Source of the DNA: Nibribacter ruber
GTDB taxonomy: Bacteria > Bacteroidota > Bacteroidia > Cytophagales > Hymenobacteraceae
Assembly (NCBI RefSeq): GCF_009913235.1
Contig: NZ_CP047897.1
Coordinates: 372,001 to 436,000, forward strand
Length of the DNA stretch: 64,000 bases
Direction of reading: 5' to 3'
Notes under the pieces: model-generated
Told to the model about the DNA's origin: nothing
Database searches by the model: none
The model's input: only the letters and a program-made list of their open reading frames with translations
Shown here: positions 1 to 64,000 of the stretch, piece by piece
Layout of the letters: every line of letters begins with the position of its first letter
Numbering within the stretch: the stretch's first letter is position 1
Made by a program: the position numbers and the translations under genes

Positions 1-1
1 C

Positions 2-334
2 AGTCCGGCGGTACGTACGCAATCTACCCTGGCCGGAGTTTTAGCGGGGCTTGGCAATTCTGTTCCCGTCCAGACGGAGCGAGATATTTACGATGGAGAG
101 GAGTCTGACCTCCTGCATTTGTTGGAAACGGCAGACGCCTCTGTGCAGACTTTATTATTTGTGGGTCATAATCCCACCATTGGCTATTTGGCCCAAGCCC
201 TCACCAACCGGCGCGTCAGTTTTTCTCCTGCCACCGTGTTGGTATTGACCTCACAAAAAGAGGCGGTGACTGATGGGCTGAGAAATAGTTTTTCGGTCAC
301 AGACAGGTTCCTGGCGCCAGTACCTCGTTTTTAG
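2..334 (+). CDS. SixA-type phosphohistidine phosphatase (5' end cut by window)
   Basis: The open frame runs in from the window edge, so the N-terminal RHG catalytic motif is not visible. What remains has the second-half signature of the histidine phosphatase superfamily, LLFVGHNPTIGYLAQAL, in which the VGHNP histidine is the second catalytic His of SixA-like enzymes. SixA proteins remove phosphate from phosphohistidine proteins such as Hpt domains or PTS proteins. The last codons, CGT TTT TAG, lie inside a copy of the 38-bp palindrome, which therefore supplies the stop codon. The gene precedes parA and the chemosensory operon by about 105 bp. Family membership is fairly secure; the substrate is unknown. 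Confidence 0.75.
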   Translation, partial: SPAVRTQSTLAGVLAGLGNSVPVQTERDIYDGEESDLLHLLETADASVQTLLFVGHNPTIGYLAQALTNRRVSFSPATVLVLTSQKEAVTDGLRNSFSVTDRFLAPVPRF

Positions 335-363
335 GGTATTTTCCAGAAAACAGGCTAAAAACG
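326..363. repeat. 38-bp palindromic repeat, copy 1
   Basis: This 38-bp palindrome begins CGTTTTTAGGG and ends GGCTAAAAACG, with centre CCAG. It overlaps the last codons of the SixA-type gene and lies upstream of parA. Confidence 0.9.
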
Positions 364-439
364 GAAATTAGCGCCATTTTAATTTGTAGCTTTAACCGTT
401 TCAACGGCAGAAAAATATTTTTTGATTTTCTTGTAACCT

Positions 440-1189
440 ATGGCAGCAACTATCGTATCGGTCATCAACCAAAAAGGCGGCACGGGCAAAACCACCACCA
501 CCATAAACCTTGGGAGCGCTCTCCAAAAGCTGGGAAAGCGCGTGCTGTTGATCGATTTAGACCCTCAAGCCAACTTGTCTTATTCCTTGGGCCTTACAGA
601 GCCAGAACGCACGCTGGCAGACGTGTTCACCGGGCAGCATAGCCTGCCAGACATTCTGCAAGAGTGTGATGGGCTGCAGGTGGCACCTGGTTCAAATGAA
701 CTGGTGGACGTGGAAATATCGTTGGTAGGTCAGGAGAGCCGTGAGCAATTCTTGCAGAGCATGTTGCAGGAAACCAAAGGCTTTGACTACATCTTGATTG
801 ACTGCCCACCGTCGCTTTCCCTGTTAACGGTTAATGCGCTCACGGCCTCGCATGAGGTGATTATTCCGCTTCAGATGGAAGTGCTGACGCTCCAGGGCCT
901 TGGACAGATTTTGAATACGGTGAAACAGATAAAGAGTACGCTCAATCCTGCATTGAAAGTGAAAGGCATAGTGGTGGTCATGTATGACAAACGCCGCAAG
1001 CTGAGCCTGGAGATTGAAGAGTACCTGCAGGACAACGTGGAGGAGCGTATTTTTAAACAGCGCATAAGGCTGAACGTGAAGTTGGCAGAGGCGCCCTCCT
1101 TTGGTAAGAGTGTACTGGACTATGATTCAGCCTCTAACGGGGCCAAAGATTATCTGGGTCTGGCAAAAGAATACCTGGCCGCCAAGTAA
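440..1189 (+). CDS. parA: ParA/Soj-family ATPase next to chemosensory genes
   Basis: A 249-residue ParA/MinD-superfamily ATPase. The deviant Walker A motif KGGTGKTTT lies at residues 12-20, the switch I region DLDPQAN near 40, and Walker B YILIDCPP near 116. There is no N-terminal DNA-binding extension, as in the small Soj/type Ib group. No ParB gene is adjacent; the next gene, 117 bp downstream, is the giant chemoreceptor. ParA-like ATPases are known to position chemosensory clusters (PpfA in Rhodobacter, ParC in Vibrio), so I infer the cargo here is the cytoplasmic receptor array rather than DNA. Chromosome partitioning remains the alternative. Confidence 0.9.
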   Translation: MAATIVSVINQKGGTGKTTTTINLGSALQKLGKRVLLIDLDPQANLSYSLGLTEPERTLADVFTGQHSLPDILQECDGLQVAPGSNELVDVEISLVGQESREQFLQSMLQETKGFDYILIDCPPSLSLLTVNALTASHEVIIPLQMEVLTLQGLGQILNTVKQIKSTLNPALKVKGIVVVMYDKRRKLSLEIEEYLQDNVEERIFKQRIRLNVKLAEAPSFGKSVLDYDSASNGAKDYLGLAKEYLAAK

Positions 1190-1306
1190 GCACCGTTCTT
1201 GAATTCTATTTATTACTATATTGCATAGCTTAACTAAGCAGTAAACCCTATAAAACGGCAAGCAATTGCCAAAGCACGTAACAACGCTCTACAATCACAA
1301 TATACA

Positions 1307-4300
1307 ATGGCTTTAGGTAAAAACTTAAAACTCAATAAGGACAAGTTGATTGGGAAGTCAGAGGCCGAGAAGTCTGCAGCGAAACCTGCCGCAGAAACCT
1401 CGTCGACTGAAGGAGTAGAAGAGACGCCCGCACCAGCGCCGGTAGAGGAGCCAACTCCTGCCGCTTCTGATGCGCCCGATTCTCTTGACACTTCCTCTGA
1501 TGATTTCCTTTCTGATTCTGGTGCAGGAGACGATGAGAAGGAGAGGATGGAGGATGTTCCCTTATTGGCAGTGCCGTTAGTGCAGGCGGATCAGGCCAGG
1601 CGTAGTAATACGCCTAGGCTCCAGTACCAGCTGCAAGACAATGATTACATCAATGAGCAGTTGAACCGCGTCTTGTACGCGTTAGACGCGTTTAAGAAAG
1701 GTGACGTCTCTGTAAGGTTAACCAAACAGAATAATGACATCTTCTCAGAGATAGCCGAAGCCTACAATTCCATGGTGGAGATGATTGGTGGTGTAGGTGG
1801 TGAGGTTTCCCGTATCTCTAAAGTAGCCGGGGTAGAGGGTAATCTGAAAGCCCGTGCCTCTGCTGAGAATGCCTCTGGTTTCTGGAAAGACATGATTAAC
1901 AATATCAACGGTTTGGTGGACTCCATCGCCGTTCCGGTATTGGAGGTAGGCAAGGTATTGAAGAACATCTCCCGGGGTAACCTGGATGAGACGTTCCAGA
2001 TTCCGGTGTCTGGTGACTTCAAGGTCATGGCCGAAACCATCAACCGTACCATTGATAACCTAAACCTATTTGCCGGTGAGGTAACTCGTGTGGCACTTGA
2101 GGTAGGTACCGAGGGTAGACTGGGTGGGCAGGCATCTGTTCCGAACGTTGCTGGTATCTGGAAAGAGCTTACTGACAATGTAAACGCGATGGCGTCTAAC
2201 CTTACCTCTCAGGTACGGGACATTGCCAAGGTAACCACCGCGGTAGCACAAGGTAACCTGACCCAGAAAGTAACCGTGGACCTGAAAGGGGAAATGTTGC
2301 AGTTGAAAGAGAACATTAACCAAATGGTGGACTCTTTGAACATCTTCGGTGATGAGGTAACCAGAGTGGCCCGTGAAGTGGGTACTGAAGGTAAACTAGG
2401 TGGCCAGGCCCGTGTACCTAACGTGGGCGGTACCTGGAAAGAACTGACAGACAACGTGAACACTATGGCTAGCAATTTGACTAGCCAGCTGCGTGACATA
2501 GCGAACGTGGCCACCGCTGTTGCGAAAGGCGACCTGAGCCAGAAGATTACAGTTAACGTGCGCGGTGAGATTGCTGACCTGAAGGACATCATTAACCAGA
2601 TGGTGGACTCCCTCAACATCTTCGCAGACGAAGTAACCCGTGTGGCGCGTGAAGTGGGTACCGAAGGTAAACTAGGCGGACAGGCAAGCGTGCCAAACGT
2701 AGGTGGTACCTGGAAGGAGTTGACAGACAATGTGAACACCATGGCCGGTAACCTGACCCTACAAGTACGTGACATTGCCAACGTAGCAACCGCGGTAGCA
2801 AAAGGTGACTTGAGCCAGAAAATCACCGTGAATGTACGCGGTGAGTTAGCTGAGCTGAAGGACAACTTGAACCAGATGGTGGACAGCCTTAACATCTTCG
2901 CGGATGAGGTAACCCGTGTGGCAAGAGAGGTAGGCACCGAGGGTATTCTAGGTGGTCAGGCCAACGTACCAAACGTAGCCGGTACCTGGAAAGCCCTAAC
3001 AGATAATGTAAACTACATGGCGTCTAATTTGACGCTGCAAGTACGTGATATAGCCAACGTAGCAACTGCGGTAGCAAAAGGAGACTTAGGCCAGAAAATG
3101 ACGGTTGAGGTAAAAGGAGAAATCCTTGAGCTGAAAGACAACCTGAACCAGATGGTGGACTCCTTGAATATCTTCGCTGACGAGGTAACCCGTGTTGCTC
3201 GTGAAGTGGGTACCGAGGGTATCTTGGGCGGTCAGGCGAATGTTCCAAATGTAGGCGGGGTTTGGAAAGACCTCACCGACAACGTGAACTCGATGGCCTC
3301 CAACCTGACACTGCAAGTGCGTGACATCGCCAACGTGGCGACCGCGGTGGCGAAAGGTGACCTGAGCCAGAAAATGACCGTGAACGTGAAGGGTGAGATT
3401 CTTCAATTGAAGGATATCCTGAACCAAATGGTAGACTCGCTCAACACATTTGCGGGTGAGGTAACCCGTGTGGCATTGGAGGTAGGAACCGAAGGAATCT
3501 TGGGCGGTCAGGCTAATGTGCCAAACGTGGCTGGGACCTGGAAGATGTTGACTGACAATGTTAACTCTATGGCCTCTAATTTGACGCTGCAAGTTCGTGA
3601 TATTGCCAACGTGGCAACCGCGGTGGCGAAGGGTGACCTGAGCCAGAAGATGACGGTGAACGTGAAGGGTGAAATCCTGGAGCTGAAGAACATCCTGAAC
3701 CAGATGGTGGACAGTTTGAACATCTTCGCGGGTGAGGTAACCCGTGTGGCATTGGAGGTGGGTACAGAAGGTAAATTAGGTGGCCAGGCATCGGTTCCAA
3801 ACGTGGGCGGTGTATGGAAAGACCTGACGGACAACGTGAACTACATGGCCTCCAACCTGACTCATCAGGTAAGGGATATTGCCAACGTAGCAACCGCCGT
3901 GGCAAAAGGAGACTTGGGTCAGAAAATGACCGTTGAGGTAAGAGGCGAAATCCTTGAACTCAAGAACATCCTGAACCAAATGGTAGACTCGCTCAATGTG
4001 TTTGCCGGGGAAGTAACCCGCGTAGCGCTGGAAGTGGGTACTGAAGGAAAACTAGGCGGTCAGGCCAGTGTACCGAACGTAGGCGGGGTTTGGAAAGACC
4101 TCACAGACAATGTGAACTACATGGCGTCCAATCTAACGCTGCAAGTGCGTGACATTGCCAACGTGGCAACCGCGGTGGCGAAGGGTGACTTGAGCCAGAA
4201 GATGACGGTGAACGTGAAGGGTGAAATCCTGGAGCTGAAGAACATCCTGAACCAGATGGTAGACTCCCTTAACGTGTTTGGTGATGAGGTAACCAGAGTA

Positions 4301-6457
4301 GCCCGCGAAGTGGGTACCGAAGGTAAACTGGGAGCGCAAGCATCTGTGCCAAACGTAGGCGGAACCTGGAAAGAATTAACCGAGAACGTAAACTACATGG
4401 CCAGCCAGTTGACCGGCCAGGTACGTGATATTGCCAAGGTAGCCACCGCGGTAGCCCGTGGCGACTTGAGCCAGAAAGTGACGGTTGAAGTTAAAGGCGA
4501 AATCCTGGAGCTGAAAGAAAACCTGAACCAGATGGTGGACAGCCTTAACATTTTTGCGGATGAGGTAACCCGCGTGGCCCGTGAAGTGGGTACTGAGGGT
4601 AAGCTAGGCGGTCAGGCGAATGTTCCGAAAGTACGTGGTACTTGGAAAGAGCTGACCGACAACGTGAACACCATGGCCGCCAACTTAACTTCTCAGGTAC
4701 GTGACATTGCAAAAGTTGCGATTGGCGTAGCAAAAGGTGACCTGAGCCAGAAAGTGACGGTAGATGTAAAAGGAGAGCTCTTAGAGCTGAAAGAGAACAT
4801 CAATAGAATGGTGGACTCTCTAAACATCTTCGCGGGTGAGGTAACCCGTGTGGCGTTGGAAGTAGGTACCGAGGGAAAACTGGGCGGACAAGCCAAAGTG
4901 CCGAACATTGGCGGGGTATGGAAAGACCTCACCGACAATGTGAACGTAATGGCCTCCAACCTGACCACGCAGGTACGCGGTATTGTGAAAGTAGTAACTG
5001 CGGTATCTAAAGGTGACTTAACTCAGAAACTGACGTTACAAGCCAAAGGCGAACTAGCCGACCTGGCAGACACCATCAACAGCATGGTGGAAGACTTGAA
5101 CCGCTTAGCGGGTGAAGTTAGCCGGGTGGCCAGAGTTGCGGGTGTGGAAGGCAAACTGACTGAGCGTGCCACAGTAAGCGGTGTATCTGGAAGCTGGAAA
5201 GAACTAGTAGATACTTTGAATGATCTGTTAGAGTCCATCGTGACGCCGGTTCTGGAAGTATCCAGAGTAGTACGCGCCATCTCTGAAGGTGATTTAACCC
5301 AGAAAGTAGAAATTCATACCGCTGGTGACATCCTGGCCATGTCAAATGCCTTGAACTTGGCGGTAGATAACTTGAACGCCCTATTAGGTGAAATCAATGA
5401 AAGCTCACTCATTGTAGGAAGCTCTTCAGAAGATATGGCCGCCAAGGGTCTTGAGATGAACAGAGTAACGGTAGATGTAGCTCTCTCTATGCAACAAATG
5501 GCAGAGGGTGCGCAGAACCAAGCATTGAAAACAGACCAAGCCTTCAAACTGATTGAAGAAATCATGAAGGCCACCAAAGAAACCGCTAATAAGGCAGATG
5601 TGGTGAACCGTTCAGCGGTAATGGGTGAGGAAACTTCTCAGTTGGGTCTGAAAACAGTAGCTGAAGTGGTGAAGAACATGGAAGAGATTTCATCTTCTGC
5701 AGCGCTTACCGCTAAAACCATTGAAGTATTGAGCACACGCAGCCAGGAGATCTCTAAGTCATTGGGTGTGATCACTGACATTGCGGCTCAAACCAACTTG
5801 CTTGCTTTGAACGCAGCCATTGAGGCGGCTAGAGCCGGTGAAGCAGGTAGAGGTTTCGCGGTAGTAGCCGAAGAGATCAGAAAACTGGCTGAGGGCTCAC
5901 GCAAGTCTGCGAGTGAGATTGCCATTCTGGTAGAGGACGTGAAAAAAGATACCTCTTCTGCTGCGGCGGCGATCGCGACCATGGAAGGCCGTGTATTGAA
6001 AGGAAAGAACGCTACGTTTGAAGCGTCAGGTGCCTTTAAGAACATTGCAACTTCCAGTGGTGAAACGCTTCGCAGTGCCCAGGACATCTTGGTGTCTACT
6101 GAGGTTCAGAAATCCTCTATTGGTGACGTTGTAAAGTACGTGGAAGAAGTGGTAGCCATTGCCGAGCAAACAGCCTCTGGTACCCAGCAGGTAGCTAGCA
6201 CGGCCAAGCAACTGTCGGCTTCCATGCAAGAACTGACTACGTCCAGCCAGCGCCTAAATGACATTGCGGACGACTTACAATTGGGTATTTCGGCCTTCAA
6301 GCTGATCAATGGTAACCTGGTATTTCCTAACCGGAATCAGCGCAAGTTGACCCCGGTACCAGCCAGAAAACGCAGCTTTACACCAGACAGCGCAGAGGAG
6401 GAAGAACTCTTGAAGAAGGCCACCAGAAAAGCAGGTAAAAGTAGAGGACAAGAGTAA
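1307..6457 (+). CDS. Giant soluble poly-HAMP methyl-accepting chemotaxis protein
   Basis: A 1716-residue chemoreceptor without any transmembrane segment, so it should be cytoplasmic. Residues 1-110 are an acidic, Pro/Ala-rich disordered leader. From about 165 to 1360 there are 13 HAMP-type units. The 11 central ones (residues 257-1268) are exactly 92 residues each, with [26 protein letters not shown] and MVDSLN signatures. These resemble the HAMP repeats of group III (Nik1-type) histidine kinases. The C-terminal part is an MCP signalling coiled coil with the conserved hairpin ([18 protein letters not shown], near 1495-1515) that binds CheA/CheW. It heads the che operon; its stop overlaps the cheW start (TAATG). 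Ligand unknown. Confidence 0.95.
2075..5110 (+). repeat. In-frame 276-bp tandem repeat, 11 units
   Basis: Eleven direct repeats of exactly 276 bp (92 codons) lie in the chemoreceptor gene. Each starts with GGTGAGGTAAC or GATGAGGTAAC. Two more divergent units flank them (about 1799-2074 and 5111-5386). Several neighbouring units are nearly identical in protein and close in DNA, as expected from recent unequal recombination. Confidence 0.95.
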
Positions 6458-6954
6458 TGGAGGTACAGAACGCCCGCGAGAAGAAGGACCCCGTGGTAGA
6501 ACCCATGGTGCACCTGATTGTCTTCAAGCTTGGTACGGAAGAGTTTGGAGTGCGCATTGAGCAGGTGAAGGAGGTAACCATTACCCCAGAAATCACCCGC
6601 ATGCCCAAGACTCCGTCTTTTATCAAAGGGGTGGCCAACATTAGAGGTGATATTTTGGCCATTATGGATTTAGAGGAGCGCTTCCAGGTGGAGCGCTCCA
6701 TTTCTCCAGAACGCCATACCTACACCCTGGTCATAGAGGCGAAGGATTATACCTTGGGATTCATTGTAAAAGAAGTGCCTCAGTCCCTCACTTTGCCCGT
6801 GTCTAGCATTGACAAAGCACCTTCTTTTATACAGGACATCAACATCAATGAGAATTTCATTGAGGGAATAGGAAAGATTGACAACCGCCTCATCATTGTG
6901 CTGGACATCTTTAAGATCCTTACCTCAGATGAAATCATGGAACTGAGAGCCTAA
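6457..6954 (+). CDS. cheW: CheW-type coupling protein
   Basis: A 165-residue CheW-domain protein that should bridge the poly-HAMP receptor and CheA. It reads through the standard CheW fold: LIVFKLGTEEFGV near residues 20-32, VANIRGDILAIMDL near 63-76, then VIEAKDYTLGFIV and a C-terminal IVLDIFKIL strand. Its ATG overlaps the receptor stop codon by one base (TAATG), indicating translational coupling, and it is followed 18 bp later by cheY. The first 17 residues are a short charged extension. Assignment is by motif and context. Confidence 0.93.
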   Translation: MEVQNAREKKDPVVEPMVHLIVFKLGTEEFGVRIEQVKEVTITPEITRMPKTPSFIKGVANIRGDILAIMDLEERFQVERSISPERHTYTLVIEAKDYTLGFIVKEVPQSLTLPVSSIDKAPSFIQDININENFIEGIGKIDNRLIIVLDIFKILTSDEIMELRA

Positions 6955-6972
6955 CGTTTTAAACACACCCTT

Positions 6973-7350
6973 ATGGAAATCACTGAGAAAAAAAGAATAC
7001 TGATTGTAGATGACTCTTTCTACATGCGCACCATGTTAAAAAACATGTTGCTAGACGCAGGATATGACGTAGTGGGCGAGGCGCCAGACGGTAAGACTGC
7101 GCTGGAAATGGCCAAAGAAAAAATTCCGGATTTGGTGACCTTAGACGTGATCTTGCCAGACAACACCGGGCTGGATGTTCTAAAAGGAATCAAACAGGAT
7201 AACCCAGACATTAAGGTGATCATTGTAAGTGCCGTAGGCCAGGAAGTGATTGTGAATGAGGCCACTGAGTATGGTGCCTTAACTTATATTGTAAAGCCTT
7301 TCTCTGAAGACAAAGTATTGGAAGCCCTTAACCAGGCCTTTCAGGAATAG
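6973..7350 (+). CDS. cheY: Single-domain CheY-like response regulator
   Basis: A 125-residue receiver domain with all key residues: acidic pair D13-D14 in ILIVDDS, phosphoacceptor D58 in LVTLDVILPD, switch Ser86 in IIVSAVG and Lys108 in IVKPF. There is no output domain, so it should act by binding a target when phosphorylated by the downstream CheA. It sits between cheW and the CheB-like gene. Flagellar genes are absent from the window, so the target may be gliding, pilus or another machinery (inference). The conserved aspartate implies that CheC, encoded at the operon end, can dephosphorylate it. Confidence 0.92.
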   Translation: MEITEKKRILIVDDSFYMRTMLKNMLLDAGYDVVGEAPDGKTALEMAKEKIPDLVTLDVILPDNTGLDVLKGIKQDNPDIKVIIVSAVGQEVIVNEATEYGALTYIVKPFSEDKVLEALNQAFQE

Positions 7351-7387
7351 TTTTCGGTCTCTTTTTTCTTGACTTGGTTTCCAGTAG

Positions 7388-8515
7388 GTGCAGCACGCGC
7401 AATCACATAAATTCAGGGTTTTAATAGGGGATTCCTCTGTCCGCTCCAGACTGGTGCTTTCTGGCATGTTCAATGCCGAGCCTTTTCTGGAGGTGGTAGA
7501 TACTGCCCAAACGCAGGAAGAGCTTTTATACAAAGCATTTGACCTGCAGCCTGATGTGATTGTGGCGCAACCTGGTTTGACGGTGAGTGGCAAATTGCCC
7601 TTTTTCATGCCCATTTATGACGCGGGTTCCCAGCTGTTAGTGATGGTTTCCCAGCGCAATGAACAATTCGCAGATCATATTCTGTATGGTGCCAAGCAGG
7701 AAGAAAAAGTAAAAGGTGAAGCTACCTTCAGGCAAATCCGGTCAACCATGAGCGTAAAGCAGGAAGTGCTGGAAAAGCTTAGAAACTGGGTGCAAACCTG
7801 TTCTAAATCCTTGTCAGGTAAGACACTACAACCTAAGTTAGTATTGCCGCGCGTGAAAGGCCATGACATTCATCTGCCCATCCCACAGGAGCATCCATTG
7901 TGCGTGGTGGTGGTGGGTGCCTCTACCGGTGGTTCTACCGCATTGGAGTATGTGGTCAGGGATTTGGAGGTAGCGCAGCCAACGGTGGTACTGGTGGCCC
8001 TGCACATGCCGGAGAAATTTACTAAGCGCCTAGCCAGAAGATTGCAGAAATTAACCAATTGGCGGGTAGAGGAAGGCGTACAAGGCATGCGCCTAAAGGC
8101 CAATACCGTCATCATTGCGCCGGGCGGCAAAGACATGCTGGTGCGCCGGAATGCCCTGCAGCCCGAGTATTTAACACTTGATTTGGTGCCAGCCGTATCA
8201 CCTGTGCAAGAATCACCTTCAGTAGACGTGCTCATGCAGTCTGCGGCCGCCTGCGCCGGAGAGAACGTGCTTGGAGTCATCATGACAGGCATGGGGCAGG
8301 ACGGCACCAAGGGAGCTAAAGAGATTAGAAACAAGGGTGGTGTGATCATCGCCCAGAATGCAGCAACCTCTTCCATTTTTGGCATGGCAAAATCAGCCAT
8401 TGAAAATGGAGTGGTCAATGGAGTGGTGGCCTTAGGCCAGATCCATTCCATGATAAGTCGGTTTGCCGCCGACAGACATTTGAGCCAAGCGCTCCAAAGT
8501 GAGCTTAGTAGATGA
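7388..8515 (+). CDS. cheB: CheB-like methylesterase with degenerate receiver
   Basis: A 375-residue protein with CheB layout, starting at a GTG. The C-terminal methylesterase domain is intact: Ser about 179 in VVGASTGGS, His about 206 in VALHMPEKF and Asp about 305 in TGMGQDGTKG form the expected triad. The N-terminal receiver is degenerate: the acidic pair is GD in VLIGDSS, and the phosphoacceptor position in DVIVAQPGL is Gln instead of Asp. It probably demethylates or deamidates the receptor without control by phosphorylation. No CheR is encoded nearby. The stop overlaps the cheA start (ATGA). Confidence 0.88.
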   Translation: MQHAQSHKFRVLIGDSSVRSRLVLSGMFNAEPFLEVVDTAQTQEELLYKAFDLQPDVIVAQPGLTVSGKLPFFMPIYDAGSQLLVMVSQRNEQFADHILYGAKQEEKVKGEATFRQIRSTMSVKQEVLEKLRNWVQTCSKSLSGKTLQPKLVLPRVKGHDIHLPIPQEHPLCVVVVGASTGGSTALEYVVRDLEVAQPTVVLVALHMPEKFTKRLARRLQKLTNWRVEEGVQGMRLKANTVIIAPGGKDMLVRRNALQPEYLTLDLVPAVSPVQESPSVDVLMQSAAACAGENVLGVIMTGMGQDGTKGAKEIRNKGGVIIAQNAATSSIFGMAKSAIENGVVNGVVALGQIHSMISRFAADRHLSQALQSELSR

Positions 8516-10146
8516 AGGCGAGAGAGCAGGAATACAAGGAGATTTTTATAGCGGAGGCGCTGGAGTACTATGATGCGCTCAGTCGGCACATCAGTGATCT
8601 TGAGAAAAACCCTCAGGATGAACAGGTGCTGGCCGAGATTTTCCGTCTGCTCCATAACCTCAAGGCCAACGCCAAGGCCATCGGGTACCTGAACATCTCA
8701 GACGTGGCCCACAAGCTGGAAACTGCTTTCGGCCTGATCAGAAACAAAGAACTTAGCTTCAGTGATGAAGTGGTGACCGTGCTTTTTGACGGCATTGACA
8801 TGTTGGGCGAGTTGATAGGAAACGTTGACAATCCTAACTCGCCGGAGCCCAGCCCAGCCTTGTTGCGTAACCTGGACATCATTGTCAGTTCGGTTTCAGA
8901 GAACACCGGCGAGGAGCTGTCCAAGGTGCAGAAGTACTATACGTCTAAGAACCTGTCACTCTCAGACCTGATCTACATCCAGATTAAAAAGCTGGATCAT
9001 TTGTTGAATCTGGTAGGGGAGTTGATCATTGACCGTGACCGTATTCTTTCCATCAGCAAAGAACTGGACCATGATGACCTGAAGAGCGTAAGCTCCCATT
9101 TGTACAGGATCACCGAGGAATTACAGTTCAGCGTAATGGACGCCCGCCTGGTAAACGTGGGCTCCCTGTTCAATAAATTCCCGCGCATTGTGCGGGACAT
9201 TGCCGTAGCCGAAAAGAAAGAAATCAACCTGGAGATTATCGGGCAGGACATTCAAATAGACCGGAACATCCTTCAGATCATCACAGATTCTTTGCTGCAC
9301 TTAATGCGCAATGCCATCTCACATGGTATTGAAAAAGCAGACGTGCGCAAGAAACAGAAGAAATCGCCGCAAGGCAATATCATTTTGTCTGCCCAGAATG
9401 ACCGTGATACGGTAATCTTGAGGTTGATTGATGATGGAAAGGGAATTGACCAGTCTGAGGTGCGCAAAGCCATTGTGAACCGCGGGTTCCTGCCGGCAGA
9501 CGCTGTAGAGGACCTGAGAGACACAGAAGTGCTTTCCTACTTGTTTGAGCCAGGCTTCTCGCTGGCCAAAGAGGTGACAGAATTCTCTGGGCGGGGCGTA
9601 GGGTTGGATGTGGTGAAAAATGCCATTGATTCCATTGGCGGCCGTATTCGGGTGGATTCTCAAAAGGGGATTGGCACCACGTTTACCATGTACCTGCCTA
9701 CTTCCATTGCCGTAAAAGGCGCTTTGTTGTGCCAGGTTGAGGAAAACTACTATGCCATTCCGCTCATGCACACAGACTCAGTGGTGTCTTTGCCGTCCAG
9801 TGAGTTGCATGAGATCGGTGATTTGCTGGTAGCCGACATCAAAGGCGAAACCATCACCATTGTCTATTTACGGGAGCTCTTTAATGTAGACTTGGACCAG
9901 TACAGTGGCAGAAAATCAAAATTAGAGGGCGATGTGCAGAACGTAATCATCGTGACATATAACAACCGAAAGCTGGGTCTGATAGTAGACAGTTTGCTGC
10001 GTCAGCAGGATATTGTGATTAAGGCACTCAGCAAACCGGTCAATACCATTGAGATTTATGCTGGCGTGACGCTGTTAGGATCAGGCAAGGTTTGCCTGGT
10101 GCTGGACGTGGCCGCCATCACACGTTATTTTATTGCCAGAAGGTAA
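8512..10146 (+). CDS. cheA: CheA-type chemotaxis histidine kinase
   Basis: A 544-residue CheA. The N-terminal Hpt domain carries the phosphorylatable His48 in RLLHNLKANAKAIG; the usual small residue after HxxK is replaced by Ala-Asn. A short linker follows and I see no clear P2 domain. The dimerisation helices contain KKLDHLLNLVGELII (near 162). The kinase has an N-box (HLMRNAISHGIE), G1 (DDGKGID) and G2 (GRGVGLDVV), followed by a CheW-like P5 domain from about 400. It is shorter than typical flagellar CheA (about 650), mainly because P2 is missing. It overlaps cheB by four bases. Confidence 0.93.
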   Translation: MKAREQEYKEIFIAEALEYYDALSRHISDLEKNPQDEQVLAEIFRLLHNLKANAKAIGYLNISDVAHKLETAFGLIRNKELSFSDEVVTVLFDGIDMLGELIGNVDNPNSPEPSPALLRNLDIIVSSVSENTGEELSKVQKYYTSKNLSLSDLIYIQIKKLDHLLNLVGELIIDRDRILSISKELDHDDLKSVSSHLYRITEELQFSVMDARLVNVGSLFNKFPRIVRDIAVAEKKEINLEIIGQDIQIDRNILQIITDSLLHLMRNAISHGIEKADVRKKQKKSPQGNIILSAQNDRDTVILRLIDDGKGIDQSEVRKAIVNRGFLPADAVEDLRDTEVLSYLFEPGFSLAKEVTEFSGRGVGLDVVKNAIDSIGGRIRVDSQKGIGTTFTMYLPTSIAVKGALLCQVEENYYAIPLMHTDSVVSLPSSELHEIGDLLVADIKGETITIVYLRELFNVDLDQYSGRKSKLEGDVQNVIIVTYNNRKLGLIVDSLLRQQDIVIKALSKPVNTIEIYAGVTLLGSGKVCLVLDVAAITRYFIARR

Positions 10147-10183
10147 GATTGTAGGAGGGGTAAAAACATTTAAAGCCTGATTC

Positions 10184-10807
10184 ATGGAGCTTCAAGTAAA
10201 TGAACTAGAGCGGGACATCATCAAAGAAATCCTTAACATAGGATTGGCCCGGGCAGCAGATTCGTTTGCAGCTATTGCAAAAGACCGCGTATTGCTCAAG
10301 GTGCCAGACCTACAGTTGATGGAGGCCAATGAACTGATTGAGATTGTGCGCGCCTATGAAAAGACGCACACCATCATTCAGTCAGACATTAAAGGGGAAT
10401 TGAATGGCTCCACGCTCATGCTTTTCTCTGAACTGCACATAGAACAGCTGTCAGCGGTGTGTCTGGGCATGAAAGTGGACCCCAAAGACCCGTTGACCGA
10501 GATGCAGGAATCTCTTTTATTGGAGATCAGCAATATCATCACTGGTGCTCTGGTAACGCAACTGGCCAATATCCTGAAGGCGAATATTTACGGGTCGCCG
10601 CCGGTGGCACCTAAGAATGACATTGCCGAATCATTGAAGAACATCTTTACGGAGCACCCGTTGTTCCAACCTTTGGTGTTCACCGTCATCACGCAATTCA
10701 CCAACAACACCCAGATGGTGGAGTTGCCTTTGCTGTTATTTTTTGACACCACCACCTTCATTAAAATATTGGAGATAATCAGGTCCTATAACTTTCTGGC
10801 CAAATAA
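10184..10807 (+). CDS. cheC: CheC-type CheY-P phosphatase with two active sites
   Basis: A 207-residue CheC-family protein. The phosphatase signature D/S-x3-E-x2-N-x22-P occurs twice and perfectly: D11, E15, N18, P41 and S110, E114, N117, P140. Known CheC proteins hydrolyse CheY-P, and many are stimulated by CheD; no CheD is encoded here. It is the last gene of the operon, 37 bp after cheA and followed by a hairpin terminator. It offers the signal-termination step for the operon's CheY. Confidence 0.9.
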   Translation: MELQVNELERDIIKEILNIGLARAADSFAAIAKDRVLLKVPDLQLMEANELIEIVRAYEKTHTIIQSDIKGELNGSTLMLFSELHIEQLSAVCLGMKVDPKDPLTEMQESLLLEISNIITGALVTQLANILKANIYGSPPVAPKNDIAESLKNIFTEHPLFQPLVFTVITQFTNNTQMVELPLLLFFDTTTFIKILEIIRSYNFLAK

Positions 10808-10826
10808 ATAACCAGCTACTTCTTAC

Positions 10827-10861
10827 ACGCAAAAGAGCCGCCCCGTGCGGTTCTTTTGCGT
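10827..10861 (+). terminator. Terminator after cheC
   Basis: A hairpin with a 15-bp stem (ACGCAAAAGAGCCGC and complement, one G-U pair) and a 5-nt loop lies 19 bp after the cheC stop. The T-run is inside the 3' arm. Confidence 0.7.
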
Positions 10862-10878
10862 TGAGGGCTAGACGTTTT

Positions 10879-10916
10879 CGTTTTTGGCTCGTTTTAGGGA
10901 AAACAGCCCAAAAACG
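10879..10916. repeat. 38-bp palindromic repeat, copy 2
   Basis: Full-length copy beginning CGTTTTTGGCTCG and ending CAGCCCAAAAACG. It lies between the cheC terminator and the promoter of the polyamine genes. Confidence 0.9.
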
Positions 10917-10925
10917 GCGGCCCTG

Positions 10926-10953
10926 TTTGAATCTTTTTCAATCCGGTATCTTT
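10926..10953 (+). promoter_or_regulatory. Bacteroidota-type promoter for polyamine operon
   Basis: TTTG (10926-10929), a 16-bp spacer, then TATCTTTT (10946-10953) resembles the TTTG / TAnnTTTG promoter of this phylum. It lies about 40 bp upstream of the fused spermidine synthase gene. Confidence 0.5.
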
Positions 10954-10991
10954 TTCGTTGTTTTGCGGCTTAAACACATAATATTTTAGGT

Positions 10992-12275
10992 ATGGCAATG
11001 GATGCTTTAGGAAGACATATACTGGTGGAGTTTTACAACTGCTCTCCAGAATTGATGAATGATGTAGTGCATATTGAGAACAGCATGGTGGAAGCCGCTG
11101 AAACGGCTGGCGCTACGGTGATCAACAGCACGTTTCACCATTTCTCTCCCTATGGCGTTTCTGGGGTAGTCGTGATTCAGGAAAGCCATCTGGCCATTCA
11201 TACCTGGCCCGAGTATGGTTACGCAGCCGTAGACTTGTTCACGTGCGGTGAGACAGTAGACCCATGGGTGTCTTATGATTTCCTGCAGAAGGCTTTCAAA
11301 GCTAGCCACGGTTCTTCCATGGAGTGCCGCAGAGGGCAGCAGAGCCTGTTGCAGCGCACAGATTTTACGGTAGAGGCCCGCGACACGGGTCAGCAGATCA
11401 CGCCCATTCCTAGAATCACGCGGGACGTGTGGTTTACAGAGCGTGATGAGAACATCGCCCTTTCTTTAAAACACACCGGTGACCAATTGTACAAGAAGCA
11501 GTCACCGTACCAGAAAGTAGAGGTGTTTGAAACGCTGGCCTATGGCAACATGCTCACCCTGGACGGTATGGTAATGTGTACCCAGAAAGATGAGTACGTA
11601 TACCATGAGATGATCACGCACGTACCCATGCTCAGCCATGGCAACGTGAAACGCGCCCTGGTGATTGGCGGTGGAGACGGTGGCACCGTGCGGGAACTGT
11701 TGCGTCATGAGCAGATAGAGGAAGTGGTGCTGGTAGAAATTGACGAACTGGTGATTGAAGCCTGCAAACTACACCTGCCAGAAACCGCCAGCGCCTTTGA
11801 CCACCCAAAATTGAAACTGCTGGTAGAAGACGGCATCAAATACATTCAGGAGTGCGCCAATGAGTCATTTGACTTGATCATTGTAGATTCAGCAGATCCG
11901 GTGGGACCGGGAGAAGGCTTGTTCACCGCCGAGTTCTATGGACAGGTGTACCGCTGCCTCACGGCCAATGGCATTATGATCACGCAGAGCGAGTCGCCGC
12001 GCTTCAACACCAAGGTGTTCGTAGAAATCTATGACACGTACAAAGGCATTTTCGGGCAGGAGAAAGTGCATTGCTACCTGGCGGCCATTCCAACGTATCC
12101 AACGGGTACCTGGAGCTTCTCTTTCAGTTCCAAAGGAAACGTGCACCCCAAAGATGTCAACATGGACGTAGCCGCCGCTTTCTCCAGAGAGCACAACCTG
12201 CGCTACTACAATGAAGACATCCACCAGGCGGCCTTCGCGTTGCCTAACTTCGTTAAAGACCTTTTAAAGAAATAA
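10992..12275 (+). CDS. speE: Fused S-adenosylmethionine decarboxylase / spermidine synthase
   Basis: A 427-residue fusion of two consecutive polyamine enzymes. Residues 1-120 are a class 1b AdoMet decarboxylase (SpeH): self-cleaving Ser65 that yields the pyruvoyl group ([11 protein letters not shown]), His70 and Cys85, at the same spacing as in characterised enzymes. From about 135 onward is a spermidine synthase: [12 protein letters not shown]-binding [22 protein letters not shown] and the catalytic [11 protein letters not shown]. The protein would make decarboxylated AdoMet and transfer aminopropyl to putrescine. The agmatinase-like gene follows after 17 bp. Such fusions are known in several phyla. 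Confidence 0.93.
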
Positions 12276-12292
12276 CACCTAATCCCAGCAAT

Positions 12293-13378
12293 ATGAAGTT
12301 GACCTCCATGTGTGAGTCTAAACGCGTTAAAATCTCGTCCTTTGACCAAAACGGCGTAGGTGAGGTGGGCAGCGGCTTGTTCGGGCTTCCGTTCACAGAA
12401 GAAGAGTCTGAAATAGTAGTGTTTCCTATTCCCTGGGAAGTAACCGTTTCTTACAATGCTGGCACCGCCGAGGGGCCCGCCGCTGTGCGGGATGCCTCGC
12501 CGCAGTTGGATTTGTTTGACCCAGAATTAGCCGATGTATGGCAGCTGGGCGTGCACATGCCTGAGATCCCAGAAGACTGGGCTCAGGAAAGCACTAGGTT
12601 ACGCGAAAAGACCGAAGCCTACATTCAATGGTTGGAAAACGGGCAGCCGGAAGGAGATCATACCCATGAGCAGACCATTGAAGAGGTAAACCAAAAAGGC
12701 GAAGAATTGCTGCAATGGTCCAAACAAGCCACGCTAGAATACTTGAACCAAGGCAAACTGGTTGGCGTGCTGGGCGGTGACCACAGTACTCCGCTGGGGT
12801 TTATGCATGCTTTGGCTGAGAAACATGAGGAGTATGGCATTTTACAGGTAGATGCGCACGCAGATTTACGTGATGCCTATGAAGGTTTTACTTATTCGCA
12901 TGCTTCTATCATGTTCAATGCCTTAAAAATTCCCCAGGTGAAAAAGCTGGTGCAGGTGGGCATTAGAGATCTTTGCCAGGGCGAGGCAGAGTTGGTGGAG
13001 CAGAGCAATGGCCGCGTGACTACCTTCTATGACAGCAACCTTAAGACCAAGCTCTATGAAGGCAGCACCTGGAAGAAGCAGTGCAAAAAAATCATTGCCC
13101 AATTACCCCAGAAAGTATACATCAGCTTCGACATAGACGGCCTGGACCCTAAACTTTGCCCCGGAACTGGTACGCCGGTGCCTGGCGGTTTTGAATTTGA
13201 AGAGGCGGTGTATTTAATCAAAGCCCTGGTGAAATCCGGCAGACAGATCATCGGGTTTGACCTTTGTGAAGTAGCGCCGGGTGAAACAGAATGGAACGGT
13301 AACGTGGGTGCCCGTCTGCTTTACAAACTCTGCAACTGGATGGCCGTTTCACAAGGCAAATTAGAACCAGTAGGGTAA
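12293..13378 (+). CDS. speB: Agmatinase-family ureohydrolase
   Basis: A 361-residue arginase/agmatinase-fold enzyme with the dinuclear manganese motifs GGDHSTP, DAHADLRD and SFDIDGLDP, plus a C-terminal CEVAPGE segment. It is about 50 residues longer than classic agmatinase, with an insert of acidic, Gln-rich sequence near residues 100-140. Being 17 bp downstream of the AdoMetDC-spermidine synthase fusion, the likely reaction is agmatine to putrescine plus urea, feeding spermidine synthesis. Arginase or guanidinobutyrase activity cannot be excluded from sequence alone. Confidence 0.85.
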   Translation: MKLTSMCESKRVKISSFDQNGVGEVGSGLFGLPFTEEESEIVVFPIPWEVTVSYNAGTAEGPAAVRDASPQLDLFDPELADVWQLGVHMPEIPEDWAQESTRLREKTEAYIQWLENGQPEGDHTHEQTIEEVNQKGEELLQWSKQATLEYLNQGKLVGVLGGDHSTPLGFMHALAEKHEEYGILQVDAHADLRDAYEGFTYSHASIMFNALKIPQVKKLVQVGIRDLCQGEAELVEQSNGRVTTFYDSNLKTKLYEGSTWKKQCKKIIAQLPQKVYISFDIDGLDPKLCPGTGTPVPGGFEFEEAVYLIKALVKSGRQIIGFDLCEVAPGETEWNGNVGARLLYKLCNWMAVSQGKLEPVG

Positions 13379-13404
13379 TCTCAATCATTTAAAAATACTC
13401 CAAC

Positions 13405-13740
13405 ATGAGCTTCATCATTAAGATTATCCTCACAGGAATTGCCGCCTTAGTCCTGGCGAAGTTCATTCCCGGTATTGTCATTGACGGCGTGCTCACAGCC
13501 CTTATCCTGGCATTGGTCCTGGCTATTTTGAATGCCGTAGTGAAACCAATTCTGGTATTTCTGACTATTCCCATCACGTTCATGACGCTTGGATTGTTTT
13601 TGCTGGTCATTAACGTAATCATCTTGTACCTAGCCGATTACCTGGTAGATGGTTTTAACCTGGAAAGTATTTTAGGTGCCATTATTTTCAGTTTGGCTAT
13701 GTCTGTGATTACCACCATCATTGATTTCGTGAGAAAATAG
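13405..13740 (+). CDS. Small four-helix membrane protein, phage holin 4 superfamily
   Basis: A 111-residue, almost entirely hydrophobic protein with about four membrane segments. It includes the NAVVKPILVFLTIPITFMTLG stretch characteristic of the holin_4_2 family (PF04020), which is widespread on bacterial chromosomes and not phage-specific. It starts 26 bp after the agmatinase stop and is followed by a strong terminator, so it may be the last gene of the polyamine operon. Function unknown; nothing nearby suggests a prophage. Confidence 0.85.
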   Translation: MSFIIKIILTGIAALVLAKFIPGIVIDGVLTALILALVLAILNAVVKPILVFLTIPITFMTLGLFLLVINVIILYLADYLVDGFNLESILGAIIFSLAMSVITTIIDFVRK

Positions 13741-13760
13741 CCTTTGAAAGTTCTCTTAAG

Positions 13761-13798
13761 AAAAGCCCGGGGCAGATGCCTCGGGCTTTTTGCTTTTT
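13761..13798 (+). terminator. Terminator after the holin-like gene
   Basis: A 13-bp stem (AAAAGCCCGGGGC and complement, one G-U) with a 4-nt loop, followed by a T-rich tail. Confidence 0.85.
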
Positions 13799-13825
13799 AA
13801 CCCGAACGTCCACTTGAATAAGGCC

Positions 13826-13863
13826 CGTTTTTAGGGTATTTTTGTGAAAAGAGCAGAAAAATG
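13826..13863. repeat. 38-bp palindromic repeat, degenerate copy 3 at recQ start
   Basis: The left arm CGTTTTTAGGGTATTTT is intact and the right arm is decayed. The final position coincides with the recQ ATG: the usual terminal AACG reads AATG. Confidence 0.6.
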
Positions 13864-16002
13864 AGCGTGAGGGAAGCACAGGAGGTACTGAAGTTATATT
13901 TTGGGTATGACAAATTTAGACCAGGGCAGGAGGAGATCATCTCTAACGTGCTGGCTAAGAAGGATACCATTGTGCTCATGCCCACGGGCGGCGGAAAATC
14001 TATCTGCTACCAGGTGCCAGGCTTAGTAATGCCCGGGCTCTGCGTGGTGGTTTCTCCCCTGATTGCCCTCATGAAAGACCAGGTAGAAGCCCTGCTGGGA
14101 AACGGAGTGAACGCTGGCTACCTCAACAGTTCTCAATCCTCTAAGGAACAGCAGCTCATTGAACAGCAGTGTTTTGACGGAAGGCTCAAAATGCTGTATG
14201 TCTCCCCAGAGAAACTGCTTTCTGCCGGCTTCTTCTCTTTTCTCAAACGCTTGCAGGTGAACCTGTTTGCCATTGATGAGGCGCACTGTATCTCGGCCTG
14301 GGGCCATGATTTCAGGCCGGAGTATCTGCAGCTTAAAAACCTCAAGCTCCAGTTCCCCGAAATTCCGGTAATCGCCCTCACCGCCACCGCCGACAAACTG
14401 ACCCAGCGCGACATCCAGACGCAATTGTACCTGGAGAACCCGCGGGTGTTCAGTTCCTCGTTTGACCGTCCCAACATTTACCTGCAGGTGCAGCCAGGCC
14501 AGAAGCGCATGGAAGCTATCCTTGATTTTTTGGAAGACCGTCCTTTTCAACCGGGTATCATCTATTGCCTCAGCCGGAAGGCTACGGAGTCTCTGGCTCA
14601 GAAGTTAAAGGAAAAGGGTTACAATGCTGATTATTATCATGCCGGTCTGTCGGCTAAGGACCGGGACAAAGTGCAGGAGCGTTTTCTACAGGACAACGTG
14701 CAGATTATGTGTGCTACCATTGCCTTCGGGATGGGCATTGACAAGTCCAATGTACGGTGGGTGATTCATTACAACCTGCCCAAAAACCTGGAAAGCTATT
14801 ACCAGGAAATTGGACGTGCCGGCCGTGACGGTGCCGCCGCTGAGGCCTTGCTGTTTCATAGTCTGGCAGACGTCATGACCTTGAGGGACATCATCACTCA
14901 GGGTGATAATAGCAAAGAACAGGCGCTGTCTTTGGCCAAGCTGGACCGCATGCAACAATACGCCGAAAGCACCAGCTGCCGCCGTAAAACCTTGATGCAC
15001 TATTTCGGGGAGGAGTTCCCCAGAGACTGCGGCCATTGTGACATTTGCGACCATCCGCCTACTTCCTTTAACGGAACAGAGTTGGCGCAGAAGATCCTGT
15101 CTGCCGTGGCCCGTACCAAAGAAACCATTGCCTCTGCCCAGGTGGTAGACATTTTAAGAGGCTCCAGAAACCAAATGTCGCTGGCCAAAGGCTATGACAA
15201 GCTCAAAACGTTTGGCGTAGGGAGAGATTTGCCGCCGCTGGAATGGCAACGCTACATTCACCAATTAATCAATCAAGGTCTTTTGGAAGTAGCCTATGAT
15301 GAGCACGGTGCCTTAAAACTGACCAAAGGAAGCCAGGATATTCTGTTCAACGGTAAGAAGGTAGAGCTGGTGAAATTCCAGGCGGTGAACCCCAAGGAAG
15401 AAAAAGAAAGGGCTGCCAAAGGAAAGAACAGAAATCCGCTGGCCACTGCCTTGTTTGAGCATTTAAGACAGCTTAGGAAAGATCTGGCCCAGGAGCGCGG
15501 CATTGCACCGTATCTGGTGTTTAATGACAATACCCTGCAAGAGATCGCGGAAGAACGGCCCACCAGCAAACCTGCGTTCTTGTCTATTTCTGGGGTGGCG
15601 CAGGCCAAATATGAGCAGTATGGTGAAATCTTTATCAATGCCATTCTCACCTTCCTGTCTCAACAGTCCAAAGCAGAGCAGGTAAAACTGAAAGGCGCCA
15701 CTCATCTTCTCACCTATGAAGCCTTAAAGCAAGGAAAGTCACCCGAGGAAATTTCAGTGGAGCGCCAATTACAGCTGGTGACCATCTTCTCCCATATTGC
15801 CACGCTGTTCCAGCAGGGATATGATGTAGACTTAAAGCCCTTCTTATCCGAGAGCGAGTACACCCGGGTGCACCAAGCCATAGTAGAAACGGGTTGTACC
15901 TCGGCCATGAAACCCATCTTTGAGCACTTAGACTGTCAGATAGACTATTTCAAAATCAGGCTGGCCCTGGCCAGGTTCAACAAAGAAACGGCTACCGTTT
16001 AA
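13861..16002 (+). CDS. recQ: ATP-dependent DNA helicase RecQ
   Basis: A 713-residue RecQ-family 3'-5' helicase. Walker A MPTGGGKS is near residue 40, the DEAH box AIDEAHCISAWGHDFRPEY near 141 and motif VI QEIGRAGRDG near 317. The zinc-binding module has four Cys (CRRKTLMHYF ... CGHCDIC, about 378-400), followed by the RQC winged helix and an HRDC domain (HLRQLRKDLAQERGIAPY, about 532). A C-terminal helix-turn-helix extension of about 100 residues (EISVERQLQLVTIF) is common in this phylum. The start is the ATG at the end of a degenerate palindrome copy. Monocistronic, with a terminator behind it. Confidence 0.97.
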   Translation: MSVREAQEVLKLYFGYDKFRPGQEEIISNVLAKKDTIVLMPTGGGKSICYQVPGLVMPGLCVVVSPLIALMKDQVEALLGNGVNAGYLNSSQSSKEQQLIEQQCFDGRLKMLYVSPEKLLSAGFFSFLKRLQVNLFAIDEAHCISAWGHDFRPEYLQLKNLKLQFPEIPVIALTATADKLTQRDIQTQLYLENPRVFSSSFDRPNIYLQVQPGQKRMEAILDFLEDRPFQPGIIYCLSRKATESLAQKLKEKGYNADYYHAGLSAKDRDKVQERFLQDNVQIMCATIAFGMGIDKSNVRWVIHYNLPKNLESYYQEIGRAGRDGAAAEALLFHSLADVMTLRDIITQGDNSKEQALSLAKLDRMQQYAESTSCRRKTLMHYFGEEFPRDCGHCDICDHPPTSFNGTELAQKILSAVARTKETIASAQVVDILRGSRNQMSLAKGYDKLKTFGVGRDLPPLEWQRYIHQLINQGLLEVAYDEHGALKLTKGSQDILFNGKKVELVKFQAVNPKEEKERAAKGKNRNPLATALFEHLRQLRKDLAQERGIAPYLVFNDNTLQEIAEERPTSKPAFLSISGVAQAKYEQYGEIFINAILTFLSQQSKAEQVKLKGATHLLTYEALKQGKSPEEISVERQLQLVTIFSHIATLFQQGYDVDLKPFLSESEYTRVHQAIVETGCTSAMKPIFEHLDCQIDYFKIRLALARFNKETATV

Positions 16003-16016
16003 TTTTAAATGGGTAT

Positions 16017-16060
16017 AAAAAGAGAAGGCCCGGTCTATGTAGACCGGGCCTTCTCTTTTT
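16017..16060. terminator. Bidirectional terminator between recQ and subtilase
   Basis: A perfect 20-bp stem (AAAAAGAGAAGGCCCGGTCT and complement) with loop ATGT lies between convergent genes. A-run and T-run make it active in both directions. Confidence 0.92.
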
Positions 16061-16078
16061 ATGGGATTGTCTCAGAGA

Positions 16079-17287
16079 CTATTTCAAAATGATTGGATCT
16101 GGCTTGCCATCTGGGTCACCCGCTACCAAACCTTGGTTGTTGATGGCAGTACCTTTCAAGGCTAGCAAACCAGCCAAGTGAGGGGCAGCAAAAGATGTAC
16201 CAGTGCTTCCGCTTAGGTAAGTACCGCCTCTGCCAGTAGATTTGATGTTAGTACCTGGGGCACTGAAGTCTACGGCTGCGCCAAAGTTAGAAGACGGATT
16301 GAATTTACCGTAAGTGTCCATGTTAGACACGGTGTACACGTTAGGAGCGTTTACGCGGGCAGGTGAATCACCCAGGCAGTCAATGCCACTGTTGCCGGCA
16401 GCAATGGCGATGTAAATACCACGGGCGGCTGTTTTCTTTACCAGGTCATCTAGTAAAGTAGAACCATTCACCCGTAAGCTCATATTCACTACATCACCGG
16501 CTTTACCATATTTGTATACGTGGTTCAAGGCAGAGTAGATGCGAGTAAGGGTACCGTAACCTGTGTTGTCAAAAACTCTGAGGGCTACCAATGAAGCGTT
16601 AGCGGCTACACCTACCACCCCGAAGGTGTTGTTTTTAGCACCAATGATGCCAGCTACGGTAGTGCCATGGCCGTATCCATCTTCAACAGAAGTAATGCCA
16701 GAGATGAAAGATACGCTGCGGGCAACGTCCACGTTTAGGTCAGGGTGTTTGGTGTCAATACCAGAGTCAATGATCCAAACTGTTTTACCTGTGCCGTCAC
16801 CATATCCAACACGGGCAACGCCCCAAGGAACGGTCTGAGTAGAGGTAGTGGTAGTAGTGGTTGTGGTGGTTGTTGCTAGAGGAGTAGTAGTGTTTGAAGT
16901 GGTAGTTTGTTTAGAAGGTTTACCTAACATTACTGCTTGTTCAGGTTCAATGTAAGCTACATTTTCATCCTGCTTAAGTAAATCAACTTCTTCTTTGCTT
17001 AGAGAGCCAGAGAAGCCTTCAAAAGCACCATCTGATAAGTTTTTGATTCGCTCTGCAGCAGAACGGTGGGTACCTAGCACCCGCTCGCGTACGCTTTGAG
17101 CTTTAACGCCATTCTTTAGAACAACAATGAATTTTCCATCTATGGCATTGGAAGAGGCAGCAGGCTCTTGTGGAGCGGTAGCCGTTTCTTCTAAAACTTC
17201 ATCTTTCTGACAGCCTGCCATGGTAAATACTGAGGCTAAGGCAAAGAAAGAGACTGCTTTCTTAAACGTTCCTGACTTCATACGCAT
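16079..17287 (-). CDS. Subtilase (S8) family serine protease lipoprotein
   Basis: A 402-residue secreted protease. The N-terminus is a lipoprotein signal peptide ending in the lipobox TMAGC (Cys26). Residues about 50-120 are an inhibitor I9-like propeptide (KFIVVLKNGV ... VAYIEPEQAV). A Thr-rich linker with a run of ten Thr precedes the catalytic domain, which shows Asp in WIIDSGID, His in GHGTTVAGI, the oxyanion Asn in AAGNSG and Ser in GTSFAAPHLAG. Two starts are possible (17287 or the second ATG at 17281). It likely degrades proteins outside the cytoplasm; substrate unknown. Confidence 0.92.
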   Translation of the reverse strand: MRMKSGTFKKAVSFFALASVFTMAGCQKDEVLEETATAPQEPAASSNAIDGKFIVVLKNGVKAQSVRERVLGTHRSAAERIKNLSDGAFEGFSGSLSKEEVDLLKQDENVAYIEPEQAVMLGKPSKQTTTSNTTTPLATTTTTTTTTTSTQTVPWGVARVGYGDGTGKTVWIIDSGIDTKHPDLNVDVARSVSFISGITSVEDGYGHGTTVAGIIGAKNNTFGVVGVAANASLVALRVFDNTGYGTLTRIYSALNHVYKYGKAGDVVNMSLRVNGSTLLDDLVKKTAARGIYIAIAAGNSGIDCLGDSPARVNAPNVYTVSNMDTYGKFNPSSNFGAAVDFSAPGTNIKSTGRGGTYLSGSTGTSFAAPHLAGLLALKGTAINNQGLVAGDPDGKPDPIILK

Positions 17288-17641
17288 TCAATTTTAAGTG
17301 TTAAAGAAAAAGCATCAAATAGAGGATAAAATTTGAAACCTCATTTTGATATGTTCGTAACCAACTTCCTTTTAAAGTGGTTCAAAGATAGAAATTATTT
17401 TATCAGTTGAAGTTAAAAAGACAATATAAGCGATTGATATATAATAACTTATATATATGAATTAATAGGAGTTAATAAGAGAAGAATAAAGAAATTTTAA
17501 CGTCTATTTAACCGTAATTGTTTTTATTTCAATAGGTTAATATGAATCAATTAAGAAGCTGGTAAATAAGTTTGCCAAAATGATTAGTTCTCTGCTAATA
17601 AAAACGTATTTTTACCTATAGAATTCTAACGGGTCACTAGC
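17288..17641. other. 354-bp AT-rich divergent intergenic region
   Basis: A strongly AT-rich spacer between the divergently transcribed subtilase and S24-type regulator genes. It holds a TATCTTTG box on the minus strand (listed separately) and a possible TAAGTTTG box at 17567-17574 for the regulator. No gene or palindrome copy is seen. Confidence 0.6.
17383..17390 (-). promoter_or_regulatory. TATCTTTG promoter box for subtilase
   Basis: Minus-strand TATCTTTG matches the TAnnTTTG box of Bacteroidota and lies about 95 bp upstream of the subtilase start. No clear upstream TTTG was found. Confidence 0.4.
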
Positions 17642-18403
17642 ATGCTTAGCACTAATCTAAAATACTTAAGAAAGAAGGAGAACCTCACGCAAGTGCAGTT
17701 GGCGGAGAAGCTTCAAATAAAGCGCTCACTAATAGGTGCTTATGAAGAGGGGAGGGCTGAGCCTAAGCTGGTTACGCTTATGAAGATGGCCCAAGTATTT
17801 AACCTGTCAGTAGATGAGTTGATTAATCCTGAGCTGCCCAATCTCTCCAAATCCACTTCCTCTGCGCATAACTCTAACGTGCGGGTACTGTCTATCACCG
17901 TAGACGGACAAGACCGGGAGAACATAGAATTGGTGCCCTATAAAGCCAGCGCCGGGTACTTGAATGGGTACGCAGATCCTGAGTTCATGGAAGAACTGCC
18001 TAAATTCAGGTTGCCTATGATCCAGGGGCCGGGTACTTACCGCGCATTTGAAATAAAAGGGGACTCCATGTTGCCTATTCCTTCCGGAACGGTCATTGTG
18101 GGCCGTTATGTGGAGCGGTGGCAAGATATCAAAGACGGTACGCCTTGTATAGTGGTAAGCATGCAGGAGGGCATCGTGTTTAAGCGCATTTACCAAAAGG
18201 CCCAAGACAATGCCCTGCGGCTGCACTCAGACAATCCGGTGTACCAGCCTTATGAAGTGCCTTTGGCAGATGTAGTGGAACTTTGGGAGGCCAAGGCCTA
18301 CATTTCTACCTCTTTCCCGATGGCTGAAATTTCCCTGGACCGCCTGACTTCTTTGGTGTTAGACCTGCAACAGGAAGTTCAAAAACTAAAGACCGTCAAC
18401 TAA
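17642..18403 (+). CDS. HTH-XRE regulator with S24 (LexA/CI-like) peptidase domain
   Basis: A 253-residue LexA/CI-type regulator. Residues 4-60 are an XRE helix-turn-helix (LTQVQLAEKLQIKRSLIGAY). The C-terminal half is an S24 peptidase: a candidate Ala-Gly self-cleavage site in YKASAGYLNG, nucleophile Ser in KGDSMLPIPSG and the general-base Lys in VFKRIYQ. Such proteins repress until RecA or another signal triggers autocleavage. The C-terminus adds a short coiled coil (LTSLVLDLQQEVQKLK). It stands alone next to a long AT-rich region that could hold its operator. It could be the stress regulator of this genome or a non-cleaving variant. Confidence 0.88.
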   Translation: MLSTNLKYLRKKENLTQVQLAEKLQIKRSLIGAYEEGRAEPKLVTLMKMAQVFNLSVDELINPELPNLSKSTSSAHNSNVRVLSITVDGQDRENIELVPYKASAGYLNGYADPEFMEELPKFRLPMIQGPGTYRAFEIKGDSMLPIPSGTVIVGRYVERWQDIKDGTPCIVVSMQEGIVFKRIYQKAQDNALRLHSDNPVYQPYEVPLADVVELWEAKAYISTSFPMAEISLDRLTSLVLDLQQEVQKLKTVN

Positions 18404-18432
18404 GACTTATATTTTAATTATAAATGGACTGC

Positions 18433-18470
18433 TGTTTTTGGCTTGTTTCTCAGAAAACAGGCCAAAAACG
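18433..18470. repeat. 38-bp palindromic repeat, copy 4
   Basis: Copy with first base T instead of C, centre CTCA and right arm ending GGCCAAAAACG. It lies between the S24 regulator and the pirin gene. Confidence 0.9.
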
Positions 18471-18553
18471 GCAGTTCTTCTATATGGGCAGGCCCATTTG
18501 AACCCGTATGCGTAGCCTACGTATGGAGTGACTATACACTAACCGCTACCAAC

Positions 18554-19270
18554 ATGATCAAAGTGATCTCTGCCTCAGATAGGCATCATGCCGCCCATGG
18601 CTGGCTAAACTCCTATTTCCTGTTTTCCTTCTCAGAATATTATGACATGAACAACCTGCAATGGGGCCCCTTGCGCGTGTTCAATGATGATTACATTGCC
18701 GGTAAAAACGGTTTTCCGGAGCATTCTCATGCAGAGATGGAGATAGTGACCATTGTGTTGGAAGGAGAAATCTCTCACAAGGACAGCTTGGGCAACGAAA
18801 CCGTGATCAGTGCCGGGCAGGTACAGCGCATGACTGCCGGAACCGGCATCAGCCATAGTGAGAAGAATGACAAGGACGATGAGGTGCATCTGTACCAGCT
18901 TTGGTTTTTCCCGAACAAGAAAGGCCTCACCCCTAGCTATGAGCAGAAATCGGTTGACTTTTTAAAAGAAAAGAACGAGCTGATTCCCTTGGTGACCGGG
19001 CAGAAGGTATTGGAAGACGTGGTATATATGAACTCTAATTCCACGGTGTTTTACGCCAACCTGGAGGACGGGAAAGAAATCAACTTCAAAACCTTCCAGA
19101 TTAGAAAAGGCCTCATTTACGTGACCTCGGGCGAGTTGTTTGTGAACGGTGTGCAGGTCCAAAAGAATGACCAGGTACGGTCCATGGACGTAGACGCGCT
19201 TAGAATCAAAGCTACGGCAGACAGTTCCTTTATCCTGATTGACCTGCCAGCGGTAGAAGCTAACTATTAA
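18554..19270 (+). CDS. Pirin family protein
   Basis: A 238-residue bicupin of the pirin/YhhW family. The metal-binding motif PEHSHAEMEI is near residue 55 and the second histidine segment GISHSEKND near 100. The fold continues with RVFNDDYIAG at the start of the cupin and a C-terminal cupin half. YhhW-type pirins have quercetin 2,3-dioxygenase activity in vitro; the physiological role is usually unknown. The frame is open further upstream to 18443, but that stretch lies inside the palindrome repeat and does not resemble pirins, so I chose the ATG at 18554. A terminator follows. Confidence 0.9.
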   Translation: MIKVISASDRHHAAHGWLNSYFLFSFSEYYDMNNLQWGPLRVFNDDYIAGKNGFPEHSHAEMEIVTIVLEGEISHKDSLGNETVISAGQVQRMTAGTGISHSEKNDKDDEVHLYQLWFFPNKKGLTPSYEQKSVDFLKEKNELIPLVTGQKVLEDVVYMNSNSTVFYANLEDGKEINFKTFQIRKGLIYVTSGELFVNGVQVQKNDQVRSMDVDALRIKATADSSFILIDLPAVEANY

Positions 19271-19292
19271 TAATGACAGGTTCCAAGAAGGC

Positions 19293-19327
19293 AAAAGCAG
19301 ACAGGTTGTTCCTGGTCTGCTTTTTTT
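19293..19327 (+). terminator. Terminator after pirin gene
   Basis: The stem AAAAGCAGACAGG pairs with CCTGGTCTGCTTTT (one bulged base) and is followed by a T7 run. Confidence 0.75.
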
Positions 19328-19399
19328 GTGCAGGAGGTAGCAAGGAACCATGAATTCAAGATGACAAGACCTCAATCCCTGCTCCAACCATTCCGTATT

Positions 19400-20659
19400 A
19401 TGAAACATCCTCGTCTGCTTGTATGTACTTGCGTCTTGCTGGCGCTTTTTGGCATTCCTTTGAAGGCCAGAAGTTACGGCGTGCTCACGCACCAGGCCAT
19501 CATAGACGTGGCTTGGGAGCCTTCGCTGGTACCGGTGCTGCGCAAGCGCTTCCCGGGGGCCACCCAGGAACAGTTGAAGGAAGCCCACGCACATGCCTAC
19601 GGAGGTGCCATCATTCAGGACATGGGTTATTATCCCTTCGGGAATGTTTTTTTCACGGACCTCACCCATTACACCAGAACCGGCGATTTCATTGAAGCCC
19701 TTTTTCAGGAGGCCACCAACCTGAACGAATACGCCTTCGCTTTGGGCGCGCTGGCGCATTACTACTCAGACAATTACGGACACCCCATTGGCACCAACAG
19801 AGCCGTGGCCCTGGTGTACCCAGAAGTAAAGGCGGCGCACGGCCCGGTGGTCACCTATGAAGAAGACCCCGCCGCGCATATCAAAACTGAATTTGGGTTT
19901 GACGTGCTGCAAGTAGCCAGAGGAAACTATGCGCCAGAGGCGTACCATGACTTCATTGGATTTGAAGTGAGCAAAGAAGTCTTGGAAAGGGCTTTTAAAA
20001 AAACGTACGGCCTGGAGCTGAAAAGCCTGTTCATAAGCCTGGAAGTGACCATTGCCACCTTCAGGCGATCTGTGAGCACCTTAATCCCCAGCCTCACCAA
20101 AGCCGCCTGGAACCTGAAAGCCGATGACATCCAGAAAGCCAACCCCAGCGCCACCAAAAGGAAGTTCCAATACCGCATCAACAAAACCGACTACCACAAG
20201 CAATGGGGACGGGAATACCAGCGGCCCAATTTCTTTCAACGCTTTTTAAGCTGGCTGTTGAGGGTGTTGCCTAAGATTGGCCCTAACAAGGCGCTGGCGT
20301 TTGTGCCCCCCACGCCAGCCGCCGAAAAGGTGTTCATGGAAAGCTTCAACGTTACTTCAGACCAGTACGCAGCCAAACTAAAGGTGCTCAATTGGCAAGA
20401 CGCCGTCATTGTGAACAAGGACCTGGACACTGGCAATGAAACCAAAATCGGCACTTATGGCAAAACTGATAAAACCTACGCAGAACTTTTAAACAGGCTG
20501 GCCAAAGACGATTTTAAGCAATTGCCACCTGCCTTAAAGAAGGATTTGCTACAGTTTTATGCCACTGCCAAAGCACCTGAAGCCGCAGACAAAGAAGCCC
20601 AGAAAGATTGGGAAAAGGTGCAGGAAAATCTGGCTAAGCTTAAAGCGACCTCCTTATAG
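19400..20659 (+). CDS. Zinc-dependent phospholipase C-like secreted protein
   Basis: A 419-residue protein with an N-terminal signal peptide (KHPRLLVCTCVLLALFGI). His-rich motifs are typical of the PF00882 zinc phospholipase C fold: YGVLTHQAIIDVAW right after the signal peptide, then YGGAIIQDMGYYPFG and GALAHYYSDNYGHPIGTN. These His and Asp residues would bind the zinc ions. The C-terminal half is Lys-rich and not recognised. The start at 19400 gives the best signal peptide; an in-frame ATG at 19361 is the alternative. Lipid hydrolysis is inferred from the fold; the substrate may differ. Confidence 0.78.
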   Translation: MKHPRLLVCTCVLLALFGIPLKARSYGVLTHQAIIDVAWEPSLVPVLRKRFPGATQEQLKEAHAHAYGGAIIQDMGYYPFGNVFFTDLTHYTRTGDFIEALFQEATNLNEYAFALGALAHYYSDNYGHPIGTNRAVALVYPEVKAAHGPVVTYEEDPAAHIKTEFGFDVLQVARGNYAPEAYHDFIGFEVSKEVLERAFKKTYGLELKSLFISLEVTIATFRRSVSTLIPSLTKAAWNLKADDIQKANPSATKRKFQYRINKTDYHKQWGREYQRPNFFQRFLSWLLRVLPKIGPNKALAFVPPTPAAEKVFMESFNVTSDQYAAKLKVLNWQDAVIVNKDLDTGNETKIGTYGKTDKTYAELLNRLAKDDFKQLPPALKKDLLQFYATAKAPEAADKEAQKDWEKVQENLAKLKATSL

Positions 20660-20691
20660 AAGGACGGAGGAATTGCTTGACGGCACAGGGG

Positions 20692-20729
20692 CGTTTTTAG
20701 TTAGTTTTTCAGGATTCAAGCTAAAAACG
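20692..20729. repeat. 38-bp palindromic repeat, copy 5
   Basis: Somewhat diverged copy starting CGTTTTTAGTTAG and ending AAGCTAAAAACG. It lies between the convergent phospholipase-like and rmuC genes. Confidence 0.8.
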
Positions 20730-20817
20730 AATTTTTAATGCCTTTCGGCTAATTCTGCCTTTTTGCTCAAAAGGATACATTAGCAAACAAGGAATTAGCC
20801 TATCAATTATGGAAACT

Positions 20818-20855
20818 CGTTTTTGGCCTGTTTTCCAGGAAACGGGCCAAAAACG
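20818..20855. repeat. 38-bp palindromic repeat, copy 6
   Basis: Well-conserved copy (left arm CGTTTTTGGCCTGTTTT, right arm ending GGGCCAAAAACG), 88 bp after copy 5 in the same convergent gap. Confidence 0.92.
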
Positions 20856-20908
20856 GGAGAAATACAGCAATCGGTTTTCTAATCTTAAAGGCAACAATCC
20901 CGGGTGTC

Positions 20909-22276
20909 TTACCCTTGCTCTATGTCCTCACTAGGTTCTTCTACTTCTTTAGGAAGGGCGGCGGAGAGTACGGGGGCGTTTAGGAGCCATTGGGTTTCCA
21001 TGGTTTTGCTGGTGCGGGCTCCTAATTTCTTGAGCAGTTCCACTTTCTTGAGCAGGTTTCCGTTGCCTTCAGAGAGCTTGTTCATGGCGGCGTGGTATTT
21101 CTGCTGGCTTCGGTCCAGGTTCACGCCAATGTCCTTCAGGTCATCCAGGAAATTAGCGAACTTGTCATACAGCTTGCCACTTTCTTCGGCTATGCGCAGC
21201 ACGTTGCGTTTTTGGCTTTCCTGCTTCCAGACGCTAGCCACGGTGCGCAAGGTTGCCAAGAGGGTAGAGGTGGTTACAAAGACGATGTTGCGGTCCAGGG
21301 CCTCTAAAAACAAGTCACGGTCCTGCTGAATGGCCAGATTAAACGCCGGCTCAATGGGAATGTACATCAAGACAAAGTCCGGGGAGTTGACCCCGTGCAG
21401 GTACTGGTAGTTCTTGCGACTCAGATCAGTGAAGTGCGTCCTGATGGATTGGATGTGGCTCTTGAGGTGAATCTGTTGTTGTAGTTCATCCTCGCAATTG
21501 CAATAAGCGTCATAGGCCACCAAACTCACCTTAGAGTCAATGATGAGGTGCTTGTTGTCAGGGAGGTCAATGATCACATCTGGCCGGAAGATCTTGGCAT
21601 CATCGTGCTGGAGAACCTGTTCCCGACGGTAGTGTACATCGCGCTCCAGACCGGATTTCTCCAACAGGTTCTCCAGCAGGTATTCGCCCCAGTTGCCCTG
21701 GGCTTTCTTTTCGCCGCGCAGCGCTCGGGTCAGGTTGAGGGCGTCCTGGCTCATCTGCTGGTTCAAAGATGCCATGTAGGTAATCTGCTCCTTGAGCGAA
21801 GTGGTGTCTTTCAAGGTCTTCTCATACGTCTGCTCCACTTTGCTCTCAAACTCCTTGATGCGTTCTTTCAACGGTGACAGGACTTGTTCCAGGTTTTCGG
21901 CAGAAGTCTTTCTAAAGTGCTCGGCGTTGTTGACCAGCACCTGGTTAGATACTTGCGTGAATTGCTGCATGAAGGTTTCGCGCAGTTGGCTGAGCTCGGC
22001 GCGTTCGTCAGAAAGCTTCTGCTTGAGGTGGTAGATGTCGTTTTCGGCGCGCGTTACCTCTGCGTGCAACTCCATCACCTTGGCCTGCTCCCGGCGCACC
22101 TGGTCCTGCCATTTATTGGCTTCTGCCAGCGCGGCTTGCTGTTGCTGTTGTGCAAAAGAAGCGGCGACCTCCTGCTCTTGCGCGGTTTTGCGAAGCGCAG
22201 CTAGTTTAGCCTGCAATAGAAAGTAAACCAAGACGGCACCCACCAGAAAGGCAAGCAAAGAGAGCGTAATGTCCAT
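20909..22276 (-). CDS. rmuC: RmuC family DNA recombination protein
   Basis: A 455-residue RmuC. One N-terminal membrane segment (LSLLAFLVGAVLVYFLLQ) is followed by about 130 residues of coiled coil. The conserved RmuC nuclease-like domain follows, with GNWGEYLLENLLEKSGL, RPDVIIDLPDNKHLIIDSKVSL and YVIP-like strands (PDFVLMYIPIEPAF). RmuC limits recombination-dependent rearrangements at inverted repeats in E. coli, which is interesting given the many palindromes here (inference). The frame is open to 22405, but the ATG at 22276 gives the standard start directly before the membrane segment. Confidence 0.93.
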   Translation of the reverse strand: MDITLSLLAFLVGAVLVYFLLQAKLAALRKTAQEQEVAASFAQQQQQAALAEANKWQDQVRREQAKVMELHAEVTRAENDIYHLKQKLSDERAELSQLRETFMQQFTQVSNQVLVNNAEHFRKTSAENLEQVLSPLKERIKEFESKVEQTYEKTLKDTTSLKEQITYMASLNQQMSQDALNLTRALRGEKKAQGNWGEYLLENLLEKSGLERDVHYRREQVLQHDDAKIFRPDVIIDLPDNKHLIIDSKVSLVAYDAYCNCEDELQQQIHLKSHIQSIRTHFTDLSRKNYQYLHGVNSPDFVLMYIPIEPAFNLAIQQDRDLFLEALDRNIVFVTTSTLLATLRTVASVWKQESQKRNVLRIAEESGKLYDKFANFLDDLKDIGVNLDRSQQKYHAAMNKLSEGNGNLLKKVELLKKLGARTSKTMETQWLLNAPVLSAALPKEVEEPSEDIEQG

Positions 22277-22309
22277 AGAGAAGGAAACGTGTTTGGCCAG
22301 AAGAACAGT

Positions 22310-22317
22310 TAAAGATA
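22310..22317 (-). promoter_or_regulatory. TATCTTTA promoter-like box for rmuC
   Basis: Minus-strand TATCTTTA lies 34 bp upstream of the rmuC ATG, one base from the TAnnTTTG consensus. No convincing upstream element. Confidence 0.3.
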
Positions 22318-22559
22318 CGGGTTTAGTGCCGAAGTCTAAAAATATTCGCAATGGTAATAGGGTTAGCACGCCGGTTGTCTGTCTTGTAAAGGAAAGCAGC
22401 AACAATTGTGAAATAAGCCGAAATCAAGTGGTTACCTCTGCCTGTTTCTGGTATTAAGAGCGTAGGCCCAAATTCTTTTCTAAAAAAAGGAATTCGCTTC
22501 AACTTTTCACGTTGTCTATTACGTACGCTTGCCTGAGCTACAAAGACACAGGAATCAAC

Positions 22560-23060
22560 ATGACCATGCTACTAAAAGCCAATGCGGGAATAATGCGGTT
22601 TGTGCGGCGCAAGCTGTGGGACCCGATTATGGCATTGGCCAAACAAGGATTCACGCCGCACCAGCTGGCGCTCACCATCACCCTGGGAACGGGCTTCGGG
22701 ATGATTCCTTTTATTGGGCTCACCACCATTTTGTGTACCTTCTGGGCGCTTAGGTTACGCTTGAACGTGGCTTTTACCATTCTGATCGGGTATTTGATGC
22801 AGCCGTTCCAGCTGGCTTTGTATGTGCCGTTTGTGGAGCTGGGGCAGACCATCTTCCCGGTAACGCCCATTCCGTTCTCCCTGGAAAAACTGATGGCCAT
22901 GTTCAAGGTAGACTGGCTGAACGCCCTGCAACAAGTGTGGTTTGCCAACCTGTTGGGCATTCTGGCGTGGCTTCTTTGCTTTCTCCCTTTTGGTTTGGCC
23001 GTGTACTTTTCCAGCCGGAAGATGCTGCACAAAGTCCTGCCTGCGCCGCAAGTAGCCTAA
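22560..23060 (+). CDS. DUF2062 family membrane protein
   Basis: A 166-residue protein of the DUF2062 type. The hallmark stretch is TPHQLALTITLGTGFGMIPFIGLTT, followed by LRLNVAFTILIGYLMQPFQ, and there are two to three membrane helices. Members are often found next to glycosyltransferases; here it is alone. The function is not established. The frame could start at a TTG at 22512, but the ATG at 22560 gives a length closer to the family. A palindrome copy begins 3 bp after the stop. Confidence 0.85.
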   Translation: MTMLLKANAGIMRFVRRKLWDPIMALAKQGFTPHQLALTITLGTGFGMIPFIGLTTILCTFWALRLRLNVAFTILIGYLMQPFQLALYVPFVELGQTIFPVTPIPFSLEKLMAMFKVDWLNALQQVWFANLLGILAWLLCFLPFGLAVYFSSRKMLHKVLPAPQVA

Positions 23061-23062
23061 AC

Positions 23063-23100
23063 CGTTTTTGGCCTATTTCCCAGAAAACAGCCCAAAAACG
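23063..23100. repeat. 38-bp palindromic repeat, copy 7
   Basis: Full copy starting CGTTTTTGGCCTATTTC and ending CAGCCCAAAAACG, 3 bp after the DUF2062 stop. Confidence 0.92.
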
Positions 23101-23144
23101 GTAGCCTAAAAAATTTTCTTGCTTCTGCATTTGGCATAAACTCT

Positions 23145-23152
23145 TATCTTTG
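23145..23152 (+). promoter_or_regulatory. TATCTTTG promoter box for DUF4920 gene
   Basis: TATCTTTG matches the phylum consensus. A TTG lies 23 bp upstream. The downstream ATG is 71 bp away. Confidence 0.45.
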
Positions 23153-23222
23153 GTCTTGACAGGAAGTTAACCGCTTGCCTGTCTGTTCTTTATCAATTGA
23201 GTTACATTTTAATAGCATCCAT

Positions 23223-23696
23223 ATGAAAGCAGTTCTTCCGTTTGTATTCGCCTTGTTCATTGCCTCAGGGGCTATGGCGCAGAAAGCCATTCCGGCTGCT
23301 AAACCCGGTACTACCTACGGCAAAAAGGTGAACGCCAAGAAAGCCATTGCCATGACCGAGCTGTCTGCCAAACTCACCTCTGACTCTGTGTATACTGGCA
23401 AGGTAGAAGGCACCGTGGTGGAGGTTTGCAAGAAGAAAGGCTGCTTTATGAAACTAGCCCGTCCAGACGGTACGGCCGTAATGGTAAAATTCACCGACTA
23501 CGCCTTCTTCATGCCCCAGGACATAGTAGGTAAAACGGTGGTGGTAGACGGCACCGCCAAGGTGACTGAAACATCTGTGGAGCGTTTGCAGCACTTCGCG
23601 AAGGACGCCGGTAAAACCGCAGAAGAGATTGCCTCCATCACCAAGCCCAAAACCGATATTGAGATTGTGGCGGATGGTGTGTTGGTAGTGAAGTAG
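23223..23696 (+). CDS. DUF4920 family secreted protein
   Basis: A 157-residue exported protein: signal peptide MKAVLPFVFALFIASGAMA, then a small beta-rich domain with the conserved paired cysteines VCKKKGCFMKL and the segment VMVKFTDYAFFMPQD. This matches DUF4920, a Bacteroidota family of unknown function with an OB-like appearance. The Cys pair suggests a disulfide or metal site. The frame opens at 23175, but the ATG at 23223 starts exactly at the signal peptide. A strong terminator follows 18 bp after the stop. Confidence 0.85.
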   Translation: MKAVLPFVFALFIASGAMAQKAIPAAKPGTTYGKKVNAKKAIAMTELSAKLTSDSVYTGKVEGTVVEVCKKKGCFMKLARPDGTAVMVKFTDYAFFMPQDIVGKTVVVDGTAKVTETSVERLQHFAKDAGKTAEEIASITKPKTDIEIVADGVLVVK

Positions 23697-23714
23697 AAAT
23701 ATCCATACAAGATT

Positions 23715-23756
23715 AAAACAGAAGGCCCGGCTACAAACAGCCGGGCCTTCTGTTTT
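23715..23756 (+). terminator. Terminator after DUF4920 gene
   Basis: A perfect 18-bp stem (AAAACAGAAGGCCCGGCT and complement) with a 6-nt loop. Its T-run is shared with the first bases of palindrome copy 8. Confidence 0.92.
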
Positions 23757-23788
23757 TAGGCTATTTCCCAGAAAACAGCCCAAAAACG
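23751..23788. repeat. 38-bp palindromic repeat, copy 8, fused to terminator
   Basis: Starts TGTTTTTAGGC (first base T) and ends CAGCCCAAAAACG. The first bases are also the terminator T-tract. Confidence 0.92.
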
Positions 23789-23933
23789 AATATCCCTGTA
23801 GCCTTGCGGACAAAAGTGGACGCTTGCGCCATGGTTAACGTCCAGTTGAAGTTACACTACAAATCTGGTGGCAAGCATAGATTAAAGAATCCCAACCCTT
23901 CAAATAAGGAGCAACGAACAACCAAAAACGCAC

Positions 23934-26849
23934 CTAACCCCGGGCGCAGATGCTTTTGTAGGCGCAGTATTGGCAGGTTTCCAGGTCATTGGTTTTCCTA
24001 ATAGGTTCTGCGGGGTCAAGCATGCGTACTACCAAGTCTTTGAGCAGGCGTTCAGAAGTTTCCATGAAATCTGCGGGTTCTCCCAAGTCATTGACAAACG
24101 GTAATTCTGAGGTTAGAACGCCGGCGCTCAGATTTCGGAAGGAGATGATACCCGCTTCATAGGCATAGTGGGCTTTGGGCAGATTCAGGACTTTGCTTTC
24201 CAGCAGGCTGCCTTTCTGTATCTCTTTGGACAGAATATACCGGTACAGCCACAGTTGCCGCACTTTGTCCAAATGCCGGTCATGCAGTAGGGTGTTTTCT
24301 AGGTCGGTGGCATCTACTTTTAAGTGGCGGGCTTCTACCTTGCCCGTCTTGTAGTCAATCACGCGCAGGGTGTGGCCGCTCAGGTCAATACGGTCGGCTT
24401 TGCCCGAAATCTGCACGGGTACTTTCTCGCCGGTAGGCAGAGTTACTTCCAGTTCGGTTTGCAGGTTGTCTTCCAGGGACAAAATATACAGTGGTAGTTC
24501 CTCAGAGGACTGCAGGCCTTCCAGGTAACGGGTGAGTAGCTGCACGGCTACCTTGTAGAGAATGAGGTTCATGCCTTGTTCCGGCAGGTTGCCCAACGTG
24601 CCGCGGGTGAACTCCTGCTTCACTTTTTCAGAAAGACCTGCCAGCATCTGGTCCACGTCTGACTTTTCTATGGGTTTGGCCTCTTCGGCAAAAGGCCTGA
24701 AATAGTCTTCCAGCACCTGGTGCACAATGGTCCCGAAGGTATCTGCGCCCACCAGTTCATCAATCTCTTCTACTTCCTGTAACTTGGCAATGCGGGAGAA
24801 ATAATACTGCAGGGAGCAGTTCACAAACTGGTTCAGGTGCGAAGGGTAGAGACCCCGGCGCAATTCGTTTTTGAGCTTGCTTAATACCTCCTCGTCTTTC
24901 TCAATAATGATGTCTGGCTCATACTCCTTGGTGTCCAGTTGCTCCACCACGGCGGTCAGTTCCCGGAAGGTGATGTGCGGGTTTTTAGGGGCCAGGTCAT
25001 GCTGTAGTTGAAGGATAAAACGACTTTTCTCCCCAGAGCCGTAGGTGTCTGATGGCAATACGTAGAGCAGATTCACCCGCTTGGCGCGCTGTAACAAACG
25101 GTAGAAGTAATACGAGGTAATGCTCTCTTGTTCAGCGTAGGTAGGCAACCCGAAGGTTCTCAATACATCATACGGAAACAGTGAATTCTGCTTCTTGGGT
25201 TGAGGCAGCACGTTCTCATTCACGCTTAGGATGATGAGGTTCTCAAAATCCAGGGCGCGGGTCTCCAGCATCCCCATGACCTGCGTAGGCGAGATGGGCT
25301 CGCCGCTGAACGGCAGCTTGGTATTGCCAATCTGCTCATACAGGAACTTCTTGAAGCTGCGCACCGAAATCTTATGCTCGCGGCAGTCAAAGAGCGTGTC
25401 CAGGCGCTTGACAATGGTGTAGAGGATGTAAAGGTATTCGGTCTCAATGGGGTTTTCCGTTTCTACGCGGTAGATTCTACCCAGAGCGTCCACTAGCTGA
25501 TAAAGGGTGTCAATGAGGTCGGTGCAGTCGTTCCAGGTCCGGAAGAGGGTGATGAACATGGGGTGCTCACGGCCCAGCCTGATGATTTCCTCGGCGGTGA
25601 GCAACACGCTGTTCTTGGCCACCATCTCATCCAGCACGTGTTGGAACAAGTCTAAGTCTGCTTCGCGCTCTGCCAGTCCGTTCAGATACTGTTCATACCG
25701 GCGAAGGAACGGGTGTTGCAAAAGCTTGGTGACGGCCAGGTGGTGGTAGCGGTTGACGCGGTAGCCCGTGTCGGTGGGTTGCACCACGCCCGTCAAATGC
25801 ACCTCAAAAAGCAGATCTATGAGATTGAACAGGGGCGTGCCTTTAAAAGACAAGCCCATGGTCACGTTGTAATCAGAAACCTCATCAGAAATGGAGTGCA
25901 GCACGGGCAACAGCAGGGTCTCATCTGGTAGAATGATGGCTACCTCGGCAGAAGGGTCTTGCTGTCTTATTTCGCGCAGTAATTGGCCGGCTATCTTGCC
26001 CTGCATGCTGGCGTTGGCCACACCTATGGCATTAATTTCCTTGGTATCAGTGAGGAGCAGGTTTTGTTGCCAGTTCCACTCGGGCAGGGGCCAGGAGGAT
26101 TTGTAGCGTTTCAGGAAATGGCCCGCGCGCTTGTCAGACTCAGCGGCCATGTAGTAGTCATCTGAGTCAAAAAAGGCCGCGGCTTTTCCCGCGGCTAGCA
26201 GGGTGTTGATGATTTTCTGCTCGGCGCGGGACAAGGCGTTCAACCCGATGAAAATGTATTTATAACAGCCTTTCTCGCTCTGCGCGATGTCCTTGATGCG
26301 GTCAGCCACCATCCGGAAGGCCATGCCGGTGTACGCCTGCTTGTCTTGTTGGAGCTTGGTCTGCAAGGCGTGATAGGTGCGCTCCAGGTTCACCCACAGC
26401 TGGAAATACTGTTTTACGTTGGCCGTCGGCTCGCTGCTGCCCGGCTTGCCAGGATCCCAGCGTTCCAGCGCCTTGGCCTCACTCACGTACTCAAACACCT
26501 CTGATGGGTTCACCAACTCCATGTCCATGCGGGAAAAATCTTCCAGCAGGGTAGCACTCCAGCCCACAAACTGATCAAAATCCAGCTTAGGGTCAAAAGT
26601 GAGCATGATGTCATACAGGTCCAGTTGCAGGTGCAAGGGCTCCAGCACGTCTACGTTGGCCATGTTGCAGACAAACTCCTCCATGGAGTAAATCTGCGGC
26701 GACCAGATACCCGTGGGTGCGGCCTCTGCCAAGGCGTTCTTAAAGTACAAGGTGGCCCGCCGGGTGGGCAACACAATGCACAAGTCACTGAGGCGGTCTG
26801 AATAGGTCTGGTAAATATGCTCGGCGGTCTGCCGCAGGAACGATTGCAT
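23934..26849 (-). CDS. addB: AddB-like exonuclease subunit (PD-(D/E)XK, iron-sulfur type)
   Basis: A 971-residue AddB/RecB-like protein. The N-terminal half is a helicase-like domain without a clear Walker A motif (LCIVLPTRRATLYFKN), as in AddB. The C-terminal PD-(D/E)XK nuclease shows ADRIDL and RVIDYKTGK, with Tyr-rich helix RQLWLYRY. Four Cys, one in FVNCSLQYYF and three in CQYCAYKSIC, frame the nuclease and likely bind a 4Fe-4S cluster as in AddB. With the AddA-like protein encoded at 32124-35489 it should resect double-strand breaks. The two genes are on the same strand but separated by about 5 kb of unrelated genes. Confidence 0.88.
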   Translation of the reverse strand: MQSFLRQTAEHIYQTYSDRLSDLCIVLPTRRATLYFKNALAEAAPTGIWSPQIYSMEEFVCNMANVDVLEPLHLQLDLYDIMLTFDPKLDFDQFVGWSATLLEDFSRMDMELVNPSEVFEYVSEAKALERWDPGKPGSSEPTANVKQYFQLWVNLERTYHALQTKLQQDKQAYTGMAFRMVADRIKDIAQSEKGCYKYIFIGLNALSRAEQKIINTLLAAGKAAAFFDSDDYYMAAESDKRAGHFLKRYKSSWPLPEWNWQQNLLLTDTKEINAIGVANASMQGKIAGQLLREIRQQDPSAEVAIILPDETLLLPVLHSISDEVSDYNVTMGLSFKGTPLFNLIDLLFEVHLTGVVQPTDTGYRVNRYHHLAVTKLLQHPFLRRYEQYLNGLAEREADLDLFQHVLDEMVAKNSVLLTAEEIIRLGREHPMFITLFRTWNDCTDLIDTLYQLVDALGRIYRVETENPIETEYLYILYTIVKRLDTLFDCREHKISVRSFKKFLYEQIGNTKLPFSGEPISPTQVMGMLETRALDFENLIILSVNENVLPQPKKQNSLFPYDVLRTFGLPTYAEQESITSYYFYRLLQRAKRVNLLYVLPSDTYGSGEKSRFILQLQHDLAPKNPHITFRELTAVVEQLDTKEYEPDIIIEKDEEVLSKLKNELRRGLYPSHLNQFVNCSLQYYFSRIAKLQEVEEIDELVGADTFGTIVHQVLEDYFRPFAEEAKPIEKSDVDQMLAGLSEKVKQEFTRGTLGNLPEQGMNLILYKVAVQLLTRYLEGLQSSEELPLYILSLEDNLQTELEVTLPTGEKVPVQISGKADRIDLSGHTLRVIDYKTGKVEARHLKVDATDLENTLLHDRHLDKVRQLWLYRYILSKEIQKGSLLESKVLNLPKAHYAYEAGIISFRNLSAGVLTSELPFVNDLGEPADFMETSERLLKDLVVRMLDPAEPIRKTNDLETCQYCAYKSICARG

Positions 26850-26883
26850 GCGTAGGTTGTAGCTTTAGGTCTGGCGCGTTTAG

Positions 26884-26891
26884 TAAAGATA
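26884..26891 (-). promoter_or_regulatory. TATCTTTA promoter-like box for addB-like gene
   Basis: Minus-strand TATCTTTA lies 35 bp upstream of the start. The region where an upstream element would fall is occupied by palindrome copy 9. Confidence 0.3.
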
Positions 26892-26894
26892 CTA

Positions 26895-26932
26895 CGTTTT
26901 TGGCCTGTTTTCAGGAAAATAGCCTAAAAACG
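26895..26932. repeat. 38-bp palindromic repeat, copy 9
   Basis: Full copy with left arm CGTTTTTGGCCTGTTTT and right arm ending TAGCCTAAAAACG, upstream of the addB-like gene. Confidence 0.92.
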
Positions 26933-27107
26933 AGACGAGCTATTAGCTACAGGCAATAGCCAGCTAGGGCGCTACTTCCGCATCTTACTAGTCTGTAAAA
27001 GCCATTTTGATGTGAAGATTTGGAGTTGTGAAAATTTGGAGATGACAGTCAAGCCGGCAATTTCTAATTCTTAATTTCTAATTTTTAATTTTTAATTAGG
27101 CTCATTC

Positions 27108-27725
27108 TCAGTCCTGCAAGCCGATGCCCTGAAGAATTTTTTCTCTACACTTTTCAATGCGGCTGAATCTGGTTTGGGTTTGTTTTGGTTGGGAAAAGAA
27201 GAGGATGTAACCTCTTTGCCGGCCGGGAGTGAGGCGGTAGAAGGCGCTTTCCAAATCTGGATGTTCCATAAAGGCGGCCTGCAATTCTTCGGGGACGGGT
27301 TCCAGGTTCTTCTTGAACTCTACTTTTAGTCCGGCCTTTTCTATGGCAATGGCTTCTTGTAGATAGGCTTTTAGAGCGTTTTGCAGTTGCAGGATTTGTT
27401 CGGGGCTGGTAAATTTTATGATACGGGCTGATTGGGAGCTTTCGCCGTGAGCGCTCAAGACCCTGGCTTCATCTTTCAGTAATACGCCCTTAAAGAAGCT
27501 AAGCGCCGCGTATTGTTTGAAGGCGCTCACCATGACAATGTTCTTGTTGCCCAGCGTGTAACAAGGAACGCCCCATTTCACTTCTTCGGTTAAGCCGCTT
27601 TCCTGCACAAGATGCCGGAGTAGAACCAGTTCCTCTTTCCAGGTGTGGACTTTGCACTGCGGGGTAGCGCCGTAAGGGCATCGCATACAACCATCCAGAA
27701 GGTATTTGTCTACTTGTGGGTTCAT
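27108..27725 (-). CDS. DUF1801 / YdeI (OmdA)-type protein
   Basis: A 205-residue protein. Residues about 20-120 resemble the DUF1801 fold (EEVKWGVPCYTLGNKNIVMVSAFKQYAALSFFKGVLL). The C-terminal part resembles the YdeI/OmdA domain (VPEELQAAFMEHPDLESAFYRLTPGRQRGYILFFSQ), ending with the usual RIEKC motif. These domains are common in Bacteroidota and other phyla, with no firmly known activity. The N-terminus carries a CMRCPYGATPQCKVH cluster with three Cys and one His, possibly metal binding. It stands alone in an accessory-looking stretch. Confidence 0.85.
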   Translation of the reverse strand: MNPQVDKYLLDGCMRCPYGATPQCKVHTWKEELVLLRHLVQESGLTEEVKWGVPCYTLGNKNIVMVSAFKQYAALSFFKGVLLKDEARVLSAHGESSQSARIIKFTSPEQILQLQNALKAYLQEAIAIEKAGLKVEFKKNLEPVPEELQAAFMEHPDLESAFYRLTPGRQRGYILFFSQPKQTQTRFSRIEKCREKILQGIGLQD

Positions 27726-27894
27726 GCTTGTGTAGCTAAAATGGTAGCGGCTTTTATATGGGCAGGTCTAAACTACCATGAAACAATGAAAAGTACAAAC
27801 AGCCAGAATTGGTGGAATATCCATCCTCACGGTTAGGTTTTAGTGGTGACCAGGAGGACTGAATCAGGTTGTTATAGAAAATCGTCCAAAAAAT

Positions 27895-28344
27895 TTATTC
27901 GTCATTCAAAGAATCAATGCCTTGTTCCTTCAATGAGGCTAATGCTGCTTGCATGGCTTGTACCTGTTCCGGCGGGTGCCCTTGCCAGCCCGTGACTTCA
28001 GCCAGTACTTTGAGGGGATGCGTGGAGCGGTAGGAAAGGGTAGGGTTGCCGGGGAATTTCCGGTCGGTGAGGTCGGGGTCGTTTTCTATGGGGCCAGTGG
28101 GTTCCACCAGGTAGATTCGTTGAGGTCCTTCGCCCAAGGCCAATTCTGCTCCCCAGATGGCGGCGTCCAGGGTCCCCGAAAGAAAGATGTACTTAGCCTG
28201 TTTCCTTTGGCCGAAGTTGGAGGCATAGCCCGCTTCTATCAGGTGGCCTGGCTGCAAATCTGCCTTGGTGCCATGAAAATAAGTCTGCGCGAAAGGTGTG
28301 GGGCCCGGGGAAGAAGGCACCTTGCCTGGCTGGGTAGTTTCCAT
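27895..28344 (-). CDS. arr: Rifamycin ADP-ribosyltransferase (Arr)
   Basis: A 149-residue Arr enzyme, which transfers ADP-ribose from NAD to rifamycins and inactivates them. The sequence matches the family almost from end to end: YFHGTKADL, SNFGQRKQAKYIFLSGTLDAA, IWGAELALGEGP, IYLVEPTGPIENDPDLTD, KFPGNPTLSYRS and GWQGHPPEQV. The His-Gly near residue 24 and the Tyr and Asp residues of these motifs form the NAD/rifamycin site. Length is typical (about 140). It is chromosomal, flanked by unrelated single genes, with no mobile element visible. Resistance is expected from the family but not demonstrated here. Confidence 0.93.
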   Translation of the reverse strand: METTQPGKVPSSPGPTPFAQTYFHGTKADLQPGHLIEAGYASNFGQRKQAKYIFLSGTLDAAIWGAELALGEGPQRIYLVEPTGPIENDPDLTDRKFPGNPTLSYRSTHPLKVLAEVTGWQGHPPEQVQAMQAALASLKEQGIDSLNDE

Positions 28345-28453
28345 GGGTGAAACGTAAGAAAAGATTGACTGAAAACTAAACGAAAATGGTAACGGTTTGC
28401 AAGCTCACAAGATAAGCCCCTTAGTTGAAAACGGATGAGGGTGAGACCTTGTT

Positions 28454-29305
28454 TTAGTCCTTCCTGGAGAAAACCGTGGCCCCCACGCTGGCGCAGATGA
28501 CGCAGAAAATGGAAAGCCATTGCGTGAGACTCAGGTATTCCTGCAAAAATAGCAAACCAGACAAAGCCGCGAAGGCTGGGTGCAGGCTCATGAGAATGCT
28601 GAAATTCTTACTGGACAATTGACGCAGAGCCCCCATGTCTAAGGTAAACGGAATAGCACTGGTCAAAAGCGCGACTGCAATGCCAATCAAAACCAGTTCT
28701 CCATTCAAGGCTGCCAAGCCACCGCTGGCCATGCCAATGGGAACCACCAGCAAAGTAGCCCACAACATGCCCACCACCACGGCATCGCCGCCTTTCATGA
28801 CCAATGACACTTTTCTACCCATGATAATGTAGCCCGCCCACAAGGCACCCGCCAGCGCTGCCAGCAGCACGCCCACCGGGTCAATGGCGCTGGTGTTCCA
28901 GGGAGCAATGAGCGCCATGGCCGTCGCGGCCAGAGCCACCCAGACTAAGTCCAGCAATTTCCGGGAGCCCAGCAAGGCCAGCACCAGTGGCCCTATAAAC
29001 TCAATGGTCACGCCCAGACCCAGCGGTATGCGCTTGATGGCAATGTAAAATACCAGATTCATAGAGCCAAGGCACAGGCCGTACCCCAGCGTGTACAACC
29101 ACTGTTTCTTGGTGAGGGTAAAAAGGTTTGTCCTGAAAAAGAGTAGCAGAATGACCGCCGAAAAGCCAATGCGCAACGCCGCCGTTCCGCTGGCCCCAAT
29201 GACGGGGAATAAGTGCTTGGCCAACGAGGCCCCGCCCTGCACGCAGACCATGGACAATAGCACCGCCGGAATGGCAGGAAGAACAAATTTTTTGAGGGGA
29301 AGCAC
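28454..29305 (-). CDS. RhtA-like EamA-family exporter
   Basis: A 283-residue drug/metabolite transporter with about ten membrane helices in two EamA halves. It is closest to RhtA/YddG-type proteins: GASGTAALRIGFSAVILL, IPLGLGVTIEFIGPLVLAL and LSSKNFSILMSLHPAFAALSG are typical segments. E. coli RhtA exports threonine and homoserine; here the substrate is only inferred. Located between arr and a DUF1963-like gene, all on the minus strand but with spacers large enough for separate promoters. Confidence 0.88.
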   Translation of the reverse strand: MLPLKKFVLPAIPAVLLSMVCVQGGASLAKHLFPVIGASGTAALRIGFSAVILLLFFRTNLFTLTKKQWLYTLGYGLCLGSMNLVFYIAIKRIPLGLGVTIEFIGPLVLALLGSRKLLDLVWVALAATAMALIAPWNTSAIDPVGVLLAALAGALWAGYIIMGRKVSLVMKGGDAVVVGMLWATLLVVPIGMASGGLAALNGELVLIGIAVALLTSAIPFTLDMGALRQLSSKNFSILMSLHPAFAALSGLLFLQEYLSLTQWLSIFCVICASVGATVFSRKD

Positions 29306-29406
29306 TTTATGGTAGGGATAAGCTAAAAGCAGTCTTACCCTGTAAAGCTGGCTAAAACTTTAAAGAATGTCAAAGCAGAAGTTGGTGCTGTTTGCCTTTT
29401 TAAAGA

Positions 29407-29438
29407 AGCCTTGAAATGAGTGTAGTCGTTTCAAGGCT
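29407..29438 (-). terminator. Hairpin fused to palindrome copy 10
   Basis: The stem AGCCTTGAAA pairs with TTTCAAGGCT around a 12-nt loop. On the minus strand it lies downstream of the DUF1963-like gene. Its right arm is part of the palindrome copy. Confidence 0.55.
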
Positions 29439-29464
29439 GTTTTGGAGAAAGGAAGCTAAAAACG
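29427..29464. repeat. 38-bp palindromic repeat, diverged copy 10
   Basis: Reads CGTTTCAAGGCTGTTTT on the left and ends GAAGCTAAAAACG. The left arm has been changed so that it pairs with an upstream sequence to make a different hairpin. Confidence 0.65.
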
Positions 29465-29558
29465 GGAACGAAAAGAAAAATATATTCATACGTTTAGTGC
29501 ATGAGGCGTGCAAGAACATCATCCTTATAATAGCCTATGCGCCTTGTACACCGTTTTT

Positions 29559-30218
29559 CTATGTACTTTGAATGAAATAGCACGCTATTCTTGAGTTTGG
29601 CTCAAAAAATACCTTGAGAGCGCCATCACACCAAAAATTCATCTCATTGAATATGCCCTCATAGTAGTCGCTTTCACCTTTGAAGTTTTTGGCCATGGTC
29701 TTTACATGACCGTTGCTCATGAGTTGGCATACGAACTTCATTTTCTTGTTAGTCTTTGGGCATATCGGGTAATCTTCTGCTTGAATCCAGTGAGGTTTCC
29801 CAGCAAGTCCAATTATTTCAAATTCATTGTCATCATCTACGCCTTTGAAAGGCTTTAAATAACAACGCAATGACTTATAGGTAACGGTGGAATCCTTGTC
29901 CAATTCATCGTATGCCGTGGTGATTTCAGATGTGTTTAGCGGATATATCAGCTTAGGCTCTTTCGGATTCTCATAGTCCAGAAAGATGTAATCAAAGTCG
30001 AGGAAGATAGGGCAGATTAAGTGGAGCTTAAATGGAAGCCAATCAAAAATTTTGTCCTGGTTGTCAATGTAACCTAAATACTGAAAGCCTCCCTTGAACT
30101 CATTTGATGGTACCTTAAAATCATTTGGTATTTCCCCTCCTAATTGATGAGGACCACCAATATCTTCCACAAATTCAAGCTGTGATTGTATGTTCATTAT
30201 TCTTTTTAATAGATTCAT
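29559..30218 (-). CDS. DUF1963 (YwqG)-like protein
   Basis: A 219-residue acidic protein, probably of the DUF1963/YwqG type: GGPHQLGGEIPNDF near residue 20 and YPICPKTNKKMKFVCQL near 150 correspond to the family's GG and CP...M.F..Q segments. The function of this family is unknown; members occur beside contact-dependent immunity genes but also singly. The gene is visibly more AT-rich than its neighbours, a sign of possible recent transfer. A second in-frame ATG at 30197 is an alternative start. Confidence in it being a gene is good, in the family moderate. Confidence 0.6.
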   Translation of the reverse strand: MNLLKRIMNIQSQLEFVEDIGGPHQLGGEIPNDFKVPSNEFKGGFQYLGYIDNQDKIFDWLPFKLHLICPIFLDFDYIFLDYENPKEPKLIYPLNTSEITTAYDELDKDSTVTYKSLRCYLKPFKGVDDDNEFEIIGLAGKPHWIQAEDYPICPKTNKKMKFVCQLMSNGHVKTMAKNFKGESDYYEGIFNEMNFWCDGALKVFFEPNSRIACYFIQST

Positions 30219-30385
30219 TTACAGTTTTATAAATGGCTTACAATCAAAGTATAAATTGAGTCCCATGATCCGGTTACTGGGCCATGATAAGAGGCAGACA
30301 TCCGGTTAGCCAAATGCCCTTTAGCGGATAACCAGAACTGGGCGACTGAATATAGGATATAGGGGCCGCATATAAAAAGAAAATC

Positions 30386-30423
30386 CGTTTTTGGGCTGTT
30401 TTCCTAGAAACAGCCCAAAAACG
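30386..30423. repeat. 38-bp palindromic repeat, copy 11
   Basis: Full copy, CGTTTTTGGGCTGTTTT to ACAGCCCAAAAACG, with arms extended by five more paired bases (AAATC/GATTT). Located 26 bp downstream of the mqo stop. Confidence 0.93.
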
Positions 30424-30449
30424 GATTTCATAATGGCAAAAGAAGGATT

Positions 30450-31985
30450 CTACCGCTGCACTAGGTGGCCTTCTTTTAAATCTAGCACCTCGGCGGTATA
30501 GTTGCGTATCTCCTGGCACAGTTGCGGATCTTGGGCCAGAGACATACCGTAAGACGGAATCATCTCTTTAATCTTGGCCTGCCATTCAGGGGTCTTGGTC
30601 TTCTCTGGGAAGCAGGTGTGCAGCAGCTTGACCATGATGGAAACGGCCGTAGACGCCCCCGGCGATGCACCCAACAAGGCCGCAATGGTGCCGTCTTTAG
30701 ACGTCACTACCTCGGTGCCAAATTCCAGTACGCCGCCTTTCTCTTCGTCTTTCTTGATGACCTGCACGCGCTGGCCGGCCACTTCCAGTTCCCAATCCTC
30801 GGCTTTGGCGGTGGGCACGTACTCCCGTAGCGCGGCCACGCGGTCTTCCGGTGATTGTAGCACCTGCCCGATGAGGTATTTGGTCAGGGGAATGTTAGAA
30901 TAGCCGGCGGCCAGCATGGGGCGCAGATTGTCTACGTTAATGGAAAAAGGCAGGTCAAAGAAGGAGCCTTTCTTCAGGAATTTGGTGGTGAACCCGGCAT
31001 ACGGACCAAAGAGCAGCGCCCGCTGGCCGTTGATCATGCGGGTGTCTAAGTGCGGCACGCTCATGGGCGGCGATCCAACGCTGGCTTTCCCGTAGACCTT
31101 GGCACTGTGCTGGGCAATGATTTCTGGATTGGTGCATTTGAGCCATTGGCCGCTTACCGGGAAACCGCCAAATCCTTCGCCTTCTGGAATGCCCGAGGCC
31201 AGGAGCAAGGGCAGGGAGCCGCCGCCTGCCCCAATGAATACAAACTTGGCACGTATGCGCTTCTTTTCGTCCTTGGCCAGGTCTTTCACCCGTATGCGCC
31301 AGCGCTTGTCCTCTGGTTCTTGTTTCTGTTTTAGTTTGGACACCTCGTGGTTCAGGAAGATACTCACGCCGGGCATGGCTTTTAATTCTTTGAGCATGAA
31401 GCGCGTCAAACACCCAAAATTCACGTCAGTGCCGGCTTCCATGCGGGTGGCGGCCAGGGGTTGTTGCGGGTCACGCCCGGCCATGATCAAGGGCATCCAT
31501 TGGGCAAGTTGCTCCTTATCTTCTGAGTACATCATACCCTGGAACAGGGGAGAAGTGGTCATGGCCTCAAACCGCTTGCGCAGGAAGTTGACGTTCTCTG
31601 GGCCCCAGACAAAACTCATGTGGGGCACCTTGTTGATGAAGTCGCGCGGCGGCGATTTGATGATGCCGTTCTTCACCAGAAAGGCCCAGAACTGGCGCGA
31701 CTGCTCAAACCATTCGGCAATGACGTCTGCCTTGGAAATGTCTATGGAACCGTCTGGCCGCTGAGGCGTGTAGTTCAACTCACAGAACGCCGAATGGCCC
31801 GTGCCCGCGTTGTTCCAGGCATCAGAGCTTTCGGCGGCCACCTCGCCCAGACGTTCATATATCTCAATGGTAAGGCCGGGTTCCAGCTGTTTTAACATCA
31901 TGCCCAGGGTGGCACTCATGATGCCTGCCCCAATCAATACCACATCTGGCTCGCTTACCGGTCTGTTCTTCTTGTCTCTAAACAT
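30450..31985 (-). CDS. mqo: Malate:quinone oxidoreductase
   Basis: A 511-residue membrane-associated flavoprotein that oxidises malate to oxaloacetate and passes electrons to quinone. The N-terminal FAD site VVLIGAGIMSATLG is followed by the Mqo signatures EIYERLGEVAAESSDAWNNAGTGHSA and CELNYTP, then GGGSLPLLLASGIPE, GQWLKCTNPEI, and near the end LGASPGASTAVSIM. Length fits the family (about 500). The frame opens with a TTG at 32009, but the ATG at 31985 gives the expected N-terminus. Downstream and upstream spacers each carry a palindrome copy. Confidence 0.95.
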   Translation of the reverse strand: MFRDKKNRPVSEPDVVLIGAGIMSATLGMMLKQLEPGLTIEIYERLGEVAAESSDAWNNAGTGHSAFCELNYTPQRPDGSIDISKADVIAEWFEQSRQFWAFLVKNGIIKSPPRDFINKVPHMSFVWGPENVNFLRKRFEAMTTSPLFQGMMYSEDKEQLAQWMPLIMAGRDPQQPLAATRMEAGTDVNFGCLTRFMLKELKAMPGVSIFLNHEVSKLKQKQEPEDKRWRIRVKDLAKDEKKRIRAKFVFIGAGGGSLPLLLASGIPEGEGFGGFPVSGQWLKCTNPEIIAQHSAKVYGKASVGSPPMSVPHLDTRMINGQRALLFGPYAGFTTKFLKKGSFFDLPFSINVDNLRPMLAAGYSNIPLTKYLIGQVLQSPEDRVAALREYVPTAKAEDWELEVAGQRVQVIKKDEEKGGVLEFGTEVVTSKDGTIAALLGASPGASTAVSIMVKLLHTCFPEKTKTPEWQAKIKEMIPSYGMSLAQDPQLCQEIRNYTAEVLDLKEGHLVQR

Positions 31986-32064
31986 AGTCTCTTGTATAGC
32001 TCCCTCCAAATACGAGGAAACCAGTAGAAAGTGTTTTGAGACAGAATGGCCAATGCAAAAAAGC

Positions 32065-32102
32065 CGTTTTTAGGCTGTTTTCTGGAAAAGTGGCCAAAAA
32101 CG
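32065..32102. repeat. 38-bp palindromic repeat, copy 12
   Basis: Full copy starting CGTTTTTAGGCTGTTTT and ending TGGCCAAAAACG, between the mqo start and the addA-like stop. Confidence 0.92.
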
Positions 32103-32123
32103 GTTTGAATCCGCTCGTTACCT

Positions 32124-35100
32124 CTATTCTACCACTTCGCCTACATACTCCCATTCCTCCACGCGCTCTTCTTCAAAGTAATACACCACGCAGGTGATTT
32201 TGCTGAAGACCAGTTCCAGGAACAGGGCGGCATACGAATTTAGGTTGTCACGGTATTCTTCTTTGGCCGGCGGCAGTTTGTAGTCTATGAGCGTCACCTC
32301 GCCTTTTTCTCCGAACACGATGCGATCTGGTTTGTAACGGTTGGTGCGCACGTCCAGCACTTCGCGCTCGTTTTCCACGCTCATGCTCCGGCTAAAGTAG
32401 CGTTGCATCTGCGGGTGGTGAAGGACGTGGTCTACCATCTGGGTGAGGGTAGGAAGCTCACGCTGCGAAATGATGCCTTGGCGTACCAATTGTCTCAGGG
32501 CTTTGGGGGCTTCATCTGCGTAGGAAATCAAAGCCAGGGCGTAATGGAGTTTGCGGTTCCAGCGGCGGTGTTCCTGCTGGGTCTCAAAATCAAATACGTT
32601 GTTGGCGTGCTGTTTCAGTTTCAGGTTCTGGGCCCAGTCTGCTGAGGTGAACTTGTCCAGCACGTACACGTCTTCAGAGATAGAAGCATGATGCACGGCC
32701 TGTTGGCTTCCTCTGGCCAGTTGGTAGCAATAGTGGCCTTCCTGCCAGAGCTCCTTACTTTCCAAAAACTTATGCAGCCAAAAGCTTACGTTCTTCTGGT
32801 AACTGGCCTTCTTGAAATCCTGCGCCTTGGCAATGAGATACAAGCGGTCCACGGGGCGGGTAAGGGCCACGTAGAGCATGTTCAGGTTTTCAATGAACGT
32901 CTTTTCCAGTTTCTGGGCGTATTGTTCCTGCAAGGCGGTTTGTTCCAGCTTTTTATTGAGCGTGACCACGGCGGTGCGTAGTTTGCCGCCCGGGGCCACG
33001 CTCTTTGGCAGCGTGCCCCAAAGCAATGACGAGGTCTGCGGTTCCAGGCTCCAGTCACAGAAAGGCACAATCACTACAGGGTAATCCAACCCTTTGGCCT
33101 TATGAATGCTGGTAATGGTGATGGCGTCACGGTCTTTGGGTGTATTGATGCTCAGGTGCTCCTTGTGCAGGTCCCAGTATTCCAGGAAGTTGTTGAGGTT
33201 GTTGCTGTTCTTAAGCGTGTATTCCAGCACCAGGTCCAGGAACCGGAACAGGTACTCGCACTCGTTGTTCTTGCCCAGCAGGTCAAATACTCTTATCAGC
33301 TTCTCCGTCAGTTCATAGATGGACAGGTTGCCCGCGTCCCGGTAGGCAATGTCAAAGCCCTGTTCCTGTAGATACTGGAAGAACGGGTCAATGCTGGGGT
33401 GCGTGGCCAGCCAGGCAATCTTGTTGGTGGTCAGGTTGTCTGGCAACTGCTGATGCACCACCTTGTAAACCAAATAAAGCGCCTGAGACCGCGCCAGGCT
33501 ATTACCCGGCTGGTTCAAGAGCCTGAAGAACGCGATTATCAGGTTAATGACCTCGGCAAACTGTAAGGAAAGCGAATCCTGCGAGATGATGTCGTATTTC
33601 TTCTGCTTCAGGAAGTTAGCCACCAGTTTGCTGTTGCGGTTGGTGCGGCTTAAAATGGCAATGTCGCGGGGCGCGTAGCCGTCTGCCTGGGCTTGTTGTA
33701 CCATCTGTAGCACCAATTGCAACGTACTTTCCTGGTAGGTAAGCAAATCATCTGCGGCATAGCCTTCATAGATGTCTTCGGTCTGGGCGCAGGCGTCCAG
33801 GTCATAGCGCAAGGGGTGAGCGTCATCCTTGGTGAAGAGCACCTGCAAATGCGCCTGCCCCGTGGCTTTCCCTTCCGGAGACTTCTGCGCGAAATGCTCG
33901 TCATAGATGGCCTGCAACAAAGGGAACTGGGGGTTAGCCAAACTCACAAACCGGAACAGCTCATTGTTGAACGTGATGATTTCTGGGGCGCTTCGGTAAT
34001 TGGTGTTGAGGAGTTCTGGCTTGAGCGTCCAGCGCAGGGTGTCATAGCGCGGAGCCACGTTCTCCTCAAACCGTGAGTTTTGGTACAGATGGTGGGTTTG
34101 GTTGCGGTGCAGGTGCAGGATCTGTTCCATTTCGCCGCCGCGCCAGCCGTAAATGGCCTGTTTGGCATCGCCTACCACCATGTTAAAGCCACCGCCACTC
34201 AAGGCATTCTCCACCAAGGGCAAAAGATTGTTCCATTGCAACACAGACGTGTCCTGGAACTCGTCAATCAAGATATGCTGGTACCGTTCGCCCAAGCGTT
34301 CATAAATAAAAGGAATAGGCTCCTGCAAGACAATCTCTGTGATGCGTTTGTTGAACTCAGAAATGTGCACCAGGTTCTTATCCAGCTTTATTTCCTGAAT
34401 GCAACGCTCCAGCTCGCTCAGCACACTCAGCTTGTACAGGTGCGGCAGCATGGCGGAGATGAGGATGTGGTTCTGGGTCTCGCGCTCTTTCAACTCTTCT
34501 ATGGCGCGGTAGTGCTGGGCCAGTTGGTCTTTGATCTGGTCCAGAGCCACCTTGGCGCCGGTACTGGCTTTGGCGCTGGCCCATTTGTCATCATTGACTG
34601 TTTTGGCCGCGTTGCTGTTGGCAATGGTAATGTCAAAGCCGCTGTTCCATTTCCTGAAGTAGGAGTAGATGCCATTCTTGCCATATGACATTTCCTCGGG
34701 CATGATGCCGTGCCGGTCAATCAGGTCTGCGGCCTCCTGCGCTATGGCCTGAATTTCTTTCTCAACGGTTACCTTTTGGGTGTATAGCTCGATCCGTATC
34801 TTCTTGAATTCCTGAAGGGTAAGCTGTCCTATGTCAAGTAAGTGTTCATAGGTTTGCTCGTTCAACAGATGACGCGCGAAGTCAGCGAGCTCCTCGGGCA
34901 GTACATTCCAACTTTTGCCTTCTTCGGCCTTCTCAAGGGCGTACTGTTGCAGGGTCTCGGCGAGCAGTTTGTTTTCTTCCTGGGTGTTCACCTTGTTCAA
35001 TAACAGGCTCACGGCGGTGCTGAGAAGGGTTTGCGCGTCCATGTCCACCTCAAAATTGTGCGGAAGTTTAAGCTCTGTGGTAAAGGCACTCACCACCCGG

Positions 35101-35489
35101 TTTACAAAGGAGTCAATGGTACTCACCGCAAACTCTGAGTAATGGAAGAGCAAATGGTCAAACACCCGCGCCGCCCGGCCGCGCAAGGCTTCTTCGGTTA
35201 AATGGGGTTGCGCATACTCTGCCTTAATCTCTTTTAATATGTCAAATAGGAGTGCATTGCTTTTGGCTTTGTCCTTCTCAGCAAGGGTAATCTCATTGAA
35301 GCCGCGCAGGGCACCCAAGATGCGATCTTTCATTTCCTGGGCCGCGTCATTGGTGAACGTAATGGCCAGGATGTTTTTGTAATAAGAGACGTCCTCACTC
35401 TGCAGGGCCAGTTTGAGGTATTCCTTTGTCAACTGGTACGTTTTGCCAGAACCAGCCGAGGAAGAGTATATTTTAAAGGAAGTAACCAC
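32124..35489 (-). CDS. addA: AddA/RecB-like UvrD-family helicase-nuclease
   Basis: A 1121-residue SF1 helicase of the AddA/RecB type. Walker A SSAGSGKTYQLTKEYL is at the N-terminus and the Ia motif is LAITFTNDAAQEMKDRI. Walker B is ILIDEFQDTSVLQW (near 410), then VVGDAKQAIYGWRGGE. Motif V/VI segments are ITSIHKAKGLDYPVVIVPF and LNMLYVALTRPVDRLYL. A C-terminal PD-(D/E)XK nuclease reads KPDRIVF ... VTLIDYKLPP. It should pair with the AddB-like protein at 23934-26849 for double-strand-break resection. The two are not adjacent, unlike in most genomes. Confidence 0.92.
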   Translation of the reverse strand: MVTSFKIYSSSAGSGKTYQLTKEYLKLALQSEDVSYYKNILAITFTNDAAQEMKDRILGALRGFNEITLAEKDKAKSNALLFDILKEIKAEYAQPHLTEEALRGRAARVFDHLLFHYSEFAVSTIDSFVNRVVSAFTTELKLPHNFEVDMDAQTLLSTAVSLLLNKVNTQEENKLLAETLQQYALEKAEEGKSWNVLPEELADFARHLLNEQTYEHLLDIGQLTLQEFKKIRIELYTQKVTVEKEIQAIAQEAADLIDRHGIMPEEMSYGKNGIYSYFRKWNSGFDITIANSNAAKTVNDDKWASAKASTGAKVALDQIKDQLAQHYRAIEELKERETQNHILISAMLPHLYKLSVLSELERCIQEIKLDKNLVHISEFNKRITEIVLQEPIPFIYERLGERYQHILIDEFQDTSVLQWNNLLPLVENALSGGGFNMVVGDAKQAIYGWRGGEMEQILHLHRNQTHHLYQNSRFEENVAPRYDTLRWTLKPELLNTNYRSAPEIITFNNELFRFVSLANPQFPLLQAIYDEHFAQKSPEGKATGQAHLQVLFTKDDAHPLRYDLDACAQTEDIYEGYAADDLLTYQESTLQLVLQMVQQAQADGYAPRDIAILSRTNRNSKLVANFLKQKKYDIISQDSLSLQFAEVINLIIAFFRLLNQPGNSLARSQALYLVYKVVHQQLPDNLTTNKIAWLATHPSIDPFFQYLQEQGFDIAYRDAGNLSIYELTEKLIRVFDLLGKNNECEYLFRFLDLVLEYTLKNSNNLNNFLEYWDLHKEHLSINTPKDRDAITITSIHKAKGLDYPVVIVPFCDWSLEPQTSSLLWGTLPKSVAPGGKLRTAVVTLNKKLEQTALQEQYAQKLEKTFIENLNMLYVALTRPVDRLYLIAKAQDFKKASYQKNVSFWLHKFLESKELWQEGHYCYQLARGSQQAVHHASISEDVYVLDKFTSADWAQNLKLKQHANNVFDFETQQEHRRWNRKLHYALALISYADEAPKALRQLVRQGIISQRELPTLTQMVDHVLHHPQMQRYFSRSMSVENEREVLDVRTNRYKPDRIVFGEKGEVTLIDYKLPPAKEEYRDNLNSYAALFLELVFSKITCVVYYFEEERVEEWEYVGEVVE

Positions 35490-35951
35490 TTTTATAATTG
35501 GGAATTAAGAATTAGGAATTGAAGGAACAGGATCATCGAAATCAACCAACGACCAGCAATTGACAATCAACAATTAGCAATAGAAGTGATTCGTTCAAAA
35601 ATCGTTTTTGGGGTGTTTTAGCGAAAATAGGCAAAAAACGGCAATGGGCGGGCCGGTTATTTGTAAATGCCTGAACGAAAGCGGGGTAGGGGAGGGGTAT
35701 AGAAAAAGGCCAGGTGGTGAGAAGCCTAAGCTTTTCTACCCCTGACCTTTGCCATGGCCTGGAATGGCCATGCACCATTCCTTCTAAATGCAGCTGCAGT
35801 GACCAGCTAAATCCAATGAGTACAATAGGACATGGATTATTAGAAGGGAAATTAACACATCATTTAGTGGAACGGCGAAAAGAGAAGTGTTCTGTCATCT
35901 TTCATGTTTTACAGCTTGCCAGCTAGTGGAGTACCACCATCAAGAGGTTTT
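35490..35951. other. 462-bp intergenic region
   Basis: Between the addA-like start and the stop of the next minus-strand gene. It holds AT-rich low-complexity DNA (AATTAAGAATTAGGAATT), a copy of the AATTGCTGATTG-type short repeat at about 35545-35580 and palindrome copy 13. I see no convincing gene. Confidence 0.6.
35603..35640. repeat. 38-bp palindromic repeat, copy 13
   Basis: Copy starting CGTTTTTGGGGTG and ending AGGCAAAAAACG, centre AGCG; moderately diverged. Confidence 0.85.
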
Positions 35952-36473
35952 TCATACGGCTTTTCTTAAGGTCTCTGCGGTCACTCCAAATTCTGAGTGG
36001 CAGAGGTTAACTACAATCCTGGCCAATTGCTTGGTGAGTTTGCAGCTCAGAAAGGTTTGCTTTTCAATAGGATGCAGCTCGGCAGAGTCCACTACCAGAA
36101 AATCGTTGAGTTCAATGAGCTCGTCAAAAGAATTCCGGAGTCTGGATACGGAGCGGTCATAGTTGGGGTCATCGTCCAGTGACATGACTTCGCCAATCAC
36201 GTAGCTGTACCGCAGGCGCGCCTCCATGATGTAGCGGCACAGGCGGCTGATGTTGCCCGGCTCCAGGTCTGAGACCAAGGCCAGAAACAGTTGCTTCTTA
36301 TGAGAGAAATCGTCCTCAAAAGAGCCAGAGGCAGTAAAGGGTTGGGTTTTTAGGTGGCACCCCTGCACCATTTTGTCTCGCAGTATCTGCGAATACGCCT
36401 TGAAGGCTAAAGATCCGTATGCTATAAGATGGACCTCTCTGCCATTCTTAGAGATAGAAGTGAAGTGGAACAT
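35952..36473 (-). CDS. Hypothetical protein, 173 residues
   Basis: I do not recognise this protein. It has no signal peptide or membrane segment, a mixed charged composition and two predicted helical stretches (ISRLCRYIMEARLRYSYVIGEVM and FDELIELNDFLVV). Codon use looks like that of neighbouring genes, and the frame is long with no competing frame, so it is probably real. It stands alone upstream of a long gap before the DEAD-box helicase. No functional hint. Confidence 0.6.
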   Translation of the reverse strand: MFHFTSISKNGREVHLIAYGSLAFKAYSQILRDKMVQGCHLKTQPFTASGSFEDDFSHKKQLFLALVSDLEPGNISRLCRYIMEARLRYSYVIGEVMSLDDDPNYDRSVSRLRNSFDELIELNDFLVVDSAELHPIEKQTFLSCKLTKQLARIVVNLCHSEFGVTAETLRKAV

Positions 36474-36931
36474 TTGTCCATTGAAAACTGGTGGCTACTG
36501 CTGCTCTAAAAACAGCCTCAGGCAGGTCAACTCTTTACGCAGAAGCAAAACAATGGGGAGAGGTTGTTTGCTGTGGAATGCCTCTAGGGGTATGTATAGA
36601 TACGATTTTAAAAATCAGTAGTCAAGTTTATTCTATAAAAATCTTGAAAATATACCATGATATTTTTGTTTTCTTGAATATGTATAAAAATGTTCGGTAC
36701 AGGCTTGCCTCTATCCTACCAAGTCCCTGAATAGAAGTATATTAGGAACTGGCTATTTTTTTACGTACCTTTGCCCCACAATACACGCCGAGACTCCGTT
36801 TGGTCTCATTTTTTGGCAGAACGCACTTCTCAAGCACTCCTCTATGCGGTTTCTCCGCAACGAAATCTTGATAAATGACGAATACCCTAGGGCAGGTGTA
36901 TTGTCTTTATATATCACACTATCAATAATTA
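36474..36931. other. 458-bp region with long leader of the helicase gene
   Basis: The first 290 bp contain no recognisable gene. A TACCTTTG promoter box lies at 36766-36773, so about 150 nt of mRNA leader would precede the helicase. In the leader, small hairpins are visible: GAGAC/GTCTC at 36790-36807 followed by ATTTTTT, and TGCGG/CCGCA near 36845-36860. Confidence 0.5.
36766..36773 (+). promoter_or_regulatory. TACCTTTG promoter box for DEAD-box helicase
   Basis: Exact match to TAnnTTTG, about 160 bp upstream of the ATG. No clear upstream TTG at the right distance. Confidence 0.45.
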
Positions 36932-38845
36932 ATGGAAAGAATTAAATTCCAGGAGCTTTCGCTATCGGAAGAGATGCAACGTGCTATCGTTGACTTAGGC
37001 TATGAAGAAGCCTCTCCTATTCAAACTGCCGCCATTCCTGTGTTGCTGGAAGGCCGCGACGTGATTGGCCAGGCGCAGACTGGTACTGGCAAGACTGCCG
37101 CTTTCGCCATCCCTACCATTGAAGGCATTGACCCTAACAACCGCGAGGTACAGGCGTTGATTCTTTGTCCAACCCGTGAGTTGGCAATTCAGGTGGCAGA
37201 AGAGATTCTAAAACTTTGTAAGTACAAAAAAGGCATCAGCGTAGTGCCTATCTATGGTGGTCAGCCCTATGACCGTCAGTTACGCGCCCTTAAGCAAGGG
37301 GTACAAATCGTGATCGGGACGCCTGGTCGTGTAATGGACCACATTGAAAGAGGAACCCTTAGACTAGAGACCACCAAAACCATCATCCTGGATGAGGCAG
37401 ATGAGATGTTGGACATGGGCTTTAGAGAAGATATTGAGTTTGTCTTGACCAAGATGCCAGAAACCCGCCAGACGGTGTTCTTCTCAGCAACTATGAGCAA
37501 GCCAATCATGGAGCTTACGCGCAAGTACCAGACCAATCCAGAGATTGTGAAGGTAACGCACAAAGAGCTGACCGTGACCAACATTGAGCAGGTTTATTTT
37601 GAAGTGCGTAGCTCAGGTAAGATGGAGGTAACTACTCGTCTTATTGACATGTATAACTTTAAAGTGGTGATCATCTTCTGTAACACCAAGCGGATGGTGG
37701 ATGAGTTGGTGAGCAACCTACAGGCCCGCGGCTATTTTGCTGACGGTTTGCACGGTGACTTAAACCAGAACCAGCGTACCAACGTGATGAACAAGTTCAA
37801 AGCCGGTACTTTGGAGATTCTAGTAGCCACAGACGTTGCCGCCCGCGGTATTGACGTGGACAACGTAGAAGCGGTAATCAACTATGACTTACCACAAGAC
37901 GAAGAAAACTACGTGCACCGTATTGGCCGTACAGGCCGTGCCGGTAAATCTGGTAAAGCCTTCTCTTACGTAGCGGGCCGTGACCTTTACAAACTGCGTG
38001 ACATTGAGCGCTTCACCAAAGCAAAGATTGTTCGTCAGCCGGTGCCTACATATGAAGACGTAGCCGAAGTGCGCACTACCCTGGTATTGGACCAAGTGAA
38101 GGAAGTGATTGAGAAAGGTGGCCTTGCTAAGCATGTGGTGAAAGTAGAGCGCCTGATTGCTCAGGACTTTAACACCTTGGACATTGCAGCTGCTTTGTTG
38201 AAGCTGTTGATGAAAGACACTAAAACCAAGGAGAAAGGCGCCGAGGCCAACGAAACCAAAGGCGGACCTAAGCCTGGCTTTGACCGTCTGTTTGTGACCT
38301 TGGGCAAAAAAGACCGTCTGCACCCTAAAGATCTGGTAGACATCATGACCGACCACACCAGCATTCCTGGTGGCAAGGTTGGTGACATTGATTTGTATGA
38401 CCGCTTCTCTTTTGTAGAAGTACCTACAGAATATACCCAGGAAATCATTGAAAGACTTGGCGTAACGGAAATCAACGGCATGACCGTGAAATTCCAGAAG
38501 GCTGAGAAAAAATCAATGGACCCCGCAGAAGGTGGCCGTGAATTGCAAGAGCTGGAAGATCGTCCTAGAAAATTCTATGACAAGCCTTTCGGCGGCGGCG
38601 GTGACCGTGGCGGCAGCAGAGGTGGCTTTGGTGGAGACCGCGGTGGTTACGGCGGAGGAAACAGAGGCGGTGGCGATCGTGGTGGCAGCAGAGGCGGCTA
38701 CGGCGGTGGAGACCGTGACCGCGGCGGCGACAGAGGCGGTTCTCGCGGAGGTGACAGAGGTGGAAGCCGCTTTGGTGGTGGAGACCGTGACCGCGGCGGA
38801 AACGGCGGCGGAGGCTTCCGGGAAAGAAAAAGAAGAGATTTCTAA
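36932..38845 (+). CDS. DEAD-box RNA helicase with DbpA domain and RGG tail
   Basis: A 637-residue DeaD/CsdA-like RNA helicase. The Q motif and Walker A (GQAQTGTGKTAAF) are near residue 47, the DEAD box (IILDEADEMLDMGF) near 152, SAT near 183 and motif VI HRIGRTGRAGKSG near 330. A DbpA-type RNA-binding domain follows (FDRLFVTLGKKDRLHPKDLVD ... VKFQKAE, about 450-530). The last 85 residues are a Gly/Arg/Asp-rich RGG repeat tail (GGDRGGSRGG units) likely to bind RNA and possibly to drive condensation. It probably serves ribosome assembly and cold adaptation. Preceded by a long leader and followed by a terminator. Confidence 0.95.
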   Translation: MERIKFQELSLSEEMQRAIVDLGYEEASPIQTAAIPVLLEGRDVIGQAQTGTGKTAAFAIPTIEGIDPNNREVQALILCPTRELAIQVAEEILKLCKYKKGISVVPIYGGQPYDRQLRALKQGVQIVIGTPGRVMDHIERGTLRLETTKTIILDEADEMLDMGFREDIEFVLTKMPETRQTVFFSATMSKPIMELTRKYQTNPEIVKVTHKELTVTNIEQVYFEVRSSGKMEVTTRLIDMYNFKVVIIFCNTKRMVDELVSNLQARGYFADGLHGDLNQNQRTNVMNKFKAGTLEILVATDVAARGIDVDNVEAVINYDLPQDEENYVHRIGRTGRAGKSGKAFSYVAGRDLYKLRDIERFTKAKIVRQPVPTYEDVAEVRTTLVLDQVKEVIEKGGLAKHVVKVERLIAQDFNTLDIAAALLKLLMKDTKTKEKGAEANETKGGPKPGFDRLFVTLGKKDRLHPKDLVDIMTDHTSIPGGKVGDIDLYDRFSFVEVPTEYTQEIIERLGVTEINGMTVKFQKAEKKSMDPAEGGRELQELEDRPRKFYDKPFGGGGDRGGSRGGFGGDRGGYGGGNRGGGDRGGSRGGYGGGDRDRGGDRGGSRGGDRGGSRFGGGDRDRGGNGGGGFRERKRRDF

Positions 38846-38940
38846 AAATATTTTTAAAGATTCCGTAACCCTGGCAAAAAGCCTCCCGTATAAACGAGGG
38901 ACAGAGCTTAAAAGTTAATAAAGGGTTTAGTATCTGTTTT

Positions 38941-38980
38941 AAAATAATGGCCGCACCTAGAATGCGGCCATTATTTTTTT
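38941..38980 (+). terminator. Terminator after DEAD-box helicase
   Basis: A perfect 15-bp stem (AAAATAATGGCCGCA and complement), a 7-nt loop and a T7 tail. Confidence 0.92.
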
Positions 38981-39018
38981 GTCCCTACCTCAACCATTTT
39001 TAGGTTCTTTACCTCCAT

Positions 39019-39056
39019 CGTTTTTAGACATTTTCCTAGAAAACAGCCAAAAAACG
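39019..39056. repeat. 38-bp palindromic repeat, copy 14
   Basis: Starts CGTTTTTAGACATTTTCC and ends ACAGCCAAAAAACG; slightly diverged in the left arm. Confidence 0.87.
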
Positions 39057-39363
39057 GGAGAATTGCTGATTATCAATTGCTGATTGTCCGTCGTTTTTCT
39101 GCCAATGTCAACACCCCCCTTCGCCCCCCTCAAAGGGGGAATCTGCGGATAGTAGCAGCCTCTACTACTGGCACCCTATCCAGTCTTTCCGTCGAGTCGC
39201 CTAAGCAGGTTGCCGCCTCTGCCCCGACAGCGGTCAAGACCGAGCAAAAGCAGGTGAACAGCCAAGTTTGCTTCTATGCAAAAGAGGCAAGCTGGTACAG
39301 CGCGAGGCGGGAAGACGGGGCCCCGCGGCCGCGAGCGCTTACCGGATAAAATGAAACAGGCCA

Positions 39364-39486
39364 GCATAAGGGCACCGGAAGAAAGAACCTTCTCAGGGAT
39401 AGCCCACGGAAGCGCACGGCAGAAAAGCATTATGAGTCAAATGTGTGGCATAAGGCCATCGGAAGAAAGAGCCTTCTCAAGGAACA
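39364..39486 (+). repeat. Pair of about 40-bp direct repeats, 84 bp apart
   Basis: Two imperfect copies beginning GCATAAGG at 39364 and 39448. They share CGGAAGAAAGA, CCTTCTCA and AGCC blocks. Each can form a small hairpin GAAG/CTTC. Not a palindrome-family copy. Confidence 0.6.
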
Positions 39487-39666
39487 GCCAACTGCGTGCA
39501 CCAATCAAAAACAGAAGGTCACAGAAGTAAATCCCCGCCAAAGAAGAAGAACAAAAGAAGGGTTTGAAAAGCAATGGAAATAGAAGCGGCTATTCAAGTA
39601 GTTGATGAGAATACTAAAAACGGAAAAGGGTAGGCTTAAACTACAACAGCCGCAACCAAGTACCCC

Positions 39667-39723
39667 TTAATTCTTAATTCTTAATTCTTAATTCTTAATT
39701 CTTAATTCTTAATTCTTAATTTC
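39667..39723. repeat. Heptanucleotide array (TTAATTC) x8
   Basis: About eight tandem TTAATTC units run to the end of the minus-strand flavoprotein gene, whose TAA stop is formed by the first unit. A typical slippage-prone microsatellite. Confidence 0.9.
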
Positions 39724-40957
39724 TTCCCGCTATCGCCTTCCCTGCCAAATACCCCCCAGTCCAGGCCGCCTGAAAATTAAACCCGCCGGTAATTCCGTCA
39801 ATATCCACCACTTCACCCGCGAAGTGCAAGCCCGGATGCAATGTACTCTCCATGCGATCCAGGTGCAGCTCCTGTAAGGCCAGGCCGCCACAGGTGACAA
39901 ATTCTTCTTTGAAGGTTGTTTTGCCTTTCACCTCAAACGGGGTTCGTACCAACAATTCAATAAGCTTGCTTTGCGCTTTGCCAGGGAGTTCAGCCCATTT
40001 AACGGAGGCTGGTACCTCGGCTAATTCACAGAGGCGTTGCCACAACCTGGCCGGGAGCGCGAAAAGAGGATTGGCGTCAACGGTTTTGCGGGGCGATGAT
40101 GCGCGCTGGCCTTGTACTTGTTGGCGCACCTGTTCCTCAGAAAAATCGGGTACCCAGTGCACAAGGGCCGTGCCGGTGTAATGCGTGTCAAACATAAGCT
40201 TGGCGCCCCAGGCTGAGAACCGAAGAACCGCGGGGCCGCTTAAGCCCCAGTGCGTGATAAGCAAGGGCCCCTCCATTTCCAACTTGTGCCCGACTAACTT
40301 GATTCTGGCCTTCGGGACAGAGACGCCTGGCAATTCTTTCAGCGGGGAGGCAGGCACGTTCAAGGTGAACAATGAGGGTAAGGGGCGCTCAATCGTATGG
40401 CCCAATGCCTGCAGCCAGGCGTAACTTTCGGGTTTGGGGCTGCCGCCTGTGGCAACTAGGACTTTGGCAGCCTCCAGATGCTCACCGGAGGTGAGGGTTA
40501 AGGAGAAGCGAGCAGAGGAAGGAGCGTCTGGGTACACCTGCAAGGCTTGTACTCCCAGCCCTGTTTTAATTTCTACTCCGGCGTTTCTAGCTGCTTTTAA
40601 TAGACAATCCACGATCGTTTCAGAGGAATTGGACACCGGAAACATGCGTCCGTCTGCCTCGGTTCTGAGGGCCACGCCGCGCTTTTCAAACCAGGCAATG
40701 GTATCTGTGGCACTGAACAAGGGGAGGAGTTTCTTTAAGGCCTTCTGGCCCCTGGGATATTGCTGGGCAAACGCTGACGTTTGGAAGCAAGCGTGCGTCA
40801 CGTTGCACCTGCCGCCGCCAGAAACACGCACCTTTGACAATAATTTGGTGGTCTTCTCCAGCAAAATTACTCGTAAATCCGGATTAGCTTCAGTGGCCGT
40901 AATGGCGCCAAAAAAACCGGCCGCTCCTCCTCCAATGACTACTACTGTTTCTGGCAT
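39716..40957 (-). CDS. BaiN/HI0933-family NAD(P)/FAD-dependent oxidoreductase
   Basis: A 413-residue flavoprotein of the YhiN/HI0933 (BaiN-like) family. The FAD-binding VVVIGGGAAGFFGAI is at the N-terminus, the family signature KVRVSGGGRCNVTH near residue 45, LVATGGSPKP in the middle, and the C-terminal GEVVDIDGITGGFNFQAAWTGG. The biochemical role of chromosomal members is mostly unknown. An open extension to 40990 lies inside palindrome copy 15, so I chose the ATG at 40957, directly adjacent to the repeat. The stop codon is contributed by a heptanucleotide array. Confidence 0.92.
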   Translation of the reverse strand: MPETVVVIGGGAAGFFGAITATEANPDLRVILLEKTTKLLSKVRVSGGGRCNVTHACFQTSAFAQQYPRGQKALKKLLPLFSATDTIAWFEKRGVALRTEADGRMFPVSNSSETIVDCLLKAARNAGVEIKTGLGVQALQVYPDAPSSARFSLTLTSGEHLEAAKVLVATGGSPKPESYAWLQALGHTIERPLPSLFTLNVPASPLKELPGVSVPKARIKLVGHKLEMEGPLLITHWGLSGPAVLRFSAWGAKLMFDTHYTGTALVHWVPDFSEEQVRQQVQGQRASSPRKTVDANPLFALPARLWQRLCELAEVPASVKWAELPGKAQSKLIELLVRTPFEVKGKTTFKEEFVTCGGLALQELHLDRMESTLHPGLHFAGEVVDIDGITGGFNFQAAWTGGYLAGKAIAGRN

Positions 40958-40958
40958 C

Positions 40959-40996
40959 TGTTTTTGGCGTCTTTTCTCAAAATTAGGCAAAAAACG
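40959..40996. repeat. 38-bp palindromic repeat, copy 15
   Basis: Starts TGTTTTTGGCG (first base T) and ends AGGCAAAAAACG, one base upstream of the BaiN-like start codon. The immediate 5' leader of that gene is therefore repeat sequence. Confidence 0.85.
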
Positions 40997-41015
40997 GCAG
41001 GCTACCCAGTAAGAC

Positions 41016-41843
41016 CTAAAACCCGGAATCTGCCAGACAGGCCATCAAATCTGGGTAGACAAAGGAATAGGAGAGTCGCTCCATAAGGGCCTGGCTGTTG
41101 ATTATCTTAAAGGAAGTAGTTTTTTCTGCTAGGAAATGCGGGGGCACCAAACCCAGTTGTTGCGCAGCTGCGGTATAAAACTCCTGTCTTGACGGATGGG
41201 AGGGCGCACATGCATTAAAGGTTTCTCCCCAAGCCTCTTCCTGAAGAATACCTTGTAGCACACCTACACAATCCTGCAGGTGAATCATGTTCACGGGAGC
41301 CAGCGGTTGCGGAACGTCTTTTCTTCCTGCCAAAAACCTGCCCGGGTGCCGCTTACCTCCCATGAGCCCTCCAAAACGCACGATGGTAGCGTGAACACCT
41401 ACGGCTTGTTGCACCTGATACTCGCAGCGCAATAACAAAGAAGGAGAATCAGAGGAAGCTATAGCGTCTTGTTCAGTTACCTCGCGGTGCAGGTCTGGGT
41501 AGACCGAAGTGGAGGAAATAAACAGGATATTGGTGGTTTTTGTTGGAAGGTTAACTAGCACCTGCGCCAGGGTTTCTTCATAGGTCTGAGCGCCAGTTTC
41601 GGTGCGTTTAGGCGGAAGGTTGAATACAAGCACATCCGCCTCCAGAAAAGTTGCCAAGTCCGTTTTTGGGCTGTTTTCTGGAAAAGAGAGCAAAAACGGT
41701 TCAATGCCACTTTGTTGGAGAACCTCTACTTTTTCTGGCGTGGTGGTGGAACCTTTCACCCGATAGCCTGCTTCCACCAGGGCTTGGGCTAGGGGCAACC
41801 CCAGCCAGCCGCATCCCAATACGCTTATTGTTTTCTGAGCCAT
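41016..41843 (-). CDS. YeeZ-like NAD(P)-binding sugar-epimerase-family protein
   Basis: A 275-residue Rossmann-fold protein similar to YeeZ. It has nucleotide-binding ISVLGCGWLGLPLAQAL, then GSTTTPEKVEVLQQSGIEPFLL, VLVFNLPPKR, FISSTSVYPD and NMIHLQDCVGVLQGIL. Its substrate is unknown. Remarkably, residues 49-61 (PFLLSFPENSPKT) are encoded by a full copy of the 38-bp palindrome (41661-41698), in frame. An upstream open extension to 41891 is possible, but the ATG at 41843 fits the family. Divergent from the next gene. Confidence 0.85.
   Translation of the reverse strand: MAQKTISVLGCGWLGLPLAQALVEAGYRVKGSTTTPEKVEVLQQSGIEPFLLSFPENSPKTDLATFLEADVLVFNLPPKRTETGAQTYEETLAQVLVNLPTKTTNILFISSTSVYPDLHREVTEQDAIASSDSPSLLLRCEYQVQQAVGVHATIVRFGGLMGGKRHPGRFLAGRKDVPQPLAPVNMIHLQDCVGVLQGILQEEAWGETFNACAPSHPSRQEFYTAAAQQLGLVPPHFLAEKTTSFKIINSQALMERLSYSFVYPDLMACLADSGF
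41661..41698. repeat. 38-bp palindromic repeat, copy 16, inside a coding sequence
   Basis: Full-length copy (left arm CGTTTTTGGGCTGTTTT, right arm ending GAGCAAAAACG, centre CTGG) lying wholly within the YeeZ-like gene. The only copy found inside an open frame. Confidence 0.9.
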
Positions 41844-41908
41844 GGTGCAAAGAACGTCGGCTGGTGCCGTAGTCGCAACAAATAGGCTCATTTCCTGTTC
41901 AGGCCAGT

Positions 41909-43405
41909 ATGGAAAAGCAGAAAGTACAGGTGGCTGTGATTGGGTCTGGGTTCGGGGCTTTGACGGCAGCGGTCTTACTGGCCAAGGCAGGGCTGCAGGG
42001 CACTGTTTTGGAGCAGAACAAATATCCCGGCGGCTGCGCCTCTACCTACCAGCGCAAAGGCTTTTGGTTTGAAACCGGCGCCACCACCCTCATTGGCCTA
42101 GACCAGCACATGCCCTTGCGGTACTTAACGGAGGTGACGGGTTTGTCTGTGCCAGCCATCCGGTTGGAGGTGCCCATGCAAGTGCGTCTAACGGACGGAA
42201 CGCTCATCACTAGATATAACGCCCTGGAAGATTGGATTCTGGAAGCGGAAAGGGTTTTCGGGAAGCAGGGACAACGCGCTTTCTGGACCGATTGCTACCA
42301 GATCAGTCAAAAAGTGTGGCGGGTGTCTCTGCAACAACTTAGTTTTCCATTCAGTACCTTTTCTGATCTCTGGGCGGCCTTCCGTAATCTTACTCTGGAG
42401 CAGTTTACTCTTTTGCCCAAGGCCTTCCAATCCTTGAAAGGGATGCTGGAACATTATCAATTGGAGGAAAACGAACGGTTTTTGCAGTTCATTGACCAAC
42501 AACTGCTTATTACGGCGCAGAATGAACATCAGGAGGTAAATGTTCTGTTCGGGGCGACGGCCTTGTGCTACACCTTGTATGGGAATTACTATGTGCCCGG
42601 CGGTCTGCGTACCCTAGCTCAAAGTGCAGTAGAGAAACTAGAAGAATACGGCGGCCAAATACGATACAAACATCGGGTTGATAGAATAACCAACTCCACT
42701 TCTGGAGGATATTTGGTGGAAACGTCAAAGGGCCAGCTGCAGGCAGATTTTGTAGTGGCCGGACTTCCATTGAACAACCTTCACCAGCAATTGCAAGAGC
42801 CTAGGGTTCAAAAAAGACTGCTAAACTACCTTCTGCCGGCAGAGAAAGTGAATAGTGCTCTTACCTGGAGTATTGCCTTCACCCATACCGGGCCAATTCC
42901 TGAGGTGCTGCACCACCAGTTGCATGTGCCGGGCGGCGTACCGTTGGTGGGCAGTGACAGCGTGTTCGTGAGTTTGAGTCACCCGCAAGACCGTCAACGC
43001 GCCCCGGAAGGCGTTTGCTTAGCCGCCGTAAGTACCCATATCACGCATCCAGCAGCCACTTACCTAGACCAGAAAGAAGTTTTAGAAAAATGGGTAATTG
43101 AGTTCTTGGCTGGGCAAGGTTTTCTGCAGCCCGAGAATGTGCTGTATGTGCAGGCGGCCACCCCTGGCGCCTGGATTAAGTGGACCGGACGGGCATGGGG
43201 ACAGGTGGGAGGCTACCCGCAGTATTTGGATATAAAGCCCTGGCAGATGAAAGATGCCCGCCTAGATGGACGCGAAGCCTACGTCTGCGGAGATACGGTT
43301 TACCCGGGGCAAGGTATTCCAGGTGTTTGCCTGGGAGGTATTATTGCCGCGCACAAATTGCTGCGGGACCACTTCCCAGAAAAGGTGAAGCTCTTACGCC
43401 CATGA
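41909..43405 (+). CDS. CrtI/CrtISO-like FAD-dependent desaturase/isomerase
   Basis: A 498-residue flavoprotein of the phytoene desaturase/carotenoid isomerase superfamily. It shows the dinucleotide-binding VAVIGSGFGALTAAVLLAKAG, the second motif EQNKYPGGCASTYQRKGFWFETGAT and the C-terminal GDTVYPGQGIPGVCLGGIIAA typical of CrtI/CrtISO proteins. It may act on carotenoids (3',4'-desaturation or isomerisation), in keeping with pigmented relatives, or on another polyprenyl or retinoid-like substrate. No other carotenoid genes are in the window. Its end overlaps the end of the convergent histidine kinase gene by 12 bp. Confidence 0.8.
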   Translation: MEKQKVQVAVIGSGFGALTAAVLLAKAGLQGTVLEQNKYPGGCASTYQRKGFWFETGATTLIGLDQHMPLRYLTEVTGLSVPAIRLEVPMQVRLTDGTLITRYNALEDWILEAERVFGKQGQRAFWTDCYQISQKVWRVSLQQLSFPFSTFSDLWAAFRNLTLEQFTLLPKAFQSLKGMLEHYQLEENERFLQFIDQQLLITAQNEHQEVNVLFGATALCYTLYGNYYVPGGLRTLAQSAVEKLEEYGGQIRYKHRVDRITNSTSGGYLVETSKGQLQADFVVAGLPLNNLHQQLQEPRVQKRLLNYLLPAEKVNSALTWSIAFTHTGPIPEVLHHQLHVPGGVPLVGSDSVFVSLSHPQDRQRAPEGVCLAAVSTHITHPAATYLDQKEVLEKWVIEFLAGQGFLQPENVLYVQAATPGAWIKWTGRAWGQVGGYPQYLDIKPWQMKDARLDGREAYVCGDTVYPGQGIPGVCLGGIIAAHKLLRDHFPEKVKLLRP

Positions 43406-45409
43406 GGCCTGTTTCCGGCTGTGTCTGGGCGCGGGCATTACGGGGATGTCACAAGCCAGGATGGTGAAATGAAACTGGCTGCCGTCTCCCACCTGGCTGT
43501 CTACCCAGATAGTGCCGCCGTTCTTCTCTACAAATTCCTTGCAAAGCATCAAACCTAAACCATTACCCTTCTCATTGGCGGTACCCAGTTCCTTGTAGTG
43601 ATTGGGTCCAAACAACTTCTGCTGGTTTTCTGGGCTTATACCTTTGCCCGTGTCTTTAACGGTGACTTGACAAATACCCGCCGCCGTGACAGAAGCCGTA
43701 ATGACTACCAGGTCTCCCTCCACGCAGAATTTAATGGCATTGGACATCAGGTTCCGGAAGACCAGCTTCAGGGTTTCAGCGTCTGTGTATACCCATTGGT
43801 CTGTTTTGATTTGGTTTTCCAGCAAGATGGCCTTCTTCTGGGCCTGCGGCAACAAAAGCAATATGGTTTGGTCTACCAGCGCCTGTAATTGCAAGGGTTG
43901 AGGTTCCAGTTGTAGGCCCTTCATTTGGAGTTTCGCCCATAAAAGCAGGTTGTCCAGAAGACCAAGGGTGTTTTGCTGCTGCGCATTCACGTCTTGCATG
44001 AACCTAGCCATCACGTCGGGCGGAAGGTTGCCCATGGTCATGATTTGCAGCAAAGATTGTAAAGAGATCAAGGGGCCTCTCAGGTCATGCGCCACAATGG
44101 AGAAGAGGCGGTCTTTCACCTGGTTTAGGTTCTCCAATTCTTCTTTTTGGTTTTGCAGCAGGGCTGCTTGGCTGGTCAGGGCGTTGGCCTGTTCCTGTAT
44201 GCTGGCATTCTTCTCTAGAATTAACTGGTTGTAGGCAGAAAGCTGGCGGTTGGCCGCCTGTACCTTGGTACGTCCTCTAAAGAATACGGCCGCCAAAGAG
44301 GCTACCAGAAACAATAGAATACCAATGGAATACTGCGTTTTGGTTTTTTGAGCCAGCTTTTCTGAGTGTAGCGCATGTTCTGCCTTCAGTTTCTGAATCT
44401 CAATCTGGTCTTTGTCGGTTTTATACTTGGTATTTACCTCTGCCAGGGCCTGCGCCTGGGTCTCAGAACTAAGCGAATCTTGTTTCTGGGTATAGAGGGT
44501 CAAGTACCGGTGGGCTTTTTGGTAGTCCTTCTTGGCAGTATAGATGTTGTTCAACAAAGAGGCAGCCTCCTTAACCCCCTCTGGTGATTTTACCTCCTGG
44601 CTGATGGTCAATGACTCCATCGCTAGTTCCTGCGCCTTGTCTAACTGGTTTTTCCGAAGGTACAGTTTAGCCAGGCCGCGCAGCACATACATTTCATTGA
44701 CCTTGTTGTTGGTCCTGTGGCTGTAGTTAAGGCTAAGGTTTAAATGAGATAAGGACTGGTCAAAGTCGCCCATCTCCGTGTACAGGTTGCCAATGTTGTA
44801 ATGGTCAATGGCCAGTTCATACTCGTCGCCGGTGGCTTTGTTGAGGGCATTCACCTGCAGGTAATACTCCAGAGCTTTTTTAGAGTGCTTCTGGACTTCA
44901 TAGATGGTGCCAATGTTGCTGAGGGAGGAAACCAGGATTCTGTGGTTCTTTAGCTTCTTCCCGATGGCCAGGGCGCGGTTAAACGCAGACAGGGCTTCTT
45001 TGTAGCGTTTCTGGTCACGGTAGATGTTGCCCAAGTTGTTATGGCTGCTAGCTAGACCAAGGGTGTCTTTCAGTTTTTCCCTAAGCTTCAAAGCCTTTAA
45101 GGCAAACTCTGTGGCCTTGGGTAGGTTGTTGAGCCAGTAGTAGCCCACGCTGATGTTGTTGTAGGAGGTAGCGAGTTGCTGTTGAAACCCCTGTTCTTTG
45201 CAGAAAGCCGCTGCCTTGAGGCCATACGCCACCGATTGGGACGGATCAGTCTCCCAGTAATGTTGCGTGAGTACGTTTAGAAGTTCAGCTTTCTCTTGGG
45301 GGGTAGAGACGTTCTTCAAATCCTGAAGCAGTTGTTGGGTCTTTCTCCCGTCTGCCAGGGCAATAGTAGTGGTCCATAAAAGCACTACTACCAAAAGAAT
45401 GTTTCTCAT
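43394..45409 (-). CDS. TPR-domain sensor histidine kinase
   Basis: A 671-residue sensor kinase with a signal peptide (NILLVVVLLWTTTIALA) and about seven tetratricopeptide repeats outside the membrane (for example ASSHNNLGNIYRDQKRYKEAL). One membrane helix (SIGILLFLVASLAAVFF) is followed by a coiled coil. The HisKA domain contains the phospho-acceptor in FSIVAHDLRGPL, and the HATPase domain has NLMSNAIKF, DTGKGISPE and GNGLGLMLCKEF. This architecture is common in Bacteroidota. No response regulator gene is adjacent, so it is an orphan here. The second Met (45409) fits the signal peptide better than the first (45418). Confidence 0.92.
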   Translation of the reverse strand: MRNILLVVVLLWTTTIALADGRKTQQLLQDLKNVSTPQEKAELLNVLTQHYWETDPSQSVAYGLKAAAFCKEQGFQQQLATSYNNISVGYYWLNNLPKATEFALKALKLREKLKDTLGLASSHNNLGNIYRDQKRYKEALSAFNRALAIGKKLKNHRILVSSLSNIGTIYEVQKHSKKALEYYLQVNALNKATGDEYELAIDHYNIGNLYTEMGDFDQSLSHLNLSLNYSHRTNNKVNEMYVLRGLAKLYLRKNQLDKAQELAMESLTISQEVKSPEGVKEAASLLNNIYTAKKDYQKAHRYLTLYTQKQDSLSSETQAQALAEVNTKYKTDKDQIEIQKLKAEHALHSEKLAQKTKTQYSIGILLFLVASLAAVFFRGRTKVQAANRQLSAYNQLILEKNASIQEQANALTSQAALLQNQKEELENLNQVKDRLFSIVAHDLRGPLISLQSLLQIMTMGNLPPDVMARFMQDVNAQQQNTLGLLDNLLLWAKLQMKGLQLEPQPLQLQALVDQTILLLLPQAQKKAILLENQIKTDQWVYTDAETLKLVFRNLMSNAIKFCVEGDLVVITASVTAAGICQVTVKDTGKGISPENQQKLFGPNHYKELGTANEKGNGLGLMLCKEFVEKNGGTIWVDSQVGDGSQFHFTILACDIPVMPAPRHSRKQASWA

Positions 45410-45704
45410 AAATGGCAATAAGCAGTAGTAAAGTTAGGAGATAATTCCGATTTTCAATAGTATGCAACCGCAAGGCCAAGACAATTTAATAAATATTTTT
45501 TGCTATCAGCATTGACTTTAGGTTTTGGTAAAATATACAAGGTAAAAGGTTGATGTATAGCTATTTAAGAGGGTTGTCTTGGTGTTTTGTAATAATCTTA
45601 CGTGCAACTTAAACTGGTAAAAGTTAAATATAATGCCAGTATCTACCTAATGGTTTAGCTGGCAACGGACCATTCATTTTGAAAGAAACATTATTACGTA
45701 TCCT
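45410..45704. other. 295-bp divergent intergenic region
   Basis: AT-rich divergent spacer between the histidine kinase and SDR genes. Apart from a minus-strand promoter candidate near the kinase start, no other element or palindrome copy is seen. Confidence 0.5.
45429..45457 (-). promoter_or_regulatory. Promoter-like TTG-N18-TAACTTTA for TPR kinase
   Basis: On the minus strand, TTG (45455-45457), an 18-bp spacer and TAACTTTA (45429-45436) lie just upstream of the kinase start, one base from consensus. Confidence 0.35.
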
Positions 45705-46598
45705 ATGAGCAATTATTCAGAACCTATGCTGCGCGATGGCGCTTTTATTGGAAAAACCATCATCATCACGGGCGGCGGCACCGGACTGGGCAGGTCTATG
45801 GGCACTTATTTATTAAAACTGGGAGCCAATCTGGTCATCACTAGTCGCAAGCTGGACGTGCTGGAGAAAACCGCTGCCGAAATGATGCAAGAAACCGGCG
45901 GGCAGGTACTGGCCGTAGCCTGTGATGTGCGCAAGCCATTGGAGGTAGAGGCCATGGTCAAGGCCACCCTGGATCGGTTTGGTGCCGTGCACGGCCTGGT
46001 AAACAATGCCGCTGGCAACTTCATCAGCCCTACGGAGCGGCTGAGCCCCAAGGCCTTTGACGTTATCGTAGACATCGTCCTGAAGGGCAGTTATAACTGT
46101 ACGCTCCTTCTGGGTAAACATTGGATTGAACAGAAGCAGCCGGGCACTTTCCTGAACATTGTGACAACCTACGCCTGGACAGGCTCTGGCTACGTGGTGC
46201 CTTCTGCCACGGCCAAGGCCGGCGTGCTGGCCATGACACGGTCGCTGGCTGCCGAATGGGCCAAATACGGCATCAGGTCCAACGCCATTGCCCCCGGGCC
46301 TTTCCCCACTGAGGGGGCCTGGAGCCGTCTTTTCCCAGAGGCACTCGCTGAGAAACTGGACCCCTTGCAGCGTATTCCTTTGAAGCGCTACGGCGAGCAT
46401 CAGGAATTGGCCAACCTGGCGGCTTATCTGCTCTCAGACTTCTCGGCGTACGTGAACGGAGAGGTCATTACCATTGACGGGGGGGAGTGGCTGTACGGCG
46501 GTGGCGAGTTCAACAATCTGGATCAGGTGCCGCAGGAAATGTGGGACGTAGTGGAGCAGATGGTGCGCGGCAAGAAGCCTGCAGACGGAAAGGAATAG
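45705..46598 (+). CDS. SDR oxidoreductase, 2,4-dienoyl-CoA reductase type
   Basis: A 297-residue short-chain dehydrogenase. The NADP-binding TGGGTGLGRSM and NNAAGNF motifs are clear. The usual YxxxK is replaced by SATAKAG, as in 2,4-dienoyl-CoA reductases (DECR), and the C-terminal TIDGGEWLYGGGEFN also matches that subgroup. It would reduce 2,4-dienoyl-CoA during beta-oxidation of unsaturated fatty acids. The next gene follows after 3 bp (operon). Recognition as an SDR is certain; the substrate class is probable. Confidence 0.88.
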   Translation: MSNYSEPMLRDGAFIGKTIIITGGGTGLGRSMGTYLLKLGANLVITSRKLDVLEKTAAEMMQETGGQVLAVACDVRKPLEVEAMVKATLDRFGAVHGLVNNAAGNFISPTERLSPKAFDVIVDIVLKGSYNCTLLLGKHWIEQKQPGTFLNIVTTYAWTGSGYVVPSATAKAGVLAMTRSLAAEWAKYGIRSNAIAPGPFPTEGAWSRLFPEALAEKLDPLQRIPLKRYGEHQELANLAAYLLSDFSAYVNGEVITIDGGEWLYGGGEFNNLDQVPQEMWDVVEQMVRGKKPADGKE

Positions 46599-46601
46599 GC
46601 C

Positions 46602-47057
46602 ATGCCCACCTTGGAAGACTCTGTACTCATAGCCGCTCCGCAGGAACACTTATTCTGGCTTTCTCAGGACTACAACCAGCGACTCCTGTGGGACAAGTAC
46701 TTGCGCGTGGCCCGCTTGAACCACGGCCTTGCCAAGGCGGGCAAAGGAGTGGAGGCCTACTGCGAAAGCCGTAAGGGCATTGGCATGACGGTGCGGTATG
46801 TGAGCTTTAACCCGCCGCAGCAGGTAGCCATGGAAATGACCCAAGGACCCTGGGTGTTTGAGAAGTTCTCTGGCAGCTGGCGGTTTAAGGAAGAAGAATC
46901 TGGGCAGACGCGCGTTTACTTTCGGTACAACTTTCAGGCTAAAGCGAGCTTTCTTCCTAAACTCTGGTTGAACCCGGTGCTTGCCTGGCTATTGCGTCAT
47001 GATTTGCGCAAACGGCTGCACTGCTTTAAGACTGCGGTAGAAACCCAACAACTGTAA
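46602..47057 (+). CDS. SRPBCC (START-like) domain protein
   Basis: A 151-residue single-domain protein with the look of SRPBCC/polyketide-cyclase-like folds. It has the N-terminal DSVLIAAPQEHLFWLSQDYNQRLLWDKYL, a central beta region (MTVRYVSFNPPQQVAMEMTQGPWVFEKFSGSW) and a long C-terminal helix. Such proteins bind hydrophobic ligands. It is co-transcribed with the dienoyl-CoA-reductase-like SDR (3-bp gap), suggesting a link to fatty acyl metabolism (inference). Confidence 0.8.
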   Translation: MPTLEDSVLIAAPQEHLFWLSQDYNQRLLWDKYLRVARLNHGLAKAGKGVEAYCESRKGIGMTVRYVSFNPPQQVAMEMTQGPWVFEKFSGSWRFKEEESGQTRVYFRYNFQAKASFLPKLWLNPVLAWLLRHDLRKRLHCFKTAVETQQL

Positions 47058-47062
47058 AACAG

Positions 47063-47093
47063 AAATAGCCCGGAGCGTTTCCGGGCTATTTTC
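47063..47093. terminator. Terminator hairpin fused to palindrome copy 17
   Basis: A 12-bp stem (AAATAGCCCGGA and complement) with a 5-nt loop lies between convergent genes. Its 3' arm is the left arm of the palindrome copy. Confidence 0.8.
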
Positions 47094-47113
47094 ATGAAAA
47101 GAGGCTAAAAACG
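47076..47113. repeat. 38-bp palindromic repeat, diverged copy 17
   Basis: Reads CGTTTCCGGGCTATTTT and ends GAGGCTAAAAACG. Left-arm changes (TTTCC for TTTTT) match the terminator stem instead. Confidence 0.75.
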
Positions 47114-47115
47114 AC

Positions 47116-49392
47116 CTACTCTGATTTAGATCGCTTCTTGGATTTGCCTTCTTTCTGCTTTACTTCCACAGGTTCTTTTTTAACCGGCTCTGGTGTTTTG
47201 GCTGGAGCGTGCAGCACGGTCATTTCCTTTACTAAGTGCGTGGCCCCGGCAAACTTGTCAATGATGAAGAGCAGGTAGCGGGCATCCAGGGAGATGTTGC
47301 GCACGCGGTCTGGGTCATACATGATGTCAGACATGGTGCCTTCCCAGTTGCGGTCAAAGTTCAGGCCAATGAGCTCGCCCTTGGCGTTGATGACCGGTGA
47401 ACCCGAGTTGCCCCCCGTGGTGTGGTTGGTGGCAATGAAGGCCACGGGCATTTTGCCATCCTCGGCGTAAGGACCGTAATCTTTCTGCTGATAGAGCTCC
47501 CTCAGTTTTTCCGGCACCTCATAATCCAGGACATCAGACATGTTAGCTTTCTCCATGAGGCCGTCCAGGGTGGTGTAATAGTCATAGGTAATGTCCTCAG
47601 AAGGCTTGTACCCGTCAATCTCGCCGTAGGCCACGCGCAGGGTGGAGTTAGCGTCTGGATAGAATTTCTTGTCCTTCTGCATCTCCCGTAACCCCTGCAG
47701 GAACAAGCGGTTGAGCAGGGTGTTGTCATCGGTCATCTTGGTGTACATGGGCAGAATGTCTTTGCTGTACACTGCGTTAAAGCTTTGCAAAAGGCCAACG
47801 GCCGGGTCTGACAGGATTTTGGCCTTGATGTTGGCAGGCGACATTTTGAGCAAGGCCTGCACTTTCTCCAGGGCCACCAGGTTAGAGGAGCCATACAACT
47901 GGTTGGCATAGCCGGCCCAAGTGAATTTGCGCTCTTTCATGGCCTTGGTCAGTTGCAGGGGGTGGTACTTGGCATCAATGTCAATAGCGTACATCTCCAG
48001 GAGGCTGGCAAACACCTTCTTGTCTGTGGGCATGTTATAATCCTTGAAGTAAGAAGGTGCCGCCTCCAATAGCTGAGTGATTCTTTCCTGGATGTCCTCC
48101 CGCTGCTCTTCGGTCTGGGTGCCTTTCTGGATGGTCTCTGCCAGGTCCAGAAATCCTTGCGCGTAGTTCAAGAGCTCTACACCCAGCACGGCTTCCTGGT
48201 AATAGTCGCGGGTGAGGGTGATGTTGTTGGCCAGGTAGGTGTAGTTGATGTCAAACTGCGGAAGTACGTGCCCATAGGTGCGCTGCCGGCCGGTTTCCTG
48301 GGCCACCCAATGCGCAAACTGCTTTTCCAGGTCTTGGCGCTTGGCCACGGCGTCCAGCTTCTTGAGGCCGCGCATCTCTCCAATCCATCTTTTGTAGGAA
48401 TTGCTCACGCTGGCGTACTTGGCCGCGTACTGAATGCGCACCCGGTTGCTGGCAATCATGTCCTGCTCCAGCAAATGCAGGCGCATGGTTCTGATCTTCA
48501 CCTTAGCGGGATCAGAAACATCGGCAATTTCACTGATGGCCTGGGAGGGGAGGTATTCTGTGGTACGCGCCGGGAAACCAAATACCAGCGTAAAGTCACC
48601 GGGTTTTATGCCTGCCAAAGAAATGGGCAGGTGGTGCTTGGGGGTGTAGGGTTTGTTGTTGGGGGAATAATCTGCGGGTTTGTTGTCTGGGCCGGCATAA
48701 ATCCTGAAGATGGAGAAGTCTCCGGTATGGCGGGGCCACATCCAGTTGTCCGTGTCGCCGCCAAACCGCCCGATGGTCTCTGGCGGAGCGCCCACTAGGC
48801 GAATATCCCGGAAGGTCTCCGTGATGTACATGTAGTACTCATTGCCATAATAAAACGGGCGGATGATGGCGCCGTAGTGCGTGCCGTTGGTGGCGTTGTA
48901 CTGCACCTTCTTGATGTTGAACTGCACGCGCTGCTCTCTCTCTGCCTCTGAAAGGCTGGCTGGAATATCTCCCAGGATGAGCTTGGTCACGTCTTCCATG
49001 CGCACAATGAAGGTGGCGGTGAGGCCGGGGTTGGGCTTCTCCTGGTCTTTGGTCATGGCCCAGAAACCGTTGGTGAGCAGGTCGTTCTCCACTGAGCTGT
49101 GGGATTGGATCTGGCCGTAGCCGCAGTGGTGATTGGTGAGCAGCAGGCCCTGGTTGGAAATGATCTCACCGGTACAGCCGCTGCCAAACTGCACAATGGC
49201 GTCTTTCAAGCTTGATTTATTGACAGAATATATGTCTTCCGCGGAGAGGCGCATGCCTTTCTTTTGCATGTCTGCCTCGTTCATCTGCTTGAGCAGCATT
49301 GGAAGCCACATGCCTTCGTCCGGGCGGGCCCACGCACTGAAAGAACTCAGCGCCAACAGCACTACCAGCCACAGGTGTTTCAGGTTACTCAT
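47116..49392 (-). CDS. dpp11: S46 dipeptidyl-peptidase, DPP11 type
   Basis: A 758-residue exported S46 peptidase that releases dipeptides in the periplasm. It has a signal peptide (HLWLVVLLALSSFSAWA), the N-terminal PDEGMW motif, His in LLTNHHCGYG and the nucleophile Ser in TGGNSGSPV. Eighteen residues after that Ser is Arg (LNFDRNWEG), the position that is Arg in Asp/Glu-specific DPP11 and Gly in DPP7. The Lys/Glu-rich C-terminal tail (EGKSKKRSKSE) is an unusual extension. The frame opens to 49446, but the ATG at 49392 fits the signal peptide. Confidence 0.93.
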   Translation of the reverse strand: MSNLKHLWLVVLLALSSFSAWARPDEGMWLPMLLKQMNEADMQKKGMRLSAEDIYSVNKSSLKDAIVQFGSGCTGEIISNQGLLLTNHHCGYGQIQSHSSVENDLLTNGFWAMTKDQEKPNPGLTATFIVRMEDVTKLILGDIPASLSEAEREQRVQFNIKKVQYNATNGTHYGAIIRPFYYGNEYYMYITETFRDIRLVGAPPETIGRFGGDTDNWMWPRHTGDFSIFRIYAGPDNKPADYSPNNKPYTPKHHLPISLAGIKPGDFTLVFGFPARTTEYLPSQAISEIADVSDPAKVKIRTMRLHLLEQDMIASNRVRIQYAAKYASVSNSYKRWIGEMRGLKKLDAVAKRQDLEKQFAHWVAQETGRQRTYGHVLPQFDINYTYLANNITLTRDYYQEAVLGVELLNYAQGFLDLAETIQKGTQTEEQREDIQERITQLLEAAPSYFKDYNMPTDKKVFASLLEMYAIDIDAKYHPLQLTKAMKERKFTWAGYANQLYGSSNLVALEKVQALLKMSPANIKAKILSDPAVGLLQSFNAVYSKDILPMYTKMTDDNTLLNRLFLQGLREMQKDKKFYPDANSTLRVAYGEIDGYKPSEDITYDYYTTLDGLMEKANMSDVLDYEVPEKLRELYQQKDYGPYAEDGKMPVAFIATNHTTGGNSGSPVINAKGELIGLNFDRNWEGTMSDIMYDPDRVRNISLDARYLLFIIDKFAGATHLVKEMTVLHAPAKTPEPVKKEPVEVKQKEGKSKKRSKSE

Positions 49393-49508
49393 CTTTTTTT
49401 GTTTGTCTTGCCTCAAAGGTACTAAATAACGCAGCTTGCACGGCAATATTTCACCCGAGCCAGGCAGAAATCAGACAAAGCGGTCACCTGTAAAGGCATA
49501 GAAAAAGC

Positions 49509-49546
49509 CGTTTTTGGTCTCTTTTCCAGAAAAGAGACCAAAAACG
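49509..49546. repeat. 38-bp palindromic repeat, copy 18
   Basis: Nearly perfect copy: CGTTTTTGGTCTCTTTT, centre CCAG, mirrored right arm. The pairing extends three more bases (AGC/GCT and beyond) on each side. Confidence 0.94.
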
Positions 49547-49594
49547 GCTTCCAGGGCCAAAGACCCGTTATTTTTTGCTGGGCGCTTGCCCTAT

Positions 49595-50032
49595 TTAAGA
49601 ATGGCCCAGGGCCTCTGCGCCCTGCTCCCAAACTTGAAATTTCTGCAGTTCCTCCTGAAACGCCGAGATAAACCAGGCCATCAGACTAAGGTCATCGGCG
49701 AAGCCCAGGATGGGAATGAAGTCAGGCACTATGTCCAGCGGAGTCACGACGTACAGCAGAACCGCCACGCCCAGCAGCAAGGACTTGGTGTTGATGTCAC
49801 GGTAGGTGCCGTTGGTGTAGGCTTTGACCAGGCGCATAAACCGCATCATTGTTCCTTTGATCTGCGCGAAACCGCTTTCATTGCTACTGGCAGAAGTCAG
49901 TTTCTCATACGCAGTGGTGAGCAACAAACCCACTTTGAAGGGCTTGCCCAGAATGCCGGTGGCTTTGCTGGTCAAAAACTTGAAGAATATATTCTTAGAT
50001 AAGGTGAATCCTTTGTCGGTTAGGGTACTCAT
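49595..50032 (-). CDS. YkvA/DUF1232 family membrane protein
   Basis: A 145-residue protein with the DUF1232 signature LLLGVAVLLYVVTPLDIVPDFIPILGFADDLSL near residues 85-117, a membrane-inserted hairpin. Amphipathic helices flank it. Function unknown; the family is widespread. The frame opens at 50056, but the ATG at 50032 is preferred. Palindrome copies lie on both sides. Confidence 0.88.
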   Translation of the reverse strand: MSTLTDKGFTLSKNIFFKFLTSKATGILGKPFKVGLLLTTAYEKLTSASSNESGFAQIKGTMMRFMRLVKAYTNGTYRDINTKSLLLGVAVLLYVVTPLDIVPDFIPILGFADDLSLMAWFISAFQEELQKFQVWEQGAEALGHS

Positions 50033-50105
50033 ATGAATGGGGTTGAAGTACAACAAATAATCTGGCAGATATACGGCTGTCTTGGTGCCTAGGATATGGA
50101 ACTGT

Positions 50106-50143
50106 CGTTTTTGGCTTGTTTTCAGGAAATTAAGCTAAAAACG
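50106..50143. repeat. 38-bp palindromic repeat, copy 19
   Basis: Copy starting CGTTTTTGGCTTGTTTT and ending TAAGCTAAAAACG, in the divergent gap between the DUF1232 gene and a small secreted-protein gene. Confidence 0.9.
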
Positions 50144-50150
50144 GATAGCC

Positions 50151-50181
50151 TTGGCTGGACTAGAAAAACTTACTATCTTTC
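50151..50181 (+). promoter_or_regulatory. Promoter TTGG-N19-TATCTTTC
   Basis: TTGG at 50151-50154 and TATCTTTC at 50174-50181 match the Bacteroidota promoter with standard spacing, 52 bp upstream of the next ATG. Confidence 0.5.
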
Positions 50182-50233
50182 TACTGCCCTAGGGCGTATC
50201 TGTGATAGCCTATTCTTCTCTTTTTAGGATTCA

Positions 50234-50563
50234 ATGAAAAAGATTATCCTGTCAGCTGCCATGTTATTGTTCTGCTGGAACGCCTTCAGCCAAACCACTC
50301 CTAAGCCATCACCTGGCTTAACAACCGCGCCGAGCCAACGACTTTCAGATAGCCAGCGTCTCCAACCAGGAGGGTTTCAGAAGCCTGGTTTGCCGTTGGG
50401 TCATACAGAGACGGAGCCGGTCCAAAGCCCGCTTTTGGTTCCTGCGCAGGCACTGGTGCACACTATGCCAGTGGCCAAACCCAAACCAGACAGGCAATAC
50501 GCAGCGCTTGCTTTGGCACCCGACTCTAACATGCTGTTCCATTTACGGGTAAAGAAGTCCTGA
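50234..50563 (+). CDS. Small secreted Pro-rich hypothetical protein
   Basis: A 109-residue protein with a clear signal peptide (MKKIILSAAMLLFCWNAFS) and a Pro/Gln/Thr-rich, probably disordered mature part ending in a short LALAPDSNMLFHLRVKKS segment. I do not recognise a family. It has a well-formed promoter in front. Likely a real small envelope protein of lineage-restricted type. Confidence 0.6.
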   Translation: MKKIILSAAMLLFCWNAFSQTTPKPSPGLTTAPSQRLSDSQRLQPGGFQKPGLPLGHTETEPVQSPLLVPAQALVHTMPVAKPKPDRQYAALALAPDSNMLFHLRVKKS

Positions 50564-50620
50564 GCAACCAGTCACTATCTTGAGTTCTGAGTGTAGGTTT
50601 AATATAATGTAGTAGTATAG

Positions 50621-50803
50621 ATGAAGTCCTCTTATAGATTGTATAGTAGTCTGTTAACTGTATTGATGGTTGCTATTTTGATTTTCATTTACAAAAGCAA
50701 TGACCACCTGGAATGCCAGGAGAGCAGCCGGAAGGAAGTGACGGCTTCAGGCTGTGAGGTAATCACCACCACGCATCATTGCCGGGAGCGGTTTGCCATA
50801 TAG
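50621..50803 (+). CDS. Possible small membrane protein
   Basis: A 60-residue frame with one membrane helix (LLTVLMVAILIFIY) and three Cys in a short polar tail. It starts 58 bp after the previous stop. No family recognised; coding status uncertain because it is short. Confidence 0.4.
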   Translation: MKSSYRLYSSLLTVLMVAILIFIYKSNDHLECQESSRKEVTASGCEVITTTHHCRERFAI

Positions 50804-50845
50804 AAGAGAAAATACTACCTGAAGGCGGCTTTGGGAGTTTTCCTC

Positions 50846-50877
50846 TTGGATGTATGGGAATAGTATTGCTACCTTCA
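50846..50877 (+). promoter_or_regulatory. Promoter TTGG-N20-TACCTTCA for DinB gene
   Basis: TTGG (50846-50849) and TACCTTCA (50870-50877) lie just upstream of the DinB-family ATG at 50900, giving a short leader. Confidence 0.4.
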
Positions 50878-50899
50878 AGTCTACTTGAACCTAAGCCCC

Positions 50900-51424
50900 A
50901 TGATCCCCAAACCCCAACCGTCTGAGTACCCTGCCTACTATGAGAAATACATCAACAACATCTCTGACAGCACCAACGTGCTGGACTTGTTGCATACCCA
51001 GCGGCAGGAAGTAGTGCAGCTGTTTGCGCGCGTGAGCGAGAGCGAGTCTAATTTTGCCTATGAGCCCGGTAAATGGTCCATCAAAGAACTTTTGGGCCAC
51101 ATGAACGACACCGAGCGGATCATGGCCTACCGCGCCTTGTGTTTTGCTCGCGGCGAGCAGCAACCGCTCCCTGGTTTTGACGAAAACGACTATGTGGTTC
51201 ACGCCAACTTCTCTGAGCGCACCCTCACCGATTTGGTGGAGGAGCATATGACCGTGCGTGCCGCCACAATTTCTCTGTTCAAAAGCCTGTCTACCGCTGC
51301 TCTGGGACGCTTGGGCAACGCGAACGGCAATCCCATGACCGTAGCCGCCCTAGCCTTCATCATCGCTGGCCATGAACGCCACCACCTCAACATCTTAAAA
51401 GAACGCTATCTGGCAAAGATTTGA
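50900..51424 (+). CDS. DinB family protein
   Basis: A 174-residue DinB/YfiT-type four-helix protein. The metal-binding His pattern is visible: LLGHMNDTERIMAYR near residue 60 and AGHERHHLNILKERY near 155. Other conserved parts are NFAYEPGKWSIKELL and FARGEQQPLPGFDENDYV. Members bind divalent metal and some are thiol-dependent S-transferases (bacillithiol or mycothiol type). The ATG at 50900 is preferred over an upstream TTG at 50885. It faces the PhoH gene convergently. Confidence 0.9.
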   Translation: MIPKPQPSEYPAYYEKYINNISDSTNVLDLLHTQRQEVVQLFARVSESESNFAYEPGKWSIKELLGHMNDTERIMAYRALCFARGEQQPLPGFDENDYVVHANFSERTLTDLVEEHMTVRAATISLFKSLSTAALGRLGNANGNPMTVAALAFIIAGHERHHLNILKERYLAKI

Positions 51425-51462
51425 TTAATTGCTGATTGTCTATTGTTGGGAATCAATGCACA

Positions 51463-51530
51463 AAAAATAAAGACCTCCGTTTTTGGGTTGTTTTCATGAA
51501 AACAACCCAAAAACGGAGGTCTTTATTTTT
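51463..51530. terminator. 68-bp perfect palindrome terminator carrying the repeat in its loop
   Basis: Terminator arms AAAAATAAAGACCTC and its complement flank a full palindrome copy, making one almost perfect 68-bp hairpin ending in a T-run in either direction. Located between convergent genes. Confidence 0.85.
51478..51515. repeat. 38-bp palindromic repeat, copy 20
   Basis: CGTTTTTGGGTTGTTTT, centre CATG, perfectly mirrored right arm; the most symmetrical copy. Confidence 0.95.
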
Positions 51531-51570
51531 ATATCCTATTGAAAAGCAATCAACAATCAGCAATTAACAA

Positions 51571-52950
51571 TTAAAGAAGGTCATTGGCTAGGTTGGCTAA
51601 TTCTGAACGTTCACCGCGCTGCAGGGTGATGTGGGCGTAAAGCGGGTGGTTCTTTACTTTATCTATGAGGTAGGAGAGCCCGTTGCTTTGGGTGTCCAGG
51701 TAAGGGGTGTCTATCTGGTAGATGTCTCCCGTGAAGATGATCTTGGTGTTTTCGCCGGCCCGGGAGATGATGGTCTTGATTTCGTGCGGGGTTAGGTTCT
51801 GGGCTTCGTCTACGATGAAGATGATGTTAGAGAGGCTTCGGCCGCGAATGTAGGCCAGCGGCGTTATGACCAGGCGGTCCTCGTCTACCATCTGTTTAAT
51901 GCGGTTGGCTTCTTTGCTATGGTCAGGAAACTGGTTCTGGATGAATTTTAGGTTGTCCCAGAGCGGCTCCATGTAGGGCCCAATCTTGGAGTTGGCATCG
52001 CCGGGCAAGAAGCCCAGGTCTCTGTTGCTGAGTGGCACAATGGGGCGGGCCAGGTAGATTTGGTTGTACTGTTCACGCTGTTCCAAAGCGCCCGCCAAGG
52101 CCAGTAACGTCTTACCCGTGCCCGCCACGCCCTGTATGGTGATGAGCTTGATGTCTGGGTGCAGCAGGGCATGCAGCGCGAACGTCTGTTCCGCGTTCCG
52201 GGGTTTTATGCCCACCGCCATCTGCTTGTCTACCCGTTCTAATACTCGTTCCTGTGGATTGTAATACGCTAAGGCAGAGGACTTATTGCTGCGTAAGATA
52301 AAGTAATGGTTGTCTGACGGTGGGTTGGGCAAGGCTTCCTCAATGGGGCAGGCGCCTTCGTCATACAGTTTGGAGATGACCGCCTGCGGAATGTTCTCCA
52401 GCAGGTCGTTGCCGCGGTACAGGTTGGTCACGTTCTGAATCTTGCCGGTCTCATAGTCTTCGGCGGCTAGGTTGAGGGCGCGGGCTTTCAAGCGTAAGTT
52501 GATGTCCTTGGTCACCAGGGCTACTTTGTAGTCTGGCATCTCGTGCTGAAGGAGGAGCGTGGCGTTCAGGATTTTGTGGTCGGCTTTGTTGTCATTGAAG
52601 ATCTTCTCAGCGTCTACCGGCGATCCGTGGTTCATGAGCACCTTGAACCGACCTTTGTTGGAGCCCTGTAGCGGAATCCAGGACTGCAGCATGTGCTCAT
52701 TGGAGAGGTCGTCTATGAACCGGATGAATTCCCGCGCCTCAAAGTTCTTGATGTCATTGCCCTTCTTGAAGTTGTCCAGCTCTTCCAGCACTGTGATGGG
52801 AATGGCCACGTCATGTTCGCCAAAATGCTCCACGGCACTGTGGTCATACAAAATCACCGAGGTGTCTAGCACAAATGCCTTCTTGGTTTTGGCGGCGGTT
52901 TTTTCTTTTAGGGCGCTAGTGCGCTTGCGGGGACTGGCTGGGCTTTTCAT
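51571..52950 (-). CDS. PIN-PhoH family ATPase/ribonuclease
   Basis: A 459-residue PhoH2-type fusion. Residues 25-150 are a PIN nuclease domain with acidic residues in FVLDTSVILYD, VLEELDNFKKG, NKADHKIL and LVTKDINLRLKA. Residues about 235-459 are the PhoH ATPase with Walker A GVAGTGKTLLALAGA (near 275), PIVPLSNRDLGFLPGD, Walker B FIVDEAQNLTPHEIKT and FTGDIYQID. PhoH2 proteins are RNA helicase/RNases, sometimes as toxin components; no antitoxin-like partner is upstream. The N-terminal 25 residues are Lys/Arg-rich. Confidence 0.93.
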   Translation of the reverse strand: MKSPASPRKRTSALKEKTAAKTKKAFVLDTSVILYDHSAVEHFGEHDVAIPITVLEELDNFKKGNDIKNFEAREFIRFIDDLSNEHMLQSWIPLQGSNKGRFKVLMNHGSPVDAEKIFNDNKADHKILNATLLLQHEMPDYKVALVTKDINLRLKARALNLAAEDYETGKIQNVTNLYRGNDLLENIPQAVISKLYDEGACPIEEALPNPPSDNHYFILRSNKSSALAYYNPQERVLERVDKQMAVGIKPRNAEQTFALHALLHPDIKLITIQGVAGTGKTLLALAGALEQREQYNQIYLARPIVPLSNRDLGFLPGDANSKIGPYMEPLWDNLKFIQNQFPDHSKEANRIKQMVDEDRLVITPLAYIRGRSLSNIIFIVDEAQNLTPHEIKTIISRAGENTKIIFTGDIYQIDTPYLDTQSNGLSYLIDKVKNHPLYAHITLQRGERSELANLANDLL

Positions 52951-53110
52951 GGCGGGTTACATTGGTGGTGCTTCCCTTAAGGTACAGACAATTAGCGCAC
53001 AAGTTGCCTTTTCATATGAAGATTGTTTTAAGTTTTCCTGGCTCCGGTGGAATATATTCCTCTTTCTATGTACCTTGAAATCTCAGGAAAAAAAGCGTCC
53101 CAGATTTTCT

Positions 53111-53593
53111 ATGAGGAAAAACATCCAAACAATGGCAGCGGTTTTGGGGGTATGGCTGCTGTGCGCAACGGCCGCGCCGGCGCTTGCCCTGGGGTGGCCC
53201 TGGAAGTGGAACCAGCTAGACAAAGAAGGTAACCGGCATGGCAAATGGCGGGTGTTTTATGAGCACAAGCCCGGGCAGGTGATGTCTCAGGGGCGCTATA
53301 AGCATGGCAAGGACCGGGGCACCTGGCGTACCTTCTCGCAGGACGGCCACCTGGAACGGCGCGAAAAATACACCCGCCGCGGCAAGCAGATCAAAACCAC
53401 TTTCTACTATCCCAACGGAAAAGTGGCACATGCGGGCTTGGCGTATTTGTTTGAAGAGGACGGTTACCTGATGTACAAGTGGCACGGGAACTGGCAGTAC
53501 TATGACTCTACCGGTGCCTGGGTGGGCTGGAAGGCGTTCCATAGGGGCAAGCCGCTTTCAGAAAAGCCCCTCACCACCAAACCAACAAAGTAA
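53111..53593 (+). CDS. Exported YwqK/MORN-like repeat protein
   Basis: A 160-residue exported protein: signal peptide (QTMAAVLGVWLLCATAAPALA) followed by about five short beta-hairpin repeats with the GNRHGKWRVFYEH, GQVMSQGRYKHGKDRGTWRTF and KTTFYYPNGKVAHAG patterns of YwqK/MORN-type proteins. Mature part is very basic and Trp/Tyr-rich. Function unknown; YwqK-like repeats often mediate binding at the membrane. The frame extends further upstream antisense to phoH, but only the part from 53111 is convincing. A TACCTTGA box lies at 53071-53078. Confidence 0.8.
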   Translation: MRKNIQTMAAVLGVWLLCATAAPALALGWPWKWNQLDKEGNRHGKWRVFYEHKPGQVMSQGRYKHGKDRGTWRTFSQDGHLERREKYTRRGKQIKTTFYYPNGKVAHAGLAYLFEEDGYLMYKWHGNWQYYDSTGAWVGWKAFHRGKPLSEKPLTTKPTK

Positions 53594-53606
53594 AGGTCCA
53601 GCCATT

Positions 53607-53644
53607 CGTTTTTAGCCTGTTTTCTGGAAAAGAAGCCAAAAACG
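53607..53644. repeat. 38-bp palindromic repeat, copy 21
   Basis: Starts CGTTTTTAGCCTGTTTT and ends GAAGCCAAAAACG; between convergent genes. Confidence 0.92.
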
Positions 53645-53673
53645 GCTATGTCTATCAACCAAGATTATACTTT

Positions 53674-54297
53674 TTAGCTGAGGGTAAAGTAGGGCACCTT
53701 CTCTTTGTCATGCATGCGTATTTTGCCCTGCAAGGTGAGGTCTACCAGCAGGCGCTGCACCCGCCGACGAGACAGGTTGGCCATCTGCGTGATTTGTTTG
53801 ATGGTGAGTCTATGGTGTTTGGCCAGCAGTTCTAGCACTTTCGCTTCCTGGTAGTCCAACACTTCGGCTGGGCTTTCTTCTAAGGGTTCCAGCTGCATGG
53901 ACTTTTCCACCAATTGGCTGGTTTGCACGCTCTCATCGCGCACGCGTACGTAGCCGCGCCAATCGTCTTCTTTTACTTTGGCCAGATGGGGTTTGTGCGG
54001 GCTTTCCGGGATGATGACCTTGAGCACCGTGCCTTGTTCCATGTCTACCTCCTCGTAGTGCACGGACACTGGCGGGTCGCAGAAAAAGTGGATGGCTTCT
54101 TCCAGGGTGTGCTTTTCCTCTTCGGGGTCTATGCCACAGATGGTGCCGTCATCCTGCACGCCCACCAGAATCTGGCCGCCGCGCGTGTTGGCGAAGGACA
54201 CGATGGTGCGGGCAATGCGGTTGGCATGGGTGATGGTCTTCTTAAACTCCAGCGTTTCTCCTTCGCCCTGAAAAATGAGCTGGTACAAATCATGCAT
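53674..54297 (-). CDS. AlbA_2 (Schlafen-like) domain protein with winged helix
   Basis: A 207-residue protein. Residues 1-125 are an AlbA_2/Schlafen-type domain with ETLEFKKTI at the start, IVSFANTRGGQILVGVQDDGTICGI, and VIPESPHKPH and GYVRVRDESVQ later. Residues about 145-207 look like a winged helix (LTIKQITQMANLSRRRVQRLLVDL). Such proteins are usually called ATP-binding or transcriptional regulators; their ligands are unknown. The start codon is 17 bp from palindrome copy 22. Confidence 0.88.
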   Translation of the reverse strand: MHDLYQLIFQGEGETLEFKKTITHANRIARTIVSFANTRGGQILVGVQDDGTICGIDPEEEKHTLEEAIHFFCDPPVSVHYEEVDMEQGTVLKVIIPESPHKPHLAKVKEDDWRGYVRVRDESVQTSQLVEKSMQLEPLEESPAEVLDYQEAKVLELLAKHHRLTIKQITQMANLSRRRVQRLLVDLTLQGKIRMHDKEKVPYFTLS

Positions 54298-54313
54298 GCG
54301 GCAGACAGGTTAG

Positions 54314-54351
54314 CGTTTTTGGCCTCTTTTCTGGAAAACAGGCTAAAAACC
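54314..54351. repeat. 38-bp palindromic repeat, copy 22
   Basis: Starts CGTTTTTGGCCTCTTTT and ends AGGCTAAAAACC. It overlaps the 3' end of the SDR gene and provides its TAG stop. Confidence 0.9.
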
Positions 54352-55194
54352 CGTTTGTTCCTCGCTTACCTCCCAGAGTCTTCTGGCGGTGTGCGCGTTG
54401 TAGGTACCCACCGCCGACTTGATCTGCTTCTTGTCTTTGAAGTACTTGCCGCTGAGCGTGGCCATGGAAGGCGAAGTGGCCAGGAACACCGGCGTTTCGG
54501 CGCCTTTGGCGGCAGTGCGCATGAACAGTCGTCCCATAAACAGTAAGGCCCTTACAAAACCGCTGCTTCCCTTCCCGAAGTTGGTGGCCACCACGCCTGG
54601 GTGGACGCAGTTCACCGTCAGGTTGGTAAACTCCACGCGGCGCGCCAGCTCATAGGTGAACAGGATGTTGGCCAGCTTGGAGTCTGCGTAGGCGGTAATG
54701 GCGCTGTAATGCTTAGGGTTGCCCAGCTGCGCAAAGTCAATCTGCCCCAGGCGGTGCGCCTCTGAGGTGAGGTTGATGATGCGTCCCTGCGGGGCGGCCA
54801 GCAGGTTGTCCATTAAAAGATTGGTGAGCAGGAAAGGGGCCAGGTGGTTGATGACCCAGGCGGTTTCCAGACCCTCTTTAGAAGTGCTCCTCAAGCCCGG
54901 AATGATGCCCGCATTGTTGACCAGTACGTCTATGACCGGGTAGGCTGCCTGCAAATCCTGAGCCAGACGGCGAACTTCCTCCAATGAAGACAAATCTGCC
55001 AGGTGCAGCTGCAACTGGGCGTGCGGAACTTTGGCCATGATTTGGTCCATGGCTTCCTGGGCGCGCCCGGCATGGCGGCAGACCAGCACCACCGTGGCGC
55101 CGGTCTGGGCCAGGGCCTGGGTAGTAGCCAAGCCAATGCCCGAACTGGCGCCCGTCACTACCATCACTTTGCCTGCGTTGTATTGATCTGTCAT
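54343..55194 (-). CDS. SDR oxidoreductase, retinol-dehydrogenase-like
   Basis: A 283-residue short-chain dehydrogenase: VVTGASSGIGLATTQAL, LVNNAGII, INLTSEAH and the catalytic YADSKLAN. The RDH/WW-domain-oxidoreductase-like segment TVNCVHPGVVATNFGK follows. The substrate is unknown. The last codons (Gly-Phe-stop) and the stop itself are formed by palindrome copy 22. An upstream open extension to 55323 overlaps a terminator and is not convincing; the ATG at 55194 gives the classical start. Confidence 0.9.
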   Translation of the reverse strand: MTDQYNAGKVMVVTGASSGIGLATTQALAQTGATVVLVCRHAGRAQEAMDQIMAKVPHAQLQLHLADLSSLEEVRRLAQDLQAAYPVIDVLVNNAGIIPGLRSTSKEGLETAWVINHLAPFLLTNLLMDNLLAAPQGRIINLTSEAHRLGQIDFAQLGNPKHYSAITAYADSKLANILFTYELARRVEFTNLTVNCVHPGVVATNFGKGSSGFVRALLFMGRLFMRTAAKGAETPVFLATSPSMATLSGKYFKDKKQIKSAVGTYNAHTARRLWEVSEEQTGF

Positions 55195-55297
55195 GATTGA
55201 AAGGAATGCCGGTCTGGCAGAATACAAACGCACTACGGATTTCTGATGGGTTTGGCTGCCTTTCTTGCTGGTTTTGTCCAGTAAAGGATTGAAAATA

Positions 55298-55326
55298 AAA
55301 ATGCGGCCTTTCTGGGGCCGCATTTT
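55298..55326 (-). terminator. Terminator after DUF3127 gene
   Basis: An 11-bp stem (AAAATGCGGCC and complement) with a 7-nt loop and a T-rich tail on the minus strand. Confidence 0.85.
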
Positions 55327-55349
55327 GCTATGGTAAAAGGACGGTTTCC

Positions 55350-55736
55350 TTAGAAAGGAAGGTCGTTGTCCATGTCATCACTGATGAAGGAGTTGGTTTT
55401 GGCCGGCTCCTGCGCAAACGCTGGACGTCCGCCGCCTTGCTGAGGGGCTGCTGGGGCACCTGCGTGCTCTACTCTCCAGGCCTGCAGGTTGGTAAAGTAC
55501 ATAGTGGTACCGTTTTTAGTGAACGGCTTGCCGCTCAGGTTAAAGGCCACCTTTACTTCGTCGCCGGTTTTGTAATTGTCTAGAATGTTGCACTTGTCTT
55601 GCGTAAGCTGAAACTTAGCGTATTGCGTGTAAGAGCCATCCGGTATTTCAAGAACGAATTCACGCTTACGGAATTTTTCGCTCACTTGGGTTTCGTCAAA
55701 GATCTCGTGCAATCTTCCTTGAACATCAAAAGACAT
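55350..55736 (-). CDS. DUF3127 OB-fold protein with SSB-like acidic tail
   Basis: A 128-residue protein of the DUF3127 family: an N-terminal OB-like domain (FDVQGRLHEIFDETQVSEKFRKREFVLE ... LQAWRVEH), then a Gly/Pro/Ala-rich linker and the C-terminus SFISDDMDNDLPF. The last residues mimic the acidic SSB tip (DDDIPF) that recruits RecQ, exonucleases and other repair proteins. I infer single-stranded DNA or RNA binding with SSB-like partner recruitment; the family's function has not been established as far as I know. A terminator follows; the promoter region is AT-rich. Confidence 0.88.
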   Translation of the reverse strand: MSFDVQGRLHEIFDETQVSEKFRKREFVLEIPDGSYTQYAKFQLTQDKCNILDNYKTGDEVKVAFNLSGKPFTKNGTTMYFTNLQAWRVEHAGAPAAPQQGGGRPAFAQEPAKTNSFISDDMDNDLPF

Positions 55737-55915
55737 AGGTGATAATTTTATAAGATTAGTAAAGTAACTCAGTTACAAATATACAAAGATTACAGGGTTA
55801 AGATTCCCCCGGGCGTACATAAATTTATGCGGCCAAGATGGCTTTCAACGCCCTTTCCAGACCCTTTGTCCGGCTAATTCCGTAAGCTGTACAGACTTAA
55901 AACCGCAAGAGTTCT

Positions 55916-56857
55916 ATGATGGAGAAACCCTTTGCCCTGGCCCTGCACGGGGGCGCCGGCACCATTACCCGCGCCCTGCTCACCCCAGAAATGGACATGG
56001 CCTATAAAGCTTCTTTAGAGGAGGCCCTTTCCATTGGCCACCACCTGTTAAGCACTGGTCATTCTGCCCTGGAGGCAGTTGAGGCCGCGGTGGTCAGCCT
56101 GGAAGATAATCCTTTGTTTAATGCCGGCAGGGGCTCTGTCTTTAACAAGCGCGGGCGCCATGAGATGGATGCCTCTATCATGTGCGGCAAAACCCTGGCC
56201 GCCGGGGCCGTGGCCGGCGTCCGGAACGTGAAAAACCCCATTCAGCTGGCCAGCCAGGTGCTGCACCATTCAGACCACGTGTTTCTGTGCATGCAAGGCG
56301 CTGAGGAATTTGCCCGTAAACAGGGTCTGGTCTTTGAAACCGATGAATACTTCTACACGCAGCAGCGCTATGAACAATGGCAGCAGCTAAGAGACTCCAA
56401 CGTGTACATGCTGGACCACTCAGATGAGCTCAAGGATAAGAAGTTTGGCACGGTGGGCGCCGTGGCGCTAGACAAACACGGCAACTTAGCAGCGGCCACC
56501 TCTACGGGCGGCATGACCAACAAGAACTTCAACCGCATTGGAGACACCCCCGTGATAGGAGCGGGCACCTACGCCAACAACCACACCTGCGCCATTTCCT
56601 GCACTGGCCATGGCGAGTACTTCATACGGGCGGTGGTGGCATATGATATTTCCTGCCTCATGGAATACAAAGGCCTCAGCCTCAACCAGGCCGCCGATCT
56701 GGTAATACATGACAAGCTCAAGCACATGGGCGGCGAAGGAGGAATCATTGCGGTCTCAGCCGACGGGGAAATTGCCATGCCCTTCAATTCTGAGGGTATG
56801 TACCGCGCCTCCTGGGTAGAAGGGCAGGCGCCTCATGTGGCCATTTACAAAGATTAG
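55916..56857 (+). CDS. iaaA: Isoaspartyl peptidase / L-asparaginase
   Basis: A 313-residue Ntn-hydrolase of the plant-type asparaginase/isoaspartyl peptidase family. The N-terminal LALHGGAG and NPLFNAGRGSVF motifs are present. The precursor should self-cleave before Thr179 in KKFGTVGAVALD, making Thr the nucleophile; TSTGGMTNK and CTGHGEYFIR follow. It cleaves beta-aspartyl dipeptides. It faces the cyanophycinase gene convergently, and cyanophycinase products (beta-Asp-Arg) are substrates of this enzyme, so the two may work together. An ATG one codon later is equally possible. Confidence 0.93.
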   Translation: MMEKPFALALHGGAGTITRALLTPEMDMAYKASLEEALSIGHHLLSTGHSALEAVEAAVVSLEDNPLFNAGRGSVFNKRGRHEMDASIMCGKTLAAGAVAGVRNVKNPIQLASQVLHHSDHVFLCMQGAEEFARKQGLVFETDEYFYTQQRYEQWQQLRDSNVYMLDHSDELKDKKFGTVGAVALDKHGNLAAATSTGGMTNKNFNRIGDTPVIGAGTYANNHTCAISCTGHGEYFIRAVVAYDISCLMEYKGLSLNQAADLVIHDKLKHMGGEGGIIAVSADGEIAMPFNSEGMYRASWVEGQAPHVAIYKD

Positions 56858-56864
56858 ACCACAA

Positions 56865-56902
56865 CGTTTTTGGCTTGTTTTCCAGGAATCAGGCCCAAAA
56901 CG
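56865..56902. repeat. 38-bp palindromic repeat, copy 23
   Basis: Starts CGTTTTTGGCTTGTTTT and ends AGGCCCAAAACG; first of three copies in the iaaA-cphB gap. Confidence 0.88.
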
Positions 56903-56928
56903 ACCTTGTTTGCTCCGTGGCAATTTAT

Positions 56929-56996
56929 AAAGTAAAGCAGGTTCGTTTTTAGGCTATTTCTTAGAAAACAGCCTAAAAACGAACCTGCTTTACTTT
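56929..56996. terminator. 68-bp palindrome terminator carrying the repeat in its loop
   Basis: Arms AAAGTAAAGCAGGTT and complement surround palindrome copy 24, forming one long hairpin flanked by A/T runs, between convergent genes. Confidence 0.8.
56944..56981. repeat. 38-bp palindromic repeat, copy 24
   Basis: Starts CGTTTTTAGGCTATTTC, ends ACAGCCTAAAAACG, centre TTAG; very symmetrical. Confidence 0.94.
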
Positions 56997-57024
56997 TATG
57001 GCTACTTCTAAAATACGCCACCAT

Positions 57025-57061
57025 CGTTTTGGCCTGTTTCTTAGAAAATAGCCTAAAAACG
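57025..57061. repeat. 37-bp palindromic repeat, copy 25
   Basis: Starts CGTTTTGGCCTG (one T fewer) and ends TAGCCTAAAAACG. Third copy in this gap. Confidence 0.9.
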
Positions 57062-57068
57062 ATGATGA

Positions 57069-57941
57069 TTAGTCTTTGAAAGGAACGTGGGAGAATTTGC
57101 GGTCCTTGATGTCATAGAAGTTACCGTAGGCCAATACGTGCACCAGTAAGTGTTCAATGGACAGAGGCGTGCCCGGGGCTGCGTAAGAAGCGTTGTTGTG
57201 CTTGATGTGGTGACCGTCTACTACTATGACCAGGTTAGAGCCAATGGTTTCTATGATGTTGCCGTGCCGGATGAGTACGCCGGTGTCTTCGCCTAAGCCA
57301 ATGCCTATTTTGAACGGATGCGTGGCCACCGCCTCCATTAACCGACCAAACCGCCCCCGCTTGACAAAGTGAGAGTCAAATATCACATTCTTCTGGAAGC
57401 TCAGGCCGGTGTCCAGGCGGACAGAGCCCTTTAAGAGCGAACTGGGCGAGCTGCCGCCCTTGATCATGATGTCAGACATGGCCATGGCGCCCGCGCTGGT
57501 ACCGGCAATCACAAAGGTCTCGTCGTGCAGGTAGCGGTCCAGCATGATCTGGTGAAAGGCCGTTCCCCCGAAGATGGTGGCCAGCCGGGACTGGTCGCCG
57601 CCGGTCATCATGACGCCGTTGGCCTTGCGCAGGCGCTCCAGGTGGGTGGGAATGTGCGCGTCTGCTTCGGTTCTTATGTCCAGTAGTCCCACATTGTCAC
57701 AGCCCAACACCGTAAACGCCCGCATGTACAAAGCTCCCACTTCTTCAGGAATCATAGAGGCGGTGGTGATGACTTCTATGCGCGCCTGGGGGCCACCCAT
57801 GGTGTCAATAATTCTGCGCAAGATGCCCAACTCGAAGAAATTGAGGTGGAAGCGCTTTTTTTTGAACGGGAAGGTGCCTTTGTCTTCATTGCCGCCTACC
57901 GCTATGAGTATGCCTTTGGGGGTCTGGTCTAATGTAATCAT
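57069..57941 (-). CDS. cphB: Cyanophycinase (peptidase family S51)
   Basis: A 290-residue cyanophycinase-like S51 serine peptidase. The nucleophile is in VIAGTSAGAMAMSD; other family segments are ILIAVGGNEDKG, MTGGDQSRL, LDTGLSFQ, DSHFVKRGRFGRLMEAV and GIGLGEDTGVLI. The enzyme splits cyanophycin into beta-Asp-Arg dipeptides, which the facing isoaspartyl peptidase could then hydrolyse. No cyanophycin synthetase gene lies in the window, so the protein may act on imported cyanophycin or other beta-aspartyl peptides. The frame opens at 57992, but the ATG at 57941 fits the family. Confidence 0.92.
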   Translation of the reverse strand: MITLDQTPKGILIAVGGNEDKGTFPFKKKRFHLNFFELGILRRIIDTMGGPQARIEVITTASMIPEEVGALYMRAFTVLGCDNVGLLDIRTEADAHIPTHLERLRKANGVMMTGGDQSRLATIFGGTAFHQIMLDRYLHDETFVIAGTSAGAMAMSDIMIKGGSSPSSLLKGSVRLDTGLSFQKNVIFDSHFVKRGRFGRLMEAVATHPFKIGIGLGEDTGVLIRHGNIIETIGSNLVIVVDGHHIKHNNASYAAPGTPLSIEHLLVHVLAYGNFYDIKDRKFSHVPFKD

Positions 57942-58112
57942 GCAAGATGCTCTGGAGTGTCTGTGTGCGCTTATACGCAACATCTGGCGCAAGGAGGCAC
58001 ATATCTGGCAAGGAATTCTAAACGAGGTTTTCCAGGAAACTCCTTAACTCCTGGGGAGGGGTGTCGTATAGCCTTAATACGGATCTAACCTTCACCTGAA
58101 AATTTATACGCT

Positions 58113-58607
58113 ATGAAATTAACATCCTTAAGTGACCTGTTCATTCATCAATTAAAAGATTTGTACAACGCGGAGCAGCAGTTATTGAAGGCCATGCCTG
58201 ACATGCTGGAGAAAGCGACCAATAAAAACCTGAAGACGGCCATCAACTCGCACATGCTGGAGACCGAAAACCAGATCCAGCGCCTGCAGAAATGCTTCCA
58301 GACCTTAGGCGTTGACGGAAACGGTGAGAAATGTAAAGCCATGGAAGGCCTCCTGAAGGAAGCCAAGGAATTCATGGAGCATGACGCCGACCCAGAAGTA
58401 ATGGATGCCGGCCTCATTGCCAGCGCCCAACGGGTAGAGCACTATGAGATTGCCGGGTACGGCACCGCCTGTACCTACGCCAAGTTTCTGGGTCACACAG
58501 AGGTATTGAACCTATTGCAGGAAACCCTGAGCGAAGAAAAGAAAACCGATGAGAAGCTGACCTTTATTGCTGAGACTGCCGTGAACAGGAAGGCAGAGAA
58601 CCATTAA
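58113..58607 (+). CDS. DUF892 (YciE/YciF) ferritin-like protein
   Basis: A 164-residue four-helix ferritin-like protein of the YciE/YciF (DUF892) family: LSDLFIHQLKDLYNAEQQLLKAMPDM at the start, a central DADPEVMDAGLIASAQRVEHYEIAGYGTA, and a final Leu/Glu-rich helix. Glu and His residues in these helices would bind a di-metal centre. Members are linked to stress response. Monogenic, followed by a strong bidirectional terminator. Confidence 0.92.
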   Translation: MKLTSLSDLFIHQLKDLYNAEQQLLKAMPDMLEKATNKNLKTAINSHMLETENQIQRLQKCFQTLGVDGNGEKCKAMEGLLKEAKEFMEHDADPEVMDAGLIASAQRVEHYEIAGYGTACTYAKFLGHTEVLNLLQETLSEEKKTDEKLTFIAETAVNRKAENH

Positions 58608-58627
58608 CAGACGCTTATGTCTACCAA

Positions 58628-58663
58628 AAAAAGGCCGGCGGGTGTATACCTGCCGGCCTTTTT
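58628..58663. terminator. Bidirectional terminator
   Basis: A 16-bp stem (AAAAAGGCCGGCGGGT and complement, one G-U) with a 4-nt loop between convergent genes. Confidence 0.92.
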
Positions 58664-58684
58664 GTTTAAAATAGACTTGGTGCG

Positions 58685-60487
58685 TTACTTCTGTAGCATG
58701 TCATCTATGGTACTGGTGGCCACGGCGTGGTAATTGGGCCTAGCTTTCTCATAAATGGCTTTGGCACGCTGTCTGCCGTCTGGCTTTTCCAGCAGGGCCT
58801 TGTACAAAGGCACCAGGAATTTGCGGCGGCCTACGTGCGTCAGGAACTCCTCTAGTCTGGCGTTGGCGGGTGCGTAGTCGTTTTCAATGGCGTGCTGTAG
58901 CCAGACCGCCACTATCTCTGAATTGCCAGACTGCGTGAAGGAATACGCCTGATCCAGTTCCTGCATCTTGTCTTTGGTTAGGTTTGGCCCCAAGCCTCTC
59001 AAAAAGTAAAGCCATTCATGCGTGCTCCAGTCTTGGGTGTGTAGTGCGGCTGGCGGAGTGCCTTCTTTCCAGTGCTGTAGCTGTTCACGTATGCGGTCAA
59101 AGGCGGCGGCATGCGGGGCCTCTACGCCTTCTGGTATGCCCGGCGTATACACCCAGGCGTTGGCATTGATTTTCTCCCGCAGGGCTTCGTCTCCGTTTAT
59201 GAGCTCTTTTTCCAGAATCTCCAGAAAATGAGTCGTGTCCATGGACTGGAATTTGTATGTGCTGAAGTAGTTCTTCACAAACTGGTCAAACCGCTGCCGG
59301 CCCACCTGTTGTTCTATGTGCCTTAGAAAGTAGTTTCCCTTCTCATAGGCAATCTCGGTGAGGCCTTCGTCTGGGTCGCGGCCTTCTAACTGGAGCTTCA
59401 GGCAGGTGTCTTGCGGAGTGGCGGCCAGTTCTTGTAGCGTGTGTTGCAGGTCCTGGTAGCCCAGGGTGTGGAGCATCTCGGCGTAGTCATGGCCATACAG
59501 GGCTTCCATGATGCGGCGCTCAAAATATACCGTGAAGCCCTCGTTGAGCCAGAAGTCGTTCCAGGTGGCGTTGGTGACCAGGTTCCCTGACCAGGAATGC
59601 GCCAGTTCATGGGCAATTAAGCTGGTAAGGGAGCGGTCTTTGGCAATAATGGTAGGCGTGGCGAAGGTGAGCTTAGGATTTTCCATGCCGCCAAACGGGA
59701 AGCTAGGCGGCAGCACCAGCAGGTCATAGCGTCCCCAGAGGTAGGGGCCGTAGAGGGCCTCGGCGGCTTCCAGCATCTTTTCTGTGTCTGCAAACTCATA
59801 GGTGGCATCTGGCAGGGTTTCTGGCTCTGCGTACACGCCGCAGCGGTGGCCCACCGGGGCAAACTCTAAATTGCCCACGGCCAAAGACAGCAGATAGGAG
59901 GGGATTGGCTGGTCCATCTGGAACAGATACTCGCCGTTGGCATTCTTTTGCTGAGGATTGTCGGCGCTCATCAACGGAAGCAAGTGCGAGGGTACTTTTA
60001 CCTTGGCTGTGTAGGTGAACCGCACGCTGGGGCTGTCCTGGCACGGGAGCCAGGTGCGCGCCAGAATGGCCTGCGACTGCGTGAACAGAAACGGATGGAC
60101 TTTCCCGGCGGTTTGTTCCGGGGCCAGCCATTGCAAGGCTGCGGCCTGCGGCGTTGTTTCAAAGGCGATGGTGACGGTGCGGGTGTGCTTCTGAATAGGA
60201 ATGCGCAGCGCCTGGCCCAAATGCTTCACCGGCGCCGACAGCGTGAACTCTTCCTCTGAGGGCGCATCATCCAGCTTCACCCAAAGAATGGTTAGGTCTT
60301 TCACATCCAGAATCACCTCCAGCCTTTGGGAATGCTCAAGGCGGTACACACCCGTGCCGGTTATCTGCTGCTTGTCAAAATCAATGGTGAGGTCCCAGTC
60401 TACGTGTTTCAGGACGGCCTCCTGGGGTTTAGAGAAACTGTGAGGATCTTGGTTGGGCTGGATGGTAGATGATATTGTCTGGCTCAT
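58685..60487 (-). CDS. M1 family aminopeptidase, LTA4-hydrolase-like
   Basis: A 600-residue M1 metallopeptidase resembling leukotriene A4 hydrolase/aminopeptidase B. The exopeptidase motif FPFGGMENPKLTF comes before the zinc site HELAHSWSGNL (near 292-302) and the third ligand in WLNEGFTVYFERRI. An LTA4H-type C-terminal helical domain makes up the last 150 residues (LRGLGPNLTKDKMQELDQAYSFTQS). There is no signal peptide, so a cytosolic enzyme is suggested. It likely removes N-terminal residues from peptides. Confidence 0.93.
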   Translation of the reverse strand: MSQTISSTIQPNQDPHSFSKPQEAVLKHVDWDLTIDFDKQQITGTGVYRLEHSQRLEVILDVKDLTILWVKLDDAPSEEEFTLSAPVKHLGQALRIPIQKHTRTVTIAFETTPQAAALQWLAPEQTAGKVHPFLFTQSQAILARTWLPCQDSPSVRFTYTAKVKVPSHLLPLMSADNPQQKNANGEYLFQMDQPIPSYLLSLAVGNLEFAPVGHRCGVYAEPETLPDATYEFADTEKMLEAAEALYGPYLWGRYDLLVLPPSFPFGGMENPKLTFATPTIIAKDRSLTSLIAHELAHSWSGNLVTNATWNDFWLNEGFTVYFERRIMEALYGHDYAEMLHTLGYQDLQHTLQELAATPQDTCLKLQLEGRDPDEGLTEIAYEKGNYFLRHIEQQVGRQRFDQFVKNYFSTYKFQSMDTTHFLEILEKELINGDEALREKINANAWVYTPGIPEGVEAPHAAAFDRIREQLQHWKEGTPPAALHTQDWSTHEWLYFLRGLGPNLTKDKMQELDQAYSFTQSGNSEIVAVWLQHAIENDYAPANARLEEFLTHVGRRKFLVPLYKALLEKPDGRQRAKAIYEKARPNYHAVATSTIDDMLQK

Positions 60488-60737
60488 AAAGTAATTGGTT
60501 CAACTAATGGTTTGCGGCCCTTGTGGGTACATGGGGAGGGCGCCCGTTGTAGTACATACTAGACTGTATAGGTAAGGTTTCTTGGTCTGGCAGATGCCTG
60601 GCAAGACCCGTTCCTGCTGCAGGAGTAGAGCTAAAATATATAAGATTGCTAATTATATTTTTTGTACAATTTAGAAGTTTTGGGGTTTCCTAACTTTTTG
60701 GGCGCTTGGTTAGTATAAAGAGCACATTATACGAAAG

Positions 60738-62420
60738 ATGAAAACCCTTATGAAGTTTGCTAATATGTATTTCCGACTCATGCTATGCCTGATGGCCGGA
60801 ATTCTTGTGTTAACTGCCTGTGCCAAGTCTAACGACAAAAAATCACAATCCAAAGCGAAGACGGCGGTGGCCCTGCCGCAACAGACAGATAGTGTGTTTG
60901 TGGTACGGTATACCACCAGCCAACCGGCCTTTAAAGAGCACTTGCCTCTCATGAAGCTCTTTTACCGGGAGCGCGGCTATAAGTTTGCCTGGTTCAAAGA
61001 CGGCCAGCTTATTCCGCAGGCGTCCAAGTTGCAGGAAGTCTTGAAGGGTGCCCATGAGGAAGGCCTCAACCCAAGAGACTACCAGGTGGTGGACATTGCG
61101 TCTTTGTTCAAGAACTTTGAGGCGGCCAAGGATGATTCTGTCAAGCACAAGATTCAGGAAGAGATTGACGTGGCACTCACGGCCACTTATTTCAACTACG
61201 CCTCAGACTTTTACCGTGGCACCGTCAACCCCAAAGCGATGGACAACATTGAGTGGGAGGTGAAGAAAAACAAAATAAAGCTGCACAAGGCCCTTCAGAC
61301 CATTTTGAAGGAGCGCGACAGCCGTTACCCATATTATGAGTTTGAGGCGCTGCACACCGGCTACATTCGCCTGCGCGATGCCCTCAAAAACTACCGTCAA
61401 ATCAAACAGCAGGGCGGCTGGCCTAAAGTTGAACTGGCCAAAGCCATCAAACCCGGCGACTCTGCCCAGGCCGTGGTGGCCCTACGCCAGCGACTGTTGG
61501 GCAAAACGGCTGCCACCGGCGTGACCTCGCCTAGCGTGTATGACCAGAACCTGGCCACGGCCGTAAAGAAATTCCAGGTGAACAATGGTCTTAAGCCAGA
61601 CGGCGTGGTGGGCGGGGAGACCCTCAAAAAACTGAATGTGTCTGTAGACGAACGCATTGACCAGATCATCATCAACATGGAGCGCTGGCGCTGGGTACCT
61701 AAGCGCTTTGAAGACAAATACGTGTTCGTGAACATACCTGAGTATGTGCTGCACGTGATGGAAAAGGACAAGGAGATCATGAACATGAAAGTGGTGGTGG
61801 GCAAGGAAATGAACGCCACCCCCGTGTTCAGTGACAAGTTAGAGTACATTGTGTTCTACCCGTACTGGAACATCACTCCAGACATCTTAGCCGAGGAGAT
61901 TGCCCCTGCCCAGGCCCAGAACCCCAACTACCTTGCCCGAAACGACATGGAAGTGGTGAAGGACATTGGCAACAACAAAGTAGAGGTGCTGCCGGCGTCT
62001 TCTGTAGACTGGTATTCCATTGACAACAAAGCCAAGATCAGAGTGCGTCAGCGGCCAGGGAAAAAGAACCCGCTGGGCTTCGTGAAATTCATTTTCCCCA
62101 ATGAGCACAATGTGTACCTGCATGATACGCCCGCAGACCATCTTTTCAACCAGACGGAGCGTGGTTTTAGCCATGGCTGTATTAGAATTGAGAAACCGTT
62201 TGAACTGGCGCAATACCTGTTGAAAGACCAGAAGAAATGGACGCCTTCGGCTATTCAAGGTGCCATGCACGGCGGGGAAGAGAAATACGTGAATTTGTCT
62301 GCCAAAGTACCGGTGTATATTGTGTACTTCACCACCTGGGTAGATGACGCCGGAGAGGTTCATTTTAGAGACGACATCTACGGCCACGACCGCGATTTAG
62401 AGATGGCCTATTTTAGATAA
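60738..62420 (+). CDS. L,D-transpeptidase, YcbB-like lipoprotein
   Basis: A 560-residue envelope enzyme with a lipoprotein signal (lipobox LTAC, Cys28). A YcbB-type scaffold domain occupies about 60-240, a peptidoglycan-binding domain follows (AVVALRQRLLGKT ... VKKFQVNNGLKPDGVVGGETL, about 250-300), then the YkuD catalytic domain: HDTPADHLFNQTERGFSHGCIRIE with nucleophile Cys near 480. It would make 3-3 cross-links or attach proteins to peptidoglycan. Preceded by 250 bp without another gene and followed by a terminator. Confidence 0.93.
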   Translation: MKTLMKFANMYFRLMLCLMAGILVLTACAKSNDKKSQSKAKTAVALPQQTDSVFVVRYTTSQPAFKEHLPLMKLFYRERGYKFAWFKDGQLIPQASKLQEVLKGAHEEGLNPRDYQVVDIASLFKNFEAAKDDSVKHKIQEEIDVALTATYFNYASDFYRGTVNPKAMDNIEWEVKKNKIKLHKALQTILKERDSRYPYYEFEALHTGYIRLRDALKNYRQIKQQGGWPKVELAKAIKPGDSAQAVVALRQRLLGKTAATGVTSPSVYDQNLATAVKKFQVNNGLKPDGVVGGETLKKLNVSVDERIDQIIINMERWRWVPKRFEDKYVFVNIPEYVLHVMEKDKEIMNMKVVVGKEMNATPVFSDKLEYIVFYPYWNITPDILAEEIAPAQAQNPNYLARNDMEVVKDIGNNKVEVLPASSVDWYSIDNKAKIRVRQRPGKKNPLGFVKFIFPNEHNVYLHDTPADHLFNQTERGFSHGCIRIEKPFELAQYLLKDQKKWTPSAIQGAMHGGEEKYVNLSAKVPVYIVYFTTWVDDAGEVHFRDDIYGHDRDLEMAYFR

Positions 62421-62464
62421 TAGTTGATTGATAGAATATGTAATTGCCTTTTAAATTACACAGA

Positions 62465-62513
62465 AATAAACCCCGGCATAGTCTCTAATTAAAAGACTAT
62501 GCCGGGGTTTATT
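62465..62513 (+). terminator. Terminator after L,D-transpeptidase
   Basis: A perfect 20-bp stem (AATAAACCCCGGCATAGTCT and complement) with a 9-nt loop; the T-run follows in TTTATTGTTTT. Confidence 0.92.
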
Positions 62514-62856
62514 GTTTTCAGTAGTGTGCAGTGAATCTCTCTAAAAGCCAAAACCCCATTGAAAGGGCAAACGTGCTGGCCTTGCTTTCCTGCATCGCCT
62601 AGCTGCCCTTTTCTAGGTTTGCGGTTATCGGCTAACTCTCTTTGCCCATAGTCATGATCCGTTCCTGCTCTAGAGGAGCTTACGTTGTGCGTTGGAAGAA
62701 GCATTGGAAATGTTCAATGAGGAAGGTGTGTGACAAAATGACCATTCCTGTTTCTTGGGTTGTTGAACAGGTACTTGAGGTACAGATGTGGCAGTTGTTT
62801 TTGTACTTAGCATAACTATTTAGGCAGCTGCAGCTGCCGGAGCATTCCGGAATATA

Positions 62857-62903
62857 TTTACAAATGTAAAACAATTGTAAACTGTTTTGTAAATTGTAAA
62901 CAG
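62857..62903 (+). promoter_or_regulatory. Cluster of TTTACAA/TTGTAAA half-sites
   Basis: Half-sites TTTACAA at 62857 and TTGTAAA at 62875, 62887 and 62894 lie within 47 bp. They include the inverted repeat TTTACA-AA-TGTAAA (62857-62870) and CTGTTT...AAACAG (62882-62903). Likely operator upstream of the HTH gene. Confidence 0.5.
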
Positions 62904-63038
62904 TGTGTACAACTGGATGTAGTGATGAATGACGGCTGTGTTTTTAAGGTGCTGTGAATAAGAGGTTTGATGCTGACTGCTGCAGTGAAGCTTCAATAGG
63001 TCATCGACAAGGGCCTTAACCAGGTGCCGCAGTATTCC

Positions 63039-63069
63039 TTTACAAATGGTATTGAAGTGCTTTTGTAAA
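63039..63069 (+). promoter_or_regulatory. Inverted TTTACAA ... TTGTAAA pair before HTH gene
   Basis: TTTACAA at 63039-63045 and TTGTAAA at 63063-63069 form an inverted pair directly before the HTH gene, the same half-sites as at 62857-62903; a candidate autoregulatory operator. Confidence 0.5.
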
Positions 63070-63091
63070 CTTCCATTTTAAATTGTTTTCT

Positions 63092-63535
63092 GTGACAGAC
63101 CTTTTGCCAAGAATAAAAGAATTGTTGACCTGGGCGGGCGGCGGTCCTGCGGCTTTCGCAGATGCCATAGGGCTTCCGCGTCCGGTCATGAGCCATATTC
63201 TATCGGGACGAAATAAGCCCAGCCTTGAAGTAGTGCAAAAGATTCTGGCGGGCTTTCCGGAGGTACAAGCCAACTGGCTTCTACTAGGCCAAGGCGAGAT
63301 GCTAAAGAGTTTAGATAGTTCTTCCTTAACCCAAGCACCTTCTGCTCTGAGCCATGAGGCTGCTGCTTTTTCAGGAGCAGGAAATGAAAAAGGTGAAAGT
63401 GCAAAATCTATAAAAGGAGAGGAGCCAGCAGAAGATGCTTTAAAAAGTGGTTCGCCCACCTTGCATAAGAAAGTAAAACAAGTACTGTTTATTTATGAAG
63501 ACGGCACGTTTGATAGCTTTCAATCTAATGAGTAA
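63092..63535 (+). CDS. Small HTH (CI/XRE-like) regulator
   Basis: A 147-residue DNA-binding protein. Residues about 3-70 form a phage-repressor-like helix-turn-helix (FADAIGLPRPVMSHILSGRNKPSLEVVQKIL, then VQANWLLLGQGEML, the typical end of this domain in Bacteroidota). The rest is a low-complexity Ser/Ala/Glu linker and a short C-terminal strand (KVKQVLFIYEDGTFDSF). There is no S24 peptidase. A GTG at 63092 gives the usual N-terminus; a TTG at 63083 is the alternative. Repeated TTGTAAA half-sites lie just upstream. Confidence 0.8.
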   Translation: MTDLLPRIKELLTWAGGGPAAFADAIGLPRPVMSHILSGRNKPSLEVVQKILAGFPEVQANWLLLGQGEMLKSLDSSSLTQAPSALSHEAAAFSGAGNEKGESAKSIKGEEPAEDALKSGSPTLHKKVKQVLFIYEDGTFDSFQSNE

Positions 63536-64000
63536 GTGAGGGTGCTATTTCTGTTTATTTTTAGAATCGTTTAACTCGGCCTCGCCGTTTTTCTATTCTA
63601 TATTTCTTTCAAGTGAAAGACGATTTCTGGTTTTACATTCCCGTCAAGTCGTTCTCCTTGTCTAAAAATCTTCCTCTGAATTAGATTTGGATTAGGTATG
63701 TGGCAGGTTTATCTCTTCTGCCTTGCTGCACTTTTTATAACTACACTTCTTCTCTATCGGCTACTCATCCATTACAGCGGAATTGGTTTTTCTCAACCGT
63801 TCGTTTTTGACCTTATTCCCAGGAAATAGGCAAAAAACGGTTCTTTTACATCGGCTTTTTCCTCCTTTACTTGGCTATTCTCCCCTTAACTAGAGCGCCT
63901 GTTGCGTTAAAATTTTTGACGAAGCCCAAATCGTTTTGCTTAGTTCAAACAGCAGAAATGGTAGTAAATACTATAGGGTTGACGCTATGCTCTGTGGATA
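63536..64000. other. 465-bp terminal intergenic region
   Basis: AT-rich sequence containing one palindrome copy (63802-63839). No convincing gene begins before the window ends. Confidence 0.5.
63802..63839. repeat. 38-bp palindromic repeat, copy 26
   Basis: Copy starting CGTTTTTGACC and ending AGGCAAAAAACG; moderately diverged. Confidence 0.85.

What the first reader, a model, noticed from the sequence alone, without database searches (positions are those of the whole stretch)
326..63839. A 38-bp palindromic element repeated about 26 times in 64 kb
Nearly every intergenic region outside the che operon and the 43.4-47.0 kb block carries a copy, 38 bp in all but one case. Consensus left arm CGTTTTTRGGCTGTTTT, a 4-nt variable centre (CCAG, CTGG, CATG, TTAG) and mirrored right arm. 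Inner bases vary in a compensatory way (GGCC/GGCC, GTCT/AGAC, GGTT/AACC), so pairing is maintained while sequence drifts, which points to a functional hairpin or a cruciform. Density is far above ordinary REP elements and I recognise no named family. The window holds no RAYT-type or other transposase that could mobilise it.
Basis: seen in the sequence. Interest (0 to 1): 0.88.

Follow-up and report, generated by a model that had tools for sequence, protein, structure and literature searches.

The report
Species-specific 38-bp palindromes in Rufibacter
Bacteria of the genus Rufibacter carry a 38-letter mirror-image DNA sign at very many gene ends; related species keep it at the same places but each spells part of it in its own way, which suggests that an unknown chromosome protein reads it.

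Summary
The genome holds 1,498 copies (up to 3 mismatches; reversed-pattern control 0), and all 16 genomes searched from the genus carry the family, other genera practically not. Copies behave as two half-sites varying independently at a fixed centre spacing (157 of 158), with hardly any lone half-sites. They sit mostly at gene 3' ends (53 of 65 convergent gaps). They are not hopping now: 126 of 127 mappable copies have an orthologue in a sister species, and 54 of 60 occupied gaps are occupied in a more distant one. At those shared sites secondary positions have switched to a species dialect, while the core GTTT..GSCT..TTT is kept. About a fifth are built into intrinsic terminators; the rest lack that signature. 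RAYT transposases exist in the genome but across the whole family, some with hairpins of their own. Best reading: a duplex-DNA dyad site for an unidentified, co-evolving chromosomal protein. The protein was not found; weak covariation in some relatives and a mobile origin remain open.

The parts
326..363 (.). 38-bp element
10879..10916 (.). 38-bp element; same gap occupied in G013, G012, G005, G006, G009
18433..18470 (.). 38-bp element about 30 nt after a stop codon; same offset in relatives; extended by a basal stem and followed by T-rich sequence (18419-18484)
   Evidence: fold z -7.8
20692..20729 (.). 38-bp element, convergent gap
20818..20855 (.). 38-bp element, second copy in the same convergent gap
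23063..23100 (.). 38-bp element 3 nt after a stop codon
23751..23788 (.). 38-bp element, convergent gap
26895..26932 (.). 38-bp element; same flank (gatacta) in G007, G012, G005; half-element in G013
29427..29464 (.). 38-bp element, degenerate left arm
30386..30423 (.). 38-bp element, near-perfect palindrome with 5 bp flank extension
32065..32102 (.). 38-bp element
35603..35640 (.). 38-bp element; RNA fold not better than shuffles (z -1.0)
39019..39056 (.). 38-bp element, convergent gap
40959..40996 (.). 38-bp element next to a stop codon
41661..41698 (.). 38-bp element inside a weakly scored predicted gene; RNA fold z -1.4
47076..47113 (.). 38-bp element filling a short convergent gap
49509..49546 (.). 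38-bp element, perfect arms, basal stem (49505-49550)
50106..50143 (.). 38-bp element, the only one in a divergent gap of the window
51478..51515 (.). 38-bp element, perfect arms, apical part of a bidirectional terminator
51463..51530 (.). whole perfect 34-bp-arm palindrome around that element: A-tract, basal stem, element, basal stem, T-tract; in five species aligned the stem letters differ and the pairing is kept
   Evidence: fold -47.7 kcal/mol, z -12.6
53607..53644 (.). 38-bp element in a convergent gap; its RNA does not fold into the element hairpin
54314..54351 (.). 38-bp element
56865..56902 (.). 38-bp element, first of three in one convergent gap; the sister species has one hybrid copy here
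56944..56981 (.). 38-bp element, middle copy, with 15-bp complementary flanks (56929-56996)
57024..57061 (.). 38-bp element, third copy, outer left arm out of register by one base
63802..63839 (.). 38-bp element

Best explanation
The 38-bp palindrome is a double-stranded DNA recognition site made of two 18-bp half-sites (core GTTT...GSCT..TTT) facing each other across a fixed 2-bp centre. A two-fold symmetric DNA-binding protein, present in the genus and not yet identified, reads it. Most sites lie where transcription units end, above all between convergent genes, so the likely job is to mark or insulate transcription-unit ends (roadblock to read-through, supercoil or domain boundary); this job is inferred. 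The protein's secondary specificity has changed between species, and the sites have followed it in place, half-site by half-site, which gives the species dialects. A minority of sites has been built into intrinsic terminators as the upper part of the hairpin. Shown: dyad, spacing, position, conservation, dialect, independence of arms in this genome. Inferred: the protein, its co-evolution and the insulating role.
For: Centre spacing 4 nt in 157 of 158 pairs (G000), 124 of 125 (G007) and 27 of 27 (G013), while centre letters vary freely (centre columns 0.46 and 0.56 identical). Lone half-sites 1 of 309 at the higher threshold. No arm covariation in 177 copies or in the window's 25. No G.U excess over A.C in tandem gaps: 203 against 204 near the stop, 298 against 333 in all. 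Core identity between orthologues is the same in tandem (0.927, n 59), convergent (0.928, n 45), divergent (0.938, n 12) and intragenic (0.933, n 9) sites while flanks are 0.42-0.70, so the constraint does not depend on lying in a 3' UTR. Positions conserved: 126 of 127 mappable copies (50 of 177 not mappable) in G007; 99 both, 1, 3, 100 neither of 203 gaps; 54, 6, 8, 50 of 118 gaps in G013, p 8e-18. At those G013 sites position 14 is T in 68 of 74 arms here and A in 60 of 74 there, same base in 5. In G013 linked positions lie within an arm (10-11, r 0.62), not between arms (10: -0.02; 14: -0.08). Occupancy 53 of 65 convergent, 67 of 156 tandem, 20 of 70 divergent gaps.
Against: No cognate protein was found or looked for systematically. 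Some relatives do show arm covariation (z up to 4.9: G007 position 7; G015 position 7 z 4.0; G004 position 6 z 3.5; G013 positions 1 and 7; r 0.38-0.40 at positions 7 and 13). Between G000 and G007 orthologues, changes on both arms exceed independence (177 against 139 over 19 pairs, 50 of them standard pair to standard pair). About a fifth (79 of 423) has a basal stem of 4 bp or more, none of 51 in divergent gaps, with T-runs on the sense side (19 of 40 against 4 of 40), so RNA hairpins matter at part of the sites. Regular spacing is weak (27 of 2,000 random sets as regular in G000; p about 0.05 in G007).
Confidence: 0.55

Rival explanations
1. A REP- or MITE-like mobile family: copies were spread by a transposase acting in trans, and later copies overwrote older ones, giving species dialects.
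For: High copy number, 3' intergenic location and palindromy as in REPs; near-identical copies in G013 (68 of 336 arms exactly the consensus); RAYT genes in all 14 genus genomes; G000's RAYT at 1739226 has elements 40 bp upstream and 121 bp downstream; elements within 550 bp upstream of 13 of 21 Y1/RAYT genes against 32% of 303 control genes, both sides 8 of 21 against 15%. Inter-copy recombination is visible at 56865-57061.
Against: Positions are fixed across species. No target-site duplication excess. None of the 15 gaps with unequal copy number between G000 and G007 shows a clean 38-bp insertion. RAYTs occur in 42 of 46 genomes of other genera that lack the element, and G007, as dense as G000, has no RAYT match over the cut-off among those listed (best E 5e-9) and no Y1_Tnp match. 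Both flanks within 280 bp: 4 of 21 against 14%. A third of the 21 RAYT loci carry short hairpins of another sequence. Half-converted elements change arm by arm, not as whole units.
Confidence: 0.2
2. An RNA hairpin under pairing selection: a bidirectional terminator or 3'-end stabiliser.
For: 3' location; perfect hairpins with different stem letters at orthologous sites 51478 and 18433; basal stem plus T-run at 79 of 423 and sense-strand bias; covariation in several relatives; folds z -12.6 and -7.8 for two copies.
Against: No covariation in G000; no G.U bias; copies without a basal stem have T-runs at or below background (33 of 188 tandem sense, 30 of 210 convergent, background 0.217); three of five folded copies are not better than shuffles by much (z -1.0 to -1.4); equal constraint in divergent gaps; convergent gaps with an element still hold a separate canonical terminator in 51 of 115 cases, against 16 of 25 without (p 0.08), and tandem gaps do not differ; fixed 4-nt centre with free letters.
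Confidence: 0.15
3. A DNA-uptake-sequence-like self-recognition tag spread by biased transformation.
For: Species dialects at conserved places, copy number and association of part of the copies with terminators resemble DUS (PMC3630211, passages). A recently transferred segment in G000 (98.7% over 712 bp and 96.3% over 750 bp to G013) brings a G013-dialect copy.
Against: DUS are short single sites also common inside genes; here lone half-sites are 1 of 309 and the dyad is obligatory. Competence genes were not searched.
Confidence: 0.08

Closest known systems
REP elements (GTAG and CGTC super-families) with RAYT transposases
   Same: Short palindromes in hundreds to thousands of copies, extragenic, mostly downstream of genes (PMC3733652, passages).
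   Different: No GTAG or CGTC tag at one end, arms of 16-18 bp instead of 5-13 or 8-9 bp, symmetric, fixed centre, positions conserved between species, no specific link to RAYT.
DNA uptake sequences of Neisseriaceae and their dialects
   Same: Species dialects, about 10^3 copies, partly in inverted pairs within terminators (PMC3630211, passages).
   Different: A fixed 38-bp dyad, not a 10-12-nt single site; no lone sites; a different phylum.
Binding sites of nucleoid or domain-forming proteins (for example BIMEs with gyrase or IHF; recalled)
   Same: 3' intergenic sites with conserved duplex motif.
   Different: Protein unknown; site and dialects restricted to one genus.
Bidirectional intrinsic terminators
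   Same: A minority of copies forms the upper part of one.
   Different: T-tracts lie on the wrong side within the element itself, and most copies lack basal stem and T-run.

Membership tests
REP (GTAG/CGTC) | GTAG or CGTC tetranucleotide at one end, unpaired | tested here: not met
   Consensus and flank composition; definition from passages of PMC3733652
REP (GTAG/CGTC) | 20-40 bp palindrome, many copies, mostly downstream of genes | tested here: met
REP-RAYT system | RAYT gene specifically flanked by the element | tested here: inconclusive
   21 of 29 loci with an ORF found: both sides within 280 bp 4 of 21 against 14%; within 550 bp 8 of 21 against 15%; other hairpins at 7 of 21; RAYTs in genera without the element
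MITE | target-site duplication and empty sites | tested here: not met
   No excess of flank repeats; no clean 38-bp empty site among 15 unequal gaps
Intrinsic terminator | stem followed by a T-run on the transcribed strand | tested here: inconclusive
   Met for the 79 of 423 with a basal stem, in part; not for the rest
RNA hairpin under pairing selection | compensatory change, G.U tolerated over A.C | tested here: not met
   In G000; but covariation at some positions in relatives
DNA uptake sequence | single non-dyad sites, also within genes | tested here: not met
   1 lone half-site of 309
DNA uptake sequence | promotes uptake of own DNA | not testable with these tools
   needs a transformation assay
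Dyad protein-binding site | fixed half-site spacing, free centre, half-sites independent | tested here: met
Dyad protein-binding site | a protein binds it | not testable with these tools
   no cognate protein identified

The most novel reading that the evidence does not exclude
A genus-wide DNA mark of lineage identity: a 38-bp dyad at transcription-unit ends, read by a fast-evolving chromosomal protein whose specificity switches between species and forces some 1,500 sites to be rewritten in place, so that native DNA can be told from DNA of sister species (the transferred G013-dialect copy in this genome would be such a foreign mark).
Probability: 0.2. Interest if true: 0.95.

Novelty: new variant of a known kind. 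Interest (0 to 1): 0.78.

Why it matters
High-copy extragenic palindromes are usually taken for mobile debris. Here the copies stay put while the letters change in concert in each species, so the genus offers a natural experiment on how a genome-wide set of binding sites follows a change in specificity. It also gives a concrete target: find the protein that reads a 38-bp dyad at gene ends in Bacteroidota. If it insulates transcription units, it would be a chromosome-organising system not described in the papers I could search.

Tried and rejected
Compensatory hairpin in this genome: rejected. RAYT mobilisation: not supported, see rivals. MITE: no duplication, no empty sites. DUS: no lone half-sites. 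Phage element: the generic pattern is in 1 stretch of the viral collection. Replacement of ordinary terminators: weak or absent. Ordinary palindromes of other genera share no consensus in 40-kb samples (15.5 kb for one). Orientation of the asymmetric centre (CA or TG) against transcription: 45 against 39 near stops. The covariance-type model R1 was built and not used. Structure prediction and fold search were not used, as no candidate protein was in hand. Literature: searches (titles and listings seen; one search returned nothing) gave no paper on such repeats in Rufibacter; passages were read in PMC3733652 and PMC3630211 only.

My note said 20 of 177 copies have complementary flanks of 4 bp or more; the recount gives 25 of 177 (about 2.4 expected).

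Full report
What is there. The window holds 26 sites scoring 29-36 of 38 against the consensus, with nothing else above 24. I drop 13826, which in five relatives is a promoter-like stretch running into a start codon. The genome of 4,352,178 bases holds 439 copies of a strict pattern and 1,498 with up to three mismatches, with no reversed-pattern match in either search. In 464 kb read base by base (window plus 400 kb) a weight matrix finds 177 copies, 38 per 100 kb.

Who has it. The strict pattern is in 11 of 59 genomes, all in the window's genus; none of 43 outside it. All 46 named stretches in the species collection are Rufibacter, so I take the window to be from that genus (inference; its own record may be left out there). 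A generic core pattern (GTTTNNNGSCTNNTTTNNNNAAANNAGSCNNNAAAC) is in all 16 genus genomes, 11 to 827 exact copies; of 134 genomes of five other genera of the family, five have one match and the rest none. In the viral collection one stretch matches.

Anatomy. The half-site is CGTTTTTRGSYTRTTTTC. Its two T-tracts lie about one helical turn apart. The centre is 4 nt in 157 of 158 paired half-sites, though its letters are nearly free; 124 of 125 in G007 and 27 of 27 in G013. Lone half-sites are 1 of 309 at the higher threshold (the script stopped before G005 and G006).

Pairing. In 177 copies the inner variable pairs match no more often than shuffled arms; position 13 matches less (z -3.6), and a copy's own arms are no more alike than arms of different copies (mean distance 4.16 against 3.97). 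In the window's 25 copies 85.1% of cells pair against 84.9% in shuffles, and 5 pairs with double changes equal the shuffled mean. On the transcribed strand of tandem gaps G.U and A.C mismatches are equal (203 and 204 near the stop; 298 and 333 in all). Results the other way: G007, G013, G004, G014, G015 and others show covariation at positions 1, 6 or 7 (z 2-5), and double changes between G000 and G007 orthologues exceed independence (177 against 139).

Terminator subset. Flanks of 25 of 177 copies continue the palindrome by 4 bp or more (about 2.4 expected), eight by 13 bp or more. Over five genomes 79 of 423 copies have a basal stem of 4 bp or more: 40 of 228 tandem, 39 of 144 convergent, 0 of 51 divergent. 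With a basal stem a T-run follows on the sense side in 19 of 40 tandem cases, 4 of 40 on the other side; without one T-runs are at or below background. At 51478 and 18433 the orthologues keep perfect or near-perfect hairpins with other letters. Arms are better paired in this subset (2.2 mismatches against 4.5). Ordinary terminators are present beside the element in 51 of 115 convergent gaps.

Position. The element is in 53 of 65 convergent, 67 of 156 tandem and 20 of 70 divergent gaps; 12 of 177 lie inside predicted genes. Spacing is slightly more even than random choice of gaps (27 of 2,000 sets as even; about 0.05 in G007). The gene calls are my own script's.

Conservation. In sister species G007 (BLAST blocks 69-92% identical; median protein identity 89%) 127 of 177 copies could be mapped by flanks and 126 have an orthologue. 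T-tract columns are 93-100% identical, flanks 37-54%. Offsets to a neighbouring gene agree within 10 bp in 81 of 89. Core identity is the same in tandem, convergent, divergent and intragenic sites (0.927-0.938). Gap by gap, G007 gives 99 both, 1 and 3 single, 100 neither; five more distant relatives together give 39, 7, 7 and 27 of 80; G013 over 400 kb gives 54, 6, 8 and 50 of 118 (p 8e-18; the 54 include 13826).

Dialects. Species have their own secondary letters: G013 CGTTTTCGGGCTCATTTC, G005 CGTTTAGGGGCTGTTTTT, G006 YGTTTTRRGSCTGTTTTY (two others, G012 and G009, are diffuse); five further species conform to the generic core, 24-34 copies per 80 kb with shuffles 0. At the orthologous sites position 14 is T in 68 of 74 arms in G000 and A in 60 of 74 in G013; only 5 agree. 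In G013 the change goes arm by arm: letters are linked within an arm, hardly between arms.

Mobility. No duplication of target; none of 15 gaps with unequal numbers shows a clean 38-bp insertion, and at 56865-57061 three copies correspond to one hybrid copy in G007. RAYTs of NCBIfam NF047646 occur in 56 of 60 genomes of the family: three over the cut-off in G000, none over it listed for G007. Elements flank RAYT genes on both sides within 280 bp in 4 of 21 cases (14% in controls) but within 550 bp in 8 of 21 (15%), so a loose association is not excluded (8 of 29 loci gave no ORF). Seven of 21 RAYT loci carry short GGATT..AATCC hairpins of their own. One RAYT segment in G000 is 98.7% and 96.3% identical to G013 over 712 and 750 bp and brings a G013-dialect copy: recent transfer between lineages.

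Reading. Fixed spacing with free centre, obligatory dyad, independent arms, context-free constraint and in-place dialect change point to recognition of duplex DNA by a symmetric protein. Since intergenic flanks are near saturation, point mutation with selection could have rewritten the sites; no copying mechanism is needed, though none is excluded. The protein and its role are inferred.

Noticed in passing
window 1307-6457 (+): A 1,716-aa chemoreceptor with about a dozen HAMP domains in tandem (13 HAMP_2 stretches, Pfam) and strong internal DNA repeats, in front of CheA.
   Followed up: partly
window 13826-13863: A promoter-like stretch (TATTTTTG, about 20 nt before a start codon) conserved in five relatives that mimics the 38-bp element.
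   Followed up: partly
L176:3333-4824 (G000 C1 about 1861333-1862824): RAYT gene and neighbouring thioredoxin region 96-99% identical to G013 in genomes otherwise far more diverged: recent transfer, carrying a foreign-dialect element.
   Followed up: partly
L176:3333-3480, also L058, L180, L183, L186, L189, L196: Arrays of three to eight short hairpins (SGGATT..AATCCS) next to RAYT genes: likely the REPs of these RAYTs, unrelated to the 38-bp element.
   Followed up: partly
window 16015-16062: A perfect 23-bp-arm bidirectional terminator occupies a convergent gap where G005, G006, G007 and G012 have a 38-bp element.
   Followed up: no
window 23934-26849 and 32124-35489 (-): PD-(D/E)XK nuclease and UvrD-type helicase genes, probably an AddAB-like pair.
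   Followed up: no
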